Part shown: one piece after another, positions 1 through 64,000 of the stretch
How the letters are laid out: the number at the start of each line of letters is the position of its first letter
How positions within the stretch are numbered: the stretch's first letter is position 1
From: Hymenobacter siberiensis
GTDB taxonomy: Bacteria; Bacteroidota; Bacteroidia; Cytophagales; Hymenobacteraceae
Assembly (NCBI RefSeq): GCF_018967865.2
Contig: NZ_JAHLZY020000001.1
Location: forward strand, 4,278,001-4,342,000
Direction: 5' to 3'
DNA length: 64,000 nt
The notes under the pieces: generated by a model
What the model saw: only the letters and a program-made list of their open reading frames with translations
Told to the model about the DNA's origin: nothing
Database searches by the model: none
Translations under genes and position numbers: made by a program

Positions 1-1145
1 CCACCTTTACCTCCCAGGTCAACACCACCGAGTTTCCGACCGTGGTGTCCTTCACCAGCACCAGCACCGCCGGCTTTCTCTATCAGTGGAACTTCGGCGA
101 TAATTCCATCGCCTCGGGGCCTACCGTGATGCACACCTACCCCCGCGGCGGCTCCTACCAGGTAGAGCTGACCACGGCCGGCCGCGGCGGCACCGGCATC
201 TCGGCCAAGCAGACCGTGACCATTGCCGACCCCTGTGCCAATGCCACCTTCAGCAAGGTGGTGAACTGCGCGGGCAGCGGCATCCGGGTATGGGCGTTTT
301 CGAGCCAGCCCGGGGCCATTGTGCGGGAAACGGCCGGTGGCGTGCCCATTTCGACCTCCACCACGCTGCCCGCCTGCCAGCTCGACGACCAGTTTTCGTT
401 CAGCAGCGCGTTTACCATCAACTACAACAGCGCCGGCCAGACCTTCCAGAACGGAGCCTGCGGCGCTTCGCTGAACTTCGCGACCGACTTCGTGTTCCGG
501 CCCAATGCCAGCGGCAACCCGCAGATTGTGCTGAAAGGCAAAAAGACCTTCCTGGGCCTCACGGACTCGGTGGTGAACAAAACCTACGACGTACTGGAAG
601 CCACTGATACCCGCCTGCGCCTGCGCGGCACCAATCCCGACGGTACCCGCACCACCCTCACCTTCGCGCCCTACGATGCCACGGCCCCCTATAAGCTGCT
701 GCTCACCGGCGGCTCTTCCAAAACGTGGCTGCTGGACAATGCCGCCGACGCCCCCATTGTGGTAGGCACCGAAGCCGCGCCCACCTCCTACTTTGCCGGC
801 GTGCTAGCCGGGCAGCTGCCCGCCTGCCAGTCCGATGACGAGTACAAGTTCTCGAACACCAACATTTTCTCCTACGATGCCAAGGCCGAAACCTTCTCGG
901 CCAATGGCTACTCCTGCCAGGCTCCCCAGACGGGCACCTCGCCCTTCGTGTTTGGGCCGTCGGCCGGTACGGGGCTAGCGCAGTTCACCCTCACGCGGAT
1001 GGGTGCCTTCATTGGCGCTACCGATGCCTCCGTCACCGAGCGGGTGTACCGCATACTGTCCATCGATGCCCAGCACATGGTGCTGCGCGCTGGCAGCGGC
1101 CTCAACGGCGGAACCGTATTCACCATTAAGCTGGTTGCTAAATAG
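1..1145 (+). CDS. PKD-domain surface protein, C-terminal part (5' truncated by window)
   Basis: The frame is already open at base 3, so the gene begins before the window. The first residues form a PKD-like beta-sandwich with the hallmark YQWNFGD and a following HTY strand. Two related blocks of about 110 residues follow, each opening with LPAC and ending in a strand-rich segment; they look like an internal duplication, perhaps ligand binding. No enzyme motif is visible. It lies 51 bp upstream of the first of two GH16 glucanase genes on the same strand. PKD-containing surface glycan-binding proteins commonly sit between SusCD pairs and glucanases in Bacteroidota polysaccharide-utilisation loci, so a glycan-binding lipoprotein is a reasonable inference. 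Its N-terminus and any lipobox are outside the window. Confidence 0.7.
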   Translation, partial: TFTSQVNTTEFPTVVSFTSTSTAGFLYQWNFGDNSIASGPTVMHTYPRGGSYQVELTTAGRGGTGISAKQTVTIADPCANATFSKVVNCAGSGIRVWAFSSQPGAIVRETAGGVPISTSTTLPACQLDDQFSFSSAFTINYNSAGQTFQNGACGASLNFATDFVFRPNASGNPQIVLKGKKTFLGLTDSVVNKTYDVLEATDTRLRLRGTNPDGTRTTLTFAPYDATAPYKLLLTGGSSKTWLLDNAADAPIVVGTEAAPTSYFAGVLAGQLPACQSDDEYKFSNTNIFSYDAKAETFSANGYSCQAPQTGTSPFVFGPSAGTGLAQFTLTRMGAFIGATDASVTERVYRILSIDAQHMVLRAGSGLNGGTVFTIKLVAK

Positions 1146-1196
1146 CTGAATATCGGTTTTTTATTCAGATAGAACCACTTAATTACCGTATTGCTT

Positions 1197-2066
1197 ATGT
1201 TTAAATTAACCCCAGCTAGCCGCCGCAGCTTGTACCTCAGCACCAGCCTGCTGCTGGCGCTGAGCATGGCCGCCTGCACTGAAAAAGGCAGCAGCTTTAC
1301 ACCGGCTCCCACTACCCCAACGACTCCGACCACCGCCGCCAACGAGGACGCCCGCGCCTACGCCGACTACACGGAGCTCATCTGGAGCGACGAGTTTACC
1401 GGCGGTGCCCTCGACCAGAGCAAGTGGGCCTATGAGCTGGGCGGCGGCGGCTGGGGCAACAATGAGCTACAGACCTACACCAACTCGGCCGACAACGTGT
1501 ACCAGGCAGGCGGCAGCCTCGTCATTCAGGCCCGGGGGGCGGCGGGTTCCTACACCTCGGGGCGCCTCGTGACCAAGGGCAAGCAGAGCTTCCAGTTTGG
1601 CCGCATCGATGTGCGCGCCAAGCTGCCCAAGGGCAAGGGCGTGTGGCCCGCCATCTGGATGCTGGGGGCCGATATCGACCAGAATAACTGGCCCCGCTGC
1701 GGCGAAATCGACATCATGGAGCTGCGCGGCAGCCAGCCCCAGCAGTTCCTCTCGACCATGCACTTTGGCAACAGCGTGCCCGACCACCGCTACAAAGGCA
1801 CCACCCAGGTGATGAACATGGACCTGTCGGCCGATTTCCACATTTACTCCATGGTGCGCAGCAAAGACCAGATGCGCTTCTTCGTCGACGGGCAGCAGTA
1901 CTATGCCTTCACCGGGGCCGACGCCAGCCCTTACCCCTTCAACTATCCATTTTTCGTGGTGCTGAACGTAGCCATTGGTGGCGATTTCGATGGCAACCCC
2001 GACGGCTCTACCGCTTTCCCGCAGCAGATGCAGGTGGACTACGTGAAGTACCTGCAATACAAGTAA
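1197..2066 (+). CDS. GH16 family endo-beta-glucanase, lipoprotein
   Basis: This 289-residue protein probably cleaves beta-1,3 or mixed-linkage glucan (laminarin type) at the cell surface. The chosen ATG, two codons after an in-frame TTG at 1191, gives a clean lipoprotein signal with a hydrophobic stretch and lipobox SMAAC (lipidated Cys27). A Pro/Thr-rich spacer follows, then the GH16 domain from about residue 58 (LIWSDEF) to the end. The catalytic signature EIDIME is present, with Glu170 as predicted nucleophile and Glu175 as acid/base, and WPAIWML lies just before it. It is the first of two tandem GH16 paralogues and follows a PKD protein, which suggests the enzyme part of a beta-glucan utilisation locus. 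Exact linkage specificity cannot be read from the sequence. Confidence 0.9.
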   Translation: MFKLTPASRRSLYLSTSLLLALSMAACTEKGSSFTPAPTTPTTPTTAANEDARAYADYTELIWSDEFTGGALDQSKWAYELGGGGWGNNELQTYTNSADNVYQAGGSLVIQARGAAGSYTSGRLVTKGKQSFQFGRIDVRAKLPKGKGVWPAIWMLGADIDQNNWPRCGEIDIMELRGSQPQQFLSTMHFGNSVPDHRYKGTTQVMNMDLSADFHIYSMVRSKDQMRFFVDGQQYYAFTGADASPYPFNYPFFVVLNVAIGGDFDGNPDGSTAFPQQMQVDYVKYLQYK

Positions 2067-2252
2067 TTGCCTGGCCATCGACCCTGCCCCGATGGTTTCT
2101 ACCCTTTACTACGGTCACTCCGGCCGGAGCTTTGGTGAGTTCTCCGCCGGACTGGGCGTTGGCTGCCGGTCCAGTGGGCTGGCGGCCAATTGGGTTTTCT
2201 TTTCCTGTGCCCGTTTTGGGCCGGGCACTTCTCCCCGCAACTTTTCAATAGC

Positions 2253-3086
2253 ATGATTTCTACGCTATTTACCGGCCTGCTGCTATTAGGCAGCCCATCC
2301 GAAACCGGCCCGCCCACGCCCCCGCCCACGCCCCGCTACACCTTCAGCAAGCTGGCCTGGGCCGACGAGTTCAACTACAGCGGCCTGCCCGATTCCACGA
2401 AGTGGACCTACGACGTGGGCGGCTCCGGCTGGGGCAATAAGGAGCAGCAGTACTACACCAAAAAGCGCCGCGAAAACGCCCGCGTGGAAAACGGCCACCT
2501 CGTGGTGGAAGCCCGCAAGGAGGCCCTGATGCCCGGCAACGACTATACCTCCGCCCGCCTGGTATCGCGGGGCAAGGGCAGCAGCCAGCTCTACGGCCGC
2601 TTCGAGATTCGGGCCCAAATTCCCGGCGGGCGCGGCACCTGGCCCGCCATCTGGATGCTACCCGACAAGAACCCCTACGGCAACCACGGCTGGCCCGACA
2701 ACGGCGAAATCGACATCATGGAGCACGTGGGCTACGACCCTAACGTGATTCACGCCACCACCCACTGCAAGGCCTACTACTTCCGCATCAACACCCAGAA
2801 AACGGGCATCACCAAGCTGCCCGATGCCACCTCGGCCTACCACGTGTACGCCATGGAGTGGACGCCCGAAACCATCACGGCCTACATCGATGGCCAAATC
2901 TATTTCGCCCACCGCAACGAGGGTACCGGCTGGGAAACCTGGCCCTGGGACCAGCCCTTTCACCTGCTGCTCAACGTGGCAGTAGGCGGCGAGTGGGGCG
3001 GCCTGAAGGGCGTGGACGAAGCCGCATTCCCCCAGCAGATGCTGGTGGATTACGTGCGGTTCTATGAGATGAAAAAGGCCTCCTGA
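2253..3086 (+). CDS. GH16 family endo-beta-glucanase, second copy
   Basis: This 277-residue glucanase is paralogous to the preceding gene. It has a short hydrophobic N-terminus without an obvious lipobox, a Pro-rich linker (about residues 20-28) and one GH16 domain. The signature EIDIME carries Glu152 and Glu157 as the predicted catalytic pair, and WPAIWML and FHLLLNVAVGG are conserved. The frame is open upstream to a TTG at 2190, but the ATG at 2253 gives the better signal-like start. The 186-bp gap after the first glucanase shows no terminator I can support, so co-transcription is plausible. Differences around the active-site loops (a longer insert before NGEIDIME) suggest the two enzymes do not have identical substrates. 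Confidence 0.88.
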   Translation: MISTLFTGLLLLGSPSETGPPTPPPTPRYTFSKLAWADEFNYSGLPDSTKWTYDVGGSGWGNKEQQYYTKKRRENARVENGHLVVEARKEALMPGNDYTSARLVSRGKGSSQLYGRFEIRAQIPGGRGTWPAIWMLPDKNPYGNHGWPDNGEIDIMEHVGYDPNVIHATTHCKAYYFRINTQKTGITKLPDATSAYHVYAMEWTPETITAYIDGQIYFAHRNEGTGWETWPWDQPFHLLLNVAVGGEWGGLKGVDEAAFPQQMLVDYVRFYEMKKAS

Positions 3087-3237
3087 GCATCAGCTGTCAT
3101 CCGGAATGACAGCTGGCGCTCAGCATAACGGGCTATTACCAAGCAATAAGCCACTTTCTACTCATCTACCACCGCTTTCCCGGCAACAGGCTTCTCGTTT
3201 CCCAATCAATTTTTCCCACATTTTTACCAATTCTCAC

Positions 3238-4680
3238 ATGAACAACTTTACTCGTTTGCTAAGTACCGCCGCGCTGCTGACCTGCGCCACGGCGGCTTCA
3301 GCCCAGACCCTGTACGACAACTTTGAAAATACCCGGCTGGTGAGCTACCCCATAGTAGAGGGTACGCTGGTGCAGAACGCGGCCAACCCCGGCAGCAACC
3401 CCGTGAACACCAGCAGCACCTGCGCCAGCTACGCCCGGGCCGCCGCCGCCCAATACGCGGTGCTGGTGGTGAAGCCCAACAACGCCCGCATGGACAACGT
3501 GACCGCCTACACCACCGGCGGCGCCAAGCGCATCAGCGTGAAGTTCCGCAGCCCCGCTGCGGGCGTGACGGTGGGCGTGGTGCTGCAAAACAGCCGCTTG
3601 AACACGGCCAACTACCCTACCGGCAAGTTCGGTACCGAGTACACGGCCGTTACCACCGTGGCCAACGCCTGGGAGGTCCTCACTTTCACGCCCAGCCCGG
3701 CCGGCGCGGGTAACTTCGACGCCAGCGTGACGGTGACCGACATCGACCAGATGCTGTTTCAGGTGGCCCCCAACTCCAACAACTCGGCTACCTATTTTCT
3801 CGACGACATTATGGGCCCAGAGCTGCTGGCCGTGGCTCCGCCCAATAATCTGGCCGTGCGCCAGCTCTATGACAACTACGATGGTACCCGCGTCATCAAG
3901 TACATTGGTGGCTCCAAAACATCGGGTGGGCTGAAGCTGGATACGCTGAACAATTCGGTAAGCGCCGGCAACACCAGCGCCCGCGTGGCCCGCTACACGC
4001 GCTCAACCAACCAATACGACGTGCTGGTGATGCAACCCCGGGGCGCGGCCCTGGCCGACGTAACCAACTTCAAAAGCACCACCCCCACCGCTCTGCACAT
4101 GACCCTGAAGGTGTTTAGTGTGACTCCAGGCGTGCTCTACCAGATTACGCTGCAGGACTCGACTGTGGCCGGTGCCACCAACTATCCGGCCGGCCGCAAC
4201 TCGGAGTACACCGCCACCACCACCGTTACCAACGGCTGGGAAAACCTGAGCTTCAACTTCGTAAACGCACCCAGCGCCACGGCCAATACCAGCATAAACG
4301 AGATTGTGCTGCTGGTGGCGCCCAACACCACCACCCGCCGCAGGGTTTACCTCGACGATTTTTACGGCCCGAGCCTGGTTGGTTTCGTGCCCACCGCCAC
4401 CCGCACCATCAGCACCGATTTTGCCGCTTTCGCCCCGGCCTACCCCAACCCCACCTCGGGCCTCACGCAGCTGCCCTTCAGCCTGCAGAAGCCGTCGGTA
4501 GTGAGCCTGGCCGTGTTTGACAACCTCGGCCGCCGCGTGGCCCAGCTCATCAACGGTGAGCCCCGCGCCGCCGGCCAGTTCACCGCCGAGCTGAACGCCG
4601 CCAAGCTGGCCCCCGGCCTCTACACCTGCCGCCTCACCGTGGACGGCATGAGCCTGACCCGCCCGCTGAGCGTGGAATAG
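3238..4680 (+). CDS. Secreted two-repeat protein with T9SS type A sorting domain
   Basis: This 480-residue protein starts at the ATG that gives a typical signal peptide ending ASAQ; an upstream in-frame start at 3106 lacks one. Two homologous domains of about 190 residues follow. They begin LYDNFENTRL and LYDNYDGTRV and each ends with a YFLDDI or VYLDDF strand and a GP-containing turn, resembling jelly-roll carbohydrate-binding modules. The last 85 residues are a type IX secretion sorting domain (AYPNPTSG, then an Ig-like fold ending in LSVE). It is therefore probably carried across the outer membrane by the T9SS and anchored or released. Its position after two GH16 genes suggests glycan binding, which is an inference. 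Confidence 0.8.
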   Translation: MNNFTRLLSTAALLTCATAASAQTLYDNFENTRLVSYPIVEGTLVQNAANPGSNPVNTSSTCASYARAAAAQYAVLVVKPNNARMDNVTAYTTGGAKRISVKFRSPAAGVTVGVVLQNSRLNTANYPTGKFGTEYTAVTTVANAWEVLTFTPSPAGAGNFDASVTVTDIDQMLFQVAPNSNNSATYFLDDIMGPELLAVAPPNNLAVRQLYDNYDGTRVIKYIGGSKTSGGLKLDTLNNSVSAGNTSARVARYTRSTNQYDVLVMQPRGAALADVTNFKSTTPTALHMTLKVFSVTPGVLYQITLQDSTVAGATNYPAGRNSEYTATTTVTNGWENLSFNFVNAPSATANTSINEIVLLVAPNTTTRRRVYLDDFYGPSLVGFVPTATRTISTDFAAFAPAYPNPTSGLTQLPFSLQKPSVVSLAVFDNLGRRVAQLINGEPRAAGQFTAELNAAKLAPGLYTCRLTVDGMSLTRPLSVE

Positions 4681-4703
4681 GTTCGCTTGATTGCCTGAAC
4701 TAC

Positions 4704-4736
4704 AAAGCCCTCGCCGGAACCGACGAGGGCTTTTTC
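4704..4736 (+). terminator. Rho-independent terminator after the glucanase cluster
   Basis: A perfect 10-bp stem (AAAGCCCTCG pairing with CGAGGGCTTT) around a 10-nt loop runs into TTTTTC. It lies 24 bp after the stop of the T9SS cargo gene and probably ends the glucanase transcript. Confidence 0.85.
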
Positions 4737-4768
4737 ATGCGTTTGAAGGTAGCATAACGAGAAGAAAA

Positions 4769-4875
4769 GAACGTCATGCCGAGCGTAGCCGAGGCGTCTC
4801 GCGTGCTACCACTAATCCTGACGATTGGATTGCTAATGCACGCGAGATGCCTCGGCTACGCTCGGCATGACGTTC
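4769..4875. repeat. Family A palindromic intergenic repeat, copy A1
   Basis: The arms begin GAACGTCATGCCGAGCG and are nearly perfect inverted copies of each other, about 36 bp long, separated by a roughly 35-bp unrelated spacer. The same element recurs at 8267, 10235, 14069, 15256, 17136 and 52354, with short forms at 28300, 51221 and 59955. It lies between the terminator of the glucanase cluster and the LysR gene. There is no coding capacity. Confidence 0.9.
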
Positions 4876-4920
4876 TGAGGTTGTTCATAGAACCAACGTA
4901 ACCCTGGCGTACTTTGGGCC

Positions 4921-5832
4921 ATGTCTGATTTCCGATTGCGCGTGTTCGAGGCCGTGGCCCGACACCTGAGCTTCACCAAAGCGGCCCGGGAGCTGTTCGT
5001 AACGCAGCCCGCCGTCACCAAGCACATCCACGAGCTAGAGAAGCACTACGGCCAGCGCCTGCTGGAGCGGCGCGGCAACCGCGTGGCCCTCACCGAAGCC
5101 GGCCGCCTGCTCCAGAGCCACGCCGAAGCCGTGGCCGCCGCCGACCAGCTTCTCGCCGACCAGCTCCTGACCCTGCGCGACCCCGACGAAGCCGCCGGCC
5201 GCCTGCGCCTGGGCGCCAGCACCACCCTGTGCCAGTACGTGCTGCCGGGCCTGCTGCCGGCCTTTCAGGCCCGCTACCCCAACGTGCAGCTCACCCTGGC
5301 CAACGCCAATTCCGAGCACATTGCCGAAACCCTGCTGCGCGGCGAGCTGGACCTGGCCTTCGTGGAAGGCCGCTCCCGCAGCCGCGACCTGCACTACGAG
5401 CTACTGCTCCCCGATGAGTTGGTGGCCGTGCGCCGCGCCACCCCCGCCGGCCCACCCGCCACGCCCCTGCTCCTGGCCGAGGCGCTGGCCCACCCGCTGG
5501 TGCTGCGCGAGCGCGGCTCGGGCACGCTGGAGGTGCTGGAGTTTACCCTGCGCGAGCTAAAAATCAAGCTCAGCACCCTGCAAGTAGCCTTTTTTTTTGA
5601 TAATACCGAAGCCATCAAAGGCTACCTCGAAGCCGCACCCGATGCGCTGGGCTTCGTATCGCGCCGGGCACTTGCCCGGGAACTCACCGCCGGCCGGCTC
5701 GAAATCGTGCCCATTGAGGGCCTGCATCTGCCCCGGCAGTTTGAGGCGGTGTGGGTGCAGGGCAAGCAGCTACCCCGCGCCGCGCAGCGGTTTCTCAGCT
5801 TCGCCCAGCAGCAGTTGAAGCAGTTGTCATAA
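4921..5832 (+). CDS. LysR family transcriptional regulator
   Basis: This 303-residue protein has the usual LysR length and layout. A winged helix-turn-helix occupies about residues 1-60 (FEAVARHLSFTKAARELFVTQPAVTKHI), and a substrate-binding-like effector domain runs from about residue 90 to the end (LRLGASTTLCQYVLPGLL). It precedes a YeiH-type transporter gene on the same strand, with a hairpin terminator between them. LysR genes of the CysB/YeiE kind often neighbour yeiH, so control of that transporter, perhaps in response to sulphur status, is a plausible inference. The effector cannot be predicted from the sequence. Confidence 0.92.
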   Translation: MSDFRLRVFEAVARHLSFTKAARELFVTQPAVTKHIHELEKHYGQRLLERRGNRVALTEAGRLLQSHAEAVAAADQLLADQLLTLRDPDEAAGRLRLGASTTLCQYVLPGLLPAFQARYPNVQLTLANANSEHIAETLLRGELDLAFVEGRSRSRDLHYELLLPDELVAVRRATPAGPPATPLLLAEALAHPLVLRERGSGTLEVLEFTLRELKIKLSTLQVAFFFDNTEAIKGYLEAAPDALGFVSRRALARELTAGRLEIVPIEGLHLPRQFEAVWVQGKQLPRAAQRFLSFAQQQLKQLS

Positions 5833-5837
5833 CTACT

Positions 5838-5860
5838 GGTAATCTGAGATTACCTTTTTC
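5838..5860 (+). terminator. Rho-independent terminator after the LysR gene
   Basis: A perfect 7-bp stem GGTAATC/GATTACC with a 3-nt TGA loop is followed by five T residues, 6 bp after the LysR stop. It should separate the regulator from the transporter transcript. Confidence 0.8.
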
Positions 5861-5915
5861 AATTACCTCTGCGACTGGCTAAGTCGTAAATTTGAGGCAC
5901 CTAATCTGCTGCTTC

Positions 5916-6959
5916 ATGGCCCCTCCCACCCTGCCACCATCTATCCCGCCTGCCCCGCCAGAAACGGCCGAGTCGGCGGTAGCCACCGGCTTTTTCCGGC
6001 ACTTGCACACGCCGCATCTGGTGGCGGGCTACCCGGTTACGGGGCGGCAGGTGGTATTTGGGGTGCTACTGGTGTTCTGCCTCACGCCCTGGGCCTCGCC
6101 GCCGGTAGCGCTGGCGCTGGGCCTCGTGCTGGCCCAGACGCTGGGCAATCCCTTCGCCAGTGAGACCAAGGCGGCCACGGCCAAGCTGCTGCAATACTCG
6201 GTGGTGGGCCTGGGCTTCGGCATGAATGCTCACGCGGCGGTGCAGGCCGGGCGGACGGGCCTTTTGTTCACGGTAGTGTCCATTCTCGGCACACTCATTC
6301 TAGGGTATTTCGCGGGGCGCTGGCTGGGACTGGGCAGGCGCGTCACGCACCTTATTTCGTGCGGCACCGCCATTTGCGGGGGCTCGGCCATTGCGGCCGT
6401 GGGGCCGGTGCTGGGGGCCAAGGACGAGGAAATTTCGGTGGCGCTGGGCACAGTGTTCGTGCTCAATGCCATTGCGCTGTTTACCTTCCCGCCTATCGGC
6501 CACGCCCTGGCCATGACGCAGCAGCAGTTTGGCCTGTGGTGTGCCATTGCCATCCACGACACGTCCTCGGTGGTGGGCGCGGCCAAGGTCTACGGCGACC
6601 AGGCCCTGCAGGTAGCTACCACCGTGAAGCTGGCCCGCGCCCTCTGGATTATCCCGGTCAGCATCGGCACAGCACTTATTTTCAAGCAAAAAGGTGTCAA
6701 AATCAAGATTCCCTATTTCATCTTCGGCTTCATCGCGGCCATGCTGCTGAATACCTACGTTCCCGCATTGCACCCGCTGGGCCCGGTGCTGGTGGCGCTG
6801 GCCAAAATCGGTCTCACACTCACGCTGTTCTTCATCGGGGCGGGGCTATCGGCCAAAACGGTGCGTGCGGTGGGGGCCCGGCCCTATTTGCTGGGCGTGT
6901 TGTTGTGGGTGGTCATTTCGAGCGCGTCGCTGTATGTGATTCTGCACACGGTGGCGTAG
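5916..6959 (+). CDS. YeiH/UPF0324 family putative membrane transporter
   Basis: This 347-residue protein is almost entirely hydrophobic, with about ten predicted membrane segments after a Pro-rich N-terminal tail of about 25 residues. The family hallmark SCGTAICGGSAIAAVGPVL is present around residue 148, and the IHDTSSVVGAAKVYG segment near residue 215 is also typical of the family. Family members have been proposed as sulfate or sulfonate exporters, but their substrate is not well established. The ATG at 5916 is preferred over an upstream in-frame TTG at 5892. It follows a LysR gene and is convergent with the broken ilvA; no terminator is seen in the 15-bp gap. Confidence 0.87.
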   Translation: MAPPTLPPSIPPAPPETAESAVATGFFRHLHTPHLVAGYPVTGRQVVFGVLLVFCLTPWASPPVALALGLVLAQTLGNPFASETKAATAKLLQYSVVGLGFGMNAHAAVQAGRTGLLFTVVSILGTLILGYFAGRWLGLGRRVTHLISCGTAICGGSAIAAVGPVLGAKDEEISVALGTVFVLNAIALFTFPPIGHALAMTQQQFGLWCAIAIHDTSSVVGAAKVYGDQALQVATTVKLARALWIIPVSIGTALIFKQKGVKIKIPYFIFGFIAAMLLNTYVPALHPLGPVLVALAKIGLTLTLFFIGAGLSAKTVRAVGARPYLLGVLLWVVISSASLYVILHTVA

Positions 6960-6974
6960 AACGGTCATACCCGG

Positions 6975-8239
6975 CTACACCAGCAGCGCCAGGAAATCGG
7001 GCTGGCCGTTCAAATACTCAAAATCAAAGCCCTCTGCCCCCATGCAGGCTTTGATGGCCTCCACGTCATGGGACCGTTTCACTTCGATACCGACGAAAAC
7101 GGGGCCTTTCTCCCGGTTATCTTTTTTGATGTATTGGAAGTGAATGATGTCGTCGCCCTCGGCCAGCACCTGGTTCACGAAGCAGCGCACCGGGGGCTTG
7201 GTTGAAATTCACCATGAAGTAGTGTTTCAAGCACTGGTATTTGGCGGCGCGCTCCTTGATATCCTCCATGCGGGTGATGTCGTTGTTGGAGCCGCTCACC
7301 ACGCATACCACGGTTTTACCCGCGATGCGGTCGGCAAACTGGTGCAGGGCTGAGATGGTGAGCGTGCCGGCCGGCTCCAGCACGATGCCTTCCTCGTTGT
7401 ACATCTTCAGCAAATCGAGGCAGACCTGGCCTTCCGGCACCAGCACTACCTCGTCGAGCAGTTCGCGGCACAGCGCATACGTGAGCTGGCCGGGGCACTT
7501 CACCGCCGCGCCGTCCACGAAGCTGTCGATGCTGGCCAGCGCCGCATGCTGCTGATTGCGGATTGCATCGTGCATGAAGGACGCGCCCAGGGGCTGCACG
7601 CCAATGAGCTTGATACCTGGGCTCAGCAGCCGGAATACGCTGCCCACGCCCGCCGTCAGCCAGCCCCCGCCGATGGGCAGAAAATAGTAATCGATGGGTC
7701 CGGTGGTGGCTTTCAGGATTTCCAGCCCCACAGTGGCCTATCCTTCCACAATAGCCAGGTCATCGAAGGGGTGAATAAAGGTGCTGCCCCGCTCGTCGCT
7801 GAACTCCCGGGCGGCCCGGAACGAATCATCGAAGCTGGCCCTGGTGAGGATGACCTCCACGTATTCTTTGCCGAAGAGACGCACCTTGTCCACCTTCTGG
7901 GCAGGCGTTTGGGCGGGCATGAAAATGTAGCCTTTCAGGCCCAACAGCTGGCAGGCGTAGGCCACGCCCTGGGCGTGGTTGCCGGCGCTGGCGCACACAA
8001 TCTCGCGCTCACCGGCAATGGGCGACAGCGTGCTCATCTTGTGGTAGGCCCCGCGAATCTTGTAGGAGCGCACCACCCTGCAAATCATCCCGCTTGAGCA
8101 GCACCGTGGCGCCGTAGAGGCGCGAGAGGCCGTGGTTTTGCAGCAGCGGCGTCTTGTAGATGACGTGCTTGAGGTTGCGCGCCGCCCGCTCCACGTTTTT
8201 GAGCAGCACGGCGGGCGGGGCGGCGGCGGCGTTGGGCAT
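6975..8239 (-). pseudogene. ilvA: Threonine ammonia-lyase (ilvA), broken at three sites
   Basis: The joined frames give a full-length PLP-dependent threonine dehydratase of about 420 residues, which would convert threonine to 2-oxobutanoate for isoleucine synthesis. The start is MPNAAAAPP at 8239. Three lesions are visible. One extra base in a CCC run (8076-8078) shifts the frame just before the PLP-lysine motif SYKIRGAY. A TAG at 7738-7740 interrupts VEG*ATVGLEIL, where homologues usually have Gln. A second frameshift near 7190-7200 falls in the C-terminal ACT-like regulatory domain, between NFNQAPGAL and FVNQVLAEGDD. It is the last gene of the ilv cluster. The two frameshifts could be assembly errors, but the amber codon is harder to explain that way. 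Unless recoded, the gene makes no active enzyme. Confidence 0.87.
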
Positions 8240-8266
8240 AGCAATGGAAATCGTTGGGATAAAAAA

Positions 8267-8373
8267 GAACGTCATGCCGAGCGCAGCCGAGGCATCTCGC
8301 GTGGGATAGTAATCCAATCATCAGGATTAGTGGTGGCACGCGAGATGCCTCGGCTGCGCTCAGCATAACGTTC
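8267..8373. repeat. Family A palindromic repeat, copy A2
   Basis: Inverted arms begin GAACGTCATGCCGAGCGC and end with a slightly decayed partner (CAGCATAACGTTC instead of CGGCATGACGTTC). It lies between ilvC and the ilvA pseudogene and would be transcribed as a long hairpin. Confidence 0.9.
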
Positions 8374-8430
8374 TGGGGTTGTTCAGCAGAACCGTTCCAG
8401 ATTGGTCGTTCTGCCGGGTCGTTCAACGAC

Positions 8431-8452
8431 GAGACGCGAAGTGTCGCGTCTC
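8431..8452. repeat. Short perfect hairpin (family C) after ilvC
   Basis: GAGACGCGA and TCGCGTCTC form a perfect 9-bp stem with a 4-nt loop, 8 bp beyond the ilvC stop codon. There is no T run on either side, so it looks more like an mRNA 3'-end stabiliser or another mobile palindrome than a classical terminator. Confidence 0.6.
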
Positions 8453-8460
8453 TACCTCGC

Positions 8461-9522
8461 CTACGCCTCTACCTTTTCCGCCGCCTTGGAACGCAGCTGG
8501 CGCACCGTGGCACCAGTCGCCCACAGCTCCGACTCGCGCACTTCCTTCAGCTCCGCGTCCAGCTCGGCGCGGTAGTTGGGCGTGGTGCCGCGCTCGATGG
8601 TGCGGCGGGCTTCCGCGCCGCTGGCCACACTGTCGTACAGCTCGTTGAGCACCGGCAGGGTGGCTTCGCGGAAGCGGCCTTTCCAGTCCAGCGCCCCGCG
8701 TTGGGCGGTTACCGAGCAGTTGGCAAACATCCAGTCCATGCCGTTTTCGCCCACCAGCGGCACGAGGCTCTGGGTGAGCTCCTCCACGGTTTCGTTGAAG
8801 GCCTCGGAGGGCGAGTGGCCGCGCTGGCGCAGCACCTGGTACTGGGCCTCGATGATGCCGGCCAGGGCGCCCATCAGCACGCCGCGCTCGCCGGTGAGGT
8901 CGGAGTACACCTCCTTCTTGAAGTCGGTTTCAAACAAATAGCCCGAGCCCACGCCAATGCCCATAGCAATGGCCTTCTCCCAGGCCTTGCCAGTGGCGTC
9001 CTGGAACACGGCGAAGGATGAATTCAGCCCGCCGCCGGCCAGGAACAGGCGGCGCAGACTGGTGCCGCTGCCCTTGGGCGCCACCAGAATCACGTCCACA
9101 TCGGCGGGCGGAATGATGTTGGTCTGGTCGTTGAAGGTGATGCCAAAGCCGTGCGAGAAGTACAGCGTTTTGCCGGGCGTGAGCTTGCTCTTGAGCATGG
9201 GCCACAGGGCAATCTGGCCGGCATCAGACAGCAGGTTGCAGATGATGGTGCCACGCTCGGCGGCTTCTTCCAGCGAAAACAGGGTTTCGCCCTCCACCCA
9301 ACCGTCGCGAATGGCGCGGTCCCACGAAGGCGTGCCCTGACGCTGGCCCACAATGACGTTGAAGCCGTTGTCGCGCATGTTCAGGGCCTGGCCCGGCCCC
9401 TGCACGCCGTAGCCGATAACGGCGATGGTTTCGTCTTTGAGGTATTCCAGCGCCTTTTCAAGCGGGAATTCGTCGCGGGTGATAACGGTTTCGTCTACGC
9501 CACCGAAATTAATTTGTGCCAT
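8461..9522 (-). CDS. ilvC: Ketol-acid reductoisomerase
   Basis: This 353-residue enzyme catalyses the Mg- and NADPH-dependent isomerisation and reduction of acetolactate or acetohydroxybutyrate, the second common step of valine, leucine and isoleucine synthesis. The Rossmann motif is IGYGVQGPGQALNMRDNG (about residues 36-53). The metal-binding knotted helical domain includes DLTGERGVLMGALAGIIEAQY with its conserved Asp and Glu. The length fits class I with the modest extension usual in Bacteroidota. It lies downstream of ilvN, separated by a family B repeat, and upstream of the broken ilvA. Confidence 0.97.
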   Translation of the reverse strand: MAQINFGGVDETVITRDEFPLEKALEYLKDETIAVIGYGVQGPGQALNMRDNGFNVIVGQRQGTPSWDRAIRDGWVEGETLFSLEEAAERGTIICNLLSDAGQIALWPMLKSKLTPGKTLYFSHGFGITFNDQTNIIPPADVDVILVAPKGSGTSLRRLFLAGGGLNSSFAVFQDATGKAWEKAIAMGIGVGSGYLFETDFKKEVYSDLTGERGVLMGALAGIIEAQYQVLRQRGHSPSEAFNETVEELTQSLVPLVGENGMDWMFANCSVTAQRGALDWKGRFREATLPVLNELYDSVASGAEARRTIERGTTPNYRAELDAELKEVRESELWATGATVRQLRSKAAEKVEA

Positions 9523-9534
9523 GGGGTTAAGGGA

Positions 9535-9609
9535 TGTAGCGCGGACTTTTAGTCCGCGCCGGGGTTAAAAGAATATCGTTTTACTCGCGGACTGAAAGTC
9601 CGCGCTACA
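9535..9609. repeat. Family B palindromic repeat, copy B1, overlapping the ilvN stop
   Basis: TGTAGCGCGGAC-TTTTA-GTCCGCGC on one side is mirrored by CGCGGACTGAAAGTCCGCGCTACA on the other, giving two nested hairpins and a larger one joining the ends. The last sense codon and TAG stop of ilvN (9605-9610, minus strand) lie in the outer arm. Related elements lie at 24800 and 54543. Confidence 0.85.
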
Positions 9610-10207
9610 TCGTAAACACCGCGTCGCGGCTGTTCAGGAACTCGTTTTCGGCCACGTCCTCGCTGGGCTCGCGGCGCTCGAAATCGCGCAGCTTGTGGTT
9701 GAAGCCGTCGCTGGCCTTGATGATGGCGATGCGGGCGCTGCGCACAAACTCAATGAGCCCGTACGGCTGCAAAACCTTGATTAGCGCATCGGTTTCCTCG
9801 CGGTGGCCGGTCGTTTCAAACACCGTATAATCTTTGCGAATGACCACGGCGCGGGCTCCGTTTTCGCGCAGCAGACGCTCGACGGAGGCTTTTTCGGCAA
9901 TCACATCGGTAGGCACTTTATAGAGGGCCATTTCCTGCCAGATTACGTCGGCGTTGGTGTTGTAGTATACTTTCAGCACCTCCACCTGCTTTTCAATCTG
10001 GCGGGCCAGCTTGCTCACCACTTCCTCGGTTTCGGTGATGACGATGTTGAAGCGGTGGATGCCTTCGATTTCCGAGGGCGACACGTTCAGGCTCTCGATG
10101 TTGATTTTGCGGCGCGAGAAAATAATGGCAATGCGGTTGAGCAGTCCCACTTGGTTTTCGGTGTAGGCCGTGATGTTGTATTCCTGGCGGTCAGGTTGGT
10201 GAGACAT
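9605..10207 (-). CDS. ilvN: Acetolactate synthase small (regulatory) subunit
   Basis: This 200-residue protein begins with an ACT domain (ITAYTENQVGLLNRIAIIFSRRKINIESL, about residues 13-42), which binds valine and controls the large subunit. The C-terminal ALS_ss_C-like half follows. It is slightly longer than the roughly 165-residue enterobacterial IlvH. It sits directly downstream of ilvB, with a family A repeat in between. Its own stop codon is supplied by a family B repeat, so the tail FTM* may differ from that of relatives. Confidence 0.93.
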   Translation of the reverse strand: MSHQPDRQEYNITAYTENQVGLLNRIAIIFSRRKINIESLNVSPSEIEGIHRFNIVITETEEVVSKLARQIEKQVEVLKVYYNTNADVIWQEMALYKVPTDVIAEKASVERLLRENGARAVVIRKDYTVFETTGHREETDALIKVLQPYGLIEFVRSARIAIIKASDGFNHKLRDFERREPSEDVAENEFLNSRDAVFTM

Positions 10208-10234
10208 GGTTTCTGGGGAAATACTGACTTAATG

Positions 10235-10365
10235 GAACGTCATGCAGAGCGGAGGCGCAGCCGCAGTCGAAGCATCTCGCTTGGGGTAGTAATTCAATCG
10301 ATTGGATTAGTTGAAGCACGCGAGATGCTTCGACTGCGGCTGCGCCTCCGCTCTGCATGACGTTC
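10235..10365. repeat. Family A palindromic repeat, copy A3 (longest)
   Basis: This is the largest copy, with 46-bp arms that are perfect inverted repeats (10235-10280 and 10320-10365) around a 39-bp spacer. The arms carry an extra GGAGGCGCAGCCGCAGT block relative to the other copies, mirrored exactly on the other side. It lies between ilvB and ilvN. Confidence 0.92.
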
Positions 10366-10388
10366 TTTTTTCGTTGTTCTATTGGTTC

Positions 10389-12176
10389 TTAACGCAGCCT
10401 TATTTCCGCCACGCTGCACCCCTGCGGCACCATCGGGAAGATGTTATTCTCCTTCGCCACCAGCACCTCCAGCAGGAAGGAGCCGGGCTGCTCCAGCATC
10501 TGCCGCAGTGCGGGTTGCAGCTCGTCGCGAATTTCCACGCGCCGCCCGGCGATGCGGTAGCCGGCCGCTACGGCCACGTAGTCGGGGCTTTGGATATCCA
10601 CGAAGGAGTAGCGGCGGGAGTTGAACAGCTCCTGCCACTGCCGCACCATGCCCAAGAAGCGGTTGTTGAGGATGATGATTTTCACATCAACCCCGGTCTG
10701 CATGATGGTGCCCAGCTCCTGAATGGTCATCTGCACGCCGCCGTCGCCGATAATGGCCACCACCGGCCGCTCGGGCGCGCCGAATTTGGCCCCGATAGCG
10801 GCCGGCAGCGCAAAGCCCATTGTGCCCAGTCCGCCGCTGGTGATGTTGCTGCGGGTATGGTTGAATTTGGCGTAGCGGCAGGCCACCATCTGGTGCTGCC
10901 CTACGTCGGTCACGATGATGGCCTCGCCGCCGGTCAGCTCGTTGAGCTGTTGCAGGACCTCGCCCATGGTCAGTTCCTCGCCCGTCGGAAACAACTCGTC
11001 GTTTATCACGGCAGACACCTCCTCGGCCATGTAGTCCTGGAAGCGCTGGTGCCATTCGGGATGCGTTTTCGGCTCGATGAGGGCAGTGAGCAGCGGCAGG
11101 GTTTCCTTGCAGTCGCCCCACACGGGCACGGTGACGGCCACGTTTTTATCGATTTCGGTGGGGTCGATGTCGAGGTGAATCACCTTCGCTTGCTTGGCGT
11201 ACTTATCCAAGCGGCCAGTCACGCGGTCATCGAAGCGCATGCCAATGGCGATGAGCACGTCGCACTCGTTGGTGAGCACGTTGGGACCATAGTTGCCGTG
11301 CATGCCCAGCATGCCCACGTTTAGCGGGTGGTCGGTGGGCAATGCGCCCGCGCCGAGGATGGTCCAGGCAGCCGGAATGCCACTTTTTTCGATGAAGGCT
11401 TTAAACTCTGCCTCGGCTCTCCCCAGCACCACGCCCTGGCCCCAAAGCACGAACGGCTTTTTAGCCCGGTTGATAAGCGCCGCCGCCTCACGGATGTACT
11501 CAGGCCGCACGATGGGCACTGGCCGGTAGCTGCGAATGTGCGTGCACGGCGCGTACGGCGCAAAATGAAAGGCTTGCAGCTGGGCGTTTTTGGTGATATC
11601 AATCAGCACCGGGCCGGGCCGGCCGCTGCGCGCGATGTAGAAAGCCTTGGCCAGCGCCTCGGGAATTTCCTCGGCCTTGGTCACCTGGTAGTTCCACTTC
11701 GTGACGGGCGTGGTGATGTTGATGATGTCCGTTTCCTGAAACGCATCGGTGCCCAGCAAGTGCGCGAACACCTGCCCCGTGATGCAGACCAGCGGCGTGC
11801 TATCAATCTGCGCATCGGCCAAGCCCGTGACCAGGTTGGTCGCGCCCGGCCCGCTGGTGGCAAACACTACCCCCACCCGCCCCGAGCTGCGCGCATACCC
11901 CTGCGCCGCGTGAATACCGCCCTGCTCGTGCCGCACCAGCACGTGGTTCAGCCGGTCGTTGAAGTCGTATAGCGCGTCATAAATCGGGATGATGGCCCCG
12001 CCGGGATAGCCGAAAATGGTGTCCACGCCCTCGGCCAGCAGGATGTTCAGCACCGCCTCGGCACCCGTGGAGTTAGGCGCGGTTGCTTCCGGGGCGGTGA
12101 GCACGGTGGTTTCCGGGGCGGTGAGCACGGTGGTTTCCGGCTCGGCGGTGGCGGTGGTGGGCTCGTTGATTAACAT
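10389..12176 (-). CDS. ilvB: Acetolactate synthase large (catalytic) subunit
   Basis: This 595-residue ThDP enzyme condenses two pyruvates, or pyruvate with 2-oxobutanoate. The N-terminal PYR domain carries the catalytic-glutamate motif VRHEQGGIHAAQGYAR, the central FAD-binding region follows, and the C-terminal PP domain has the ThDP motif GDGGVQMTIQEL ending in NNRFLGMVRQWQ. The ATG at 12176 is chosen over a GTG at 12209 because it gives the shorter, more usual tail. Before the catalytic domain there is an unusual 35-residue Ala/Pro/Thr-rich extension containing a 24-bp tandem duplication (TVLTAPET repeated). With ilvA broken, its 2-oxobutanoate substrate must come from elsewhere. Confidence 0.96.
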   Translation of the reverse strand: MLINEPTTATAEPETTVLTAPETTVLTAPEATAPNSTGAEAVLNILLAEGVDTIFGYPGGAIIPIYDALYDFNDRLNHVLVRHEQGGIHAAQGYARSSGRVGVVFATSGPGATNLVTGLADAQIDSTPLVCITGQVFAHLLGTDAFQETDIINITTPVTKWNYQVTKAEEIPEALAKAFYIARSGRPGPVLIDITKNAQLQAFHFAPYAPCTHIRSYRPVPIVRPEYIREAAALINRAKKPFVLWGQGVVLGRAEAEFKAFIEKSGIPAAWTILGAGALPTDHPLNVGMLGMHGNYGPNVLTNECDVLIAIGMRFDDRVTGRLDKYAKQAKVIHLDIDPTEIDKNVAVTVPVWGDCKETLPLLTALIEPKTHPEWHQRFQDYMAEEVSAVINDELFPTGEELTMGEVLQQLNELTGGEAIIVTDVGQHQMVACRYAKFNHTRSNITSGGLGTMGFALPAAIGAKFGAPERPVVAIIGDGGVQMTIQELGTIMQTGVDVKIIILNNRFLGMVRQWQELFNSRRYSFVDIQSPDYVAVAAGYRIAGRRVEIRDELQPALRQMLEQPGSFLLEVLVAKENNIFPMVPQGCSVAEIRLR

Positions 12177-12208
12177 GGGGTTGAGCTTAAAACGGCGCGA
12201 CAGGGTCA

Positions 12209-12348
12209 CCTCACCCCTGACCCCCTCTCCAAAAAAGAGGGAGCACCGGTCCGTGAGGACGATTTTTCGCGCGGATTTATTAGGAGCATTTCCGGTGCCC
12301 CCTCTTTTTTGGAAAGGGGCCGTGCCCGGCAGGGGTCAGGGGGTGAGG
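12209..12348. repeat. Family D palindromic repeat overlapping the ilvD 3' end
   Basis: The left arm CCTCACCCCTGACCCC continues with CTCTCCAAAAAAGAGGG. The right arm mirrors it (CCCTCTTTTTTGGAAAGGGG, then GGGGTCAGGGGGTGAGG) but carries an 11-bp insertion. The right arm contains the last codons and TGA stop of ilvD (12336-12338, minus strand). It forms a large hairpin between ilvD and ilvB. Confidence 0.82.
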
Positions 12349-14045
12349 TTGACGGGGAGGACGACCTCCTCCAGCAAATCAGTGATACACCCATGGCTGG
12401 CGTCGCTCACGGTGCGGATGTATTTCAGCAGCACGCCCTGACGCACGTTGGGGCGGGGGCGCTGCCACTGGCTCCGGCGCAGCTCCAGCAGGGCGGGGTC
12501 AATTTGAATATCAATGGTATTAGCGGCGGCATCGAGGATAATCCAGTCGCCGTTTTCGACCAGGGCGATAGCGCCGCCATCGTAGGCCTCGGGGCAGACG
12601 TGGCCGACCACGAAACCGTGGGTACCGCCCGAAAACCGGCCGTCCGTAATCAGGGCCACCTTATCGCCCAGCCCGGCCCCGATGATGGCCGAAGTCGGCT
12701 TCAGCATTTCGGGCATGCCCGGCCCGCCCTTCGGCCCCACGTAGCGAATCACGACCACCTGCCCGGCCTTAATACTACCCTGCGTGATGCCCTCGTTCAG
12801 TGCCTCTTCCGAGTCAAACACGTTGGCCGAGCCTTCAAAGCGTAGTCCTTCTTTGCCCGTGATTTTGGCCACCGCGCCGCGCGGGGCGAGGTTACCGTAG
12901 AGAATCTGGATATGGCCGTCGGCTTTGATGGGGTTATCCAGCGGGCGCAACAGGTCCTGCTCGGGGCCCAGGGGTTTCACGTCGGCCAGGTTTTCGGCCA
13001 GGGTTTTACCGGTTACGGTCAGCAGGTCGCCGTGCAGCAGGCCGGCGTCGAGCAGGGTGCGCATCACGGCGGGCACGCCGCCCAGGGCCGAGAGGTCCTC
13101 CATGAGGTACTTGCCGCTGGGCTTGAGGTCGGCCAGCACCGGCACGCGGTTGCTCACAGCCTGGAAATCTTCCATGCTCAGCGGCACTCCGGCGGCGTGG
13201 GCAATGGCAATGAGGTGCAGCACCGCATTGGTCGAGCCGCCCAGGATGGTGATGACTACCAACGCATTCTCGAACGCCTCGCGCACCAGAATGTCGCGGG
13301 GCTTGATGTCGCGCTCCAGCAGCCGGCGCAGGTAGGCCCCGGCATCGAGGCATTCCTGGTTTTTCTCCACGCTCACGGCGGGCAGCGACGACGAGAACGG
13401 CACGCTCATGCCCAGCGCCTCGATGGCGGCAGCCATGGTGTTGGCCGTGTACATGCCGCCGCAGGCCCCCGGCCCGGGACAGGCATTGTGAATGATGCCG
13501 CTGTAGTCCTCGTCCGAAATCTCCCCCTGCAGCTTCTTACCATAGGCCTCAAAACACGATACAATATTGAGCTGCTGCCCCTTGAACGTGCCGCCCTTGA
13601 TGGTGCCGCCGTACACCATCAGGCTGGGCCGGTTGAGCCGCGCCATGGCGATGAGCGCGCCGGGCATGTTCTTGTCGCAGCCCACCACCGTGGCCAGGGC
13701 GTCGTAGTTGTGCGCGCCCGCCATGGCCTCAATGGAGTCGGCAATAATCTCGCGCGATACCAGCGAAAACCGCATGCCCGGCGTGCCGTTCGTAATGCCG
13801 TCGCTCACACCGATGGTGTTGAAGCGCAGCCCCACCAGCCCCTGCGCCTGCACGCCGATTTTCACGCCGTCGGCCAGCGCATCCAGGTGCATGTTGCAGG
13901 TGTTGCCCTCGAAGCCCGTGGAGCAGATACCCACGAACGGCTTACGCAAATCCGCATCCGACAGCCCCGAGCCGATGAGCATGGCCTGCGAAGCCGGTAA
14001 GCTGTCGTCCTGGGTATAGATGCGGCTGTATTTATTGAGAATCAT
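12336..14045 (-). CDS. ilvD: Dihydroxy-acid dehydratase
   Basis: This 569-residue Fe-S enzyme removes water from dihydroxy-isovalerate or dihydroxy-methylvalerate to give the branched 2-oxo acids. The cluster-ligand motifs CDKNMPG (near residue 124) and [16 protein letters not shown] (near residue 189) are present, as is the C-terminal [20 protein letters not shown] signature. The length matches the family. The final residues NLTP and the stop codon lie inside a palindromic repeat, so the C-terminus has probably been altered by repeat insertion. It lies between ilvE and ilvB on the minus strand. Confidence 0.97.
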
Positions 14046-14068
14046 GTTAGGGTATTGGGGAATCGTGT

Positions 14069-14161
14069 GTCATGCCGAGCGCAGCCGAGGCATCTCGCTC
14101 GCATCGTTCAACGATTGAGTTACTATTGCACGCGAGATGCCTCGGCTGCGCTCGGCATGAC
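14069..14161. repeat. Family A palindromic repeat, copy A4
   Basis: Perfect 30-bp inverted arms (14069-14098 and 14132-14161; GTCATGCCGAGCGCAGCCGA at the outer end) surround a 33-bp spacer. It lies in the gap between ilvE and ilvD. Confidence 0.92.
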
Positions 14162-14191
14162 GGTCTTTTTTGTTGTTCTGCTTTCGTTCTT

Positions 14192-15079
14192 CTAAGCAGT
14201 CTGCGCAACCAGCGCGCCGGTCACCAACGCCCGGTAGCGCTCGGCCAGTTGGGCCCCCAGCGTCTCGGAAAACGGCAGGCTGAATTCCAGCTCATCGATG
14301 GCGGCAATGCCCACCACCTCGGCGGCGGTACCGGTGTAGAATGCGCCAGTGGCGCCCTGTAGCTCATCGGGGGTGAAGAATTTTTCGGTGACCGAAATGC
14401 CGGCTTCGCGGGCCAAGTCAATAATGGTGTTGCGGGTGATGCCGCGCAGGATGCTGCCCTGCGGCGCGGTGAATAACTCGCCGTTTTTCTCGAAGAAGAA
14501 GTTGGCGCCTGGGCCCTCGGCCACGTAGCCGTTCATGTCCAGCAACAGGGCTTCGTCGAAGCCACGGCCCTTGGCTTCGGAGCTGGCAATGATGGAGTTG
14601 ACGTAGTGGCCCGATACTTTGGACTCGATGGGAACGGCCTTGGGGTTGGGGCGCTGGTAGGGCGAGATGCTCAGGCGCAGGCTCTGGTCGCCGAGGTACT
14701 TGCCCCAGTCCCACACGGCAATGAGCAGGTTGCTGCTGCTGGCGTGCTTCAGGGTCATGTTGGGTTCGCCGGCGTACACCAAGGGGCGGATGTAAGCGTC
14801 GGCCAGGCCGTTTTTCTCCAGCAGCTGGTAGGTAATGCTGGTCAGTTCCTCCACCGAGTAGCTGAACGGCAGGCCGATGCTGCGGCAGGAGTAGTGTAGC
14901 CGCTCGTAGTGCTCCTCGGCCTTGAAAATGCGGGTGCCGGCCGGCGTGGCATACGACCGGATACCTTCGAAAACGGCATAGCCATAGTGCAGCGACTGGG
15001 CGTAGGCACTCACCCGGGCGGCTTCGGCTTTGATGAATTCGCCGTCGACAAAGGCCAGGGTATCGGGGTTAAAATACAT
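14192..15079 (-). CDS. ilvE: Branched-chain amino acid aminotransferase
   Basis: This 295-residue fold-type IV PLP enzyme carries out the last transamination to valine, leucine and isoleucine. The Schiff-base lysine is in SKVSGHYVNSIIASSEAKG, and the class-IV pattern continues as EALLLDMNGYVAEGPGANFFF. It is the first gene after a leader peptide and attenuator-like terminator (15114-15235), so it and the downstream ilv genes are probably controlled by the supply of charged branched-chain tRNAs. The start at 15079 (MYFNPDTLAFVDGEF) matches the usual N-terminus of the family. Confidence 0.95.
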   Translation of the reverse strand: MYFNPDTLAFVDGEFIKAEAARVSAYAQSLHYGYAVFEGIRSYATPAGTRIFKAEEHYERLHYSCRSIGLPFSYSVEELTSITYQLLEKNGLADAYIRPLVYAGEPNMTLKHASSSNLLIAVWDWGKYLGDQSLRLSISPYQRPNPKAVPIESKVSGHYVNSIIASSEAKGRGFDEALLLDMNGYVAEGPGANFFFEKNGELFTAPQGSILRGITRNTIIDLAREAGISVTEKFFTPDELQGATGAFYTGTAAEVVGIAAIDELEFSLPFSETLGAQLAERYRALVTGALVAQTA

Positions 15080-15113
15080 ACTTCTGAAAAACGTTTAAGA
15101 GTCAGGAAATCAA

Positions 15114-15152
15114 TAAAAAAGCCCTTCTGAGCGCGGGGCTTAGAAAGGCTTT
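15114..15152 (-). terminator. Attenuator-type terminator before ilvE
   Basis: On the minus strand, AGCCTTTCT pairs with AGAAGGGCT (one G-U pair) around a 13-nt loop and is followed by TTTTTTATT. The loop contains GCCCCGCG, which is exactly complementary to CGCGGGGC at the 3' end of the leader-peptide coding region (about 15183-15190). That gives an alternative antiterminator pairing. It sits 24 nt past the leader stop codon and about 35 nt before the ilvE start, the geometry of classical translation-coupled attenuation. Confidence 0.8.
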
Positions 15153-15175
15153 TGCTAGGTTGCAACAAGCTGTTC

Positions 15176-15235
15176 CTACGCGCCCCGCGGGCCAGGAATA
15201 ATGATAGTAAAGACCAGTAGAAGGAGGTTTTTCAT
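15176..15235 (-). CDS. ilv leader peptide (attenuation)
   Basis: A 19-codon ORF reads MKNLLLLVFTIIIPGPRGA and ends in TAG. Eight of its 19 residues are branched-chain (LLLLV and III), as in the known enterobacterial ilv and leu leader peptides. It lies directly upstream of the hairpin-plus-T-run at 15114-15152 and of ilvE. Ribosome stalling at the Leu, Val or Ile codons would leave the GC-rich end of the ORF free to pair with the terminator loop and allow read-through. A purine-rich AACTCACCC-type context, not a strong Shine-Dalgarno, precedes the ATG, as is usual in Bacteroidota. The coding call is based on composition and position only. Confidence 0.82.
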   Translation of the reverse strand: MKNLLLLVFTIIIPGPRGA

Positions 15236-15255
15236 GGGTGAGTTTCTGGCAAGTT

Positions 15256-15366
15256 GAACGTCATGCAGAGCGCAGCGAAGCATCTCGCGTGGGGTAGTAA
15301 TCCAACCGTTAGAAAAGGGTTAGTGGTGGCACGCGAGATGCTTCGCTGCGCTCTGCATGACGTTTC
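15256..15366. repeat. Family A palindromic repeat, copy A5
   Basis: Arms of about 36 bp (GAACGTCATGCAGAGCGCAG at the outer end, mirrored on the far side) surround a 38-bp spacer. It occupies nearly all the space between leuB and the ilv leader peptide and leaves little room for a separate ilv promoter. Confidence 0.92.
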
Positions 15367-15384
15367 TTTTCCCTCCATTAACCA

Positions 15385-16506
15385 TCAAATAATCGTGCTC
15401 ACGCCGATTTCAACGTTGTTCTTGTTCCACTGCTTTTCGTTGGAATCGGCAATCCAGAAGGCGATGTAGTTGCCTACTTCCTCGGTGGTGTAGGGAGCAT
15501 TTTGATTCAGCTCGGGCGTCAAAATGCCGTTGTTCAGGGCTTCGTCCACGGCCTCGCGCACCAGGGCGGCTTCTTCGGGCAGCTCGAGGTGCTCCAGCAG
15601 CAGAGCGGCCGATAGAATGGCGGCAATGGGATTGGCGATGCCCTTGCCCCTGGCCTGCGGATATGAGCCGTGAATGGGCTCGAACAGCGCCACCGCCTCG
15701 CCTACCGAAGCCGAGGGCAGCAGGCCCATGGAGCCGGCAATGACCGAAGCCTCGTCGGAGATAATATCGCCGAACATGTTCTCGGTCAGAATCACGTCGA
15801 ACTGCGTGGGGTTGAGGATGACCTGCATGGCGGCGTTATCCACGAAGAGGTAATCGACCGTCACTTCAGGGTACTGGCTGGCCATGGCGCGCACTTCCTC
15901 GCGCCAGAGGCGGGAGGTTTCGAGCACGTTGGCCTTATCCACCAGCGTGAGATGCTGGCGGCGGCCGGCAGCGGCCTGAAACGCCAGGTGCGCGATGCGG
16001 CGGATTTCGGTACGGCTGTAAGTACAGTGGTCGTAAGCACCTTCGCCATCGGCAGTGCGGCCCTTATCGCCAAAATAAATCCCGCCCGTCAACTCGCGGA
16101 AGATGACCATGTCGGTGCCCTGAATACGCTCTTTTTTGAGGGGCGAATGGGCCAGCAGCACATCGTAGGCCGTAACGGGGCGGATGTTGGCGAACAGGCC
16201 CAGCTCCTTGCGCAAGCGCAGTAGGCCCTGCTCGGGGCGCACTTTGGCGCTGGGGTCGTTGTCGTACTTGGGGTCGCCGATGGCCCCGAGCAGCACGGCA
16301 TCAGCGGCGCGGCAGGCGTCGAGGGTTTCGTCGGGCAAGGGGTTGCCGGTGGCGTCGATGGCGCAGGCACCCATCAGGTGCGAGCTCAGGTCGAAGTGGT
16401 GGTCGAACCGTTCGGCTACGGCTTCGAGCACCTTCACGGCTTGCCGACACACTTCCGGGCCGATACCATCGCCGGGCAATATGGCTATTTTCTTGCTTAC
16501 CATCAT
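15385..16506 (-). CDS. leuB: 3-isopropylmalate dehydrogenase
   Basis: This 373-residue NAD-dependent decarboxylating dehydrogenase forms 2-oxoisocaproate in leucine synthesis. Visible motifs include the N-terminal [15 protein letters not shown], the substrate-binding [18 protein letters not shown] (its arginines contact malate), the catalytic Lys/Asp region [11 protein letters not shown], and [19 protein letters not shown]. Start is at 16506 or the adjacent ATG at 16503. It follows leuD by 13 bp, so the two are likely co-transcribed. Confidence 0.96.
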
Positions 16507-16519
16507 CTTAACTAATTAT

Positions 16520-17116
16520 TTACCAGTTCCAGGTTCGGGTTTGTTCGTAGGCTTCGATGGCCGGCTTCTGACTCACCAGATAGTCGATGTCGTCGTAGCC
16601 GTTAATCAGGCATTCCTTTTTGTAGGCGTCGAGGTCGAAGTGAAAACTGTCGCCGGTGGCAGGCACGTACAGCGTCTGCTCGGGCAGGTTCACCACGAAT
16701 TGCGTGTCGGCATTCTGCTCTACCAGCGCGAAAAGCTGGCTTAGCTCCTCATCGGTCACTTGCAGGGGCAGCAGGCCGGTATTCAGCGCGTTGCCGCGAA
16801 ATATATCGGCGAAGTAGCTCGAAATGACTACCCGAAAACCGGCGTCGTACAGCGCCCAGGCAGCGTGCTCGCGGCTGGAGCCACAGCCGAAATTCTTGCC
16901 CGCCAGCAGTATCTGGCCGGCGTAGCGTGGGTTATTGAGCACGAAATCCGGCTTGGGCGAGCCGTCGGCATTGCGCCGCCAGTCGCAGAACAAGTTTTCG
17001 CCGAAACCATCGCGCGTGGTCGCCTTCAGGAAACGGGCCGGGATAATCTGGTCCGTATCGATGTTTTCGAGCGGCAGCGGCACGGCGGCCGAGTGCAGGG
17101 TCTGGAATTTTTCCAT
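16520..17116 (-). CDS. leuD: 3-isopropylmalate dehydratase small subunit
   Basis: This 198-residue swivel-domain subunit pairs with LeuC to isomerise 2- to 3-isopropylmalate. The typical LPLENIDTDQIIPARFLK (about residues 14-31) and GKNFGCGSSREHAAWAL motifs are present, and the length is normal. It lies downstream of leuC, separated by a family A repeat, and is tightly followed by leuB. Confidence 0.96.
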   Translation of the reverse strand: MEKFQTLHSAAVPLPLENIDTDQIIPARFLKATTRDGFGENLFCDWRRNADGSPKPDFVLNNPRYAGQILLAGKNFGCGSSREHAAWALYDAGFRVVISSYFADIFRGNALNTGLLPLQVTDEELSQLFALVEQNADTQFVVNLPEQTLYVPATGDSFHFDLDAYKKECLINGYDDIDYLVSQKPAIEAYEQTRTWNW

Positions 17117-17135
17117 TATGCTTGAACCGTTGGCA

Positions 17136-17230
17136 CGTCATGCAGAGCGCAGCGAAGCATTTTGCCCGCTTCGTTGCAATTGCATTGATTACTAATGAGG
17201 TAAAGATGCTTCGCTGCGCTCTGCATGACG
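17136..17230. repeat. Family A palindromic repeat, copy A6
   Basis: Arms CGTCATGCAGAGCGCAGCGA and its mirror lie between leuC and leuD. The inner part of the left arm is decayed (CATTTTGCCC in place of CATCTCGCG). Confidence 0.88.
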
Positions 17231-17252
17231 GTCCTTTTAATAACGTTCTTAT

Positions 17253-18647
17253 CTAGTTCAAATACTGCGTGATATCCACAATCCGGCCCTGCACCGCCGT
17301 AATCGCGGCCACTAGCGGACTCGCCAGCAGCGTGCGCGACCCCGGCCCCTGCCGCCCTTCGAAGTTGCGGTTCGAGGTGGCCACGCAGTAGGCCCCGGCA
17401 GGGATTTTGTCCTCGTTCATGGCCAGGCAAGCGCTACAGCCGGGCTCACGCAGCTCGAAGCCGGCATCGGCCAGAATCTTGTCGAGGCCCTCAGCAATGG
17501 CCTGCTGCTCCACCTGCTTCGAGCCGGGCACGATGATGGCCTCGACGTGGCCAGCCTTCTGCTTGCCCTGTACGTAGGCCGCCACCGCCCGCAAATCCTC
17601 GATGCGCGAGTTGGTGCAGCTGCCGATGAACACGTAGTTGATTTCCTTGCCCAGCAAGGATTCGCCACGCTTAAACCCCATGTACTGCAGCGACTTATCG
17701 AAGCTCTCAGCTTCGCTGGCGGGTACTTCGCTGGGGATGTGGCCGTTCAGGGCGATGCCCATGCCGGGGTTGGTACCGTAGGTAATCATCGGGGTGATGG
17801 TCGCCGCGTCGAAATGATGCGCAGCATCAAAAACCGTGTCGTCGTCCGAATACAGTGTTTTCCAGTAGGCCACGGCCTGGTCCCAGGCGGCTTCCTTGGG
17901 GGCATAGGGGCGGCCCTCCACGTAGGCAAACGTCGTTTCGTCGGGCGCGATGAGGCCGCCACGGGCACCCATTTCGATGCTCATGTTGCAGACCGTCATG
18001 CGGCCTTCCATGCTCAGGGCGCGCACGGCGCTGCCGGCATACTCTACGAAGTAGCCGGTAGCCCCGCCGGTGCCGAGCCTGGATATTACATAGAGAATCA
18101 AATCTTTGGCCGTTACGCCGGGCCGCAACTCGCCGTCCACGGCAATGCGCATACGCTTGGGGCGGCTCAAGAGCAGGCACTGAGTGGCCATCACCTGGGC
18201 CACCTGGCTGGTACCGATGCCGAAGGCCACCGCGCCGAATGCGCCGTGGGTGGACGTGTGACTGTCGCCGCACACGATGGTGGTGCCGGGCAGCGTGAGC
18301 CCCAGCTCCGGCCCGATGACGTGCACGATGCCCTGCCGGGCGTGGCCCAGGCCGTACAATTCCACGCCGTACTTGGCGCAATTCGCAGTCAGCTTGTCTA
18401 CCTGCGAGCGGCTCAGCGGCTCCTCGATGGGCAGGTGCTGGTTGCGGGTGGGCACGTTGTGGTCGGCCGTAGCGAGGATGCGCGCCGGGCGGAACAGCGG
18501 CAGGTCGCGGGCATCGAGCTCGTCAAATGCCTGCGGGCTGGTCACCTCGTGGATGAGGTGGCGGTCGATATACACGATGTCCAGGCCGCCGGACGCAGTT
18601 TTCACTACGTGCGCATCCCAGATTTTATCGAACAAGGACTTGGCCAT
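17253..18647 (-). CDS. leuC: 3-isopropylmalate dehydratase large subunit
   Basis: This 464-residue aconitase-family subunit binds a 4Fe-4S cluster. The ligand motifs GSCTNSR (near residue 345) and [10 protein letters not shown] (near residue 405) are intact, as is [21 protein letters not shown]. It works with LeuD in leucine synthesis and in many bacteria also handles citramalate. It lies downstream of leuA and a small coupled ORF. Confidence 0.96.
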
Positions 18648-18675
18648 TGGTTGGGGGAGGAAGGAAAAAAGAGGC

Positions 18676-18849
18676 TTAACGAGTAGTGGATTCAGTGAAA
18701 TCGGCGGTAGTGGGTGCTACTTGCTGACTCATGGCGGCGGCGTAGCTAATCCAATCGGCGCAGCGCTGGGAGTGCGCTGCCGGTTGTTCGGGTTGGTGGT
18801 TTTCGGTGGCAGGCGTGAGGCTGATGTAAGGGGTTTCGGAGATAGTCAT
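18676..18849 (-). CDS. Small 57-residue ORF between leuA and leuC, function unknown
   Basis: The ATG at 18849 begins one base after the leuA stop codon, the arrangement expected for translational coupling. The 57-residue product (starts [18 protein letters not shown]) is hydrophilic and rich in Ser, Thr and Ala, with one Cys and no membrane segment or known motif. It ends 28 bp before leuC. It may be a real small protein of the leu operon or only spacer that happens to be open; I do not recognise it. Confidence 0.4.
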
Positions 18850-18850
18850 A

Positions 18851-20017
18851 TCAGTCAGCAGTAACGAGTTTTTCCTGTTCGACCAGCATATGCAGGTCAT
18901 TATCCACCACCTCGCGCTGACGGTCGGCCAGCTCCATGAAGCGGGTGTATGCTTTGTTCAAAGCAACTTTTTCGAAATCGTAACCCAGCTTCTGGAGGCG
19001 GTAGGCCAGGGCGGCGCGGCCGGAGCGGGCGGTGAGCACGATGGACGAATCGGCCACGCCGACTTCCCGGGGGTCGATGATTTCGTAGGTTTCGCGGTGC
19101 TTGATGATGCCGTCCTGGTGGATACCGCTGCTGTGCGAGAAAGCATTGGCGCCCACAATGGCCTTGTTGGGCTGCACGGGCATGGTCATGAGGTGCGAAA
19201 CCATGGCCGAGGTTTCGGCCAGCAGGCGGGTGTTGATGTTGGTATGCAGGTTGAGGGAGGGGTGCTGGCGCAGAATCATCACTACTTCCTCCAGGGCCGT
19301 GTTGCCGGCACGCTCGCCCACGCCATTTATCGTGCATTCAATCTGGCGGGCGCCGTTCATCACGCCGGCAATGGAGTTGGCGGTGGCCAGGCCCAGGTCG
19401 TTGTGGCAGTGCGTGGAGAGGCGCACGTTGTGGATGCCCGTCACGTTCTCGTGGAGGAATTTGATTTTCGCGCCGTATTCCTGGGGAAGGCAGTAGCCGG
19501 TGGTGTCGGGGATGTTGAGGACGGTGGCCCCGGCCCGGATGGCGGCCTCGCACACGCGGGCCAGAAACTCGTTGTCGGTGCGGCCGGCATCTTCGGCGTA
19601 GAATTCCACGTCTTCCACGAAGCTTTTGGCCAGCTTCACGGCCGCAATGGCGCGGGCCAGCACGTCCTCTCGCGTGGTGCAGAGCTTGTGCTGAATGTGC
19701 ACATCGGACGTGCCGATACCGGTGTGGATGCGCGGGTAGCGGGCCGGGCGCAGGGCCTCGGCGGCCACGCGAATATCGTTTTCGACGGCCCGCGACAGGC
19801 CGCAGACGGTGGCTTCGCGGGTCTGGGCGGCGATGGCCTGCACGGAGGCAAAATCGCCGGGGCTGGACACCGGGAAACCGGCCTCGATGACGTCGACGCC
19901 GAGCTGTTCGAGCTGCCGGGCAATGAGAAGCTTCTCGTCGCGGTTTAGCTTGCAGCCCGGCACCTGTTCGCCGTCGCGGAGCGTGGTATCGAATATCTGG
20001 ATTTGCTGGGTTGGCAT
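18851..20017 (-). CDS. leuA: 2-isopropylmalate synthase (short form)
   Basis: This 388-residue enzyme condenses acetyl-CoA with 2-oxoisovalerate, the committed step to leucine. The TIM-barrel motifs are [16 protein letters not shown] (residues about 8-23, with the catalytic Arg and metal Asp) and [15 protein letters not shown] (metal His pair), followed by [14 protein letters not shown]. It lacks the roughly 120-residue C-terminal LeuA dimer domain that gives leucine feedback inhibition, as in other short LeuA forms. The ATG at 20017 is chosen because [16 protein letters not shown] matches the family start. A closely related enzyme, citramalate synthase, has the same catalytic motifs. That role cannot be excluded and would matter because ilvA is broken. 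Confidence 0.92.
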
Positions 20018-20102
20018 ACGATAATAGCCCGAAACGAAAGGCTGTAGTGGTGAATAGGTCGGCAAGAACCGCCCTACGCTCGCGCTGCAAAATCCTGTTT
20101 TC

Positions 20103-20120
20103 GGAAATTATACTATTTCC
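20103..20120. promoter_or_regulatory. Candidate operator palindrome between leuA and a divergent gene
   Basis: GGAAAT-N6-ATTTCC lies within the 165-bp gap between the divergent start codons at 20017 and 20183. Flanking TTTT and AAAA extend the symmetry. The spacer holds TATACT, which could be part of a promoter. No known regulator site is recognised, so this is a positional guess. Confidence 0.35.
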
Positions 20121-20182
20121 AAAAGCCGGATTTCATCAAACAACCATTTATCTATCAGCTACTTGCTTTCTCATTCCATACA

Positions 20183-21727
20183 ATGCCTACCAAAAGCCAG
20201 GAGCCCGTATTTCAGTTAATTAAGTCCCTGACGCGGACCGAAAAGCGCCATTTCCGGCTGTTTACCAACCGGGCGGGGGCTAGCGAGGACCTCAAATTCC
20301 TGCTGCTTTTCGATGCCCTCGACGCGCTGGATACGGCCGACGACGCCGCCGTGCTCGCCCAGGTTCCCAGCCTGAAGCGCGTGCAGCTGGCCAATCTCAA
20401 GGCCAACCTCTACCGCCAGATTCTGGCCAGTCTGCGCGTGTACCACGCCGGCCAGAACCCCGATATTCAGCTCCACGAGCAGCTCGACTACGCCCGCGTA
20501 CTCTACAACAAGGGCTTCTATCAGCAGGCCCTGCGCATGCTGGAAAAGGTGAAGCAGGGCGCGCGCCAGGCCGAAATGCCGCACATTGTGCTGCTGGCTC
20601 TTGATTTTGAGAAGCTGATTGAAAGCCAGTACATCACCCGCAGCCTGAAGGACCGCGCCGATACCCTCACCGCCGAAGCCACCGACACCGTGGCCCACCT
20701 GGCCAATCAGCATGCGCTCAGCAATGCCTCGCTGCGGCTGTATGGGCTGTACCTGAAAGCCGGGCACGCCCGCAACCGGGCCGACCACGAGCACATCACC
20801 GCATTTTTCCGGGATAATCTGCCGCCGCAGGTGCACAGCGAGGGTGGCTTTTTCGAGAAGCTCTACTTCTACCAAGCCCACGTGTGGTACCACACGCTCG
20901 ACCAGGATTTCCGGGCCGGCTACCGCTACGCCCAGAAGTGGGTGGACCTATTTGAGGCCGCGCCGCACATGAAGGAGCTGCAAACCATGCTCTATATCAA
21001 GGGATTACACAATTTGCTGGCCTCACTGTATAATATGTTGTACTACAGCAAATTCAAGCAGGTATTGAATACCCTCGAAGAGTTTGCGGCCAACCAGACG
21101 CGCCGCAGCAGCCCCAACACCGAAATCCTGCTCTTCCAGTACCTCTACACCAACCGCATCAACGCCTACTTCCTCGAAGGCCGCCTCACCGAGGGCCTGA
21201 CTATTATCCCCGACCTGCTGGAGCAGCTGGAGCGCTACAAGCCGCAGCTCGACCTGCACCGCACGCTGGTGCTGTACTACAAAATCGCGAGCCTGTATTT
21301 CGGCAGCGGCGAGTTCGGGAAGGCCATTGAATACCTGAACCTGATTATCCAGCACAAGGAGCTGAGTCTGCGCGAGGACCTGCAATGCTTCGCCCGCATC
21401 CTGAACCTGATTGCCCACTACGAGGCCGGCGACGATGCCAGCCTGGACTACCAGATTCGCTCGGTGTACCACTTTCTGGGCAAGATGGACGACCAGCAGC
21501 CCATGCAGGTCGAGATTTTTCGGTTTCTGCGCACCGTGGGCAGCATTGCGCCGCATCAGGTGCGCGAGGCGTTTATCCGGCTGCGCGATAAGCTCATCGT
21601 CATCGCCGCCACGCCCTACGAGAGCCGGCCGTTTCTGTACCTCGACATCGTGTCGTGGCTCGACAGCAAGATTGAGGGCGTGCCGGTGCAGGAGGTGATG
21701 CGCCGGAAATTTAGGGGTATGAAATAA
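20183..21727 (+). CDS. Helical-repeat (TPR-like) protein, function unknown
   Basis: This 514-residue cytoplasmic protein has no signal peptide or membrane segment. The N-terminus (VFQLIKSLTRTEKRHFRLF) is followed by a conserved helix pair (LKANLYRQILASLRVYH). The rest is a run of alpha-helical hairpins resembling degenerate TPRs, for example NKGFYQQALRMLEKVK and SGEFGKAIEYLNLIIQHKE. It is divergent from leuA, and a protein of similar size and helical layout lies at 60025-61545. Helical scaffolds of this kind usually mediate protein contacts, but no partner is suggested. The upstream AT-rich gap probably holds its promoter. Confidence 0.7.
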   Translation: MPTKSQEPVFQLIKSLTRTEKRHFRLFTNRAGASEDLKFLLLFDALDALDTADDAAVLAQVPSLKRVQLANLKANLYRQILASLRVYHAGQNPDIQLHEQLDYARVLYNKGFYQQALRMLEKVKQGARQAEMPHIVLLALDFEKLIESQYITRSLKDRADTLTAEATDTVAHLANQHALSNASLRLYGLYLKAGHARNRADHEHITAFFRDNLPPQVHSEGGFFEKLYFYQAHVWYHTLDQDFRAGYRYAQKWVDLFEAAPHMKELQTMLYIKGLHNLLASLYNMLYYSKFKQVLNTLEEFAANQTRRSSPNTEILLFQYLYTNRINAYFLEGRLTEGLTIIPDLLEQLERYKPQLDLHRTLVLYYKIASLYFGSGEFGKAIEYLNLIIQHKELSLREDLQCFARILNLIAHYEAGDDASLDYQIRSVYHFLGKMDDQQPMQVEIFRFLRTVGSIAPHQVREAFIRLRDKLIVIAATPYESRPFLYLDIVSWLDSKIEGVPVQEVMRRKFRGMK

Positions 21728-21772
21728 CCTCCTGCTGGCGCAAGCCGCCCCTGTCCCTGCCGGGCGCGACCG

Positions 21773-23071
21773 CTACTCCTGCACCAGGCGCAACGCCTGA
21801 TGCAGAGCACCTTGCCGGAGCTGCACCAGATAAATACCCGGGCGCAGACTGGCGGCCTCGCTCAGTACCAGCGTGGTGCTGCCCGGCACCAGCACGAGTT
21901 GGCGTTGCGCCACCATGTGGCCGCGGCAATCGTTCAGCTGCAGTATCGCGGGGCCGGCCAGGGCCACATCCAGCTGCACACTGAAACCGTTCCAGGCCGG
22001 ATTTGGATATGCCCGTAACTGCAGTGGCGAGCCCGTGGCTGGTACACCAGCCACCGTGCGAACGGGTGAGTAGATAACCGCCCCGTTGCTATCCACTTGC
22101 TTCAGCCGGTAGTACACTGCCGGGGCATACTGGCCCAGGTGCGCATCGATCCACTGGTAGGCGTAGGGGAAGGTGCTGGTACCATGGCCTGCCACTCGCC
22201 CCACCTCGGCGAACGTGCGGCCATCGGCGCTGCGCTCCACGGCGAAGTAGTCGTTATTTTTTTCCGACGCGGTGGCCCAGCTCAGCTGCGCGGCAACGCC
22301 CTGCCGCTCCGCCACAAAGCGCGTGAGCTCTACCGGCAAGGGGCCAACATAAGGCAGCTCGCTGTTGCTGACCCGGTTATTGTCCAGATTGATGGCCCCG
22401 GCCTTCGTCAGCGCTTTGCCCAGCAACGTGGCCCCGTCTGCAAAGCTGATGGCCCCGGCCGGCGTGGCAATTACGGTACCCCTGAAAATCGAAATACCAC
22501 CGGCGAAGGATACGGCCCCTGCCATGCGCCAGTACACATTGTCCAGCGTGGCACCGTTTATCAGCAAAACCCGGTAGGGAGAAGTAGTCGTGAACGCCCC
22601 GCCCACCTTAAAAATAAACAGCGGATTAATCTGCCCTAGGCCATCGAGAATCACGTCGCCGGATAAGGATACCGCACTGGGTATATTGTATACGCCCGGC
22701 GTAATAACCAGTCCTCCCATCGTGCTTGGCAGAGCCACCGGGCTATCAACATACGCTTCTATCTGGGCATCGGCCGCATCTATATCGTCGGCTACCTGGA
22801 GCAAGGTGGCGGCATCTAATTCGTGCTGAGCGGGCTGGATTCCTACCGGAGCATTATAGACCGGGTTAAAGCCAGTATATCCGCCGGTGTGCGTACCAAG
22901 CCGGCCGGTAATGATTGATTGGGTAGTGGAGTTGTTATCGCCCATAGCACCGGTGCGGGTGAACAGGCAATAGCCAGCCGCGCTGCGCATATTGATTGTT
23001 TGGGCCAAAACGATGTTTGCAGAAAAACAGCCCGCTATGAGCAGTGCAGCTAGTAGAAGTAGTCTTCGCAT
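21773..23071 (-). CDS. DUF3494 ice-binding-like secreted protein with T9SS sorting domain
   Basis: This 432-residue protein has a signal peptide ending VLAQ, then a DUF3494 domain (about residues 30-235) with the family blocks LVITPGVYNIPSAVSLSGDV, FIFKVGGAF and NGATLDNVYWRMAGAVSFAG, ending in ALTKAGAINLDNNRV. DUF3494 proteins form an ice-binding beta-solenoid, although not all members bind ice. A region of about 110 residues resembling a fibronectin-type spacer (LPVELTRFVAERQG) and a T9SS sorting domain (LRAYPNPAWNGFSV) follow. It is probably secreted through the T9SS. An AraC-type regulator gene lies 78 bp upstream on the same strand. Confidence 0.85.
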   Translation of the reverse strand: MRRLLLLAALLIAGCFSANIVLAQTINMRSAAGYCLFTRTGAMGDNNSTTQSIITGRLGTHTGGYTGFNPVYNAPVGIQPAQHELDAATLLQVADDIDAADAQIEAYVDSPVALPSTMGGLVITPGVYNIPSAVSLSGDVILDGLGQINPLFIFKVGGAFTTTSPYRVLLINGATLDNVYWRMAGAVSFAGGISIFRGTVIATPAGAISFADGATLLGKALTKAGAINLDNNRVSNSELPYVGPLPVELTRFVAERQGVAAQLSWATASEKNNDYFAVERSADGRTFAEVGRVAGHGTSTFPYAYQWIDAHLGQYAPAVYYRLKQVDSNGAVIYSPVRTVAGVPATGSPLQLRAYPNPAWNGFSVQLDVALAGPAILQLNDCRGHMVAQRQLVLVPGSTTLVLSEAASLRPGIYLVQLRQGALHQALRLVQE

Positions 23072-23104
23072 GGATGCTCAAGTAGTACGTAAATTGATTA
23101 TACC

Positions 23105-23130
23105 CATGGCAAAAGCGCTTTTTTGCATGG
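23105..23130. promoter_or_regulatory. Palindrome between the AraC-type gene and the DUF3494 gene
   Basis: A perfect 12-bp palindrome AAAAGCGCTTTT (23111-23122) is flanked by imperfect symmetry CCATGGC and TTGCATGG. It lies about 35 bp upstream of the DUF3494 start codon. It could be an operator or the hairpin of a terminator for the regulator gene; no T run follows on the minus strand. Confidence 0.35.
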
Positions 23131-23149
23131 TGCTGAGCAATTGCGAAAA

Positions 23150-23725
23150 TCAATTAGCAATCCAAATACTTTCCAATGCTACGAATACCAGGGAAACAAT
23201 CCGCATAAATCCACTGGTTGTCAAGCCAGTAGCTTTCTTAAACTGCTTACATAAATGGGCTACGCTGCTGTAGTTCAATTTGTAGGATATCTGCGTCAGC
23301 GTGAGTTTGTCGTAGCGTAATAATTCCTTTATGCGCTGGATTTTGCGGTAAATTATAAACCGCTCAATGGTGCTACCCGTCGCAATGGCGAACGTATTGG
23401 CGAGATAGGTGTAATTGTAATTCAACCTGCTGCTGATGTAGGCGGAATTCTTTGTTTCGCGCACGGTATCGTCGTCGCCGTCCACCATTTCGACGATGAC
23501 TGCTTCTATCCTTTCAATCAGTGTGGCCCGCTCGTCGTCCATCAGTTCCAGCCCCAGGGCTGCCAGTGAGGCTTTTAGCTCACAGTGCTGGTCCAGGGTT
23601 ATGCGTGTTGGGATTTCCGCTTGCCCCAGAACCACTACACTTCCGGACAGGCCCAACGCTCCCAATGCCGCTTCCACCATCACGATGCAGCGCGGACTGA
23701 CCATGAACTTGATATGAATTCTCAT
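23150..23725 (-). CDS. AraC-family regulator with degenerate heavy-metal-associated-like N-terminus
   Basis: This 191-residue protein has an N-terminal ferredoxin-like region (MRIHIKFMVSPRCIVMVEAA) resembling heavy-metal-associated domains. The usual CxxC pair is reduced to one Cys (MVSPRC, where relatives often have MVCxRC). The C-terminal half is an AraC-type helix-turn-helix (LTLTQISYKLNYSSVAHLCKQFK then TGLTTSGFMR). It probably acts in the cytoplasm as a DNA-binding regulator. The gene precedes a DUF3494 gene on the same strand, so regulation of that gene is possible, but only position supports it. Confidence 0.82.
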   Translation of the reverse strand: MRIHIKFMVSPRCIVMVEAALGALGLSGSVVVLGQAEIPTRITLDQHCELKASLAALGLELMDDERATLIERIEAVIVEMVDGDDDTVRETKNSAYISSRLNYNYTYLANTFAIATGSTIERFIIYRKIQRIKELLRYDKLTLTQISYKLNYSSVAHLCKQFKKATGLTTSGFMRIVSLVFVALESIWIAN

Positions 23726-24267
23726 TAACTGATTGCGAAGTAGGAGTAATGCCGCTGCAACCTTTTAATTGCTCTTTATCCCTAAAAGCTTCCAGTCCAG
23801 CGGCGCGTGTTACACTAAGCGCAATGTTTTCACAGATAGAAGTAGTAGCAATATCTTCATATTGTGTCTCAAAGATACTTCCATTGATAATGGCACATGT
23901 TACACAATTCACAGACTGCTAAACAAAGCAAGCATTTAACGGTATCACGGATTTGTTTTGTTTTATTTTGCTGACTCCCCACGTCCGGTAGTCAGCGACA
24001 TGCAACGGCGCCTGCATGCCAAGGCCCACCTGTTTGCAATTGGCCTTGCACCGGCCGTGCTCCATCCAACCCGCGTCGGAAGGTGCTGTGCGCCAGTGGG
24101 CGAAATTAGCGGGTATCGCCGCCCTCAGCCGTGCCTCGTTTGCTCTCAGGGTCACCATACCGGCCGGAGGAATCAGTCGGCCCCGTTTTTTAATAGAGGC
24201 GCTGGGGAGGTAAGATGAGCCGTTGGCCTCAATCGTACCTTTGCCGCCTCATTGAATCCCCAAAACA
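23726..24267. other. Intergenic region, no gene supported
   Basis: This is the 542-bp gap between the divergent AraC-type and DUF4833 genes. It is more AT-rich than its surroundings up to about 23960. The short frames here lack coding features. Two similar GTTACAC sequences (near 23809 and 23890) could be protein-binding sites, but I cannot assign them. Confidence 0.5.
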
Positions 24268-24804
24268 ATGTCGGCAACGACCCTCCTGCTGTTTTTCAAC
24301 CTGCTCTTCGCCCTGCCGCCCGCGCCGAAGCCAACCGTCATCTTCCCGGTGCCCAGCGGCGTGCCCAACCAACTCTTCTACCTCCAGCGCGACCCCAATA
24401 CCAACACCGTTATCTACCAGTTGAACGTGGACCGCGCCGGCCACCTCATCGAGGACGAGCCCGTGAACGTGTTCTGGCTGCGCTACGATGAGCACGGCGA
24501 GCGCAAGGACCTGAACTTCATCCAACGCAAGTTTGCCTACGGCCTCACGGCCGAAAAGCTGGCGGCCGATAAATACGAGCTGAAATTTGCGGCCTACAAT
24601 AAGGTCCGGTTCTTCCTTCTGAAGTCGCCGACGGATAAGGCCTTCCACGTGTACACCACCATCGGCGGCAAACAGCTGCAGCTGGAGCGCGTATTTCTGC
24701 GCATCGAGGGCGGCACGTTCTGGGTGCCGAATGTGAAGTACATCGAGTTCAAAGGAATAAATACCGCGACCCGCGAGCCGGCAGCCGAGCGGATAATGCT
24801 GTAG
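24268..24804 (+). CDS. DUF4833 domain protein
   Basis: This 178-residue protein has a short hydrophobic N-terminus that probably acts as a signal peptide (residues 1-16). A single compact beta-rich domain follows, with VPNQLFYLQRDPNTNTVIYQ and HVYTTIGGKQLQLERVFL, typical of DUF4833. The function of this family is unknown; the fold and signal suggest a periplasmic or surface location. Its TAG stop codon is part of a family B palindromic repeat, so the last residues may not be ancestral. A large transporter-like gene follows 141 bp downstream. Confidence 0.75.
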   Translation: MSATTLLLFFNLLFALPPAPKPTVIFPVPSGVPNQLFYLQRDPNTNTVIYQLNVDRAGHLIEDEPVNVFWLRYDEHGERKDLNFIQRKFAYGLTAEKLAADKYELKFAAYNKVRFFLLKSPTDKAFHVYTTIGGKQLQLERVFLRIEGGTFWVPNVKYIEFKGINTATREPAAERIML

Positions 24805-24888
24805 CGCGGACTTTTAGTCCGCGCGTTGCCTGGGAAGCTCCTTGCCACGCACGGCTTGACCATACGCGGACTTTTAGTCCACGCTACA
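24800..24888. repeat. Family B palindromic repeat, copy B2, supplying the DUF4833 stop
   Basis: TGTAGCGCGGAC-TTTTA-GTCCGCGC at the left end and CGCGGACTTTTAGTCCACGC-TACA at the right end flank a 41-bp spacer. The TAG stop codon of the DUF4833 gene (24802-24804) is the TAG of the element's first bases. Confidence 0.88.
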
Positions 24889-24945
24889 TGCCTTAGCCCT
24901 ATCTTTGGCCGGAGCCGTGCCCGGTGGGGCCGGCTGCCTCCGCGC

Positions 24946-27900
24946 ATGATTCCGGCTACCTCTCTGCAACGTCTCTTCGGCATCAAAGCCAGCGAAACCC
25001 GCACCGTGGGGCTGTTTTTGCTGCACAATTTTCTACTCGGCATCGGCTCGGTGCTGGTGTACGTGGCGGCCAATGTGCTGCTGCTGGAGCACAACCCTGA
25101 GCACAGCCTGCCGCTGGGCTACATCATGGGCGCCCTGGCCATGATGGCCGTGGGAAAAATCTACACGCATTTTGAGCACCACCTGCTGCTGAAAATGCTG
25201 GTCGTGCGCGTGCTGCTAGCCGTGGTAGCCCTCACGGGCGTGCTGGGCGTACTGGTTGTGCTGGGCCATTCGGTGGCGGCGGCAGTGGCCATTATGGCGG
25301 GCTACCGGGTTATCTATCTGCTCACTAACCTGGAGTTCTGGGGCGTGTCGGCGGTGGTGTTTGATGTGCGGCAGAGCAAGCGCCTGTTCAGCATCATCAG
25401 CTCGGGCGATATGCCGGCCAAGGCCCTGGGGGCTATCCTGGCGGCGCTTATCCACGGCGATGCCCAGTTGCCGGTGCTGCTGGGCGTGGCATTTATGGCC
25501 TATCTGGGGGCCTTGTTCACGCTGCGGGCCACCCTCAAGTCGCACGTAGTAGAAGCCACGGCGCGGCCGGTGCGGGCCGTGGCCCAGCCACCAAAGAAGC
25601 TGGTGCAGCAGCTATTTGGCGGCAGTCAGCTGGTGCTGGCCATGTGCCTGAGCCTGGTGGCCATCGCGGCCGTGATTACGGGCGTGGAGTACATGTTTTT
25701 CCTGAACGTGAAGCACAAGTTTCACGAGGCCGAGGACGTGATGCAGTCGGTGGGCTGGATACTGGCGGCCACGTACTTAGCCGCCACGTTCTTCAAGCTG
25801 CTGGTGAGCCGGCAGGCGCTGGAGCGCTACGGCGTACAATGGTCCTTGCGGCTACTGCCAGTGGTAGCGCTGGTGGCGCTGGCCGTGTTCGGCGGTTTCA
25901 AGGTGGCTAGCGGCTACTCGCAAACCGGGCAGCTGGCCTTCTATTGCGGGCTGTACTTGTTGCTGGAAGTGCTGCGGCGCACCGTGTTCGACCCCGTGTT
26001 TCTGGTGCTGTTTCAGCCGCTGGCCCCGCCGCAACGGCTGGCGGCGCACACGCTGGCCAAAGGTTTTTATGAGCCGCTGGGCATGGCCCTCACGGGCGGG
26101 CTGTTCTTCGGCCTGCGTTCGTCGGGCCTGCTCGATGGCGGCCTGCCCCTGGTGTGGATGGGCGCATTATTAGGGCTGGCGCTGCTGTTTTTGCGCCGCA
26201 CCTACCTGAATTATCTGGCCGAATTGAAGGAGGGCCTGGGCCGCCGCTTCGCCGAAACCGCCGAGCTGGCCCTGCCCGATGCCGCCCGCCACGTCGTGCT
26301 GGCCCACCTGCTCAGCCCCCACCCCACCGAGGTGCTGAATGCCGTGGCCTGGCTACGAAAGCACGAGCCAAGGTCGCTGCCCGCCCATGCCCCGCGCCTG
26401 CTCGAACATCCCGACGAGCGCATCCGGCTGGCCCTGCTGGCCACCCCCGAGGCACAACCGCTGCCACTCAACACTTTGGCAGGATTAGCCCAGCACGACC
26501 CGGTTCCGGCAATACGCGAATTAGCCGCCCGCGAATTAGCCACTGCTACCCCACCCGATTCAGTTAGAGCAGTTCAGAATATGCTTTTGACCGGGATTGA
26601 TTTGGCTGCCCGGCAGGGTGCTATTCAGGGATGCCTGACACTGGAAACGGGCAACGTGGCTGCCCGCAAAAGTTTGCGGGCCCTGCTGACCGATACGCAT
26701 CCCGGCGCGCACCAGGCGGCACTGGCACTACTACGTTTCTACCCGCTGGATGTTCAGCAGCAATTGATTGAGCGCCACCTCGCCAGCTCCGAGCCGGAGG
26801 TAGCTCAAGCCGCGCTCCGCGCCATCGGTACCGTGGGTCATCTCGAACTGGCCCACCACCTGCTCGCCGCCCTCGATGATAAGCACCGCTGGGCCGGGGC
26901 CGCCGACAGCCTTGTGGCCCTGGGCCCGGCCGTGGTGCCGCTGCTGCGCCAGGTGCTACTGCAGGAGGCCGAGCCCGCCCACCCGCAGCGCCTGGCCACC
27001 GTGCTCGAACGCCTCGATACCACCGCCAGCCGCGCCGTGCTGCTGGAGCTGGCCCGGCACCCGCACCTGTTTTCGCGCGGGCTGGCGCTGCGGGCGCTGC
27101 GCCGCTTCCCGGCCCGCACCGCCGAGCGGCCCACCTTCGAGCACCTGCTGCGCGAGGAATTCAGCCTGGCCGCGCAGCTGCTGCAAGGCGTGGTGGCCGA
27201 CGGTCGCCCGGCCCTGGCCGCAACCGTCGACTACGAATTGACCCTCTTGCACCAGCGTGTGTTTGGCCTGCTGGCCCTGCTCTACGATGCCGAACTGGTA
27301 GCCACGGCCCAGCGCAACGTGGCCCACGCCGCCCGCGAGCGCCAGGCCAATGCCCTTGAAATCCTCGACAACCTCATCCCCCGACCTGTATACCAGGGCT
27401 TGCAGGCGCTGCTCGACGACTCGCCCGTGGCCGAGAAGGCGCGGCTGTTTGCCGGACTCACGGCGGTACCGACTCCGGCCGCTCATCATCACACCCTGGT
27501 GCCAATGGGCGCCGCCGCCGGCAGCGCCGTGGCCCCACCGCCGCACGTGCACCACTACGCGCCGCCGCCCACGCCCGAGCCACTGCCCACGCTGCTGCTG
27601 CGCCACGGCCACACCGCCTTCACATCCTGGACGCTAAGCCAGGCCCTGCGCCACTGGCAGCCCCTCGAAACCGACGCGACCGCCCTGCTGCGGCCCTACT
27701 GCGCCTCGCCCTACCTGCTGTTACGCGAAAGCGCCGGAGTAGCGGTCCGGGCGCTGGCTGCCCACCGTGGCGTGCCCCTCTCCGAACTTCATCTTCCCCT
27801 CGAAATGAGCCACGCCCACGCCACTTCCGACGCTCGCATTTCTGCCCTGGAGCGGGTGGTGGTGCTGAAAAGCACCGCCCTATTTGCCACCACGCCCGAA

Positions 27901-28269
27901 AACGTGCTCAGTAGTATCGTGCCCATTATGAAGGAGGTAACCTTTCGGGAAGGCGAGGAGATTTTTGCCAAAGGCGACATCGGTACCTCGCTGTTCATCC
28001 TGCACGATGGGCAGGTGGGCATTTTCAACGGCCCGCAGCAGCTGGCCACCTTCGGGCCGGGCGACTTTTTTGGCGAGCTGGCCCTGCTCGATGCCGAGCC
28101 GCGCTCAGCCACGGCGGCGGCCCTGAGCGAAGTACTGGCCTTCCGCATCGACCAGGAAGATTTCTACGACCTGATGGAGGAGCGCGGCGAGGTGCTGCGC
28201 AATATCCTGCGCATGCTGTGCCAGCGCATCAGGGCGCAGAACGAGAAAATGCGCGAGCTGGCGGGGTAG
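24946..28269 (+). CDS. Membrane transporter-like protein with HEAT-like repeats and a C-terminal cyclic-nucleotide-binding domain
   Basis: This 1107-residue protein has three parts. Residues 1-430 hold about ten to twelve membrane segments resembling the Npt/ADP-ATP translocase branch of the MFS. Residues about 440-960 form helical HEAT-like repeats, for example LAHLLSPHPTEVLNAVAWLR and IRLALLATPEA. The last 140 residues are a cNMP-binding domain with the phosphate cassette FGELALLDAEPRSATAAAL, including the Glu and Arg that contact the nucleotide. The ATG at 24946 is chosen because the upstream in-frame segment is repeat DNA. It is convergent with a receiver-cyclase gene at 28352, whose product could be its ligand (inference). 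Transport substrate is unknown. Confidence 0.82.
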   Translation: MIPATSLQRLFGIKASETRTVGLFLLHNFLLGIGSVLVYVAANVLLLEHNPEHSLPLGYIMGALAMMAVGKIYTHFEHHLLLKMLVVRVLLAVVALTGVLGVLVVLGHSVAAAVAIMAGYRVIYLLTNLEFWGVSAVVFDVRQSKRLFSIISSGDMPAKALGAILAALIHGDAQLPVLLGVAFMAYLGALFTLRATLKSHVVEATARPVRAVAQPPKKLVQQLFGGSQLVLAMCLSLVAIAAVITGVEYMFFLNVKHKFHEAEDVMQSVGWILAATYLAATFFKLLVSRQALERYGVQWSLRLLPVVALVALAVFGGFKVASGYSQTGQLAFYCGLYLLLEVLRRTVFDPVFLVLFQPLAPPQRLAAHTLAKGFYEPLGMALTGGLFFGLRSSGLLDGGLPLVWMGALLGLALLFLRRTYLNYLAELKEGLGRRFAETAELALPDAARHVVLAHLLSPHPTEVLNAVAWLRKHEPRSLPAHAPRLLEHPDERIRLALLATPEAQPLPLNTLAGLAQHDPVPAIRELAARELATATPPDSVRAVQNMLLTGIDLAARQGAIQGCLTLETGNVAARKSLRALLTDTHPGAHQAALALLRFYPLDVQQQLIERHLASSEPEVAQAALRAIGTVGHLELAHHLLAALDDKHRWAGAADSLVALGPAVVPLLRQVLLQEAEPAHPQRLATVLERLDTTASRAVLLELARHPHLFSRGLALRALRRFPARTAERPTFEHLLREEFSLAAQLLQGVVADGRPALAATVDYELTLLHQRVFGLLALLYDAELVATAQRNVAHAARERQANALEILDNLIPRPVYQGLQALLDDSPVAEKARLFAGLTAVPTPAAHHHTLVPMGAAAGSAVAPPPHVHHYAPPPTPEPLPTLLLRHGHTAFTSWTLSQALRHWQPLETDATALLRPYCASPYLLLRESAGVAVRALAAHRGVPLSELHLPLEMSHAHATSDARISALERVVVLKSTALFATTPENVLSSIVPIMKEVTFREGEEIFAKGDIGTSLFILHDGQVGIFNGPQQLATFGPGDFFGELALLDAEPRSATAAALSEVLAFRIDQEDFYDLMEERGEVLRNILRMLCQRIRAQNEKMRELAG

Positions 28270-28299
28270 AGGTCTGAGTTGGGTTTAGGGTATAAAACA

Positions 28300-28331
28300 A
28301 CGTCATGCTTCGGCTGCGCTCAGCATGACGT
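28300..28331. terminator. Short hairpin between convergent genes (family A remnant)
   Basis: ACGTCATGCT and AGCATGACGT form a perfect 10-bp stem around a 12-nt loop, midway between the convergent transporter and cyclase genes. The sequence is that of the outer ends of family A repeats. No T run is present, so termination in both directions is plausible but unproven. Confidence 0.5.
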
Positions 28332-28351
28332 GCTCTGATTAGCGCTATTCC

Positions 28352-29398
28352 CTACTCCATTACTTCGTAAATCTTTACCGGCAACGCCTTGTTCTTGAGT
28401 ACTACCTCATCAACATACTGGCAGTGAAAGGACCCTTTCACCTTAAAATACACGGCTTCGCTGATGATAACCTGGCCGGCTTTGGCGGCCGACTGCAGAC
28501 GCTGCGACATATTCACGACGTCGCCAATCACAGTGTAATCCAGGCGTTTGAGGGAGGCGGAGCCGATGTTGCCGGATACGACTTCGCCGGTGTTCACGCC
28601 GATGCTCACTTTGGGGCGGTAGTCGAAGCCGGGGGGCAGCGGGGCCTGGCTCTGCTGGAGCGCGGTGCGGGCCGAGAGAGCCGCATCGATGGCGCGGTCT
28701 AGGTGGTGCTCGCCCCGGAACACGGCCATCACGGCATCGCCCATGAACTTATCGACGTGGCCGCCCTGGGAAATAAACTCCTTCACTACCAAGTCAAAAT
28801 ACGTGTTGAGCAGGCTCACCACGTCGGTGGGCGGCAGCTTTTCGGCCAGCGAGGTAAAGCCGCAGATATCGAGAAAAACCACGGTGGCTTCCACAGTTTC
28901 GGAGGCCAGGAGGCGGTTTTCGAAGTCGGGCCGCGTCATGAAATTGAGCACGGTTTCATCGACGTACATCTTCAGGATGTTGTTTTCCTGGATGGCGCGG
29001 AGCGTGTCGCGCAGCTGGCGCACCTGCTCGGCGGTTTTTTCGATGGTGAGTTCCAGGTCGGCAAAATCGACGGGTTTCACCACGAAATCGAACGCGCCCC
29101 GGTTCATGGCGATGCGCAGGTTGCCCATGTCGCCGTAGGCCGATACGATGACCGTTTTCATGGCCGGGTACTCGGTGTGGGTGTGGGTGAGCAGGGTGAG
29201 GCCATCCATCACCGGCATGTTGATGTCGGAGAGAATGACATCGGTATCCGGATTTTCGAGGATGCGGTCGAGGGCTTCCTGGCCGTTGGTGGCGAAGACA
29301 AACTCGTAGGTACTCTCCCGGATTTTGCGCCGAAACTTCTGCTTGATAAGCAGTTCGAGGTCGGCTTCGTCATCGACCACCAGAATCTTGGTTTTCAT
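28352..29398 (-). CDS. Response regulator with class III adenylate/guanylate cyclase output
   Basis: This 348-residue cytoplasmic protein has a receiver domain (residues about 3-120) with phospho-acceptor Asp58 in LSDINMP and the conserved Lys in VVKPVDF. A class III cyclase domain spans residues about 168-345. Metal-binding Asp177 (FLDICGF) and Asp221 (FMGDAVM), Lys217, Thr289 (DYTVIGD) and the Asn296/Arg300 pair (NMSQR) are all present, so it should be active. The Lys/Thr specificity pair is typical of bacterial class IIIb adenylate cyclases, making cAMP the likelier product. It is the last gene of the kinase array and so the probable output. It is convergent with a cNMP-binding transporter gene. 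Confidence 0.92.
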   Translation of the reverse strand: MKTKILVVDDEADLELLIKQKFRRKIRESTYEFVFATNGQEALDRILENPDTDVILSDINMPVMDGLTLLTHTHTEYPAMKTVIVSAYGDMGNLRIAMNRGAFDFVVKPVDFADLELTIEKTAEQVRQLRDTLRAIQENNILKMYVDETVLNFMTRPDFENRLLASETVEATVVFLDICGFTSLAEKLPPTDVVSLLNTYFDLVVKEFISQGGHVDKFMGDAVMAVFRGEHHLDRAIDAALSARTALQQSQAPLPPGFDYRPKVSIGVNTGEVVSGNIGSASLKRLDYTVIGDVVNMSQRLQSAAKAGQVIISEAVYFKVKGSFHCQYVDEVVLKNKALPVKIYEVME

Positions 29399-29484
29399 AA
29401 GGATTGGCAGAAGGCCGAATAGTTGGACAAAAATACGTCGGAAAAGGATGGCACTTAGATTACCGCTCCCCTTTCTATGTTGGC

Positions 29485-29862
29485 TTAGGGCAGCAGGTGC
29501 TGAAGCTTTTCCTTGAGCACGGCAAAATCGACGGGCTTGGTCAGAAAATCGTTGGCCCCCAGGCTCATGGCCTGCTGGTAGCTGGCATTGTCGCCGTAGG
29601 CCGTAATCATTATCATGGTGGTGGGCGGCATCTCAAACTCCTCCTTGACGTGGCCGAGCAGGTCGAGGCCGCTCATGCCGGGCATGTTGATGTCGGAGAG
29701 AATGATGAGCACCTCGGATTGGTGGGCGCGCAGATACGTCAGGGCTTCCTCGCCCGAAAAAGCGAAGCTGAAGCTCATCTCGCCGTTGCGGATTTCGCGG
29801 CGAAAGCGCTGCAAAAACAGGTCGCGCACATCGGTTTCATCATCAACAACCAGAATTTGCAT
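29485..29862 (-). CDS. Single-domain response regulator (receiver only)
   Basis: This 125-residue protein is a lone receiver domain with acidic pair DDE, phospho-acceptor Asp57 in LSDINMP, and the conserved Thr/Ala-Tyr and Lys positions in MITAYGD and LTKPVDF. It closely resembles the receiver of the next gene, the cyclase, and has no output domain. Such proteins usually shuttle or sink phosphoryl groups or act through protein binding. It follows the last kinase of the array by 51 bp, so it is the first receiver encoded after eight kinases. Confidence 0.93.
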   Translation of the reverse strand: MQILVVDDETDVRDLFLQRFRREIRNGEMSFSFAFSGEEALTYLRAHQSEVLIILSDINMPGMSGLDLLGHVKEEFEMPPTTMIMITAYGDNASYQQAMSLGANDFLTKPVDFAVLKEKLQHLLP

Positions 29863-29913
29863 GGGGCGGAGGCTGGAAAAGTAGTCGGGGCCAAAGGTAG
29901 GGCGCGGACCGGC

Positions 29914-31908
29914 TTAGGCCGGCAGGCGGATGAGGAATTCGGTGCCCTCGCCCTCGCGGGTTTCTAAGGTGAGGGTGCCGCCGTGGCCCTTAGTCACTAT
30001 TTCGTGGCTCATGGACAGGCCCAGGCCCGTGCCCTCGCCCACGGGCTTGGTGGTGAAAAACGGCTGGAATATTTTGGCTTTCACCTTGTCAGACATGCCC
30101 GTACCATTGTCGCGAATGCTGATTTCGACCTGTTCCGCCACCACCCGGCTACTCACCGTGAGGGCCGGCTGGTACCCGGGCCCAGAGTGGCGGCGCTGGC
30201 GCTGCTGCATGGCATGAAAGGCGTTGGTAAACAGGTTAATGAGAACCCGAATCAGGTCCTGCGTCACCACCGACATTGGCGGCAGGGCGGGGTCGAGCCG
30301 GGTGATAAACTCGGCGTTAAAATCTTTATCCTTCGTGCGCAGGCCCTGGTAGGCCAGGCACAGGCTTTCCTCGATGAGGGAGTTGAGGTTGGTGGGCTCG
30401 CGCTGGCCGCTGCCGGTGCGGGAGTGCTCCAGCATGCCCTTGATGATGGACGTGGCCCGCTGCCCGTGCTGGCTGATTTGCTGCAGGTTCAGCTTCAGGC
30501 CATCCAGAATTTCGCGTTCCAGGGTGATGTCGCGGGCGGAGTTGTGGGGGGCGCCGTTGATTTCGTCTACCAGCTCGGCACTTACTTCGGCGAAGTTTTT
30601 CACGAAGTTGAGCGGGTTTTGCAGCTCGTGGGCAATGCCAGCCGTGAGCTCGCCCAGAAAGGCCATTTTCTCGCGCTGCACCAGCTGGTCCTGGGCCGTT
30701 TTGAGCTCGGCCAGCGACTGCTCCAGCGCCATGCGGGCGCGCCGCTGCTGGCGGCCGTGCCGGGCCAGAATCACGGCCAGCACCAGCAGGCCCACCAGCC
30801 CGGCCACCAGCGCGGCAGTGCGGTAGCGGGCCCGCAGCGCGGCATGGCTGGCGGCCACTTCCTGCGTGCGCTGCTGCTCGCGGTAGTTGAGGCTTTGCAG
30901 GCGCATCACCTTCTCCTGGCCAAACAGCGTGTCCTTCATCACCAGCATGAGGCTCTGGTACTTGAGGGCGCTGTCGGGGCGGCCGCGCTGTTTAAAATCC
31001 TTGGTAAGCAGCGTGCTGGCGTTGAGCACGCCGCGCAGAAAACCATTGTTCTGGGCCGCCTGGCAGCCCAGCCGGGCGTAGTAAATACTGGAATCGGGCT
31101 GCCCGGTTTGCTGGTACAGCTCGGCCAAGCCCACGTAGGCGAAATTGAGGCTGCGCAGGTGGTGTACCTTCTTCGACTCGGCGATGCTTTGGCGGTAGTA
31201 CGTGCGGGCCGGCGCCACCTGGCCGCTCTTGCGGGCCACGTTGCCCAGGCCGTACAGAATGTAGTTGGTGGGGGTGTGCAGGCGGCGGGCCAGGGCGTAG
31301 GCGCGTTCCTGAAAAATCCGGGCCGAATCGAGCTGGCCGAACAAGTCATACGCCAGGCCAATGTTGCTCAGCTCAATCACCGTGCGGTACTCGTCGTGCA
31401 GCTGCTCGCCAATTTTCAGGGCCCGGAAGTAGTAGGCCAGGCCTTGGCGCTTGTCGCGCAAGTACACGTAGATTATGCCGATGCTGCGCAGGTTCTGGGC
31501 AATCAGGCCCTGGTCGTGGGTGGTTTCGGCAATGTGCAAGGACTGCTGAAACACCTCCAGCGAGCGCGCCAGGTTGCTCTCGCGCAGGGCGGCCCCCAGG
31601 CGGTTGAGGGCCGCGCCCTCGCCCTGCCGGTAATGGATGCGGCGGGCCAGAGCCAAGGCCTTGTTGGCGTACACGGCGGCCGAGTCGGTGTGCTGGGTCC
31701 AGAGCTGGTCGCTGATTTGGCAGAGCAGCGTCACGCGGTTGAAGTCGGTCTGGGGCAGCGTCAGCAGGTGGCGCAGGCTGTCTACGGCCACTCCCGGCGA
31801 CGGGATTCCGGCCACCACCGGCTTTGGGCCGGCTACCAGCACAGCCAACCAGATGCCCAGCCAGCCAAGCCTACGGAAAGCTGAAATCCGGGAAATAATA
31901 GAAATCAA
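29914..31908 (-). CDS. TPR sensor histidine kinase (array member 8, HK8)
   Basis: This 664-residue protein has an N-terminal signal or anchor segment, about eight TPRs outside the membrane (residues about 60-330), and one transmembrane helix (about residues 370-387, ALVAGLVGLLVLAVILA). A coiled coil, the HisKA domain with phospho-acceptor His427 in [13 protein letters not shown], and the HATPase domain (N box LINLFTNAFHAM, D box RDNGTGM, G box [14 protein letters not shown]) follow. All kinase boxes are intact. Its sensor is not closely related to the A/B types at 32110-41427. It is the array member nearest the two receiver genes, so it may be the original partner. Confidence 0.92.
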   Translation of the reverse strand: MISIISRISAFRRLGWLGIWLAVLVAGPKPVVAGIPSPGVAVDSLRHLLTLPQTDFNRVTLLCQISDQLWTQHTDSAAVYANKALALARRIHYRQGEGAALNRLGAALRESNLARSLEVFQQSLHIAETTHDQGLIAQNLRSIGIIYVYLRDKRQGLAYYFRALKIGEQLHDEYRTVIELSNIGLAYDLFGQLDSARIFQERAYALARRLHTPTNYILYGLGNVARKSGQVAPARTYYRQSIAESKKVHHLRSLNFAYVGLAELYQQTGQPDSSIYYARLGCQAAQNNGFLRGVLNASTLLTKDFKQRGRPDSALKYQSLMLVMKDTLFGQEKVMRLQSLNYREQQRTQEVAASHAALRARYRTAALVAGLVGLLVLAVILARHGRQQRRARMALEQSLAELKTAQDQLVQREKMAFLGELTAGIAHELQNPLNFVKNFAEVSAELVDEINGAPHNSARDITLEREILDGLKLNLQQISQHGQRATSIIKGMLEHSRTGSGQREPTNLNSLIEESLCLAYQGLRTKDKDFNAEFITRLDPALPPMSVVTQDLIRVLINLFTNAFHAMQQRQRRHSGPGYQPALTVSSRVVAEQVEISIRDNGTGMSDKVKAKIFQPFFTTKPVGEGTGLGLSMSHEIVTKGHGGTLTLETREGEGTEFLIRLPA

Positions 31909-32109
31909 CGAATTGGTTCTAAGGGGAAAAAAAGTGACTGATACCGCCGGCGCTTATTCACCAAGCCACCGGCCAAAGCCCCGCCCAAACCGCCAAATAC
32001 AGCCAATGGTTCAGTAGCTTAGCAGTGAAATCCTGTGGTAGAACCAGAAAAGAGAGCAGCACAGCGGCTGGTGTGCCGAGCAAGGCCGGGCCGGAGGCAT
32101 TGCCAGTAA

Positions 32110-34497
32110 TCAGCCTGTTTGATTAATAGGCAAGCTAATCAGAAACTTGGTAAAACTGCCTTCCTCCGACGTCACGGAGAGCGTGCCGCCGTGGCCCTGC
32201 GTCACAATATCATAGCTCAGCGACAGGCCCAGGCCCGTGCCCTCGCCGGTGGGCTTGGTGGTGAAAAAAGGCTGAAATATTTTGGCCCGCACGGCCTCGG
32301 GAATGCCCTGGCCGTTGTCGCGCACCCGGATTTCCACCTTCTCACCCACCCGCCGGGTGCTGATGCCCACGGTGGGCGCGTAGCCGGCCACGCCGCGCTG
32401 CTGGCGCTGGCGCACGGCATAAAACGCGTTGCTGAGCAGGTTGAGCAGCACCCGGCCCAGGTCCTGGGCAATAACCTCGACAGGCGGCAGGACGGGGTCG
32501 AAATCGGGCTTGAGCGTGGCGTTGAAGGTTTTGTCTTTGGCGCGCAGGCCGTGGTAGGCCAGGCGCAGGTACTCGTCGGCCAGCTGGTTGAGGTTGGTGG
32601 GCGTGCGCTCGCCGGAGCTGGTGCGCGAGTGCTCCAGCATGCCCCGCACAATGCTGGCCGCCCGCCCGCCGTGCTGGCTGATTTTGAGCAGGTTCTGCTT
32701 GAGGTCGGTCAGCAGCTCGGCTTCCAGCTCCAGGTCGCGGTCGGGTTTCTGTTGCTCTTCTTCCAGCTCGGTGATGAGCTCGGCGCTGACCTCGGCAAAG
32801 TTATTAACGAAGTTCAACGGGTTCTGAATCTCGTGGGCAATGCCCGCCGTGAGCTCGCCCAAACTCGCCATCTTCTCGGCCTGAATGAGCTGGGCCTGCG
32901 TGGTGCGCAGCTCCGTCAGGGAGGCGTCGAGCTGGTCGCGCTGGGTCTGCAGGCCTTGTTTCTGATGGGTGACGGCCGCGTTGAGCTCGTTGAGCTACTC
33001 GTTGGCGAACTGCTTTTGGCGGTTGGCGCGCCAGAGGACGAAGCCCAGGCCCGCCAGCAACGCCAGCACCGCCAGCGTGGCCCCCAGCAGCAGGCGCTGG
33101 CGGCGGGCGCGGGCGGCGTCCTGCACCTGGGCCAAGCGCAAGGCGGCGATGCGCTGCTGCTGGGCCTGCTCGGCACGCTCGGCTTCGTAGCCGGCCACGT
33201 GAAAGGCGCCTTGCTGGGTGCTGAGCGAGTCGCTCAGGGCCAAGCCGAGGCGGGCGTAGCGGCCGGCGGGTTCGGTTTGCCCACGCTGGACGTAGAAGTC
33301 GGCCAGCGCGCGCAGGTAGGACAGCCGCAGGGGCACCAGCTTGGCTTCGCGGGCCTTGCGGTAGGCCGTGAGCCAATCGGTTTCGGCGCGGACCGGCTCG
33401 TTACGGGCGACGTAGTAGCGCGCCCAGGTGGCATCGAGCTCAAAGGAGCCGTTGGAGGAAGTGAGGCCCATCTTGAGCGAATCGGCCAAGTGCTGCGCCC
33501 GCACCAGCAGGGGTCTGGCATCGGCTACGCGGCCTATGTCGAGCAGCACCGCGCTTTCGGCCACCAGCCCATAGGCACGCATCTGAAGCACGAAACTGGC
33601 CATGTCGCGGAGGGTGTCAGCGGGGCTATTCGCCCCCGAGAGCCGGGCGTAGCGCAGGGCAGCGGGGTAGTCGTGCAACTGGCGATAGGCCTGGGCCATG
33701 CCCCGGTAAGTGTACGCCAGGGAGGAGGTGAGCCGGTCGTACCGGGAGGGGTGTGCAGCCAGCAAGGAGCGGTGTACAGCCAGCGACTTGCGCAGATAGT
33801 ACAGGGCCTTGGCCGAGTTGCCCCATTCGGCGTAGCAGTAGCCGACCACTTTCAACTCATTTTCTTGAAACCACCGGTCGTAGGTGACGGCCAAGTCCGC
33901 CGCGCGCAGGTAGTGGCTGATGGCCCGGTTGTAATCTCCCTGTTCCAAGAAAGGGCCGCCCAGCGCATGGTAGCTGCGGGAAGTGTTTTCCCGGGCACCG
34001 CGGGCTTGGTACCGTGCCAGCTTGGCTTCGAAATAGGCTGTTTGCGCCGCCCGCTGCTTGAGCCGTCGGAAATAAGACGCCACCGCTGCGAGTACGAACG
34101 GAATGGGCCGCCCCACGCGGTCGAACACTTCGACCGCCGCCCGCATGCTGTCGAGGGCGCGCGCGGGCTCCGCCTGGGCGAGCCGCGCCGCAGCATAGCT
34201 CAGGCGGAAGGCGGGGGCATCAGGACGCTGCTGCCGGCGCGTGAGCTGCACCAACTCCCCTAATTGTGGGCCTAAAGACACGTTAAAGAGGAGGCTCGGA
34301 GTATCGTAGAGGTGCAGCAGGGTGCGCAGTCGGGCCGTATCGGCGCGCTGGGTGGCCAGCACCCGGCGCAGCGAGTCCGGGTTGGCCTCCCAGTAGCGGC
34401 GGCTGGACTGGGCGGCCAGCGGGCCGCTGAGCAGCAGGAGGAACACCAGCGGCAGCCAGCACCGGCGGGCCGGCGGGCGTGGGGGAAAAGAGGACAC
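32110..34497 (-). pseudogene. TPR histidine kinase of type A, split by an in-frame amber codon (HK7)
   Basis: One frame runs from a GTG at 34497 to 32110 but has TAG at 32995-32997 (codon 501), just after the transmembrane helix. The close paralogue at 36764-39133 reads ANEQLNE where this gene reads ANE*LNE, so a single CAG to TAG change is responsible. The upstream 500-residue part keeps the signal peptide, TPR sensor and membrane helix. The downstream part has an ATG at 32871 that would give a 253-residue soluble kinase (MASLGELTAG, His555 in joined numbering) with all catalytic boxes intact. Loss of function, two separate products or read-through are all possible. Its last 60 residues (ending SLPINQTG) differ from the array's usual SLPA end. 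Confidence 0.85.
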
Positions 34498-34499
34498 GG

Positions 34500-36761
34500 C
34501 TAAGCGGGTAAGGAAATGGTGAAGGTGGTGCCCTGGCCGGGCTGGCTCTCGACGGTGAGGCTGCCGCCGTGGCCTTGCACTACGATATCGTGGCTGAGCG
34601 AAAGCCCCAGGCCCGTGCCCTCGCCCGTGGGCTTGGTGGTGAAAAAAGGCTGGAAGATTTTCTGCTGCACCTCGGGCGGCATGCCCGAACCGTTGTCCGT
34701 CACCCGGATTTCGACGTGGCCGTTCGCGCGCGCGGTGCCCACGCCGACGGTGGGCGCGTAGCCCGCCTCGCCCAGCTGCTGGCGCTGGCGCACGGCGTAG
34801 AAGGCGTTGGTGAACAGGTTCAGCAGCACCCGGCCCAGGTCGCCACTCACGGCATCGACCAGGGGCAGAGCCGGCACGAAGTCGGTTTCCAGCGTGGCGT
34901 TGAACGTCTTGTCTTTAGCCCGAAGCCCGTGGTAGGCCAGGCGCAGGTACTCGTCGGCGAGCTGGTTGAGGTCGGTCGGCGCCCGCTCGCTGGTGCTGGC
35001 CCGGCTGTGTTCGAGCATGCCCCGCACGATACCGGCCGCCCGCTGCCCGTGCTGGTTGATTTTGACCAGGTTCTGGGTCAGGTCGTCGGCCAACGCCATG
35101 ACTTCTTCAAAGTCGCCTGCGGCCTGGGCTTCTTTCAGCTCCGTTAGCAGCTCGGCGCTGACCTCGGCAAAGTTATTAACGAAGTTCAACGGGTTCTGAA
35201 TCTCGTGGGCAATGCCCGCCGTGAGCTCCCCCAGGCTGGCCATTTTCTCGGCCTGAATGAGCTGGGTTTGCGTGGTCTGCAAATTCTTCAGCGCCTGCGC
35301 GGTTTCGTCGCGCTGGGCTTCCAGCTGCGCGTTGGCTTGCTGCTGGCGGCGATTGCCGCGCCACAACACGAAGCCCAGGCCGGCCAGCAGGGCCAGCACG
35401 GCCAGCGCGGCGCCCAGCAGCAGGCGCTGGCGCCGCGCCCGGGCCGCGTCCTGCACCTGGGCCAGGCGCAGGCCCGCGATGCGCGCCTGCTGGGTTTGTT
35501 GAGCCTGGTCGGTTTCGTAGCGCGTTACATTCAGGGCACCTTCGGCCGCCCGCAGGGTGTCGGCCAGGCCCAGGGCCGCCAGCGCGTAAGTGGCCGCCAC
35601 GGCCGGCCGGCGGTGCTGCTGGTAGAAGCGGGCCAGCTCGTGCAGATAGGCCAGGCGCCCCGAGGCGAAACCGCCCTGCCGGACCGTGCGGGAAGCAGCC
35701 AGCCAGTAGCTTTCGGCGCGGGCGTTGTCGCCCAGGGCCTCGTAATACCGCGCCCAAGTCGCCTCCAGCTCCAAAGTGCCGTAGCCGCTGCGGAAAGGCA
35801 ACTGGAGCGAGTCGGCCAGGTACTGGGCCGTGCGCAGCAGCGGTCCGGCTTCGCGCGGGCGCCGCTGCGCCAGCAGCACCGCGCTTTTTAGCACCAGTGC
35901 AATGGGTTTTAACGTAGCATCGTTGGTGGTATCACGGGCTGCGGCCGCCAGGGCCCGGTCGATGGCGTGCAGCGCGGCCGGATAATTATGCACTTGCAGC
36001 TGCACCGCGGCCATCTGCAGGTTCCGGTAGCTATCGTCCGGGTTGCCTTGCCCCGCCAGGGACTGCCGCAGATAATACAGCGCCTTGTCCAGGTTGCCCC
36101 ACTCGGCATACAACTGGCCAGCCGCCGCGAACTCATCGCGGGAAGTGCCCCTACTAAAAGCTCGGTACCCTTCGGCCGCTTGCAGGTAATAGCCAATGGC
36201 CTGGTTGTAGTTGCCCAGCGAGTTGTAGTAGCCGGCCAGGCCATGGTAGCAGGCCGTCATGCTGACGGCATCGCCCCGCCGGCGGTAGGTAGCCAGCTGA
36301 CTTTCGTAATAGGCCCGCTTGGCTTGCGGCTGGCCCGCGGCGTTGAACAGGAAGCGGATGGAAATCAGCTGCCACGGCACCGGCCGGTGCAGGCGGTCGA
36401 GCGCGGCAATGGCCGCCTGCAGGCTATCGAGGGCGGGAACAACCGCTCGGCGTGCAGCGAGCTGTTTGCCGTGCAGCAGCAGGCGGTAGGCCCGGTGCTC
36501 GGGCCGGTGCAGGCGGCCCGATAAGGCGCTCAACTCGGCGAGGTGAGCGATATTACCCTCTCCAGTATCCACCAAATGCATCAGCGTGCGCAGGCGGGCC
36601 GTATCGGTGCGTTGGGTGGCCAGCACCCGGCGCAGCGAGTCCGGGTCGGCCTCCCAGTAGCGGCGGCTGGACTGGGCGGCCAGCGGGCCGCTGAGCAGCA
36701 GGAGGAACACCAGCGGCAGCCAGCACCGGCGGGCCGGCGGGCGTGGGGGAAAAGAGGACAC
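34500..36761 (-). CDS. TPR sensor histidine kinase, type B (HK6)
   Basis: This 753-residue protein starts with GTG, 2 nt after the stop of HK5. It has a signal peptide ending LAAQ (residue 30), a periplasmic TPR sensor (about 60-430), a transmembrane helix (447-466, LLLGAALAVLALLAGLGFVL), a coiled coil (470-505), HisKA with phospho-acceptor His519 (AHEIQNPLNFV), and HATPase with N box LLNLFTNAFYAV, D box TDNGSGM and G box [14 protein letters not shown]. It is nearly identical to the type B copy at 39136 except for roughly residues 60-145. No receiver is fused or adjacent. Activation probably responds to something bound by the TPRs. Confidence 0.93.
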   Translation of the reverse strand: MSSFPPRPPARRCWLPLVFLLLLSGPLAAQSSRRYWEADPDSLRRVLATQRTDTARLRTLMHLVDTGEGNIAHLAELSALSGRLHRPEHRAYRLLLHGKQLAARRAVVPALDSLQAAIAALDRLHRPVPWQLISIRFLFNAAGQPQAKRAYYESQLATYRRRGDAVSMTACYHGLAGYYNSLGNYNQAIGYYLQAAEGYRAFSRGTSRDEFAAAGQLYAEWGNLDKALYYLRQSLAGQGNPDDSYRNLQMAAVQLQVHNYPAALHAIDRALAAAARDTTNDATLKPIALVLKSAVLLAQRRPREAGPLLRTAQYLADSLQLPFRSGYGTLELEATWARYYEALGDNARAESYWLAASRTVRQGGFASGRLAYLHELARFYQQHRRPAVAATYALAALGLADTLRAAEGALNVTRYETDQAQQTQQARIAGLRLAQVQDAARARRQRLLLGAALAVLALLAGLGFVLWRGNRRQQQANAQLEAQRDETAQALKNLQTTQTQLIQAEKMASLGELTAGIAHEIQNPLNFVNNFAEVSAELLTELKEAQAAGDFEEVMALADDLTQNLVKINQHGQRAAGIVRGMLEHSRASTSERAPTDLNQLADEYLRLAYHGLRAKDKTFNATLETDFVPALPLVDAVSGDLGRVLLNLFTNAFYAVRQRQQLGEAGYAPTVGVGTARANGHVEIRVTDNGSGMPPEVQQKIFQPFFTTKPTGEGTGLGLSLSHDIVVQGHGGSLTVESQPGQGTTFTISLPA

Positions 36762-36763
36762 GG

Positions 36764-39133
36764 CTAAGCGGGTAAGGAAATGGTGAAGGTGGTGCCCTGG
36801 CCGGGCTGGCTCTCGACGGTGAGGCTGCCGCCGTGGCCTTGCACTACGATATCGTGGCTGAGCGAAAGCCCCAGGCCCGTGCCCTCGCCCGTGGGCTTGG
36901 TGGTGAAAAAAGGCTGGAAAATCTTGCTTTGGATGGCTTCGCTCATGCCCGTGCCGTTATCCGTCACCTGAATCTGGACCTGCTGATTGAGCAGCACGGT
37001 GCGCACGCCGACCTGGGGCTGGTAGCCAGGCTCGCCCTGCTGCTGGCGCTGGCGCACGGCGTAAAAGGCGTTGGTGAACAGGTTCAGCAACACTCGCCCC
37101 ACGTCGGCGCCCACTAGCGTGACCCGCGGCAAGTCGGCCAAGAAGTCGGTGCTGAGGGCAGCGTTGAAGGATTTGTCCTTGGCCCGCAGGCCCTGGTAGG
37201 CCAGGCGCAGGTACTCGTCGCAGAGGCGGTTCAAGTCGGTGGGCTCGCGCTCGCCAGCGGCGGAACTGGAGTGCTCCAACATGCCCTTGACGATGCCGGC
37301 GGCCCGCTGCCCGTGCTGGGTGATTTTTTGCATGTTCTGCCGCAGGTCGCTCACCAGCTCCGCTTCCAAGCCAGCGTCGCGTTCCGGGCGTATTTGTTCC
37401 TCGGCCAGCTCGGCCAGCAGCTCGCTGCTGACCTCGGAGAAGTTGTTGACGAAGTTCAACGGGTTCTGAATCTCGTGGGCGATGCCGGCCGTGAGCTCGC
37501 CCAGGCTCGCCATCTTCTCTTTCTGAATGAGCTGGGCCTGCGTGGTGCGCAGCTCCGTCAGGGAGGCGTCGAGCTGGTCGCGCTGGGTCTGCAGGCCTTG
37601 TTTCTGATGGGTGACGGCCGCGTTGAGCTCGTTGAGCTGCTCGTTGGCGAACTGCTTTTGGCGGTTGGCGCGCCCCAGCACCACGCCCAGGCCCGCCAGC
37701 AACGCCAGCACCGCCAGCGTGGCCCCCAGCAGCAGGCGCTGGCGGCGGGCGCGGGCGGCGTCCTGCACCTGGGCCAAGCGCAAGGCGGCGATGCGCTGCT
37801 GCTGGGCCTGCTCGGCACGCTCGGCTTCGTAGCCGGCCACGTGAAAGGCGCCCTGCCGGGCGCCGAGTGAGTCGCTCAAGGCCAGGGCCGTGCGGGCGTA
37901 GCGGCCGGCAGGCCCGTCCTTTCCGCGCTGGGCGTAGAAGTCGGCCAGCGCGCGCAGGTAGACCAAGCGCAGCGGCACAATCTTCATCTCGCGGGCCTTT
38001 CGAAAGGCGGTGAGCCAAGCGGCTTCGGCGCGGGCCGGCTCGTTGCGGGCGGCGTAGTAGCGGGCCCAGGTCGCATCCAACTCGATAACTCCATCGGAAC
38101 TGATGATGTTTAGCTTGAGCGAGTCGGCCAAGTGCTGCGCCCGCGCCAGCAAGGGCCCGGCTTCGGCCACGCGTCTCATATCGAGCAGCACCGCGCTTTT
38201 GACCACCAAGCCGTATGCCTGAACAGCTGGAACTTGAGCCGCATAGATGCGGGTGGTGTCGGTGGGGACACCAGCTAAGGACAGGTTGGCATAGCGCAGG
38301 GCTGCGGGATAGTTGCGCAGCTGGCGGTAGGCCTGGGCCATAGCCCAGTACGTGTAGCAGTTCCAGTCGAGGCCATTGCGCCGGGGCAAGGTTGCATCCA
38401 CGGCCAACGACTGGCGCAGGAAGTACAGGGCCTTGGTCGGGTTGCCCCACTCGGCGTAATAGTTGCCCACTACTTGAAGCTCACTTTCTTGAAACGACCG
38501 GTCGTAGGTGACGGCCAAGTCCGCCGCGCGCAGGTAGTGGCTGATGGCCCGGTTGTAATCTCCCTGTTCCACGAAAGGGCCGCCCAGCGCATGGTAGCTG
38601 CGGGAAGTATTTTCCCGGGCACCGCGGGCTTGGTACCGTGCCAGCTTGGCTTCGAAATAGGCTATTTGCGCCGCCCGCTGCTTGAGCCGTCGGAAATAAG
38701 ACGCCACCGCTGCGAGTACGAACGGAATGGGCCGCCCCACGCGGTCGAACACTTCGACCGCCGCCCGCAGGCTGTCGAGGGCGCGCGCGGGCTCCGCCTG
38801 GGCGAGCCGCACCGCAGCATAGCTCAGGCGGAAGGCGGGGGCATCAGGACGCTGCTGCCGGCGCGTGAGCTGCACCAACTCCCCTAATTGTGGGCCTAAA
38901 GGCACGTTAAAGAGGCCCACCAACAGGAGGTTCGAAGTATCGTAGAGGTGCAGCAGGGTGCGCAGGCGGGCCGTATCGGCGTGCTGGGTGGCCAGCACCC
39001 GGAGCAGCGAGTCCGGGTTGGCCTCCCAGTAGCGGCGGCCGGACTGGGCGGCCAGCGGGCCGCTGAGCAGCAGGAGGAACACCAGCGGCAGCCAGCACCG
39101 GCGGGCCGGCGGGCGTGGGGGAAAAGAGGACAT
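36764..39133 (-). CDS. TPR sensor histidine kinase, type A (HK5)
   Basis: This 789-residue protein starts with ATG at 39133, where the other cassette copies have GTG. It has the same signal peptide as its neighbours, a type A TPR sensor (PDAPAFRLSYAAVRLAQAEP and onwards), a transmembrane helix, a longer coiled coil (ANEQLNELNAAVTHQKQGLQ), HisKA with phospho-acceptor His553, and an intact HATPase. It is the intact counterpart of the split gene at 32110. The two differ most in the middle TPRs (about residues 235-390). Its last 55 residues match the type B kinases instead of its own type A sister, which suggests gene conversion near the G box. Confidence 0.93.
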   Translation of the reverse strand: MSSFPPRPPARRCWLPLVFLLLLSGPLAAQSGRRYWEANPDSLLRVLATQHADTARLRTLLHLYDTSNLLLVGLFNVPLGPQLGELVQLTRRQQRPDAPAFRLSYAAVRLAQAEPARALDSLRAAVEVFDRVGRPIPFVLAAVASYFRRLKQRAAQIAYFEAKLARYQARGARENTSRSYHALGGPFVEQGDYNRAISHYLRAADLAVTYDRSFQESELQVVGNYYAEWGNPTKALYFLRQSLAVDATLPRRNGLDWNCYTYWAMAQAYRQLRNYPAALRYANLSLAGVPTDTTRIYAAQVPAVQAYGLVVKSAVLLDMRRVAEAGPLLARAQHLADSLKLNIISSDGVIELDATWARYYAARNEPARAEAAWLTAFRKAREMKIVPLRLVYLRALADFYAQRGKDGPAGRYARTALALSDSLGARQGAFHVAGYEAERAEQAQQQRIAALRLAQVQDAARARRQRLLLGATLAVLALLAGLGVVLGRANRQKQFANEQLNELNAAVTHQKQGLQTQRDQLDASLTELRTTQAQLIQKEKMASLGELTAGIAHEIQNPLNFVNNFSEVSSELLAELAEEQIRPERDAGLEAELVSDLRQNMQKITQHGQRAAGIVKGMLEHSSSAAGEREPTDLNRLCDEYLRLAYQGLRAKDKSFNAALSTDFLADLPRVTLVGADVGRVLLNLFTNAFYAVRQRQQQGEPGYQPQVGVRTVLLNQQVQIQVTDNGTGMSEAIQSKIFQPFFTTKPTGEGTGLGLSLSHDIVVQGHGGSLTVESQPGQGTTFTISLPA

Positions 39134-39135
39134 GG

Positions 39136-41427
39136 CTAAGCGGGTAAGGAAATGGTGAAGGTGGTGCCCTGGCCGGGCTGGCTCTCGACGGTGAGGCTGC
39201 CGCCGTGGCCTTGCACTACGATATCGTGGCTGAGCGAAAGCCCCAGGCCCGTGCCCTCGCCCGTGGGCTTGGTGGTGAAAAAAGGCTGGAAGATTTTCTG
39301 CTGCACCTCGGGCGGCATGCCCGTGCCATTGTCCGTCACCCGGATTTCGACGTGGCCGTTCGCGCGCGCGGTGCCCACGCCGACGGTGGGCGCGTAGCCC
39401 GCCTCGCCCGCCTGCTGGCGCTGGCGCACGGCGTAGAAGGCGTTGGTGAACAGGTTGAGCAGCACCCGGCCCAGGTCGCCACTCACGGCATCGACCAGGG
39501 GCAGGGCCGGCGCAAAGTCGGTTTCCAGCGTGGCGTTGAACGTCTTGTCTTTAGCCCGAAGCCCGTGGTAGGCCAGGCGCAGGTACTCGTCGGCGAGCTG
39601 GTTGACGTCGGTCGGCGCCCGCTCGCCGGTGCTGGCCCGGCTGTGTTCGAGCATGCCCCGCACGATACCGGCCGCCCGCTGCCCGTGCTGGTTGATTTTG
39701 ACCAGGTTCTGGGTCAGGTCGTCGGCCAACGCCATGACTTCTTCAAAGTCGCCTGCGGCCTGGGCTTCTTTCAGCTCCGTTAGCAGCTCGGCGCTGACCT
39801 CGGCAAAGTTGTTGACGAAGTTCAACGGGTTCTGAATCTCGTGGGCAATGCCCGCCGTGAGCTCCCCCAGGCTCGCCATTTTCTCGGCCTGAATGAGCTG
39901 GGCCTGCGTGGTCTGCAAATTCTTCAGCGCCTGCGCGGTTTCGTCGCGCTGGGCTTCCAGCTGCGCGTTGGCTTGCTGCTGGCGGCGATTGCCGCGCCAC
40001 AACACGAAGCCCAGGCCGGCCAGCAGGGCCAGCACGGCCAGCGCGGCGCCCAGCAGCAGGCGCTGGCGCCGCGCCCGGGCCGCGTCCTGCACCTGGGCCA
40101 GGCGCAGGCCCGCGATGCGCGCCTGCTGGGTTTGTTGAGCCTGGTCGGTTTCGTAGCGCGTTACATTCAGGGCACCTTCGGCCGCCCGCAGGGTGTCGGC
40201 CAGGCCCAGGGCCGCCAGCGCGTAAGTGGCCGCCACGGCCGGCCGGCGGTGCTGCTGGTAGAAGCGGGCCAGCTCGTGCAGATAGGCCAGGCGCTCCGAG
40301 GCGAAACCGACCCGCCGGACCGTGCGGGAAGCAGCCAGCCAATAGCTTTCGGCGCGGGCGCTGTCGCCCAGGGCCTCGTAATACCGCGCCCAGGTCGCCT
40401 CCAGCTCCAAAGTGCCGTTGCCGCTGCTGAAAGGCAACTGGAGCGAGTCGGCCAGGTGCTGGGCCGTGCGCAGCAGCGGTCCGGCTTCGCGCGGGCGCCG
40501 CTGCGCCAGCAGCACCGCGCTTTTTAGCACCAGTGCAATGGGTTTTAACGCAGCATCGTTAGCGGTATCACGGGCTGCGGCCGCCAGGGCCCGGTCGATG
40601 GCGTGCAGCGCGGCCGGATAATTATGCACTTGCAGCTGCACCGCGGCCATCTGCAGGTTCCGGTAGCTATCGTCCGGGTTGCCTTGCCCCGCCAGGGACC
40701 CCGCCAGGGACTGCCGCAGATAATACAGCGCCTTGTCCAGGTTGCCCCACTCGGCATACATCTGGCCAGCCGTCGCGAACTCATTGAGGGAAGTGCCCCT
40801 ACTAAAAGCTCGGTACCCTTCGGCCGCTTGCAGGTAATAGCCAATGGCCTGGTTGTAGTTGCCCAGCAAGTAGTAGTAGCCGGCCAGGCCATGGTAGCAG
40901 GCCGTCATGCTGACGGCATCGCCCCGCCGGCGGTAGGTGGCCAGCTGGCCTTCGTAATAGGCCCGCCTGGCTTGCGGCTGGCCCGCGGCGTTGAACAGGA
41001 AGCGGATGGAAATCAGCAGTATCGGCACCGGCCGGTGCAGGCGGTCAAACTCCGCGATGGCCGCTTTCAGGCTGTCGAGCGCGGGAATCAGGACCTTGCG
41101 TTGGAGGAGTTGGTTACCGTGCAGCAGCAGGCGGTAGGCTCGCTGCTCGGGGCGATGCAGGCGGCTGGTCAGGGCAACCAGCTCTTCGTAGTCTCGTTCC
41201 TGCATTGCGCCTTCGCTCGCAACCGGGGCTAAATTGGCCAGGTGCTGGAGGGTGCGCAGACGGGCCGTGTCGGCGCGCTGGGTGGCCAGCACCCGGCGCA
41301 GCGAGTCGGGGTTGGCCTCCCAGTAGCGGCGGCTGGACTGGGCGGCCAGCGGGCCGCTAAGGAGCAGGAGGAACACCAGCGGCAGCCAGCACCGGCGGGC
41401 CGGCGGGCGTGGGGGAAAAGAGGACAC
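39136..41427 (-). CDS. TPR sensor histidine kinase, type B (HK4)
   Basis: This 763-residue sister of the kinase at 34500 has the same order: signal peptide, TPR sensor, membrane helix, coiled coil, HisKA (phospho-acceptor His529) and HATPase. It carries a 12-bp tandem duplication giving SLAGSLAG near residue 240, and a longer N-terminal TPR segment (APVASEGAMQERDYEELVAL) that its sister lacks. From the HisKA domain to the C-terminus it is almost identical to the next upstream kinase at 41430, which has a different sensor. GTG start, 2 nt after the stop of that kinase. Confidence 0.93.
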   Translation of the reverse strand: MSSFPPRPPARRCWLPLVFLLLLSGPLAAQSSRRYWEANPDSLRRVLATQRADTARLRTLQHLANLAPVASEGAMQERDYEELVALTSRLHRPEQRAYRLLLHGNQLLQRKVLIPALDSLKAAIAEFDRLHRPVPILLISIRFLFNAAGQPQARRAYYEGQLATYRRRGDAVSMTACYHGLAGYYYLLGNYNQAIGYYLQAAEGYRAFSRGTSLNEFATAGQMYAEWGNLDKALYYLRQSLAGSLAGQGNPDDSYRNLQMAAVQLQVHNYPAALHAIDRALAAAARDTANDAALKPIALVLKSAVLLAQRRPREAGPLLRTAQHLADSLQLPFSSGNGTLELEATWARYYEALGDSARAESYWLAASRTVRRVGFASERLAYLHELARFYQQHRRPAVAATYALAALGLADTLRAAEGALNVTRYETDQAQQTQQARIAGLRLAQVQDAARARRQRLLLGAALAVLALLAGLGFVLWRGNRRQQQANAQLEAQRDETAQALKNLQTTQAQLIQAEKMASLGELTAGIAHEIQNPLNFVNNFAEVSAELLTELKEAQAAGDFEEVMALADDLTQNLVKINQHGQRAAGIVRGMLEHSRASTGERAPTDVNQLADEYLRLAYHGLRAKDKTFNATLETDFAPALPLVDAVSGDLGRVLLNLFTNAFYAVRQRQQAGEAGYAPTVGVGTARANGHVEIRVTDNGTGMPPEVQQKIFQPFFTTKPTGEGTGLGLSLSHDIVVQGHGGSLTVESQPGQGTTFTISLPA

Positions 41428-41429
41428 GG

Positions 41430-42812
41430 CTAAGCGGGTAAGGAAATGGTGAAGGTGGTGCCCTGGCCGGGCTGGCTCTCGACGGTGAGCGTGCCGCCGT
41501 GGCCTTGCACTACGATATCGTGGCTGAGCGAAAGCCCCAGGCCCGTGCCCTCGCCCGTGGGCTTGGTGGTGAAAAAAGGCTGGAAGATTTTCTGCTGCAC
41601 CTCGGGCGGCATGCCCGTGCCATTGTCCGTCACCCGGATTTCGACGTGGCCGTTCGCGCGCGCGGTGCCCACGCCGACGGTAGGCGCGTAGCCCGCCTCG
41701 CCCGCCTGCTGGCGCTGGCGCACGGCGTAGAAGGCGTTGGTGAACAGGTTCAGCAGCACCCGGCCCAGGTCGCCACTCACGGCATCGACCAGGGGCAGGG
41801 CCGGCGCAAAGTCGGTTTCCAGCGTGGCGTTGAACGTCTTGTCTTTAGCCCGAAGCCCGTGGTAGGCCAGGCGCAGGTACTCGTCGGCGAGCTGGTTGAC
41901 GTCGGTCGGCGCACGCTCGCCGGTGCTGGCCCGGCTGTGTTCGAGCATGCCCCGCACGATACCGGCCGCCCGCTGCCCGTGCTGGTTGATTTTGACCAGG
42001 TTCTGCTTGAGGTCGCCCAGCAGCTCGGCTTCCAGCTCCAGGTCGCGTACGGAGCGGGTTTGCTCTTCTTCCAGCTCCTCCACCAGCTCGGCGCTGACCT
42101 CGGCAAAGTTGTTGACGAAATTCAACGGGTTCTGAATCTCGTGGGCAATGCCCGCCGTGAGCTCCCCCAGGCTCGCCATTTTCTCGGCCTGAATGAGCTG
42201 GGCCTGCGTGGTGCGCAGCTCCACGAGGGCCCCGCTCAGCTCCTGGGCCTGCTGCGTGAGGGCGGCGGTGCGCTCGGCCACCAGGCGCTCCAGCTCCACG
42301 TTTTGGGCCTCGATGAGGCGTTTGGCTTTTTCTTCCTCTTCGCGCAGCACCCGCTCTTTTTCGAGCTGCTTTTTCTGGCTGCGGGCAATGAAAACAAACG
42401 TAATCAGCCAGATGATGACAAAGCCCTGCGTTGTACCAAGGAAGGCATCGAAGCTCTTGGGAATCTTACCGTTGGAATCTTCAATAATGATTTCGAGCAC
42501 TTTGTAGACCACAAACGGGGCCGTGGCAAACAGCAGCGTACGCGCCGGGCGGTAGTGCCGCACGGCCAGCAGCACGCCCAGCAGGGCAAACAATACCAGC
42601 AGCCAGTACACATCGCCCAGCACCGGCGATTTGAACCTGAGCGCCACCGAAATGAACACAAACGCCGCCGCCGGCACCCAGATATAATTCAGCGCCCGGT
42701 GCCAGCGCGGCAGCCGCTGCGGCAGGTCCAGAAACCGGCTCAGGCCGCGCATGATGCCATACGCCATCGGAGCCAGGTAAAAAAGGTCGCCGTAACCAGC
42801 CGAGTGAGCCAT
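41430..42812 (-). CDS. Multi-pass membrane histidine kinase sharing the type B kinase core (HK3)
   Basis: This 460-residue kinase has no TPRs. Residues about 1-155 form an integral membrane sensor of about five helices (WVPAAAFVFISVALRF, VYWLLVLFALLGVLLAV and GFVIIWLITFVFIA among them). A charged coiled coil (ERVLREEEEKAKRLIEAQNV), HisKA with phospho-acceptor His224, and HATPase follow. From about residue 200 the sequence is nearly the same as the type B TPR kinase next to it. The gene thus looks like a sensor swap onto a shared catalytic core, or conversion of the core. The ATG at 42812 (MAHSAGYGD) is preferred; the frame extends to 42872. The 138-bp gap upstream contains a GGGCCCG/CGGGCCC hairpin but no clear terminator. 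Confidence 0.9.
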   Translation of the reverse strand: MAHSAGYGDLFYLAPMAYGIMRGLSRFLDLPQRLPRWHRALNYIWVPAAAFVFISVALRFKSPVLGDVYWLLVLFALLGVLLAVRHYRPARTLLFATAPFVVYKVLEIIIEDSNGKIPKSFDAFLGTTQGFVIIWLITFVFIARSQKKQLEKERVLREEEEKAKRLIEAQNVELERLVAERTAALTQQAQELSGALVELRTTQAQLIQAEKMASLGELTAGIAHEIQNPLNFVNNFAEVSAELVEELEEEQTRSVRDLELEAELLGDLKQNLVKINQHGQRAAGIVRGMLEHSRASTGERAPTDVNQLADEYLRLAYHGLRAKDKTFNATLETDFAPALPLVDAVSGDLGRVLLNLFTNAFYAVRQRQQAGEAGYAPTVGVGTARANGHVEIRVTDNGTGMPPEVQQKIFQPFFTTKPTGEGTGLGLSLSHDIVVQGHGGTLTVESQPGQGTTFTISLPA

Positions 42813-42950
42813 AGGGGAAGAAGCGCAGAAGCAAGAAAGTAGAGCAGAGAAACGGCGCGCGGGCCACCGCAAAGTTGGGTAGTGCGGCTGAATTTTTCCC
42901 GGGCCCGGTTTCGGGCCCGCCCAAACGGCTGAAATCTACTACCCCCGCCG

Positions 42951-45134
42951 TTAAGCTTTGCCGCCAGTTGGCAGACTGATGATGAATTCGGTGCCTTTGC
43001 CCTCTTCGCTTTCCACGGCCAGGGTGCCGCCGTGGCCCTTGGTCACAATCTCGTGGCTGAGCGACAGGCCCAGGCCTGTGCCCTCGCCCATCGGCTTGGT
43101 GGTGAAGAAGGGCTGAAAGATTTTTTCCCGCACCTGCGCCGGCATTCCCGTGCCGTTGTCATGCACGGTAATTTCGACGGTGCCGGCGGCGGTCTGGCGC
43201 GTCCCCACCGTCACGGTGGGCTGGTAGGCCACTTCGGCTGCTTCGGCCTGCTGGCGCACGGCGTGCAGGGCATTGGTGCACAGGTTTACCAGCACGCGGG
43301 TGAGGTCGGAGGGCACCACGGCTACCAGCCCCAGATTGGGGGTAAAGTCCTGCACCAGCGTGGCATGGAAGGTGGCGTCCTGCACGCGCAGGCCCTGGTA
43401 GGCCAGCGCCAGCGCCTCGGCCACCAGGGCATTGAGCTCGGTGGGCACGCGCGGCCCCGCGCCGGTGCGGGCATGAGCCAGCATATCGGTGATGATGGCG
43501 GAAGCCCGCTGGCCCTGCTGGCTGATTTTGAGCAGGTTCTGCTTCAGGCCAGCCATAATTTCCTGTTCCAGGCCGGCGGGCTGCGCGGCGGGGCTGTGGT
43601 CGAGCAGGCCCACGCTCACATCGGCAAAGTTTTTCATGAACGCCAACGGGTTCTGCAGCTCATGGGCAATGCCGGCCGAAAGCTCGCCCACAAAAGCCCA
43701 TTTCTCGGCCGCTACCAGCTGGCTCTGGGCGGCGTGCAGCTCGTCCTGCTGGTGCTTGAGCAGGGCGTAGGCCCGCTGCTTTTCGCGATTGTTGCGCCAG
43801 AGCACGGCGCTTAGGGTGCCCACGGCCCCCAGGCCCAGCAGGGCGGCCAGCAGCAGCCAGCCCTGCTGGCGGTTCTGGGATTGAATGAGCCAGCTGTTGC
43901 TAGTGAGCCGGCCAATCTGGGCTTGCTTCTTGGCCAGCTCGGCGCGGTATTCCAGCACGGCGGCCTGGCGCTGCAGGTCGCTGCTGTTGAGGGTGTCGCG
44001 ATAGGCGCCAAACAACTTTTCGTAGCGGTAGGCGGCCGCAAAATTACCGCGCCGGGCCGAGGCCTGCGCCAGTATCTGGCTGGCGTCGCGGCTATATTGC
44101 CGGGCCCCACTGCGGCGCGTGGCCTGCAAGGTGCGCAGGGCGTAAAAAATGGCGCTATCCGGGCGGCCGATGTGTAGAAAAGTACGGGCCAGCACCAGCT
44201 CTGCCCGGGGCACTTCGCCCACGGCGCGCAGGCGCAGGGCGAGCCGCAAGCTGCGGCGGGCGTTGGCAAACGCTTCGGGGTAATGGCCCTGCCGCTCTTC
44301 CATATCAGCAACGTTAATTCCCTCGAACAACAGCCCGCCCTCGTCCTTCAGCTGCCGGAATATCTTGGCATCCTGCTCGTAGTTGTACTGGGCGGTGGCC
44401 CACTGTCCCTGGGTGCGGTAGAGGTTGCCCAGCCCGGAATAGGCATGGCCGATGCCGGGCTGGTCGCCCGAGCGCCGGGCCCAGTACAGGCCCTGCGTGA
44501 GGTAGCGCCGGGCATTCTCATACTCGCGCAGATAGGTACTGGTAATGCCCAACTGGGTGTTGAGAAAGGCCAGCCATTTGGGGCTGTGGACTGCCTCGGC
44601 CAGGGCCAGGCCACGCAGGTTGGCCTGCAGGGATTTGGCGTACAGGCCCTGTTCCGAATACACGTTCGACTGGTTGTAGAGGCTGCGGGTTTGCCCGATG
44701 CGGTCGCCCACCCGCTCAAAATCGCGCCGGGCCTGCTCCGAAAAGCTCTCGGCCAAAGGGAACTCGCTGCGGTGGCGGTGGTAAAACCCAAGGCCCAGCT
44801 CGGCCTCGGCCGCGCCGGCGGTGTAGCCCAGCAGCTGCGCCAGCTGGCGCGCCTCCTCAAACAGGCTGGCCGACTCGTCGGGTGCGTTGTTGCGCAGCTC
44901 CAGGGCCAGGGCGTTGAGGCTGTTGACGCGAGAGGCATCGGGTTGGATATTAGCCTGCACCTTGGCCCGGAGGCGGTCGGTGGCGGGGTTTTGGGCGTGC
45001 ACAGAAGGGGGGGTGCTCAGCAGCACGCCAATGGCCACGGCCGCGCGCAGGCCCCAATCCAGCGCCGCGCGGCGCAGGCCCATGGCCCAGCTGGTGGTGG
45101 CGCGGCGGCCCGTCTGGTTGGCTGGCTTCTCCAC
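42951..45134 (-). CDS. TPR sensor histidine kinase (HK2)
   Basis: This 727-residue protein has a signal segment ending VHAQ, about eight TPRs (for example LYNQSNVYSEQGLYAKSLQA and AYSGLGNLYRTQGQWATAQ), a transmembrane helix near residue 430 (LLLAALLGLGAVGTLSAVLW), HisKA with phospho-acceptor His491 ([11 protein letters not shown]), and HATPase with D box HDNGTGM and G box [14 protein letters not shown]. The GTG at 45134 is 3 nt after the stop of HK1; an ATG at 45083 would give a more compact signal peptide and is a good alternative. Its sensor resembles HK8 more than the A/B types. Confidence 0.92.
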   Translation of the reverse strand: MEKPANQTGRRATTSWAMGLRRAALDWGLRAAVAIGVLLSTPPSVHAQNPATDRLRAKVQANIQPDASRVNSLNALALELRNNAPDESASLFEEARQLAQLLGYTAGAAEAELGLGFYHRHRSEFPLAESFSEQARRDFERVGDRIGQTRSLYNQSNVYSEQGLYAKSLQANLRGLALAEAVHSPKWLAFLNTQLGITSTYLREYENARRYLTQGLYWARRSGDQPGIGHAYSGLGNLYRTQGQWATAQYNYEQDAKIFRQLKDEGGLLFEGINVADMEERQGHYPEAFANARRSLRLALRLRAVGEVPRAELVLARTFLHIGRPDSAIFYALRTLQATRRSGARQYSRDASQILAQASARRGNFAAAYRYEKLFGAYRDTLNSSDLQRQAAVLEYRAELAKKQAQIGRLTSNSWLIQSQNRQQGWLLLAALLGLGAVGTLSAVLWRNNREKQRAYALLKHQQDELHAAQSQLVAAEKWAFVGELSAGIAHELQNPLAFMKNFADVSVGLLDHSPAAQPAGLEQEIMAGLKQNLLKISQQGQRASAIITDMLAHARTGAGPRVPTELNALVAEALALAYQGLRVQDATFHATLVQDFTPNLGLVAVVPSDLTRVLVNLCTNALHAVRQQAEAAEVAYQPTVTVGTRQTAAGTVEITVHDNGTGMPAQVREKIFQPFFTTKPMGEGTGLGLSLSHEIVTKGHGGTLAVESEEGKGTEFIISLPTGGKA

Positions 45135-45137
45135 AGC

Positions 45138-47375
45138 TCAGGCGGGCAGGGTGATGAGGAATTCGGTGCCTTCGCCCTCGCGGGTTTCTACGGTGAGGGT
45201 ACCGCCGTGGCCCTTGGTCACGATGTCGTAGCTCAGCGACAAGCCCAGGCCGGTGCCCTCGCCGGGCGGCTTGGTGGTGAAGAAGGGCTGGAAGATTTTT
45301 TCCCGCACCTGCTCCGACATTCCCGTGCCGTTGTCAGAAATCAGGATTTCCACCACCGGGCTACCGGCAGCGCGGCGGGTGCGCACCGTCACGGTGGGCT
45401 GGTAGTTGGCCGGCCCGCCGGCTCCCGGCTGCGCCAGGTCGCGCTGGCGCTGGCGCACGGCGTGCAGGGCGTTGGTGCACAGGTTCAGCAGCACGCGGCC
45501 CATATCCTGCGTCACCATCACTACCTGCTCCAGGCTGGGGTCGAGCTCCTTGCTCAGGGTGGCGTAAAAGTCTTTGTCGGTGGTGCGCAGGCCCTGGTAA
45601 GCCAGCGCCAGCGAATCGGCGGCCAGCGCGTTTAGGTCGCCGGGCACGCACTCGCCGGTGCCGGAGCGCGAGTGCTCCAGCATGTCCTTAATAATGGACG
45701 ATGCCCGCTGCCCGTGCTGGCTGATTTGCTGGAGGTTTTGCTTCAGGCCGGCCAGAATCTCGGTTTCCAGCACCGGCACGTGGCCATTGTGCTGCGGGTT
45801 CATGCCGTCGACGAGGTCGGTGCTGACTTCGGCGAAGTTTTTCATGAAGTTGAGCGGGTTTTGCAGCTCGTGGGCAATGCCGGCCGTGAGCTCGCCCAGG
45901 AAAGCCATTTTCTCGGCCTGCACCAGCTGGCTCTGCGTTTGGCGCAGCTGGTCCAGGGTGCGCCGGTTCACCTGCAGCTGGCGATAGATAAACACGCCCA
46001 GGGCCGACACCAGCAGCACCGTGAGCAGGGCGCCCAGCAGCAGCCACTGGCCCAGGCGCAGGCGCATGGCCTGCACCGCCTGGTCCTGTTTCAGGCTGGT
46101 AATTCGGGCGTTCTGGGTTTGCTCCAGCCGCTCGCTTTCGTACTGCGCCACATGAAAAGTGTTCTGGGCCGCATTGAGGGTATCGGTGAGGGCGATGTAG
46201 GCGTGGGAGTAGCGCTGCGCCTCGGCCGGCCGGTTGCGGTCGTCGTAGAAGGCAATGAGCTGCTTCAGGTATTCGGGCCGCAGGCGCTCAACGCGGCCGG
46301 CCGTGGCCTTGCGATAAGCCTGTAGCCAGTGCTTTTCGGCGCGGGCATCGTCGTGCCGGGCCGTGTAATACCGGGCCCAGGCGGCATCCAGCTCAAACTC
46401 GCCGGGCCTGCCCGACATGGGGATGTGCAGCGAATCGTCGAGCTGCTGCGCCTGCTGCAGGAGCTGGCCCGCCGACGCTACCCGCTGCATTTGCAGCAGC
46501 ACCCGCCCCTTTTGCACCAGCGCATAGGCCTGGCTGAGCTTGCGCTCGGCGGCATCGCCGCTGTGGGTGGCCAGCACCGAATCCACCATGCGCAGGGCGG
46601 TATTGGGGTGGTTGCCCTCGGCGTAGAGGCGCGACAGCGCCAGAAAGGTAAATACCCGCTCCAGGCCCTGGATGCGCCGAAACTCCGGCAGGCGCAGGGC
46701 CTGGCCCAAGTACTGCACGGCCTTGGCGCGGTTGCCCCAGTCGGCGTACACGGCCCCGGTCACCAGCAGCTCACGCACGTAGAGCAGCCGGTCGTAGGTG
46801 CGCACCAGGTCGGCGGCGCGCAGCACGCTGTTTAGGGTGCGATTGTAGTCGCCCATGCGCCGGTAGTAGCCGCCCTGCGACACGTAGCAGGCGGCGATGT
46901 TCTCGGTGGCGTTGTGCACCCGGTAGTAGGCCAGCTTTTTCTCGTAGTAGCGCTGGCGGGAATCCATGCGGCTCAGCCGGTTGTAGAGCGTCACCAAATC
47001 AATCAGCAGCCACGGAATGGGCCGGCCCAGGCGGTCGAATTCCGTCACGGCTACCTTCATGGTATCCAGGGCGGCCGCATCGGCGCCACCTTGCTGCCAC
47101 AGCACCAGGCCGTTGCGCAGGTGCCGGTAAGGGGCCGCCTCCAGCAGCTGCAGTTTCTGGTTCAGACGCAGCAGCTGGTCGAGCAGCGGCAGGGCCTGTA
47201 CGTTGGTGGGGTGCAGGTCTATCAGGTGCTGCACCACCCGCAGGCGGGCCATGTCAGAAGCCTGTTGCGGCAAGGCACGGGTCAGCGAATCATAATCGGC
47301 CTCCCAGTAGTGCTGCCGGCCAACCGCCGGCCCACACATCACCCAGAAAATCAACACCGTAAGAATCCATCTCAT
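45138..47375 (-). CDS. TPR sensor histidine kinase, first gene of the array (HK1)
   Basis: This 745-residue protein starts at the ATG that gives a signal peptide ([19 protein letters not shown]); the frame extends upstream to 47591 without one. The sensor is a distant relative of the A/B types ([16 protein letters not shown] near the N-terminus, [14 protein letters not shown] later). It has one transmembrane helix ([20 protein letters not shown]), HisKA with phospho-acceptor His502, and an intact HATPase ([31 protein letters not shown]). As the promoter-proximal gene of a same-strand array with mostly 2-3 nt gaps, it may represent the ancestral copy of the A/B expansion. Confidence 0.92.
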
Positions 47376-47916
47376 ATACAAAGCTGGGGCTTGACGGCGA
47401 CGGGGAAACGCGTACCCTGTCCGTACTGTATTGCTGGTCGCGGCCACGGTAGCCGGAACGAAAAGCAATAGGATTGGCAGGACATCATCAGGGGCAGAAG
47501 CGAGTGGGAACTGGGCGAAAATTACGGCCAGACCGCCGGGGCGGACAACACCAACAGGGCCCGACGGTGTGCCGGCCCGCATTGGTCGCACAAAGATGAA
47601 TTAATTACGCCACTCCGCTTTTAACAGACATCATTAAGTCAGTATATTACCTTCATTTTCAATATATTACTTGCTAAAAACCTGTTTGACGAAATTAATT
47701 TCCTCCTTCATAACTAGCGGGCCAAATTCGATACCTAATCAAGGTAGCGAATAATTTTGCCTTGTAATAAATCATATCTAAATTTATTGCAGCTTCTTAA
47801 TTTCTCAGCAGTAGTGCATTAGTAGCCGCCATTGGGCCCGGTTTTGACTTGCCCCTGCTTTTTCAACCGGCCTGCTCCGCCTCGTTTCATCCCCTCACCG
47901 CATTCGCCCCTTCCCT
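47376..47916. promoter_or_regulatory. Intergenic region upstream of the kinase array, AT-rich core
   Basis: This 541-bp gap separates divergent genes. From about 47600 to 47830 it is strikingly AT-rich compared with the GC-rich flanks (for example TTGTAATAAATCATATCTAA), as expected for a promoter region. I cannot place a confident Bacteroidota -33/-7 promoter. The segment nearest the kinase is GC-rich and open in frame but lacks coding features. Confidence 0.45.
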
Positions 47917-48528
47917 ATGCAAGCCTCCTCTGCCGAAGCGTTTATTGTGCGCGAGCTGCGCCGGGGCCTGGCCCCCACCCTCTACTACCACAGCCTGGCC
48001 CATACCCTCGACGTGGCGCAGGCGGCCCAGACGCTGGCCGCCGCCGAAGGCGTGACCGATGCCGAAACCCTGGCGCTGCTCCGCACGGCGGCCCTGTACC
48101 ACGATGCGGGCTTCCTGCACACGTACGCGGGCCACGAAACCCGGGGCTGCGAGATGGGCCGTGCCACGCTGCCGGACTTCGGCTACTCGCCGGGCCAGAT
48201 TGAGCTGATATGTGCCCTGATTATCGCCACCCAGTACCCGCAGGCCCCCCGCTGCCACCTGGCCCAAATCCTCTGCGATGCCGACCTCGACTACCTCGGC
48301 CGGCCCGATTTCGTGCCCATCTCCACCAGCCTTTTCCGCGAGCTGACGGTCCGCCAGCTTATCGCCGACGAATTTGCCTGGTTTCAGCTGCAGGAGCAGT
48401 TCCTCACGGGCCATCGGTATTGGACGGCCACGGCCCTGGCCCGGCGCAGCACGCCCAAGCAGGCCCGGCTCGCGCACATCCGGGCGCGCCTGGCGGCCTG
48501 GCCCGGCCCGCAGCAGGACGGTGCTTAA
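47917..48528 (+). CDS. HD-domain phosphohydrolase-like protein
   Basis: This 203-residue cytoplasmic protein has an HD-type metal site: YYHSLAHTLDV (first His), LYHDAGF (the His-Asp doublet) and CDADLDYLGR (distal Asp). Such proteins hydrolyse phosphodiester or phosphate-ester bonds of nucleotides, and the pattern resembles predicted metal-dependent HD phosphohydrolases. The substrate is unknown. It is divergent from the kinase array and convergent with the MoeB-like gene. A link to cyclic nucleotide breakdown is possible but is only inferred from the neighbourhood. Confidence 0.82.
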   Translation: MQASSAEAFIVRELRRGLAPTLYYHSLAHTLDVAQAAQTLAAAEGVTDAETLALLRTAALYHDAGFLHTYAGHETRGCEMGRATLPDFGYSPGQIELICALIIATQYPQAPRCHLAQILCDADLDYLGRPDFVPISTSLFRELTVRQLIADEFAWFQLQEQFLTGHRYWTATALARRSTPKQARLAHIRARLAAWPGPQQDGA

Positions 48529-48551
48529 GGAAGCGTTATCAGGCGATACCA

Positions 48552-48582
48552 CCGGTCCGACCGCCTAGGGCGGTCCGACCGG
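48552..48582. terminator. Hairpin between the convergent HD and MoeB-like genes
   Basis: CCGGTCCGACCGCC and GGCGGTCCGACCGG form a 14-bp stem with only a central mismatch and a 3-nt loop, in the 87-bp gap between two convergent genes. The position suits a bidirectional terminator, although no T run is present. Confidence 0.5.
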
Positions 48583-48615
48583 AGCAGACGATTACTGCCG
48601 CGTAACAGCAGCTAC

Positions 48616-49719
48616 TTAATAGTCGGCCAGGCCGTTGCGCAGCGAGTACACTTCGGCAAAGCCATTGGCCAGCAGCAGCTGCGCAGCTTTTTGGCTACGC
48701 ACGCCGCTGGCGCAGTGCACCACCACGGGCACGTCGGACTCAAAGCCAGCCAATTGCGCTGCCAATTGCCCCAGCGGCACCAGCTGCCCGCCAATGCTGC
48801 GGCGGGCGTGCTCATGCGGCTCGCGCACGTCCAGCAGCTGCAGCGGCCGGCCGCTGGCCTGCCAGTCCTTCAGCTCATCGGCCGATATTTCGGGGGCGCG
48901 GGCCGGGGCGGCGTCGAGGGGCGCTTCGCCACAAAAAGCCGCGTAGTCCGGGGCCAGCGCGGTGAGCTGCTGATTGGCCGCCACGGGCTGGAAGCGGATG
49001 GTCTGGAAGCGCATGCTCAGGGCATCCACCAGCAGCAGGCGGCCACTCAGCACCTCCCCTATTTCGAGGATGATTTTCAGGGCCTCATTCGCCTGCATGG
49101 TGCCGATAAGGCCGGGCAACACGCCCAGCACCCCAATTTCGGCGCAGTTGGGGGCGTCGCCGGGGGTAGGCGGCACCGGGTGCAGGCAGCGGTAGGTGGG
49201 GCCGTTTTGGTAATTGAATACCGAAACCTGTCCCTCAAACTTGAAGATGGCCCCGAACACCAGCGGCTTGCCCAGCACCACGCACGCATCGCTGACGAGG
49301 TAGCGGGTGGCGAAATTATCGGAGCAGTCTACCACCACGTCGTATTCGGCAAACAGCGCCAGCGCATTAGCCGCCGAAAGCACCACCTGGTGCGGCTGCA
49401 ACACAATAAAAGGGTTTTGGGCGCGCAGCTTTTCGGCGGCGGCTACGGCCTTGGGGCGGCCCACGTCGGCGGTGGCGTAGAGGACCTGGCGTTGCAGATT
49501 GCTGTCGTCCACGGTATCAAAATCGAGCAGGCCGAGCGTGCCCACGCCGGCGGCGGCCAGGTATTGGAGCACGGGACAGCCCAGGCCGCCGCAGCCCACC
49601 ACCAGCACGCGGGCGGCTTTGAGCTTCTGCTGGCCGGCCGGGCCTATTTCGGGCAGCAGCAGGTGTCGACTGTAGCGGTTGGTTTCGGCGGCGGAAAGCG
49701 GGGCGGCGGCTGGGGTCAT
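48616..49719 (-). CDS. moeB: MoeB/ThiF-type adenylyltransferase fused to a rhodanese domain
   Basis: This 367-residue protein has an E1-like domain (residues about 8-260) with SRHLLLPEIG, the nucleotide motif VLVVGCGGLGCPVLQYLAAAG, DNFATRYLVSD, YRCLHP and NCAEIGVLG. A C-terminal rhodanese (about 280-367) has active-site Cys in VVHCASGVRSQKA. Such MoeB/MoeZ-like fusions adenylate the C-terminal glycine of a ThiS/MoaD-type carrier and pass it sulphur for thiamine or molybdopterin synthesis. No carrier or other cofactor gene is adjacent, so the pathway is unclear. The ATG at 49719 gives the usual start; the longer frame to 49863 has no family match. Confidence 0.9.
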   Translation of the reverse strand: MTPAAAPLSAAETNRYSRHLLLPEIGPAGQQKLKAARVLVVGCGGLGCPVLQYLAAAGVGTLGLLDFDTVDDSNLQRQVLYATADVGRPKAVAAAEKLRAQNPFIVLQPHQVVLSAANALALFAEYDVVVDCSDNFATRYLVSDACVVLGKPLVFGAIFKFEGQVSVFNYQNGPTYRCLHPVPPTPGDAPNCAEIGVLGVLPGLIGTMQANEALKIILEIGEVLSGRLLLVDALSMRFQTIRFQPVAANQQLTALAPDYAAFCGEAPLDAAPARAPEISADELKDWQASGRPLQLLDVREPHEHARRSIGGQLVPLGQLAAQLAGFESDVPVVVHCASGVRSQKAAQLLLANGFAEVYSLRNGLADY

Positions 49720-50142
49720 GGTGGTAGCGGAAATTACGTGCTTCAGCACAATTACGTGGGTCTGCTGAAACAGTTGGCTGACGCAATTGGCGCAATGCTT
49801 CTGCAAATCTCGGGTGGGAGCGGCGCACCGGCAGCCGTTGCGGTCCTGACGTTGCTTGGGCAAGCGCTACCGTAGCGCATTGCATTCGGACGGGCCTCTG
49901 CCCTAAATTTGCCGAAGCACTCAAAACTACGGGTTGGCAAAACGAAATTTTTTCATGGGCGCTTTTTATTTAAAAAAATAGTTAAATGGCTTATCAAACC
50001 TCATTCTAAGCTCATAGGCCTGTTTTTTGGCGATGCGGAAACGGACGACTTCACCCAACGGCTGGCCCGTGCCCACCACCCGCCCGACCTGCCGCCCAGG
50101 CATCCGGTTGAACAACCGCGCCCCCGGAGCGAACTTACCGGC
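49720..50142. other. Divergent intergenic region, no gene supported
   Basis: This 423-bp gap lies between the MoeB-like gene and the divergent acetamidase family gene. A short AT-rich stretch at about 49955-49990 (TTTTTATTTAAAAAAATAG) probably belongs to the promoter of the latter. The acetamidase frame stays open to 49909, but that extension would bury the signal peptide and is unlikely to be translated. Confidence 0.5.
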
Positions 50143-51189
50143 ATGAAAGCTTGTCTCCCGTTTTTCGTCCTGGCCGCGCTGCTAGGCCTGTCACCCCGCG
50201 CCCGCGCCCAGAAAGCCGCCTCGCACGAGTTGCCCATCACGCCGGCCACCGCCGCCTGGGGCTATTATGATGCCGCCGCGCCGCCGGTGCTGCGCATCAA
50301 ATCCGGCGAAACGGTGCGGGTGCACACGCTCATTACCTCCACGCCATCGCGGCTGGAAGGCGCGGGCCTGCCCGCCGCGCAGGTCGAGCCCAACCTGCGC
50401 GACATCACCGAGCACGTAACCAACAAAGGACCGGGCGGGCACATCCTCACCGGCCCCATCTTCGTGGAAGGCGCCGAGCCGGGCGACGTCCTGGAAGTAC
50501 GCATTCAGCGCGTCGACCTGGCCATTCCCTACGCCTACAATGCTTTTGGGCCCAAAAGTGGCTTCATTCCGGAGGATTTCGGCTACGCCAAAATGCGCAT
50601 TATCCCGCTCGACGCGAAGCAGATGGTGGCGCATTTCCTGCCGGGCATTGATGTGCCGCTGCGGCCGTTTTTTGGCAGCATGGGCGTGGCCCCGCCGGCC
50701 GCAGCGGGCCGCATCAACAGCGCGCCGCCCGGCATCCATGGCGGCAACCTCGATAACAAGGAGCTGGTGGCCGGCACCACGCTATATCTGCCGGTGCACG
50801 CGGCGGGCGCGCTGTTTTTTGTGGGCGATGGCCACGCCGGGCAGGGCAACGGCGAAGTTGATATTACGGGGCTCGAAACCTCGCTCACTGGCACGCTGCA
50901 GTTCATTGTGCGCAAGGACATGCACCTCACCCTACCCCGCGCCGAAACGCCTACCGCCTACATCAGCATGGGCCTGAACGAGGATTTAACCCTCGCCGCC
51001 AAAGACGCGGTGCGCGAAATGATTACCTTCCTAGTCACCGAAAAGCACCTCACCCGCGACGATGCCTACATGCTATGCAGCGTAGCCGGCGACCTCGACG
51101 TGACGCAGGTAGTGGACGGCACGCGCGGGGCCCACATGATTTTGCCGAAGAGCATTTTTGGGAAAGTGAAGGCAGCGAAGAAGAACTAG
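50143..51189 (+). CDS. Acetamidase/formamidase family protein, exported
   Basis: This 348-residue protein has a signal peptide ending ARAQ (residue about 23) followed by an FmdA/AmdA fold. Family motifs include HILTGPIFVEGAEPGDVLEV, GIHGGNLDNKELVAGTTLYL and VGDGHAGQGNGEVDITGLE. Characterised members hydrolyse formamide or short amides, but exported Bacteroidota versions are uncharacterised and may use other amides. The ATG at 50143 is chosen for the signal peptide. It is followed by a short family A repeat remnant and a TPR gene on the same strand. Confidence 0.86.
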   Translation: MKACLPFFVLAALLGLSPRARAQKAASHELPITPATAAWGYYDAAAPPVLRIKSGETVRVHTLITSTPSRLEGAGLPAAQVEPNLRDITEHVTNKGPGGHILTGPIFVEGAEPGDVLEVRIQRVDLAIPYAYNAFGPKSGFIPEDFGYAKMRIIPLDAKQMVAHFLPGIDVPLRPFFGSMGVAPPAAAGRINSAPPGIHGGNLDNKELVAGTTLYLPVHAAGALFFVGDGHAGQGNGEVDITGLETSLTGTLQFIVRKDMHLTLPRAETPTAYISMGLNEDLTLAAKDAVREMITFLVTEKHLTRDDAYMLCSVAGDLDVTQVVDGTRGAHMILPKSIFGKVKAAKKN

Positions 51190-51220
51190 GCATTCTGGCG
51201 AACGTCAGCGGAATTTGGCC

Positions 51221-51247
51221 GTCATGCCGAGCGCAGCCGAGGCATCT
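51221..51247. repeat. Half copy of a family A repeat
   Basis: A single left arm (GTCATGCCGAGCGCAGCCGA, then GGCATCT) without a partner ends 4 bp before the start codon of the next gene. It could alter translation of that gene, or its partner arm could have been lost by deletion. Confidence 0.75.
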
Positions 51248-51251
51248 GGCT

Positions 51252-52325
51252 ATGATACAAAAAAGTCTGTTTTTATTCGTGTTGCTGGGCGCGCCGCTCG
51301 CCGTGCGGGCGCAGGTCGATACCGTGCGGGCCAGCACCCTGCCCGGCCCGCAGCTGGCCGAAAAAGCCTATAACAGCGGCCTGGCCAGCTTCAGCGAGCA
51401 GCGCTACCCGGCGGCGCTGGCCAGCTTCGACCAGGCCATTGCGGCCAAGCCCGATTTTGCGGCCGCCTACACCAACCGCGCCGCCACCCGCTACGAGCTG
51501 AAAGAGTACCCGCAGGCCCTAGCCGACTACGACCAGGCCCTGAAGCTGGAGCCCGGCAACTACGCCGGCTACTTCGGCCGGGGCCGTACCCACGAGGCCC
51601 AAAACCAGCGCAGCGAAGCCGAAACCGACTATTCCGAAGCCGTGAAGGCCAAGGCCGATTACGCGCCGGCCTGGTACAACCGCGCCGTGCTACGCTTTGA
51701 GAAAGGCGACTACCAGGCCGCCCGCGACGATTTCGACGGGGCCATCAAGGCCGACCCCAAGCTGGCCTATGCTTACCACGACCGCGCCAGCACCCAGCAG
51801 AAACTCGGCAACTATGCCGCTGCGACGCTGGATTATACCCAGGCCCTGACCTTGCAGCCCGAGCTGCTCGCGGCCTTGCTGAACCGCGCCACCGCCGAGC
51901 GCCACACCGGCCAGCTGCCCCAGGCCCTGAAAGACTACGACGCCTACCTGGCCAGGAAAACCGACAACGCCCTCGCCTATAACAACCGGGGTAGTGCCCG
52001 TTTCGAGAGCAAGGACTACGCCGGCGCCATTGCCGATTTCAGTCAGGCCCTACAAATCGACCCGAAGTACGCCTACGCCTGGAACAACCGCGCCGCCGCC
52101 CACCTCAAACTGGAGAAATACGCCGATGCCGCCGCCGATGCCAGCGCTGCCCTCAAGCTGAAGCCCGACTACGCCGAGGCCTATCTCAACCGGGGCCACG
52201 CCCGCGAAATGCTCCGCCAGGCCGACGAGGCCTGCCAGGACTGGCGCAAAGCCGCCGAGCTGGGCATTGCGGTGGGCAATAACTACGCGGCCGCCGCCGG
52301 CTGCGCGGGCGAAGCGGCGGAGTAG
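51252..52325 (+). CDS. Exported TPR protein
   Basis: This 357-residue protein has a signal peptide (residues 1-20, ending VRAQ) and about nine consecutive canonical TPRs filling the rest, for example AYTNRAATRYELKEYPQALADYDQALKLEP and onwards. No catalytic domain is present. TPR arrays of this kind bind other proteins; in the periplasm of Bacteroidota they often belong to secretion or envelope complexes. The ATG at 51252 lies at the very edge of a half palindromic repeat; the frame is open upstream to 51075 but without a signal. A PorE-like gene follows. Confidence 0.85.
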   Translation: MIQKSLFLFVLLGAPLAVRAQVDTVRASTLPGPQLAEKAYNSGLASFSEQRYPAALASFDQAIAAKPDFAAAYTNRAATRYELKEYPQALADYDQALKLEPGNYAGYFGRGRTHEAQNQRSEAETDYSEAVKAKADYAPAWYNRAVLRFEKGDYQAARDDFDGAIKADPKLAYAYHDRASTQQKLGNYAAATLDYTQALTLQPELLAALLNRATAERHTGQLPQALKDYDAYLARKTDNALAYNNRGSARFESKDYAGAIADFSQALQIDPKYAYAWNNRAAAHLKLEKYADAAADASAALKLKPDYAEAYLNRGHAREMLRQADEACQDWRKAAELGIAVGNNYAAAAGCAGEAAE

Positions 52326-52353
52326 AGAAAAACGAGCACGGAGCTAACAATCA

Positions 52354-52453
52354 GAACGTCATGTCGAGCGCAGCCGAGACATCTCGCGTGCAATAGCAAT
52401 CCAATCGATTCAACGGCTTCGAGCGAGATGTCTCGGCTGCGCTCGACATGACG
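52354..52453. repeat. Family A palindromic repeat, copy A9
   Basis: Perfect 30-bp arms (52358-52387 and 52423-52452) read GTCATGTCGAGCGCAGCCGA at the outer end. Relative to copy A4, the GCCGAG/CTCGGC pair has become GTCGAG/CTCGAC, and CGAGGCAT/ATGCCTCG has become CGAGACAT/ATGTCTCG, so both arms changed together. Confidence 0.92.
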
Positions 52454-52479
52454 GCCACACTTATTCCTAATTATCTGCT

Positions 52480-54540
52480 ATGTCCTTTCCTATTCGCCTG
52501 CTATTCCTCCTTTTCCTCGCCGGCGCGGCCCTGCCCGCCGCAGCCCAAAGCATTGCCTTTACCAAAGACAATTTTGGCAACGAAAAGGACGGCCTGCGCG
52601 AAGCCAACCGCAAGCTAAAAGCCGGCGACGACGACTACCGCGCCGACCCGCCGCGCTACGCCCAGGCCCTGCCGCACTTCCTGGCGGCCCAACTGTTCAA
52701 CCCCAACAATGCGGCCCTGAACGTTAAAATCGGAGACTGCTACCTGAATTCGGCCACCAAAACCGCCGCCCTGCCCTACCTGCAAAAGGCCGCTAAGCTT
52801 GATGCCACCGCCGATGCCCGCACCCACTACCTGCTGGCCCGAGCCCTGCACCTGAGCGCCAAGTGGCGCGAGGCCATGGCCGAATACCAGCTGGCCCCGC
52901 CCGTGGCCAGCAACACCCGCAACGGCGACGCCGGCACCATCACGCCCAACGACTTGCAGCGCCGCATGCAGGAGTGCCGCAACGGCCAGCAATTGATGGC
53001 CCACCCCACCCGCGTGTTCATCGACAACGCGGGGCCGGAGCTGAATTCGCCGGCCTCCGACTACGGCCCGGTGGTATCGGCCGACGAGTCGACCATCCTC
53101 ATCACCTCGCGCCGGGAGGGCTCGACGGGCGGCAAGAAAGACCCGGAGGGCAACGACTTTTTCGAAGACATTTACCAGTCGACCTGGAAAGGCAAGGCCT
53201 GGAGCCGCGCCACCAACCTGGGCGCGCCCGTAAACACCGACGACCACAACGCCACCGTGGGCCTGGCCCCCGACGGCCAGCGCATGCTGGTGTACGTGGG
53301 CACCAACGGCGGCGATTTGCTCGAAACCACCCTCAGCGGCAGCACCTGGGACAAGCCCCACCGCCTCAACAACCGCATCAACACCAACGCCCACGAAACC
53401 TCGGCCAGCTACTCGCCCGATGGCCGCTACCTCTATTTCGTGAGCGACCGGCCCGGCGGCGCGGGCAGCTCCGACATTTATAAGGTGGACCTCGATGGCA
53501 AAAACACGCCCGTGAGCCTGGGTCCGGCCATCAATACGGCGTATGGAGAAGAAGGCGCATTTATGGCCCCTGATGGCAAAACACTGTACTTTTCCTCCGA
53601 AGGCCACAACTCAATGGGCGGCTACGACATCTTTAAATCAGTATTTGAGAATAGCAAGTGGAGCACGCCCGAAAACCTGGGCTGGCCGATTAATACGCCC
53701 GACGACGACGTTTTTTTCGTGACTTCGGCCTCGGGGCGGCACGGCTACTACAGCAGCGAGCGGCCCGGCGGCCTCGGCGCGAAGGACATTTACCGCATCA
53801 CCTTTCTGGGTCCCGAAAAACAGCCTTTATTGAGCGAAGAAGACCAATTACTGGCCTCGCGCCTCGCGCCCATCAAGCAAATGGTGCTGGCGCCGGCCGT
53901 AGCGGTGGCCACGGCCCAGGTCACGATTCTGAAAGGCACCGTGACCGACGACGCCACGCACCAGCCCGTGGATGCTGCCATCGACCTGATTGACAACACC
54001 AGCGGCCAGACCATTGCCAATTTCCGCAGCAACACCACCTCGGGCCGCTACCTCGTGAGCCTGCCCTCGGGCACCAATTACGGCATCGTGGTGCGGCAGG
54101 ACGGCTACCTGTTTCACTCCGAAAACTTCGACCTGCCCGCCGGCGCGGCCTTTGCCGAAGTGGTGAAGGACATTCCGCTCAAGAAGGTCGAAATTGGCAC
54201 CACCATCGTTCTGCGCAACATTTTCTTCGATACCGGCAAGGCGACTCTGCGCCCCGAAAGCACCGCCGAGCTGGAACGCCTGCAAAAGCTCCTGACGGAA
54301 ACGCCCGCCCTGAAACTGGAAATGGCCGGCCACACCGACGATGTGGGCGAAGCTGCCCTAAACCAGGACCTGAGCCAGCGCCGCGCCCAGGCTGTGGTCA
54401 CCTACCTCACGCAGCACGGCATCGCTGCCAGCCGCCTCACGGCCGTGGGCTACGGCGAAAGCAAACCCGAAGTGCCCAATACCAGCAAAGGCAACCGCCA
54501 GCTCAACCGCCGTACCGAATTCAAGGTGACGGCCAAGTAG
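52480..54540 (+). CDS. PorE-like envelope protein (TPR, beta-propeller, CRD, OmpA domains)
   Basis: This 686-residue protein has a signal peptide ending AAAQ (about residue 23), TPR-like helices (about 30-160), PD40/WD40-type beta-propeller repeats (about 190-450, such as YSPDGRYLYFVSDRPGG and MAPDGKTLYFSSEGHN), a carboxypeptidase regulatory-like domain (about 485-560, LKGTVTDDATHQPVDAAI) and a C-terminal OmpA peptidoglycan-binding domain (about 575-686, FFDTGKATLRPES and GHTDDVGE). This is the order described for PorE of the type IX secretion system in Porphyromonas. That fits the T9SS cargo encoded in the window, but many Bacteroidota carry several such proteins, so the T9SS role is not certain. 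Confidence 0.85.
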   Translation: MSFPIRLLFLLFLAGAALPAAAQSIAFTKDNFGNEKDGLREANRKLKAGDDDYRADPPRYAQALPHFLAAQLFNPNNAALNVKIGDCYLNSATKTAALPYLQKAAKLDATADARTHYLLARALHLSAKWREAMAEYQLAPPVASNTRNGDAGTITPNDLQRRMQECRNGQQLMAHPTRVFIDNAGPELNSPASDYGPVVSADESTILITSRREGSTGGKKDPEGNDFFEDIYQSTWKGKAWSRATNLGAPVNTDDHNATVGLAPDGQRMLVYVGTNGGDLLETTLSGSTWDKPHRLNNRINTNAHETSASYSPDGRYLYFVSDRPGGAGSSDIYKVDLDGKNTPVSLGPAINTAYGEEGAFMAPDGKTLYFSSEGHNSMGGYDIFKSVFENSKWSTPENLGWPINTPDDDVFFVTSASGRHGYYSSERPGGLGAKDIYRITFLGPEKQPLLSEEDQLLASRLAPIKQMVLAPAVAVATAQVTILKGTVTDDATHQPVDAAIDLIDNTSGQTIANFRSNTTSGRYLVSLPSGTNYGIVVRQDGYLFHSENFDLPAGAAFAEVVKDIPLKKVEIGTTIVLRNIFFDTGKATLRPESTAELERLQKLLTETPALKLEMAGHTDDVGEAALNQDLSQRRAQAVVTYLTQHGIAASRLTAVGYGESKPEVPNTSKGNRQLNRRTEFKVTAK

Positions 54541-54542
54541 GC

Positions 54543-54606
54543 TGTAGCGCGGACTTTTAGTCCGCGTATGAGAGCTGCCATACGCGCACTAAAAGACCGC
54601 ACTACA
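54543..54606. repeat. Family B palindromic repeat, copy B3 (decayed)
   Basis: The left hairpin TGTAGCGCGGAC-TTTTA-GTCCGCG is intact. The right half (TACGCGCACTAAAAGACCGC then ACTACA) has lost exact symmetry. It begins 2 bp after the stop of the PorE-like gene. Confidence 0.8.
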
Positions 54607-54761
54607 GTCGGGCAAAACGCCGTGTTCATCGGGTTCTGCCCTTCGATAATCGGAAAGCCGGTTCGCCGCCAAATGGCCCGTTCTACCTTGCAGCGTCTAA
54701 ACCGCTGCCCAATCCGGCAGGTAGCATTTTCCGCTTGAAACTACTTCTCCGCTTTCTCTAT

Positions 54762-58391
<3,630 letters not shown>

Positions 58392-58447
58392 AAATTGACC
58401 GGTACGCCCTACATTCGTTACCAAAACCCCCTCAATTTTGCTTGTAT

Positions 58448-59173
58448 ATGGCTGTTTCTAATCTGCGTTGCTTAGTGGTTGATGACGACCCGCTCTCAGT
58501 TCAGGTAGTGCTCAATTGCATCAACAACACGCCATTTCTGACGGCCACCGGCAGCTTCACCAACCCCATCGAAGCCACCGAAGCCCTGCGTACCGCCCCC
58601 GTCGACCTGCTCTTTCTCGACGTGGAAATGCCGCTGCTTTCCGGCATCGAGCTCCTGGGCATGCTCCAGCACCCGCCGCTGGTCGTGCTCATCACCAGCA
58701 GCAAAGACTACGCGGTGCAGGCTTTTGAGCACGCCGTGGTCGACTACCTGGTGAAGCCCGTGAGCTACGCCCGCTTCCTGCAAGCCTCCCAAAAAGCCCT
58801 GGAAATGGCCGAGCGCCGCGCTACCACCACTCCCGACGCCATCGAAGTGCCCGACGCCGACGCCGATTTCACCTTCATGAAAGTCGACAACAAGCTCGTG
58901 CGCGTGGGCTTCGACGAAGTACGCTACGTGGAAGCCCTCGGCGACTACGTGCACATCGTCACGGGCCAGAGCAAGCTCATCGTGTACAGCACCATGAAGG
59001 CCGTGGAAGAGAAGTTTCCCAGCAACCGCTTCGTGCGCGTACACCGCTCATTCATTGTCAATTTCAACCGCATTCAGGCCCTTGAGGACAACTCGGTCAT
59101 TGTGGAAGCCAAGCACATTCCCGTGGGCCAGACCTACCTGCGCGAGGTCATGCAGCGCCTGAACAAATTCTAG
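58448..59173 (+). CDS. LytTR-type response regulator
   Basis: This 241-residue protein has a receiver domain (about 5-120) with acidic residues VDDDP and phospho-acceptor Asp58 in LLFLDVEMP, and a C-terminal LytTR DNA-binding domain (about 140-240) with VRYVEALGDYVHI and RFVRVHRSFIVN. It probably receives phosphate from the Hpt domain of the hybrid kinase encoded 56 bp upstream and regulates transcription. The ATG at 58448 is chosen because the receiver starts immediately afterwards; the frame is open to 58388. Confidence 0.93.
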   Translation: MAVSNLRCLVVDDDPLSVQVVLNCINNTPFLTATGSFTNPIEATEALRTAPVDLLFLDVEMPLLSGIELLGMLQHPPLVVLITSSKDYAVQAFEHAVVDYLVKPVSYARFLQASQKALEMAERRATTTPDAIEVPDADADFTFMKVDNKLVRVGFDEVRYVEALGDYVHIVTGQSKLIVYSTMKAVEEKFPSNRFVRVHRSFIVNFNRIQALEDNSVIVEAKHIPVGQTYLREVMQRLNKF

Positions 59174-59206
59174 CCACCGCGCTTTCCCCCTGTCTACTTC
59201 TCTGAT

Positions 59207-59827
59207 ATGCGCTTTTCATTAGCCGTTATTTCCGCCAAAACCTCACTGCTGGCCGCCCTGCTCATGTTGGTGGGCTTTGCCGCCCAGGCCCAGCAGGCCG
59301 GCGATACCACCAGCATAAGTTGCGGCCCGCCGCTGCCCCGCATGCTGTGCGTAGACCTCGACGGCCGCCCATCCATCGACGAGCCCGCCGGCCCCTTCAC
59401 CTACCAATGGCACATGGGCGATGGCACCACCCTCACCGGCCCCACGGTGAGCTACTGCTACAAGGAGCGCAAGAACTACGTGGTCGAGCTCGACGTCATC
59501 GTGGATAAAACCGGCGAAATCCGACGTGGCCAGAAGTACATCCCCGTCAACCTCGTGCAGCAGGATATCATCGATTTCACTACCACCACCCGCGTGCACG
59601 TGGGCCAGCCCGTGTCCTTCGATTCGCCCGAGGCCCAGCTCATCACCTGCCGCAACGTGCAGTATGTCTGGGATTTTCGCGATGGCACCATTATGCAGGG
59701 CCGCACGGCGCAGCATAGCTTCCGCCGCCCCGGCACGTACTCGGTGCGCTTCAGCATGCGCGGCTACGGCTCGCAGGACTGCGTGGCCAGCCACTGCGTT
59801 TCGCGCGAAATCGTAGTTGAGCCCTAA
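59207..59827 (+). CDS. Secreted PKD-domain protein
   Basis: This 206-residue protein has a signal peptide ending AQAQ (about residue 27) and two PKD-like beta-sandwiches. Their hallmarks are FTYQWHMGDGTTLTGPTVSY and QYVWDFRDGTIMQGRTAQHS. It contains six cysteines after the signal peptide, suggesting disulphides and an extracytoplasmic location. No enzyme or sorting domain is present. It follows the LytTR gene by 33 bp and could be its target or partner. The rest of the protein is not recognisable. Confidence 0.78.
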   Translation: MRFSLAVISAKTSLLAALLMLVGFAAQAQQAGDTTSISCGPPLPRMLCVDLDGRPSIDEPAGPFTYQWHMGDGTTLTGPTVSYCYKERKNYVVELDVIVDKTGEIRRGQKYIPVNLVQQDIIDFTTTTRVHVGQPVSFDSPEAQLITCRNVQYVWDFRDGTIMQGRTAQHSFRRPGTYSVRFSMRGYGSQDCVASHCVSREIVVEP

Positions 59828-59868
59828 GCTGAGGGGCAGATACAACTCCCTGGCGGTGCTGATACCGT

Positions 59869-59945
59869 GTTATACTCGTCCCGAAGTAGAGTGCGGGGTC
59901 GTACCCTACTTCGTTTTTCGCAATCCACTTCGTGACGAGTATAAC
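59869..59945. terminator. Nested inverted repeats with a terminator inside
   Basis: Outer arms GTTATACTCGTC (59869-59880) and GACGAGTATAAC (59934-59945) are a perfect 12-bp inverted repeat. Inside, CGAAGTAG (59882-59889) and CTACTTCG (59906-59913) form a second perfect stem followed by TTTTT, a rho-independent terminator for the PKD gene. The outer arms look like the ends of a small mobile or structured element. Confidence 0.7.
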
Positions 59946-59954
59946 TAATAGAAC

Positions 59955-59981
59955 GTCATCCTGAGCGGAGCGAAGGATGAC
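59955..59981. repeat. Short palindrome related to family A
   Basis: GTCATCCT and AGGATGAC form a perfect 8-bp stem with inner GAGCGGAGCGA. The outer GAACGTCAT matches the ends of family A. It lies just downstream of the nested inverted repeats and before the end of the minus-strand gene at 60025. Confidence 0.7.
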
Positions 59982-60024
59982 AAACGCTTAGAAGCTGTAT
60001 TCTGAGTCAATGCTGCCGCTCGTG

Positions 60025-61545
60025 CTACGGCGCTTCGTTTGGTACCGGCGGGCCTTCGCGCAGCAAGTCCAGCACCAGCTCCCACAAATGCTCATACGGG
60101 ATGATTTCGACCTCGGCAAAGGCCTCGCCGGGTGGCTGCGTGTCGCGCAGCTGCTGGAGCAGGGCTTTGCCGCGCTCGGCAATGCGGTCGGCATCGAAAT
60201 TCTTTTCCACGATAATCGACAGCAGACGCAGAAACAGGCGGCTCCGCAGCGTGTTGGCTTCGTACAGATGGCGCTGCTGGTACTTGCGCAGGCGTTCCAG
60301 GCGTTGCATCACGGCTTCCAGGTTGCGCTCGCGCAGGAAGTGCAGCAGCTGGAGCACCAGAATGGCCACGTTGTGGCCTCGCTTGTCGCGGCTGTATTCG
60401 GGCAGCATCAGCACCCATTGGGCCAGCTGCCGCTGGCGGGCCGTGGTATTGCGGGCGGGCGGCACCACAAAATCGACGTACGACCGATATAAGTCCCACC
60501 GCTGCAAGGCCGTATCCCGCTGAATGGAATAGGCCGGGTTCTTGGCGATAATGCCCATCAGCTGCTGCGCTCGCTCGTATTGCTGGGCGTGCAAAGCCAG
60601 CAACACGTAGTGCTCCTGAAAATAAAACCAGTTGTGGGACGACGGGTGAAAATCCCGGTTGTACTCATCGGCCAGCCGCAGGCCCTGCACCGGCTGCCGG
60701 CTGCGCAGGTAGGCATACACGCTCACAAAATGGTTGAAGCGAATATCAAAGCGCCGGTCGTTCAGCTTGCCCGCCCGTAGCCGCCGCGAGGCCAGCGCCG
60801 TCACCCGAATCATCTCCTGATAGTTGCCTTGCAGCTCCTCGTAGGCCAGCCGGGCCCGGTACACAATGTTATAGGTAGTGAAGCTGCGGGCCCGGCGGTG
60901 CAGGGCATCGAGCTGGGCAATGCGGTCGGGCAGCACGGCCAGCACGGCCCGGCGGGTTGCCACGGTTCCGCTCAGGGCCAGCTGGGTTTCGGTGTGCAGC
61001 TGCTCGGCCTCGTCCTCCCAGGCCAATACCTGCTGCGCGCGCTGAAATACCTTAGCTGCTTTCTTATAAAGGATAGTTTGCTGCCGCTCGGCGTGCAGGT
61101 TGCGCAGCATGCGGGCGCACATCACCACGTATTGCGTAAACTCGCCGGCTTCGGCCAGCCGCAGGCAGCGCTGCAGCAGCCGTTCCGACAGCTTGTACTC
61201 GCGCTCGGCATACAGAATACTCACCTTGTGCAGCAGGTCCAGGCATTCCAGCTCGTAACGCCGCGACACCAGCAACCGGGGGTCGGAGTGGTCCAGGAAG
61301 TACAGCTGGTTGAGCAGCTTGCTGCGCACCCGCGACTGCAGCTTGTGCAGGGCCCGCACATTGGCCAGCGTAGTCTTGCCATATAAGGCTTTCACCACCT
61401 GTAATTGGGTGGCTTCCGGCGACTTATTCAGGGATTCCACGAACTGGTTCTCTTTGTTCGCCTGATTGTTCCGCAAATCCAGGATTGGCAGAGAAGACAA
61501 ACTACGCGATGTCACAATTCGCGCCAAATTCGCAATTTCATTCAT
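60025..61545 (-). CDS. Helical-repeat (TPR-like) protein, function unknown
   Basis: This 506-residue cytoplasmic protein has no signal peptide. The N-terminal region (FVESLNKSPEATQLQVVKAL) is followed by LHKLQSRVRSKLLNQLYFLD, and helical hairpins fill the rest, for example EYKLSERLLQRCLRLAEAGE. Size and layout resemble the protein at 20183-21727, although sequence identity is low. No catalytic motif is seen. It is divergent from the glycine-rich repeat gene across a very AT-rich gap. Confidence 0.68.
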   Translation of the reverse strand: MNEIANLARIVTSRSLSSLPILDLRNNQANKENQFVESLNKSPEATQLQVVKALYGKTTLANVRALHKLQSRVRSKLLNQLYFLDHSDPRLLVSRRYELECLDLLHKVSILYAEREYKLSERLLQRCLRLAEAGEFTQYVVMCARMLRNLHAERQQTILYKKAAKVFQRAQQVLAWEDEAEQLHTETQLALSGTVATRRAVLAVLPDRIAQLDALHRRARSFTTYNIVYRARLAYEELQGNYQEMIRVTALASRRLRAGKLNDRRFDIRFNHFVSVYAYLRSRQPVQGLRLADEYNRDFHPSSHNWFYFQEHYVLLALHAQQYERAQQLMGIIAKNPAYSIQRDTALQRWDLYRSYVDFVVPPARNTTARQRQLAQWVLMLPEYSRDKRGHNVAILVLQLLHFLRERNLEAVMQRLERLRKYQQRHLYEANTLRSRLFLRLLSIIVEKNFDADRIAERGKALLQQLRDTQPPGEAFAEVEIIPYEHLWELVLDLLREGPPVPNEAP

Positions 61546-61913
61546 AGAAAAAGTGCCTTAGAAGCCATAAATCAGAATTTTTGTAAAATTTTTCCTCTTA
61601 AAACCGATGTCTTAAAAACCGGTATACTTTCCTTTTTTAATACCAGCACAACAATCACCTTTGTATCATGATATAATGGGGTGTTTTTGAGCGATGATGT
61701 CACAATTTGGCTTGTTTTTCCTAAAAGTTCAAATAAAATTGTGTGATTGCCTGTATCCAATAGTCTTTTCAGAAAAAAAACTTTTTTTATTTATTTAATT
61801 TATCAATATAATTTTAGTCAGTTCTAGCGCAATATAGTCCTTTTTTAAGCCCCATGGAGGCCACAACTTTGTGTCAATCAATCACCTAATGCACCTTCCA
61901 ACTCCTCCATATC
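61546..61913. promoter_or_regulatory. AT-rich divergent promoter region
   Basis: The 368-bp gap between the helical-repeat gene and the glycine-rich repeat gene is the most AT-rich stretch of the window from about 61560 to 61850 (for example AAAAAACTTTTTTTATTTAT). It likely holds promoters for both genes. No specific -33/-7 pair is claimed, and no RNA gene or coding frame is seen. Confidence 0.5.
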
Positions 61914-62405
61914 GTGCTGAACCTCCTCGCCATCGCCCTCTTTCAAGTTGCCAGCTTTTCTTCTGTTGGCGCACAGTCAAACGTTGCCAAACAGGCTTCG
62001 ACAGCCCCGGCTATTGTGACCTCAATTTTGCCAGGTGGCACGGGCGGCTGGGGCGGCGACATTGCTCTTGATGGCGGCACCGGTGGCTGGGGTGGCGATG
62101 TTGCTGTGCTTAAGGACGGCGGCACGGGCGGCTGGGGCGGCGACATTGCTCTTGATGGCGGCACCGGCGGCTGGGGCGGTGACATCGCCATGCTTAAAGA
62201 CGGTGGCACCGGCGGTTGGGGCGGCGACATTGCTCTTGATGGCGGCACCGGTGGCTGGGGTGGCGATGTTGCTGTGCTTAAGGACGGCGGCACCGGCGGT
62301 TGGGGCGGCGATGTTACCATGACCAAGGATGGCGGCACGGGCGGCTGGGGTGGTGACATCGCCCTCGACGGTGGCACGGGCGGCTGGGGCGGCGACATCG
62401 CCTAA
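61914..62405 (+). CDS. Secreted protein of nine GGTGGWGGD repeats
   Basis: This 163-residue protein starts at GTG; no ATG is available because an in-frame stop lies at 61887. A signal peptide (LLAIALFQVASFSSVGAQ) and a short spacer lead into nine tandem copies of GGTGGWGGD. They are joined by alternating 4-residue (IALD-like) and 6-residue (VAVLKD-like) linkers, so units of 13 and 15 residues tend to alternate. The protein ends right after the ninth copy. DNA copies are nearly identical, suggesting recent expansion. The regular Trp and Asp spacing could suit a surface coat or adhesive, but no function is known. A solute-binding lipoprotein gene follows 61 bp downstream. Confidence 0.72.
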   Translation: MLNLLAIALFQVASFSSVGAQSNVAKQASTAPAIVTSILPGGTGGWGGDIALDGGTGGWGGDVAVLKDGGTGGWGGDIALDGGTGGWGGDIAMLKDGGTGGWGGDIALDGGTGGWGGDVAVLKDGGTGGWGGDVTMTKDGGTGGWGGDIALDGGTGGWGGDIA

Positions 62406-62466
62406 ACGGGCGGCACAATTTCATCCTTATATTGCCTATTCACCTTGGTGAAATAGTAATATTCGA

Positions 62467-64000
62467 TGCTCGTTCCAAAGAAAAATCCCTCAGGAGTTCT
62501 GCTTTGGCTTATCTTCAGCTCCCTGCTGGCTTGTAGCTGCTCCTCAAAAGGCAGCCCGCATGAAGCCATCCGAATAAGATGGGTCCACGACCCCGAAACC
62601 ATTAACCCGATGGCCCTCGTCAACCAGACCGCCGTTGAGGTAAACAACCTGCTTCACCTCAGCCTGATACAGGCCGAAGTAACAAACCACCAGTACGTGC
62701 CAGCCCTGGCCGTCGCATTGCCGGAAGTCCGGCTGGTTGGCGACTCGCTGATGCACATCACCTATGAGCTGCGGCCGGTGGCCGCGTGGGACGATGGCCG
62801 CCCCATACTGGGAAGCGACGTAGCTTTCACCGTCAAGCTCATGTTTTGCCCGGGCCTGCCCAATGAAGTAGTCAGAAACCAATACCACTTTATTAAAGCG
62901 GTAATTACGGACCCGGCCACCCCGCGCCGGTTCACCATTGTGTGCTGGGGGCAGGCGCCGGAATACGTAAAGGCCACCGGTGATTTTTATATCCTGCCGG
63001 CCGCCACGCTGGACCCCGCCGGCCGCCTCAGCCGCTTCACCCTGGCCGAGCTGCAACACCGCGCGCCAACTGCCCCCGCCGATACGGCCCTGCAAGCCCT
63101 GGCCCGCCAATACCAGCAAGGCTATGCCGGCCACTCGCCGGGGCAACTGCCCGGCTGCGGGCCATACGAGCTGGTGAGCTGGGAAAAAGACCGTTTCCTG
63201 TATTTGCGGCGCAAGTCCCACTGGTGGGCCGACCAGCTGCACCCCACGCCCCTGATGCTCCGGGCCAAGCCACAGCAGCTGGAATACGTCATTATTCCGG
63301 ATGTGGCCACGGCCATTCTCGCCCTGCGACGCGGCGAGCTGGATGTATTTCCGCAAATGCCGGCCCGCGAGTTTGAGCGCCTGCGCACCGCCCCGGCCAC
63401 GCGGGCAGCACTGCAGTTTTACACCACGGACTCCTACAATGTGGTGACGGCGGGCTTCAATACCAGCCACCCGGCCCTGGCCGATGCCGCTACCCGCCGG
63501 GCCCTGAGCCGATGCTTTGATGCCGGCCGCCTGATGAAAGCCACCCAGCTGGGGGCCGGCCAGCGCACCGTGGGCTTCATCAGTCCCTCCGACACGGCGA
63601 ACTACAATCGTGCGCTGTCCCTCATCCCCTTCGACCCCATTCAAGCAGCGGCCTTATTGCGCCAGAGCGGCTGGCGGCGGGCGGCCGCGCCCACGGCCGG
63701 CTGGTTCCGGCCGGGCCCCGGTGGCACGCGCCAGCAGCTGCGCCTAACCATGCGCTACCGCGCCGGCGACCCCTTGCTTACCACCATCGCGCTGCAGTTT
63801 CAGGCAGCTACGGCCCCGCTCGATATCCCGGTTTCGCTGCTGCCCACCGAAGCGGGGTCTTTTTCGGAGGCCTTGCGCGTCGGCGATTTCGACATGTATG
63901 CCCAAGTGCTGAAAGGTAATCCGTTTATGTTCAACTTCACGTCTTTTTTGCATTCGCAGGGCATTGGGGTGAGCAATTTCACGCGGTTCAGCACCCCGGC
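62467..64000 (+). CDS. Family 5 extracellular solute-binding lipoprotein (3' truncated by window)
   Basis: The frame is open from the ATG at 62467 to the window end, 511 codons, with no stop. A lipoprotein signal (VLLWLIFSSLLAC, lipidated Cys near residue 23) leads into an oligopeptide-binding-like (OppA/DppA, SBP_bac_5) fold. Typical features are AAWDDGRPILGSDVAFTVKL near residue 120, GPYELVSWEKDRFLYLRR near residue 238 and ALRRGELDVFPQMPAREFER near residue 285. It probably captures peptides or similar ligands at the cell surface for an ABC transporter encoded beyond the window. The last domain and stop codon are not included. Confidence 0.83.

Follow-up and report, generated by a model that had tools for sequence, protein, structure and literature searches.

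An array of eight tandem histidine kinase genes in Hymenobacter siberiensis, followed by a stand-alone receiver (REC) and by a receiver fused to a class III cyclase (REC-cyclase), is best read, with somewhat more belief than doubt, as a two-component system in which many inputs lead to cAMP as output and sensor heads can be exchanged, and as an expanded copy of a conserved module. The array lies on the minus strand of the window, the 64,000-nucleotide stretch analysed here, in a genome of 4.83 Mb. In the proposed mechanism, inputs would be taken by several histidine kinases of the membrane whose sensors differ: most have TPR domains after a start resembling a signal peptide, and one is multi-helix. 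Their dimerisation domains are closely related, and through them the kinases would phosphorylate both receivers. Once phosphorylated, the receiver fused to the adenylyl cyclase would switch that enzyme, with cAMP as the presumed product, and the free REC could compete for or store phosphoryl groups. cAMP may then bind a neighbouring NTT-like protein with a cyclic nucleotide-binding (CNB) domain, and perhaps other CNB proteins too, and could thereby alter nucleotide transport, with gating and substrate both putative. Since all cores would serve one output, sensors could be gained, lost or joined to other cores through unequal crossing-over and gene conversion without any miswiring. A many-input, cyclic-nucleotide-output system had been proposed in a preliminary description of this DNA, and the comparative tests made here, all at the level of sequence, support it.

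The eight kinases are numbered HK1 to HK8 in order of transcription and occupy positions 47591 to 29914 of the minus strand. HK1 (45138..47591) encodes 817 aa from a GTG, with Pfam HisKA and HATPase_c matches, an H-box and a DHp subclass marked by a 14-residue motif. Its true start may lie near 47375, as in the preliminary description, since conservation with the nearest other species is lower over the first ~75 codons. HK2 (42951..45134) has a TPR sensor and a KNF-type DHp. HK3 (41430..42872) is shorter, with 480 aa, four hydrophobic segments found and no TPR match, and is comparable in size to the lone kinase that most relatives have. HK4 (39136..41427) and HK5 (36764..39133) each combine a TPR sensor with an NNF-type DHp; HK6 (34500..36761) has a TPR match and a core 97% identical to that of HK4. 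HK7 (32110..34497) is broken into a sensor part (32995-34497) and a kinase part (32110-32871) by one in-frame stop between the membrane segment and the kinase domain; its counterpart s6 in G072, a second genome of the same species, is open. HK8 (29914..31908), with a TPR sensor and a KNF-type DHp, adjoins the REC (29485..29862; 125 aa; Pfam Response_reg 81.3 bits), and the REC-cyclase (28352..29398) follows, with Response_reg at 75.7 bits and Guanylate_cyc at 79.6 bits. From HK1 to HK8 the successive intergenic gaps are 3, 78, 2, 2, 2, 2 and 201 bp, the last standing before HK8; 51 bp separate HK8 from the REC and 86 bp the REC from the REC-cyclase. All parts of the layout described earlier, eight head-to-tail kinases on one strand and two receivers of which one is fused to a cyclase, were found to be present. 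HisKA and HATPase_c exceed the Pfam cut-off in eight of eight kinases, in agreement with the claim that these boxes are intact throughout, and the kinase said to be split upstream of its kinase domain is HK7. The sensors differ as had been stated: TPR matches were obtained for HK2 and HK4 to HK8, and HK3 is multi-helix without them; HK1 gave weak TPR matches only.

Within the genome the array behaves as one kinase family. Its cores are pairwise 53-97% identical (90% for HK3 and HK4), and a search of the genome with HK3 returned the eight array genes as its best eight matches, at 305 bits and up, with the ninth match at 188 bits. Among kinases matching PF00512 (HisKA), of which the genome has 41 at E 0.01, no other run is longer than two by inspection of the list. 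Chance clustering of kinases was considered and rejected on these two results. The kinases have an H-box and HATPase_c, and the receivers have the acidic pair, phospho-acceptor Asp and Lys expected of two-component proteins; D9, D10, D58 and K108 are invariant in 12 REC-cyclases.

To place the array among its relatives, gene order was compared within the genus and beyond it. A strong REC-cyclase match is present in 99 of 120 genus genomes (in two pieces in G108) and in none of the remaining 21. There are about 107 other full-length REC-cyclase places, counted by eye; 80 of them, from 73 genomes, were fetched and together with the window make 81 loci, a set that omits several contig-end places and some further ones for which no fixed rule was applied. 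In 80 of the 81 the cyclase has the REC next to it. In the 21 close loci, whose REC-cyclases are at least 85% identical, three to eight kinases lie upstream, fragments not counted. The 60 other genus loci were counted by a script, which includes fragments and stops at long gaps, so that the window scores two and L095 none: nine of them have no kinase by this count, 36 have one, 11 have two, three have three and one has five; L095, one of the nine, has a broken kinase. The kinase number therefore varies from none to eight, and the eight of the preliminary description is not a fixed number even within the species, G072 having seven. The single kinase has ~460-500 residues in many loci. Since most of the less close loci have one kinase, the ancestral module probably had one, and the large arrays would be an expansion of it.

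A public genome scan, from which 80 loci were kept, extends the comparison. Among the 48 loci titled Bacteroidota (L150-L197), 47 have a REC-cyclase frame, with the REC upstream in 44 of the 47; where at least 1.5 kb of room is available (n = 43), at least one kinase is found in 41 and two or more in 22. Kinases, REC and REC-cyclase are thus conserved together in relatives, where the preliminary description had held that a lack of kinases beside these receivers would speak against its reading. A further set (L198-L217) gave 19 loci with a REC-cyclase frame. One of these is Hymenobacter artigasi (L202), which looks like the same species as L033 of the genus set, and the named Hymenobacter loci of the scan overlap that set. 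In the other 18, mostly from Alphaproteobacteria with some Myxococcota and others, the REC is found in 12 and a kinase in 15. Judging from this distribution across other Bacteroidota and Alphaproteobacteria, kinase(s)-REC-REC-cyclase is an old arrangement. The genomes sampled are not independent of one another, and the Fisher p values obtained on the public genome loci and on the sample of the order used for the CNB protein therefore overstate significance.

Both array receivers carry the motif QxFRRxIR in their first helix, which in other systems is the site where specificity is recognised. Of the 51 further receiver matches in the genome, L302 was excluded because it does not cover this helix, and the 50 that do cover it all lack the motif. 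Across the 81 loci, a QxFRRxIR-like first helix is found in 75 of 80 RECs and in 76 of 76 REC-cyclases with a parsable start. The common motif, taken with the specificity role of that helix, makes it likely that the two receivers share a docking face. On the kinase side, the DHp sequence HEI[QK]NPLNF[VI][NT]NF of the H-box region is shared by loci ranging from Hymenobacter to Bradyrhizobium. A second DHp type, KNF, has a 12-residue stretch followed by [NS]F or similar, with KSF in one species; it begins 21 of 21 close arrays and also ends most of them, and none was found among the parsed kinases of the 60 other genus loci. Because NNF and KNF types coexist in all 21 close arrays, the kinases may be divided between the receivers, NNF kinases serving one and KNF kinases the other, so that only part of the array would control the cyclase. 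The REC also differs between the close group and the other loci at a few positions, a point in favour of this division. We regard it as unlikely, since both receivers are retained in loci with a single kinase, so that one type of kinase is presumably enough for the two, and since the identical first-helix motif is kept in the two receivers. The preferred reading remains that all kinases feed both receivers.

The REC-cyclase is the single PF00211 match in the whole genome, at 79.6 bits against a cut-off of 21.9. Its K, T, two D, N and R all align with those of the photoactivated adenylyl cyclase of known structure 5x4t, which we take to be OaPAC. These six residues are presumably the two metal-binding Asp, the substrate-binding Lys and Thr, and the transition-state Asn and Arg. 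The enzyme is therefore predicted to be a class III adenylyl cyclase (IIIb-like) that makes cAMP rather than cGMP; cGMP as the likelier product was rejected on the same alignment. With OaPAC (5x4t) and CyaB (3r5g), both solved class III adenylyl cyclases, it has the catalytic domain in common, whereas these two have other regulatory parts where the array cyclase has its receiver.

Phosphotransfer-controlled cyclases and many-to-one kinase networks are each known separately. The cyanobacterial adenylate cyclase CyaC carries kinase and cyclase in one protein. It is reportedly activated by autophosphorylation and phosphotransfer, as Kasahara and Ohmori are said to have described in 1999. Like CyaC, the array would place a class III cyclase under histidine-kinase phosphotransfer; unlike CyaC, it encodes its kinases, REC and REC-cyclase in separate genes, without joining kinase and cyclase in one polypeptide, and it adds a free receiver and a large number of kinases. 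In KinA-KinE/Spo0F of Bacillus subtilis and in LuxN, LuxP/LuxU of Vibrio harveyi, a single receiver or phosphotransfer protein collects the signals of several sensors, and a review states that kinases of this sort are homologous in their phosphotransfer domain (PMC12471899). The array resembles these systems in leading many sensors to one receiver stage, but they end in a transcription regulator, whereas it ends in a cyclase and has its kinases in one recombining tandem array. Searches of the open-licence literature, which misses most subscription journals, did not return the combination of a tandem recombining kinase array, a cyclase and an NTT-like CNB neighbour. Among the matches listed, NCBIfam gave no family at cut-off for the eight proteins searched.

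Convergent with the array, a gene on the plus strand (24826..28269) encodes a protein with an NTT/MFS-fold membrane domain, HEAT repeats and a CNB domain; its start is probably at 24946, as in the 1107-aa form P0004. Neither this neighbour nor the mosaic kinases treated below had been remarked on in the preliminary description. Pfam matches are 77.5 bits for CNB (PF00027) and 36.4 bits for HEAT_2, and up to E 5 only the CNB and HEAT families were returned, which leaves the membrane part without a family. A structure model of that part, together with its fold match, points to the fold of ATP/ADP translocators. The protein is called NTT-like rather than filed as NTT because no curated transporter family matches it. 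Against the NTT-kind ATP/ADP translocators AtNTT1 and Chlamydia pneumoniae NTT1, it shows 14% identity and differs in having no Pfam family in its membrane part and in the added HEAT and CNB domains. A survey of bacterial NTT proteins is said to exist in print; searches of the open-licence literature gave no hit for the NTT, HEAT and CNB architecture. An intact phosphate-binding cassette with Glu and Arg is the rule for a cyclic nucleotide-binding domain. The cassette is intact here, with E1044 and R1053 invariant in 41 sequences.

In the 120 genus genomes, cyclase and CNB protein occur together in 99, neither occurs in 20, the CNB protein alone in one and the cyclase alone in none. In a sample of the order outside the genus, from which 13 listed own-genus genomes were removed, both occur in 16 genomes, the cyclase alone in 13, the CNB protein alone in three and neither in 149. 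The CNB gene lies within 10 kb of the cyclase in 13 of the 16 co-occurring genomes, in several orientations and in other families of the order. The CNB protein was not detected at the cut-off in the 13 cyclase-only genomes among the 29 with a cyclase, and it is absent from the fetched stretch in 34 of the 47 Bacteroidota loci (L150-L197). The transporter-like protein cannot, for that reason, be the module's only output. The genome holds seven other CNB matches, one of them under the family cut-off, any of which could be a cAMP target. Conceivably the neighbour is only a passenger, and the effects of the cyclase run through a CRP-like regulator or some other CNB protein; one of the eight CNB matches, in a 237-residue frame, is slightly stronger than the neighbour's own, and the many loci without the neighbour point the same way. 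This we hold doubtful, as cyclase and CNB protein co-occur almost perfectly in the genus and their genes stay close in differing orientations in other families. On the preferred reading, the array, the cyclase and the neighbour would form a full route in Bacteroidota from sensor to cAMP to transporter-like protein, with a testable cyclic-nucleotide target.

The interior of the array appears to have been reshaped by recombination. Per 150-nt stretch, HK1 to HK3, HK8, the REC and the cyclase are 96-100% identical to G072 and 67-100%, mostly above 85%, to the best other species, chiefly H. artigasi. The core of HK3 is an exception: from about codon 253 it is 83-89% identical to other species, and from about codon 328 it is 99-100% identical to a paralogue of its own array, which is, to judge from these identities, a mark of concerted evolution. 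In the HK4-HK7 block, a 5.4-kb stretch is repeated at 88%. A sensor segment of HK7 (33478..33852, minus strand; codons ~216-340) is 96-99% identical in nucleotides to G072 s4, whereas the ends of HK7 are 95-100% identical to s6, including a core that is 99-100% identical to s6 from codon ~536 onward. Conversely, a sensor segment of HK5 (38174..38473, minus strand; codons ~221-320) is 94-96% identical to s6 and its core, from codon ~621 onward, 94-100% identical to s4. As far as the assemblies tell, on which the junctions rest rather than on reads, this is the pattern of reciprocal exchange of sensor segments between two kinases. Codons ~46-121 of HK4 and codons ~331-406 and 581-606 of HK5 have no match of at least 85% in the fetched G072 locus.

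The same features could be taken for an ordinary tandem duplication in decay, in which recent copies of one kinase add no inputs. HK4 to HK7 do have near-identical signal-peptide regions and partly identical cores, and HK7 bears a stop. The sensors, however, diverge (HK4 and HK5 share 38-68% of amino acids over codons 41-440), those of HK2 and HK3 had no match to other array sensors in a test that left out the HK7 and HK8 sensors, dN is below dS in most divergent comparison windows, and conservation with another species extends to HK1, HK2, HK8 and the HK3 sensor half. We therefore think decay quite improbable. A more specific form of the preferred reading, which we put forward tentatively and with less than even belief, is an input-diversifying array in which recombination re-pairs sensor cassettes, concerted evolution keeps the cores on one cAMP switch and cAMP gates a dedicated NTT-like transporter. 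A cell with such an array would change what is sensed and leave the action of the output unchanged. Provided that every core acts on the same receivers, a swap of sensors would have no wiring cost, which would explain the persistence of the exchanges; with re-pairing tolerated, turnover would be fast in the interior, and the outer kinases, REC and cyclase would remain unchanged. The usual description of two-component systems is one of kinase-receiver pairs insulated from each other. The array seems to hold one output and to trade sensor heads, even between two genomes of one species, and such trading would amount to a natural experiment on the wiring of new inputs.

Mosaic kinases were also found in other loci. 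Cores 90-99% identical on unrelated or very different sensors occur within the window array (HK3/HK4 and HK3/HK6), and so do pairs of the same kind within L032, L071, L099, L101 and L167. A mosaic pair, defined by at least two 30-residue stretches at 93% nucleotide identity or more and two at 68% or less, is present in 13 of the 55 loci with two or more kinases and in none of the other 42; ten named Hymenobacter loci were left out of this count as duplicates of the genus set. Of 174 kinases in multi-kinase loci, 28 have their nearest core within their own locus; for the nearest sensor this holds in two of the 159 kinases with a sensor match. When sensors and cores were compared across the 21 close loci, 183 comparisons were concordant, 4 discordant and 31 ambiguous. 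Re-pairing of sensor and core between loci therefore does occur but, at this resolution, only rarely (4 of the 187 unambiguous comparisons).

Within the genus, a second paralogous module, consisting of one kinase followed by a receiver gene (REC) and a receiver-cyclase gene (REC-cyclase), was identified in the loci L083, L094, L095, L098, L103, L104 and L106, with a broken kinase in the L095 copy. This module carries an extra kinase of about 500-545 residues upstream on the opposite strand. In another set of genus loci (L053, L054, L058 and L059), REC and REC-cyclase are found without an adjacent kinase. In these genomes the CNB protein, the NTT-fold, HEAT and cyclic nucleotide-binding product of the convergent neighbour gene, is encoded roughly 13-16 kb beyond the REC/REC-cyclase pair, which means that an insertion or a relocation has taken place.

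Outside the genus, the Algoriphagus litoralis locus (L195) has the order kinase-kinase-REC-kinase-REC-kinase-REC-REC-cyclase. Since kinase and REC genes alternate there, REC seems to have been duplicated jointly with the kinases. Scoring yielded no REC-cyclase frame in L218, a locus of a Candidatus Kapaibacterium MAG, yet a kinase and a receiver protein of 390 residues follow there on a 1171-residue frame that matches the NTT-like CNB protein weakly (63 bits).

Elsewhere in the genome holding the window, the array has a broken relative, a TPR-kinase that lies outside it at a distance of about 0.3 Mb (L239, G000:C1:4626314-4629850), its pieces spread over different frames and sharing about 29-62% identity with the array kinases. 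On a small contig, two open frames (G000:C3:53946-54674 and C3:108626-109351) each combine a receiver with a cyclic nucleotide-binding domain, directly downstream of a HisKA kinase, and may be additional points at which phosphotransfer is connected with cyclic nucleotides.

Other genes in the window include an ice-binding-like protein (21773-23071, - strand; PF11999, 119 bits) and, divergent from the first kinase, an HD-domain protein (47917-48528, + strand; PF01966, 36.8 bits), possibly a phosphohydrolase adjoining a cyclic-nucleotide module.
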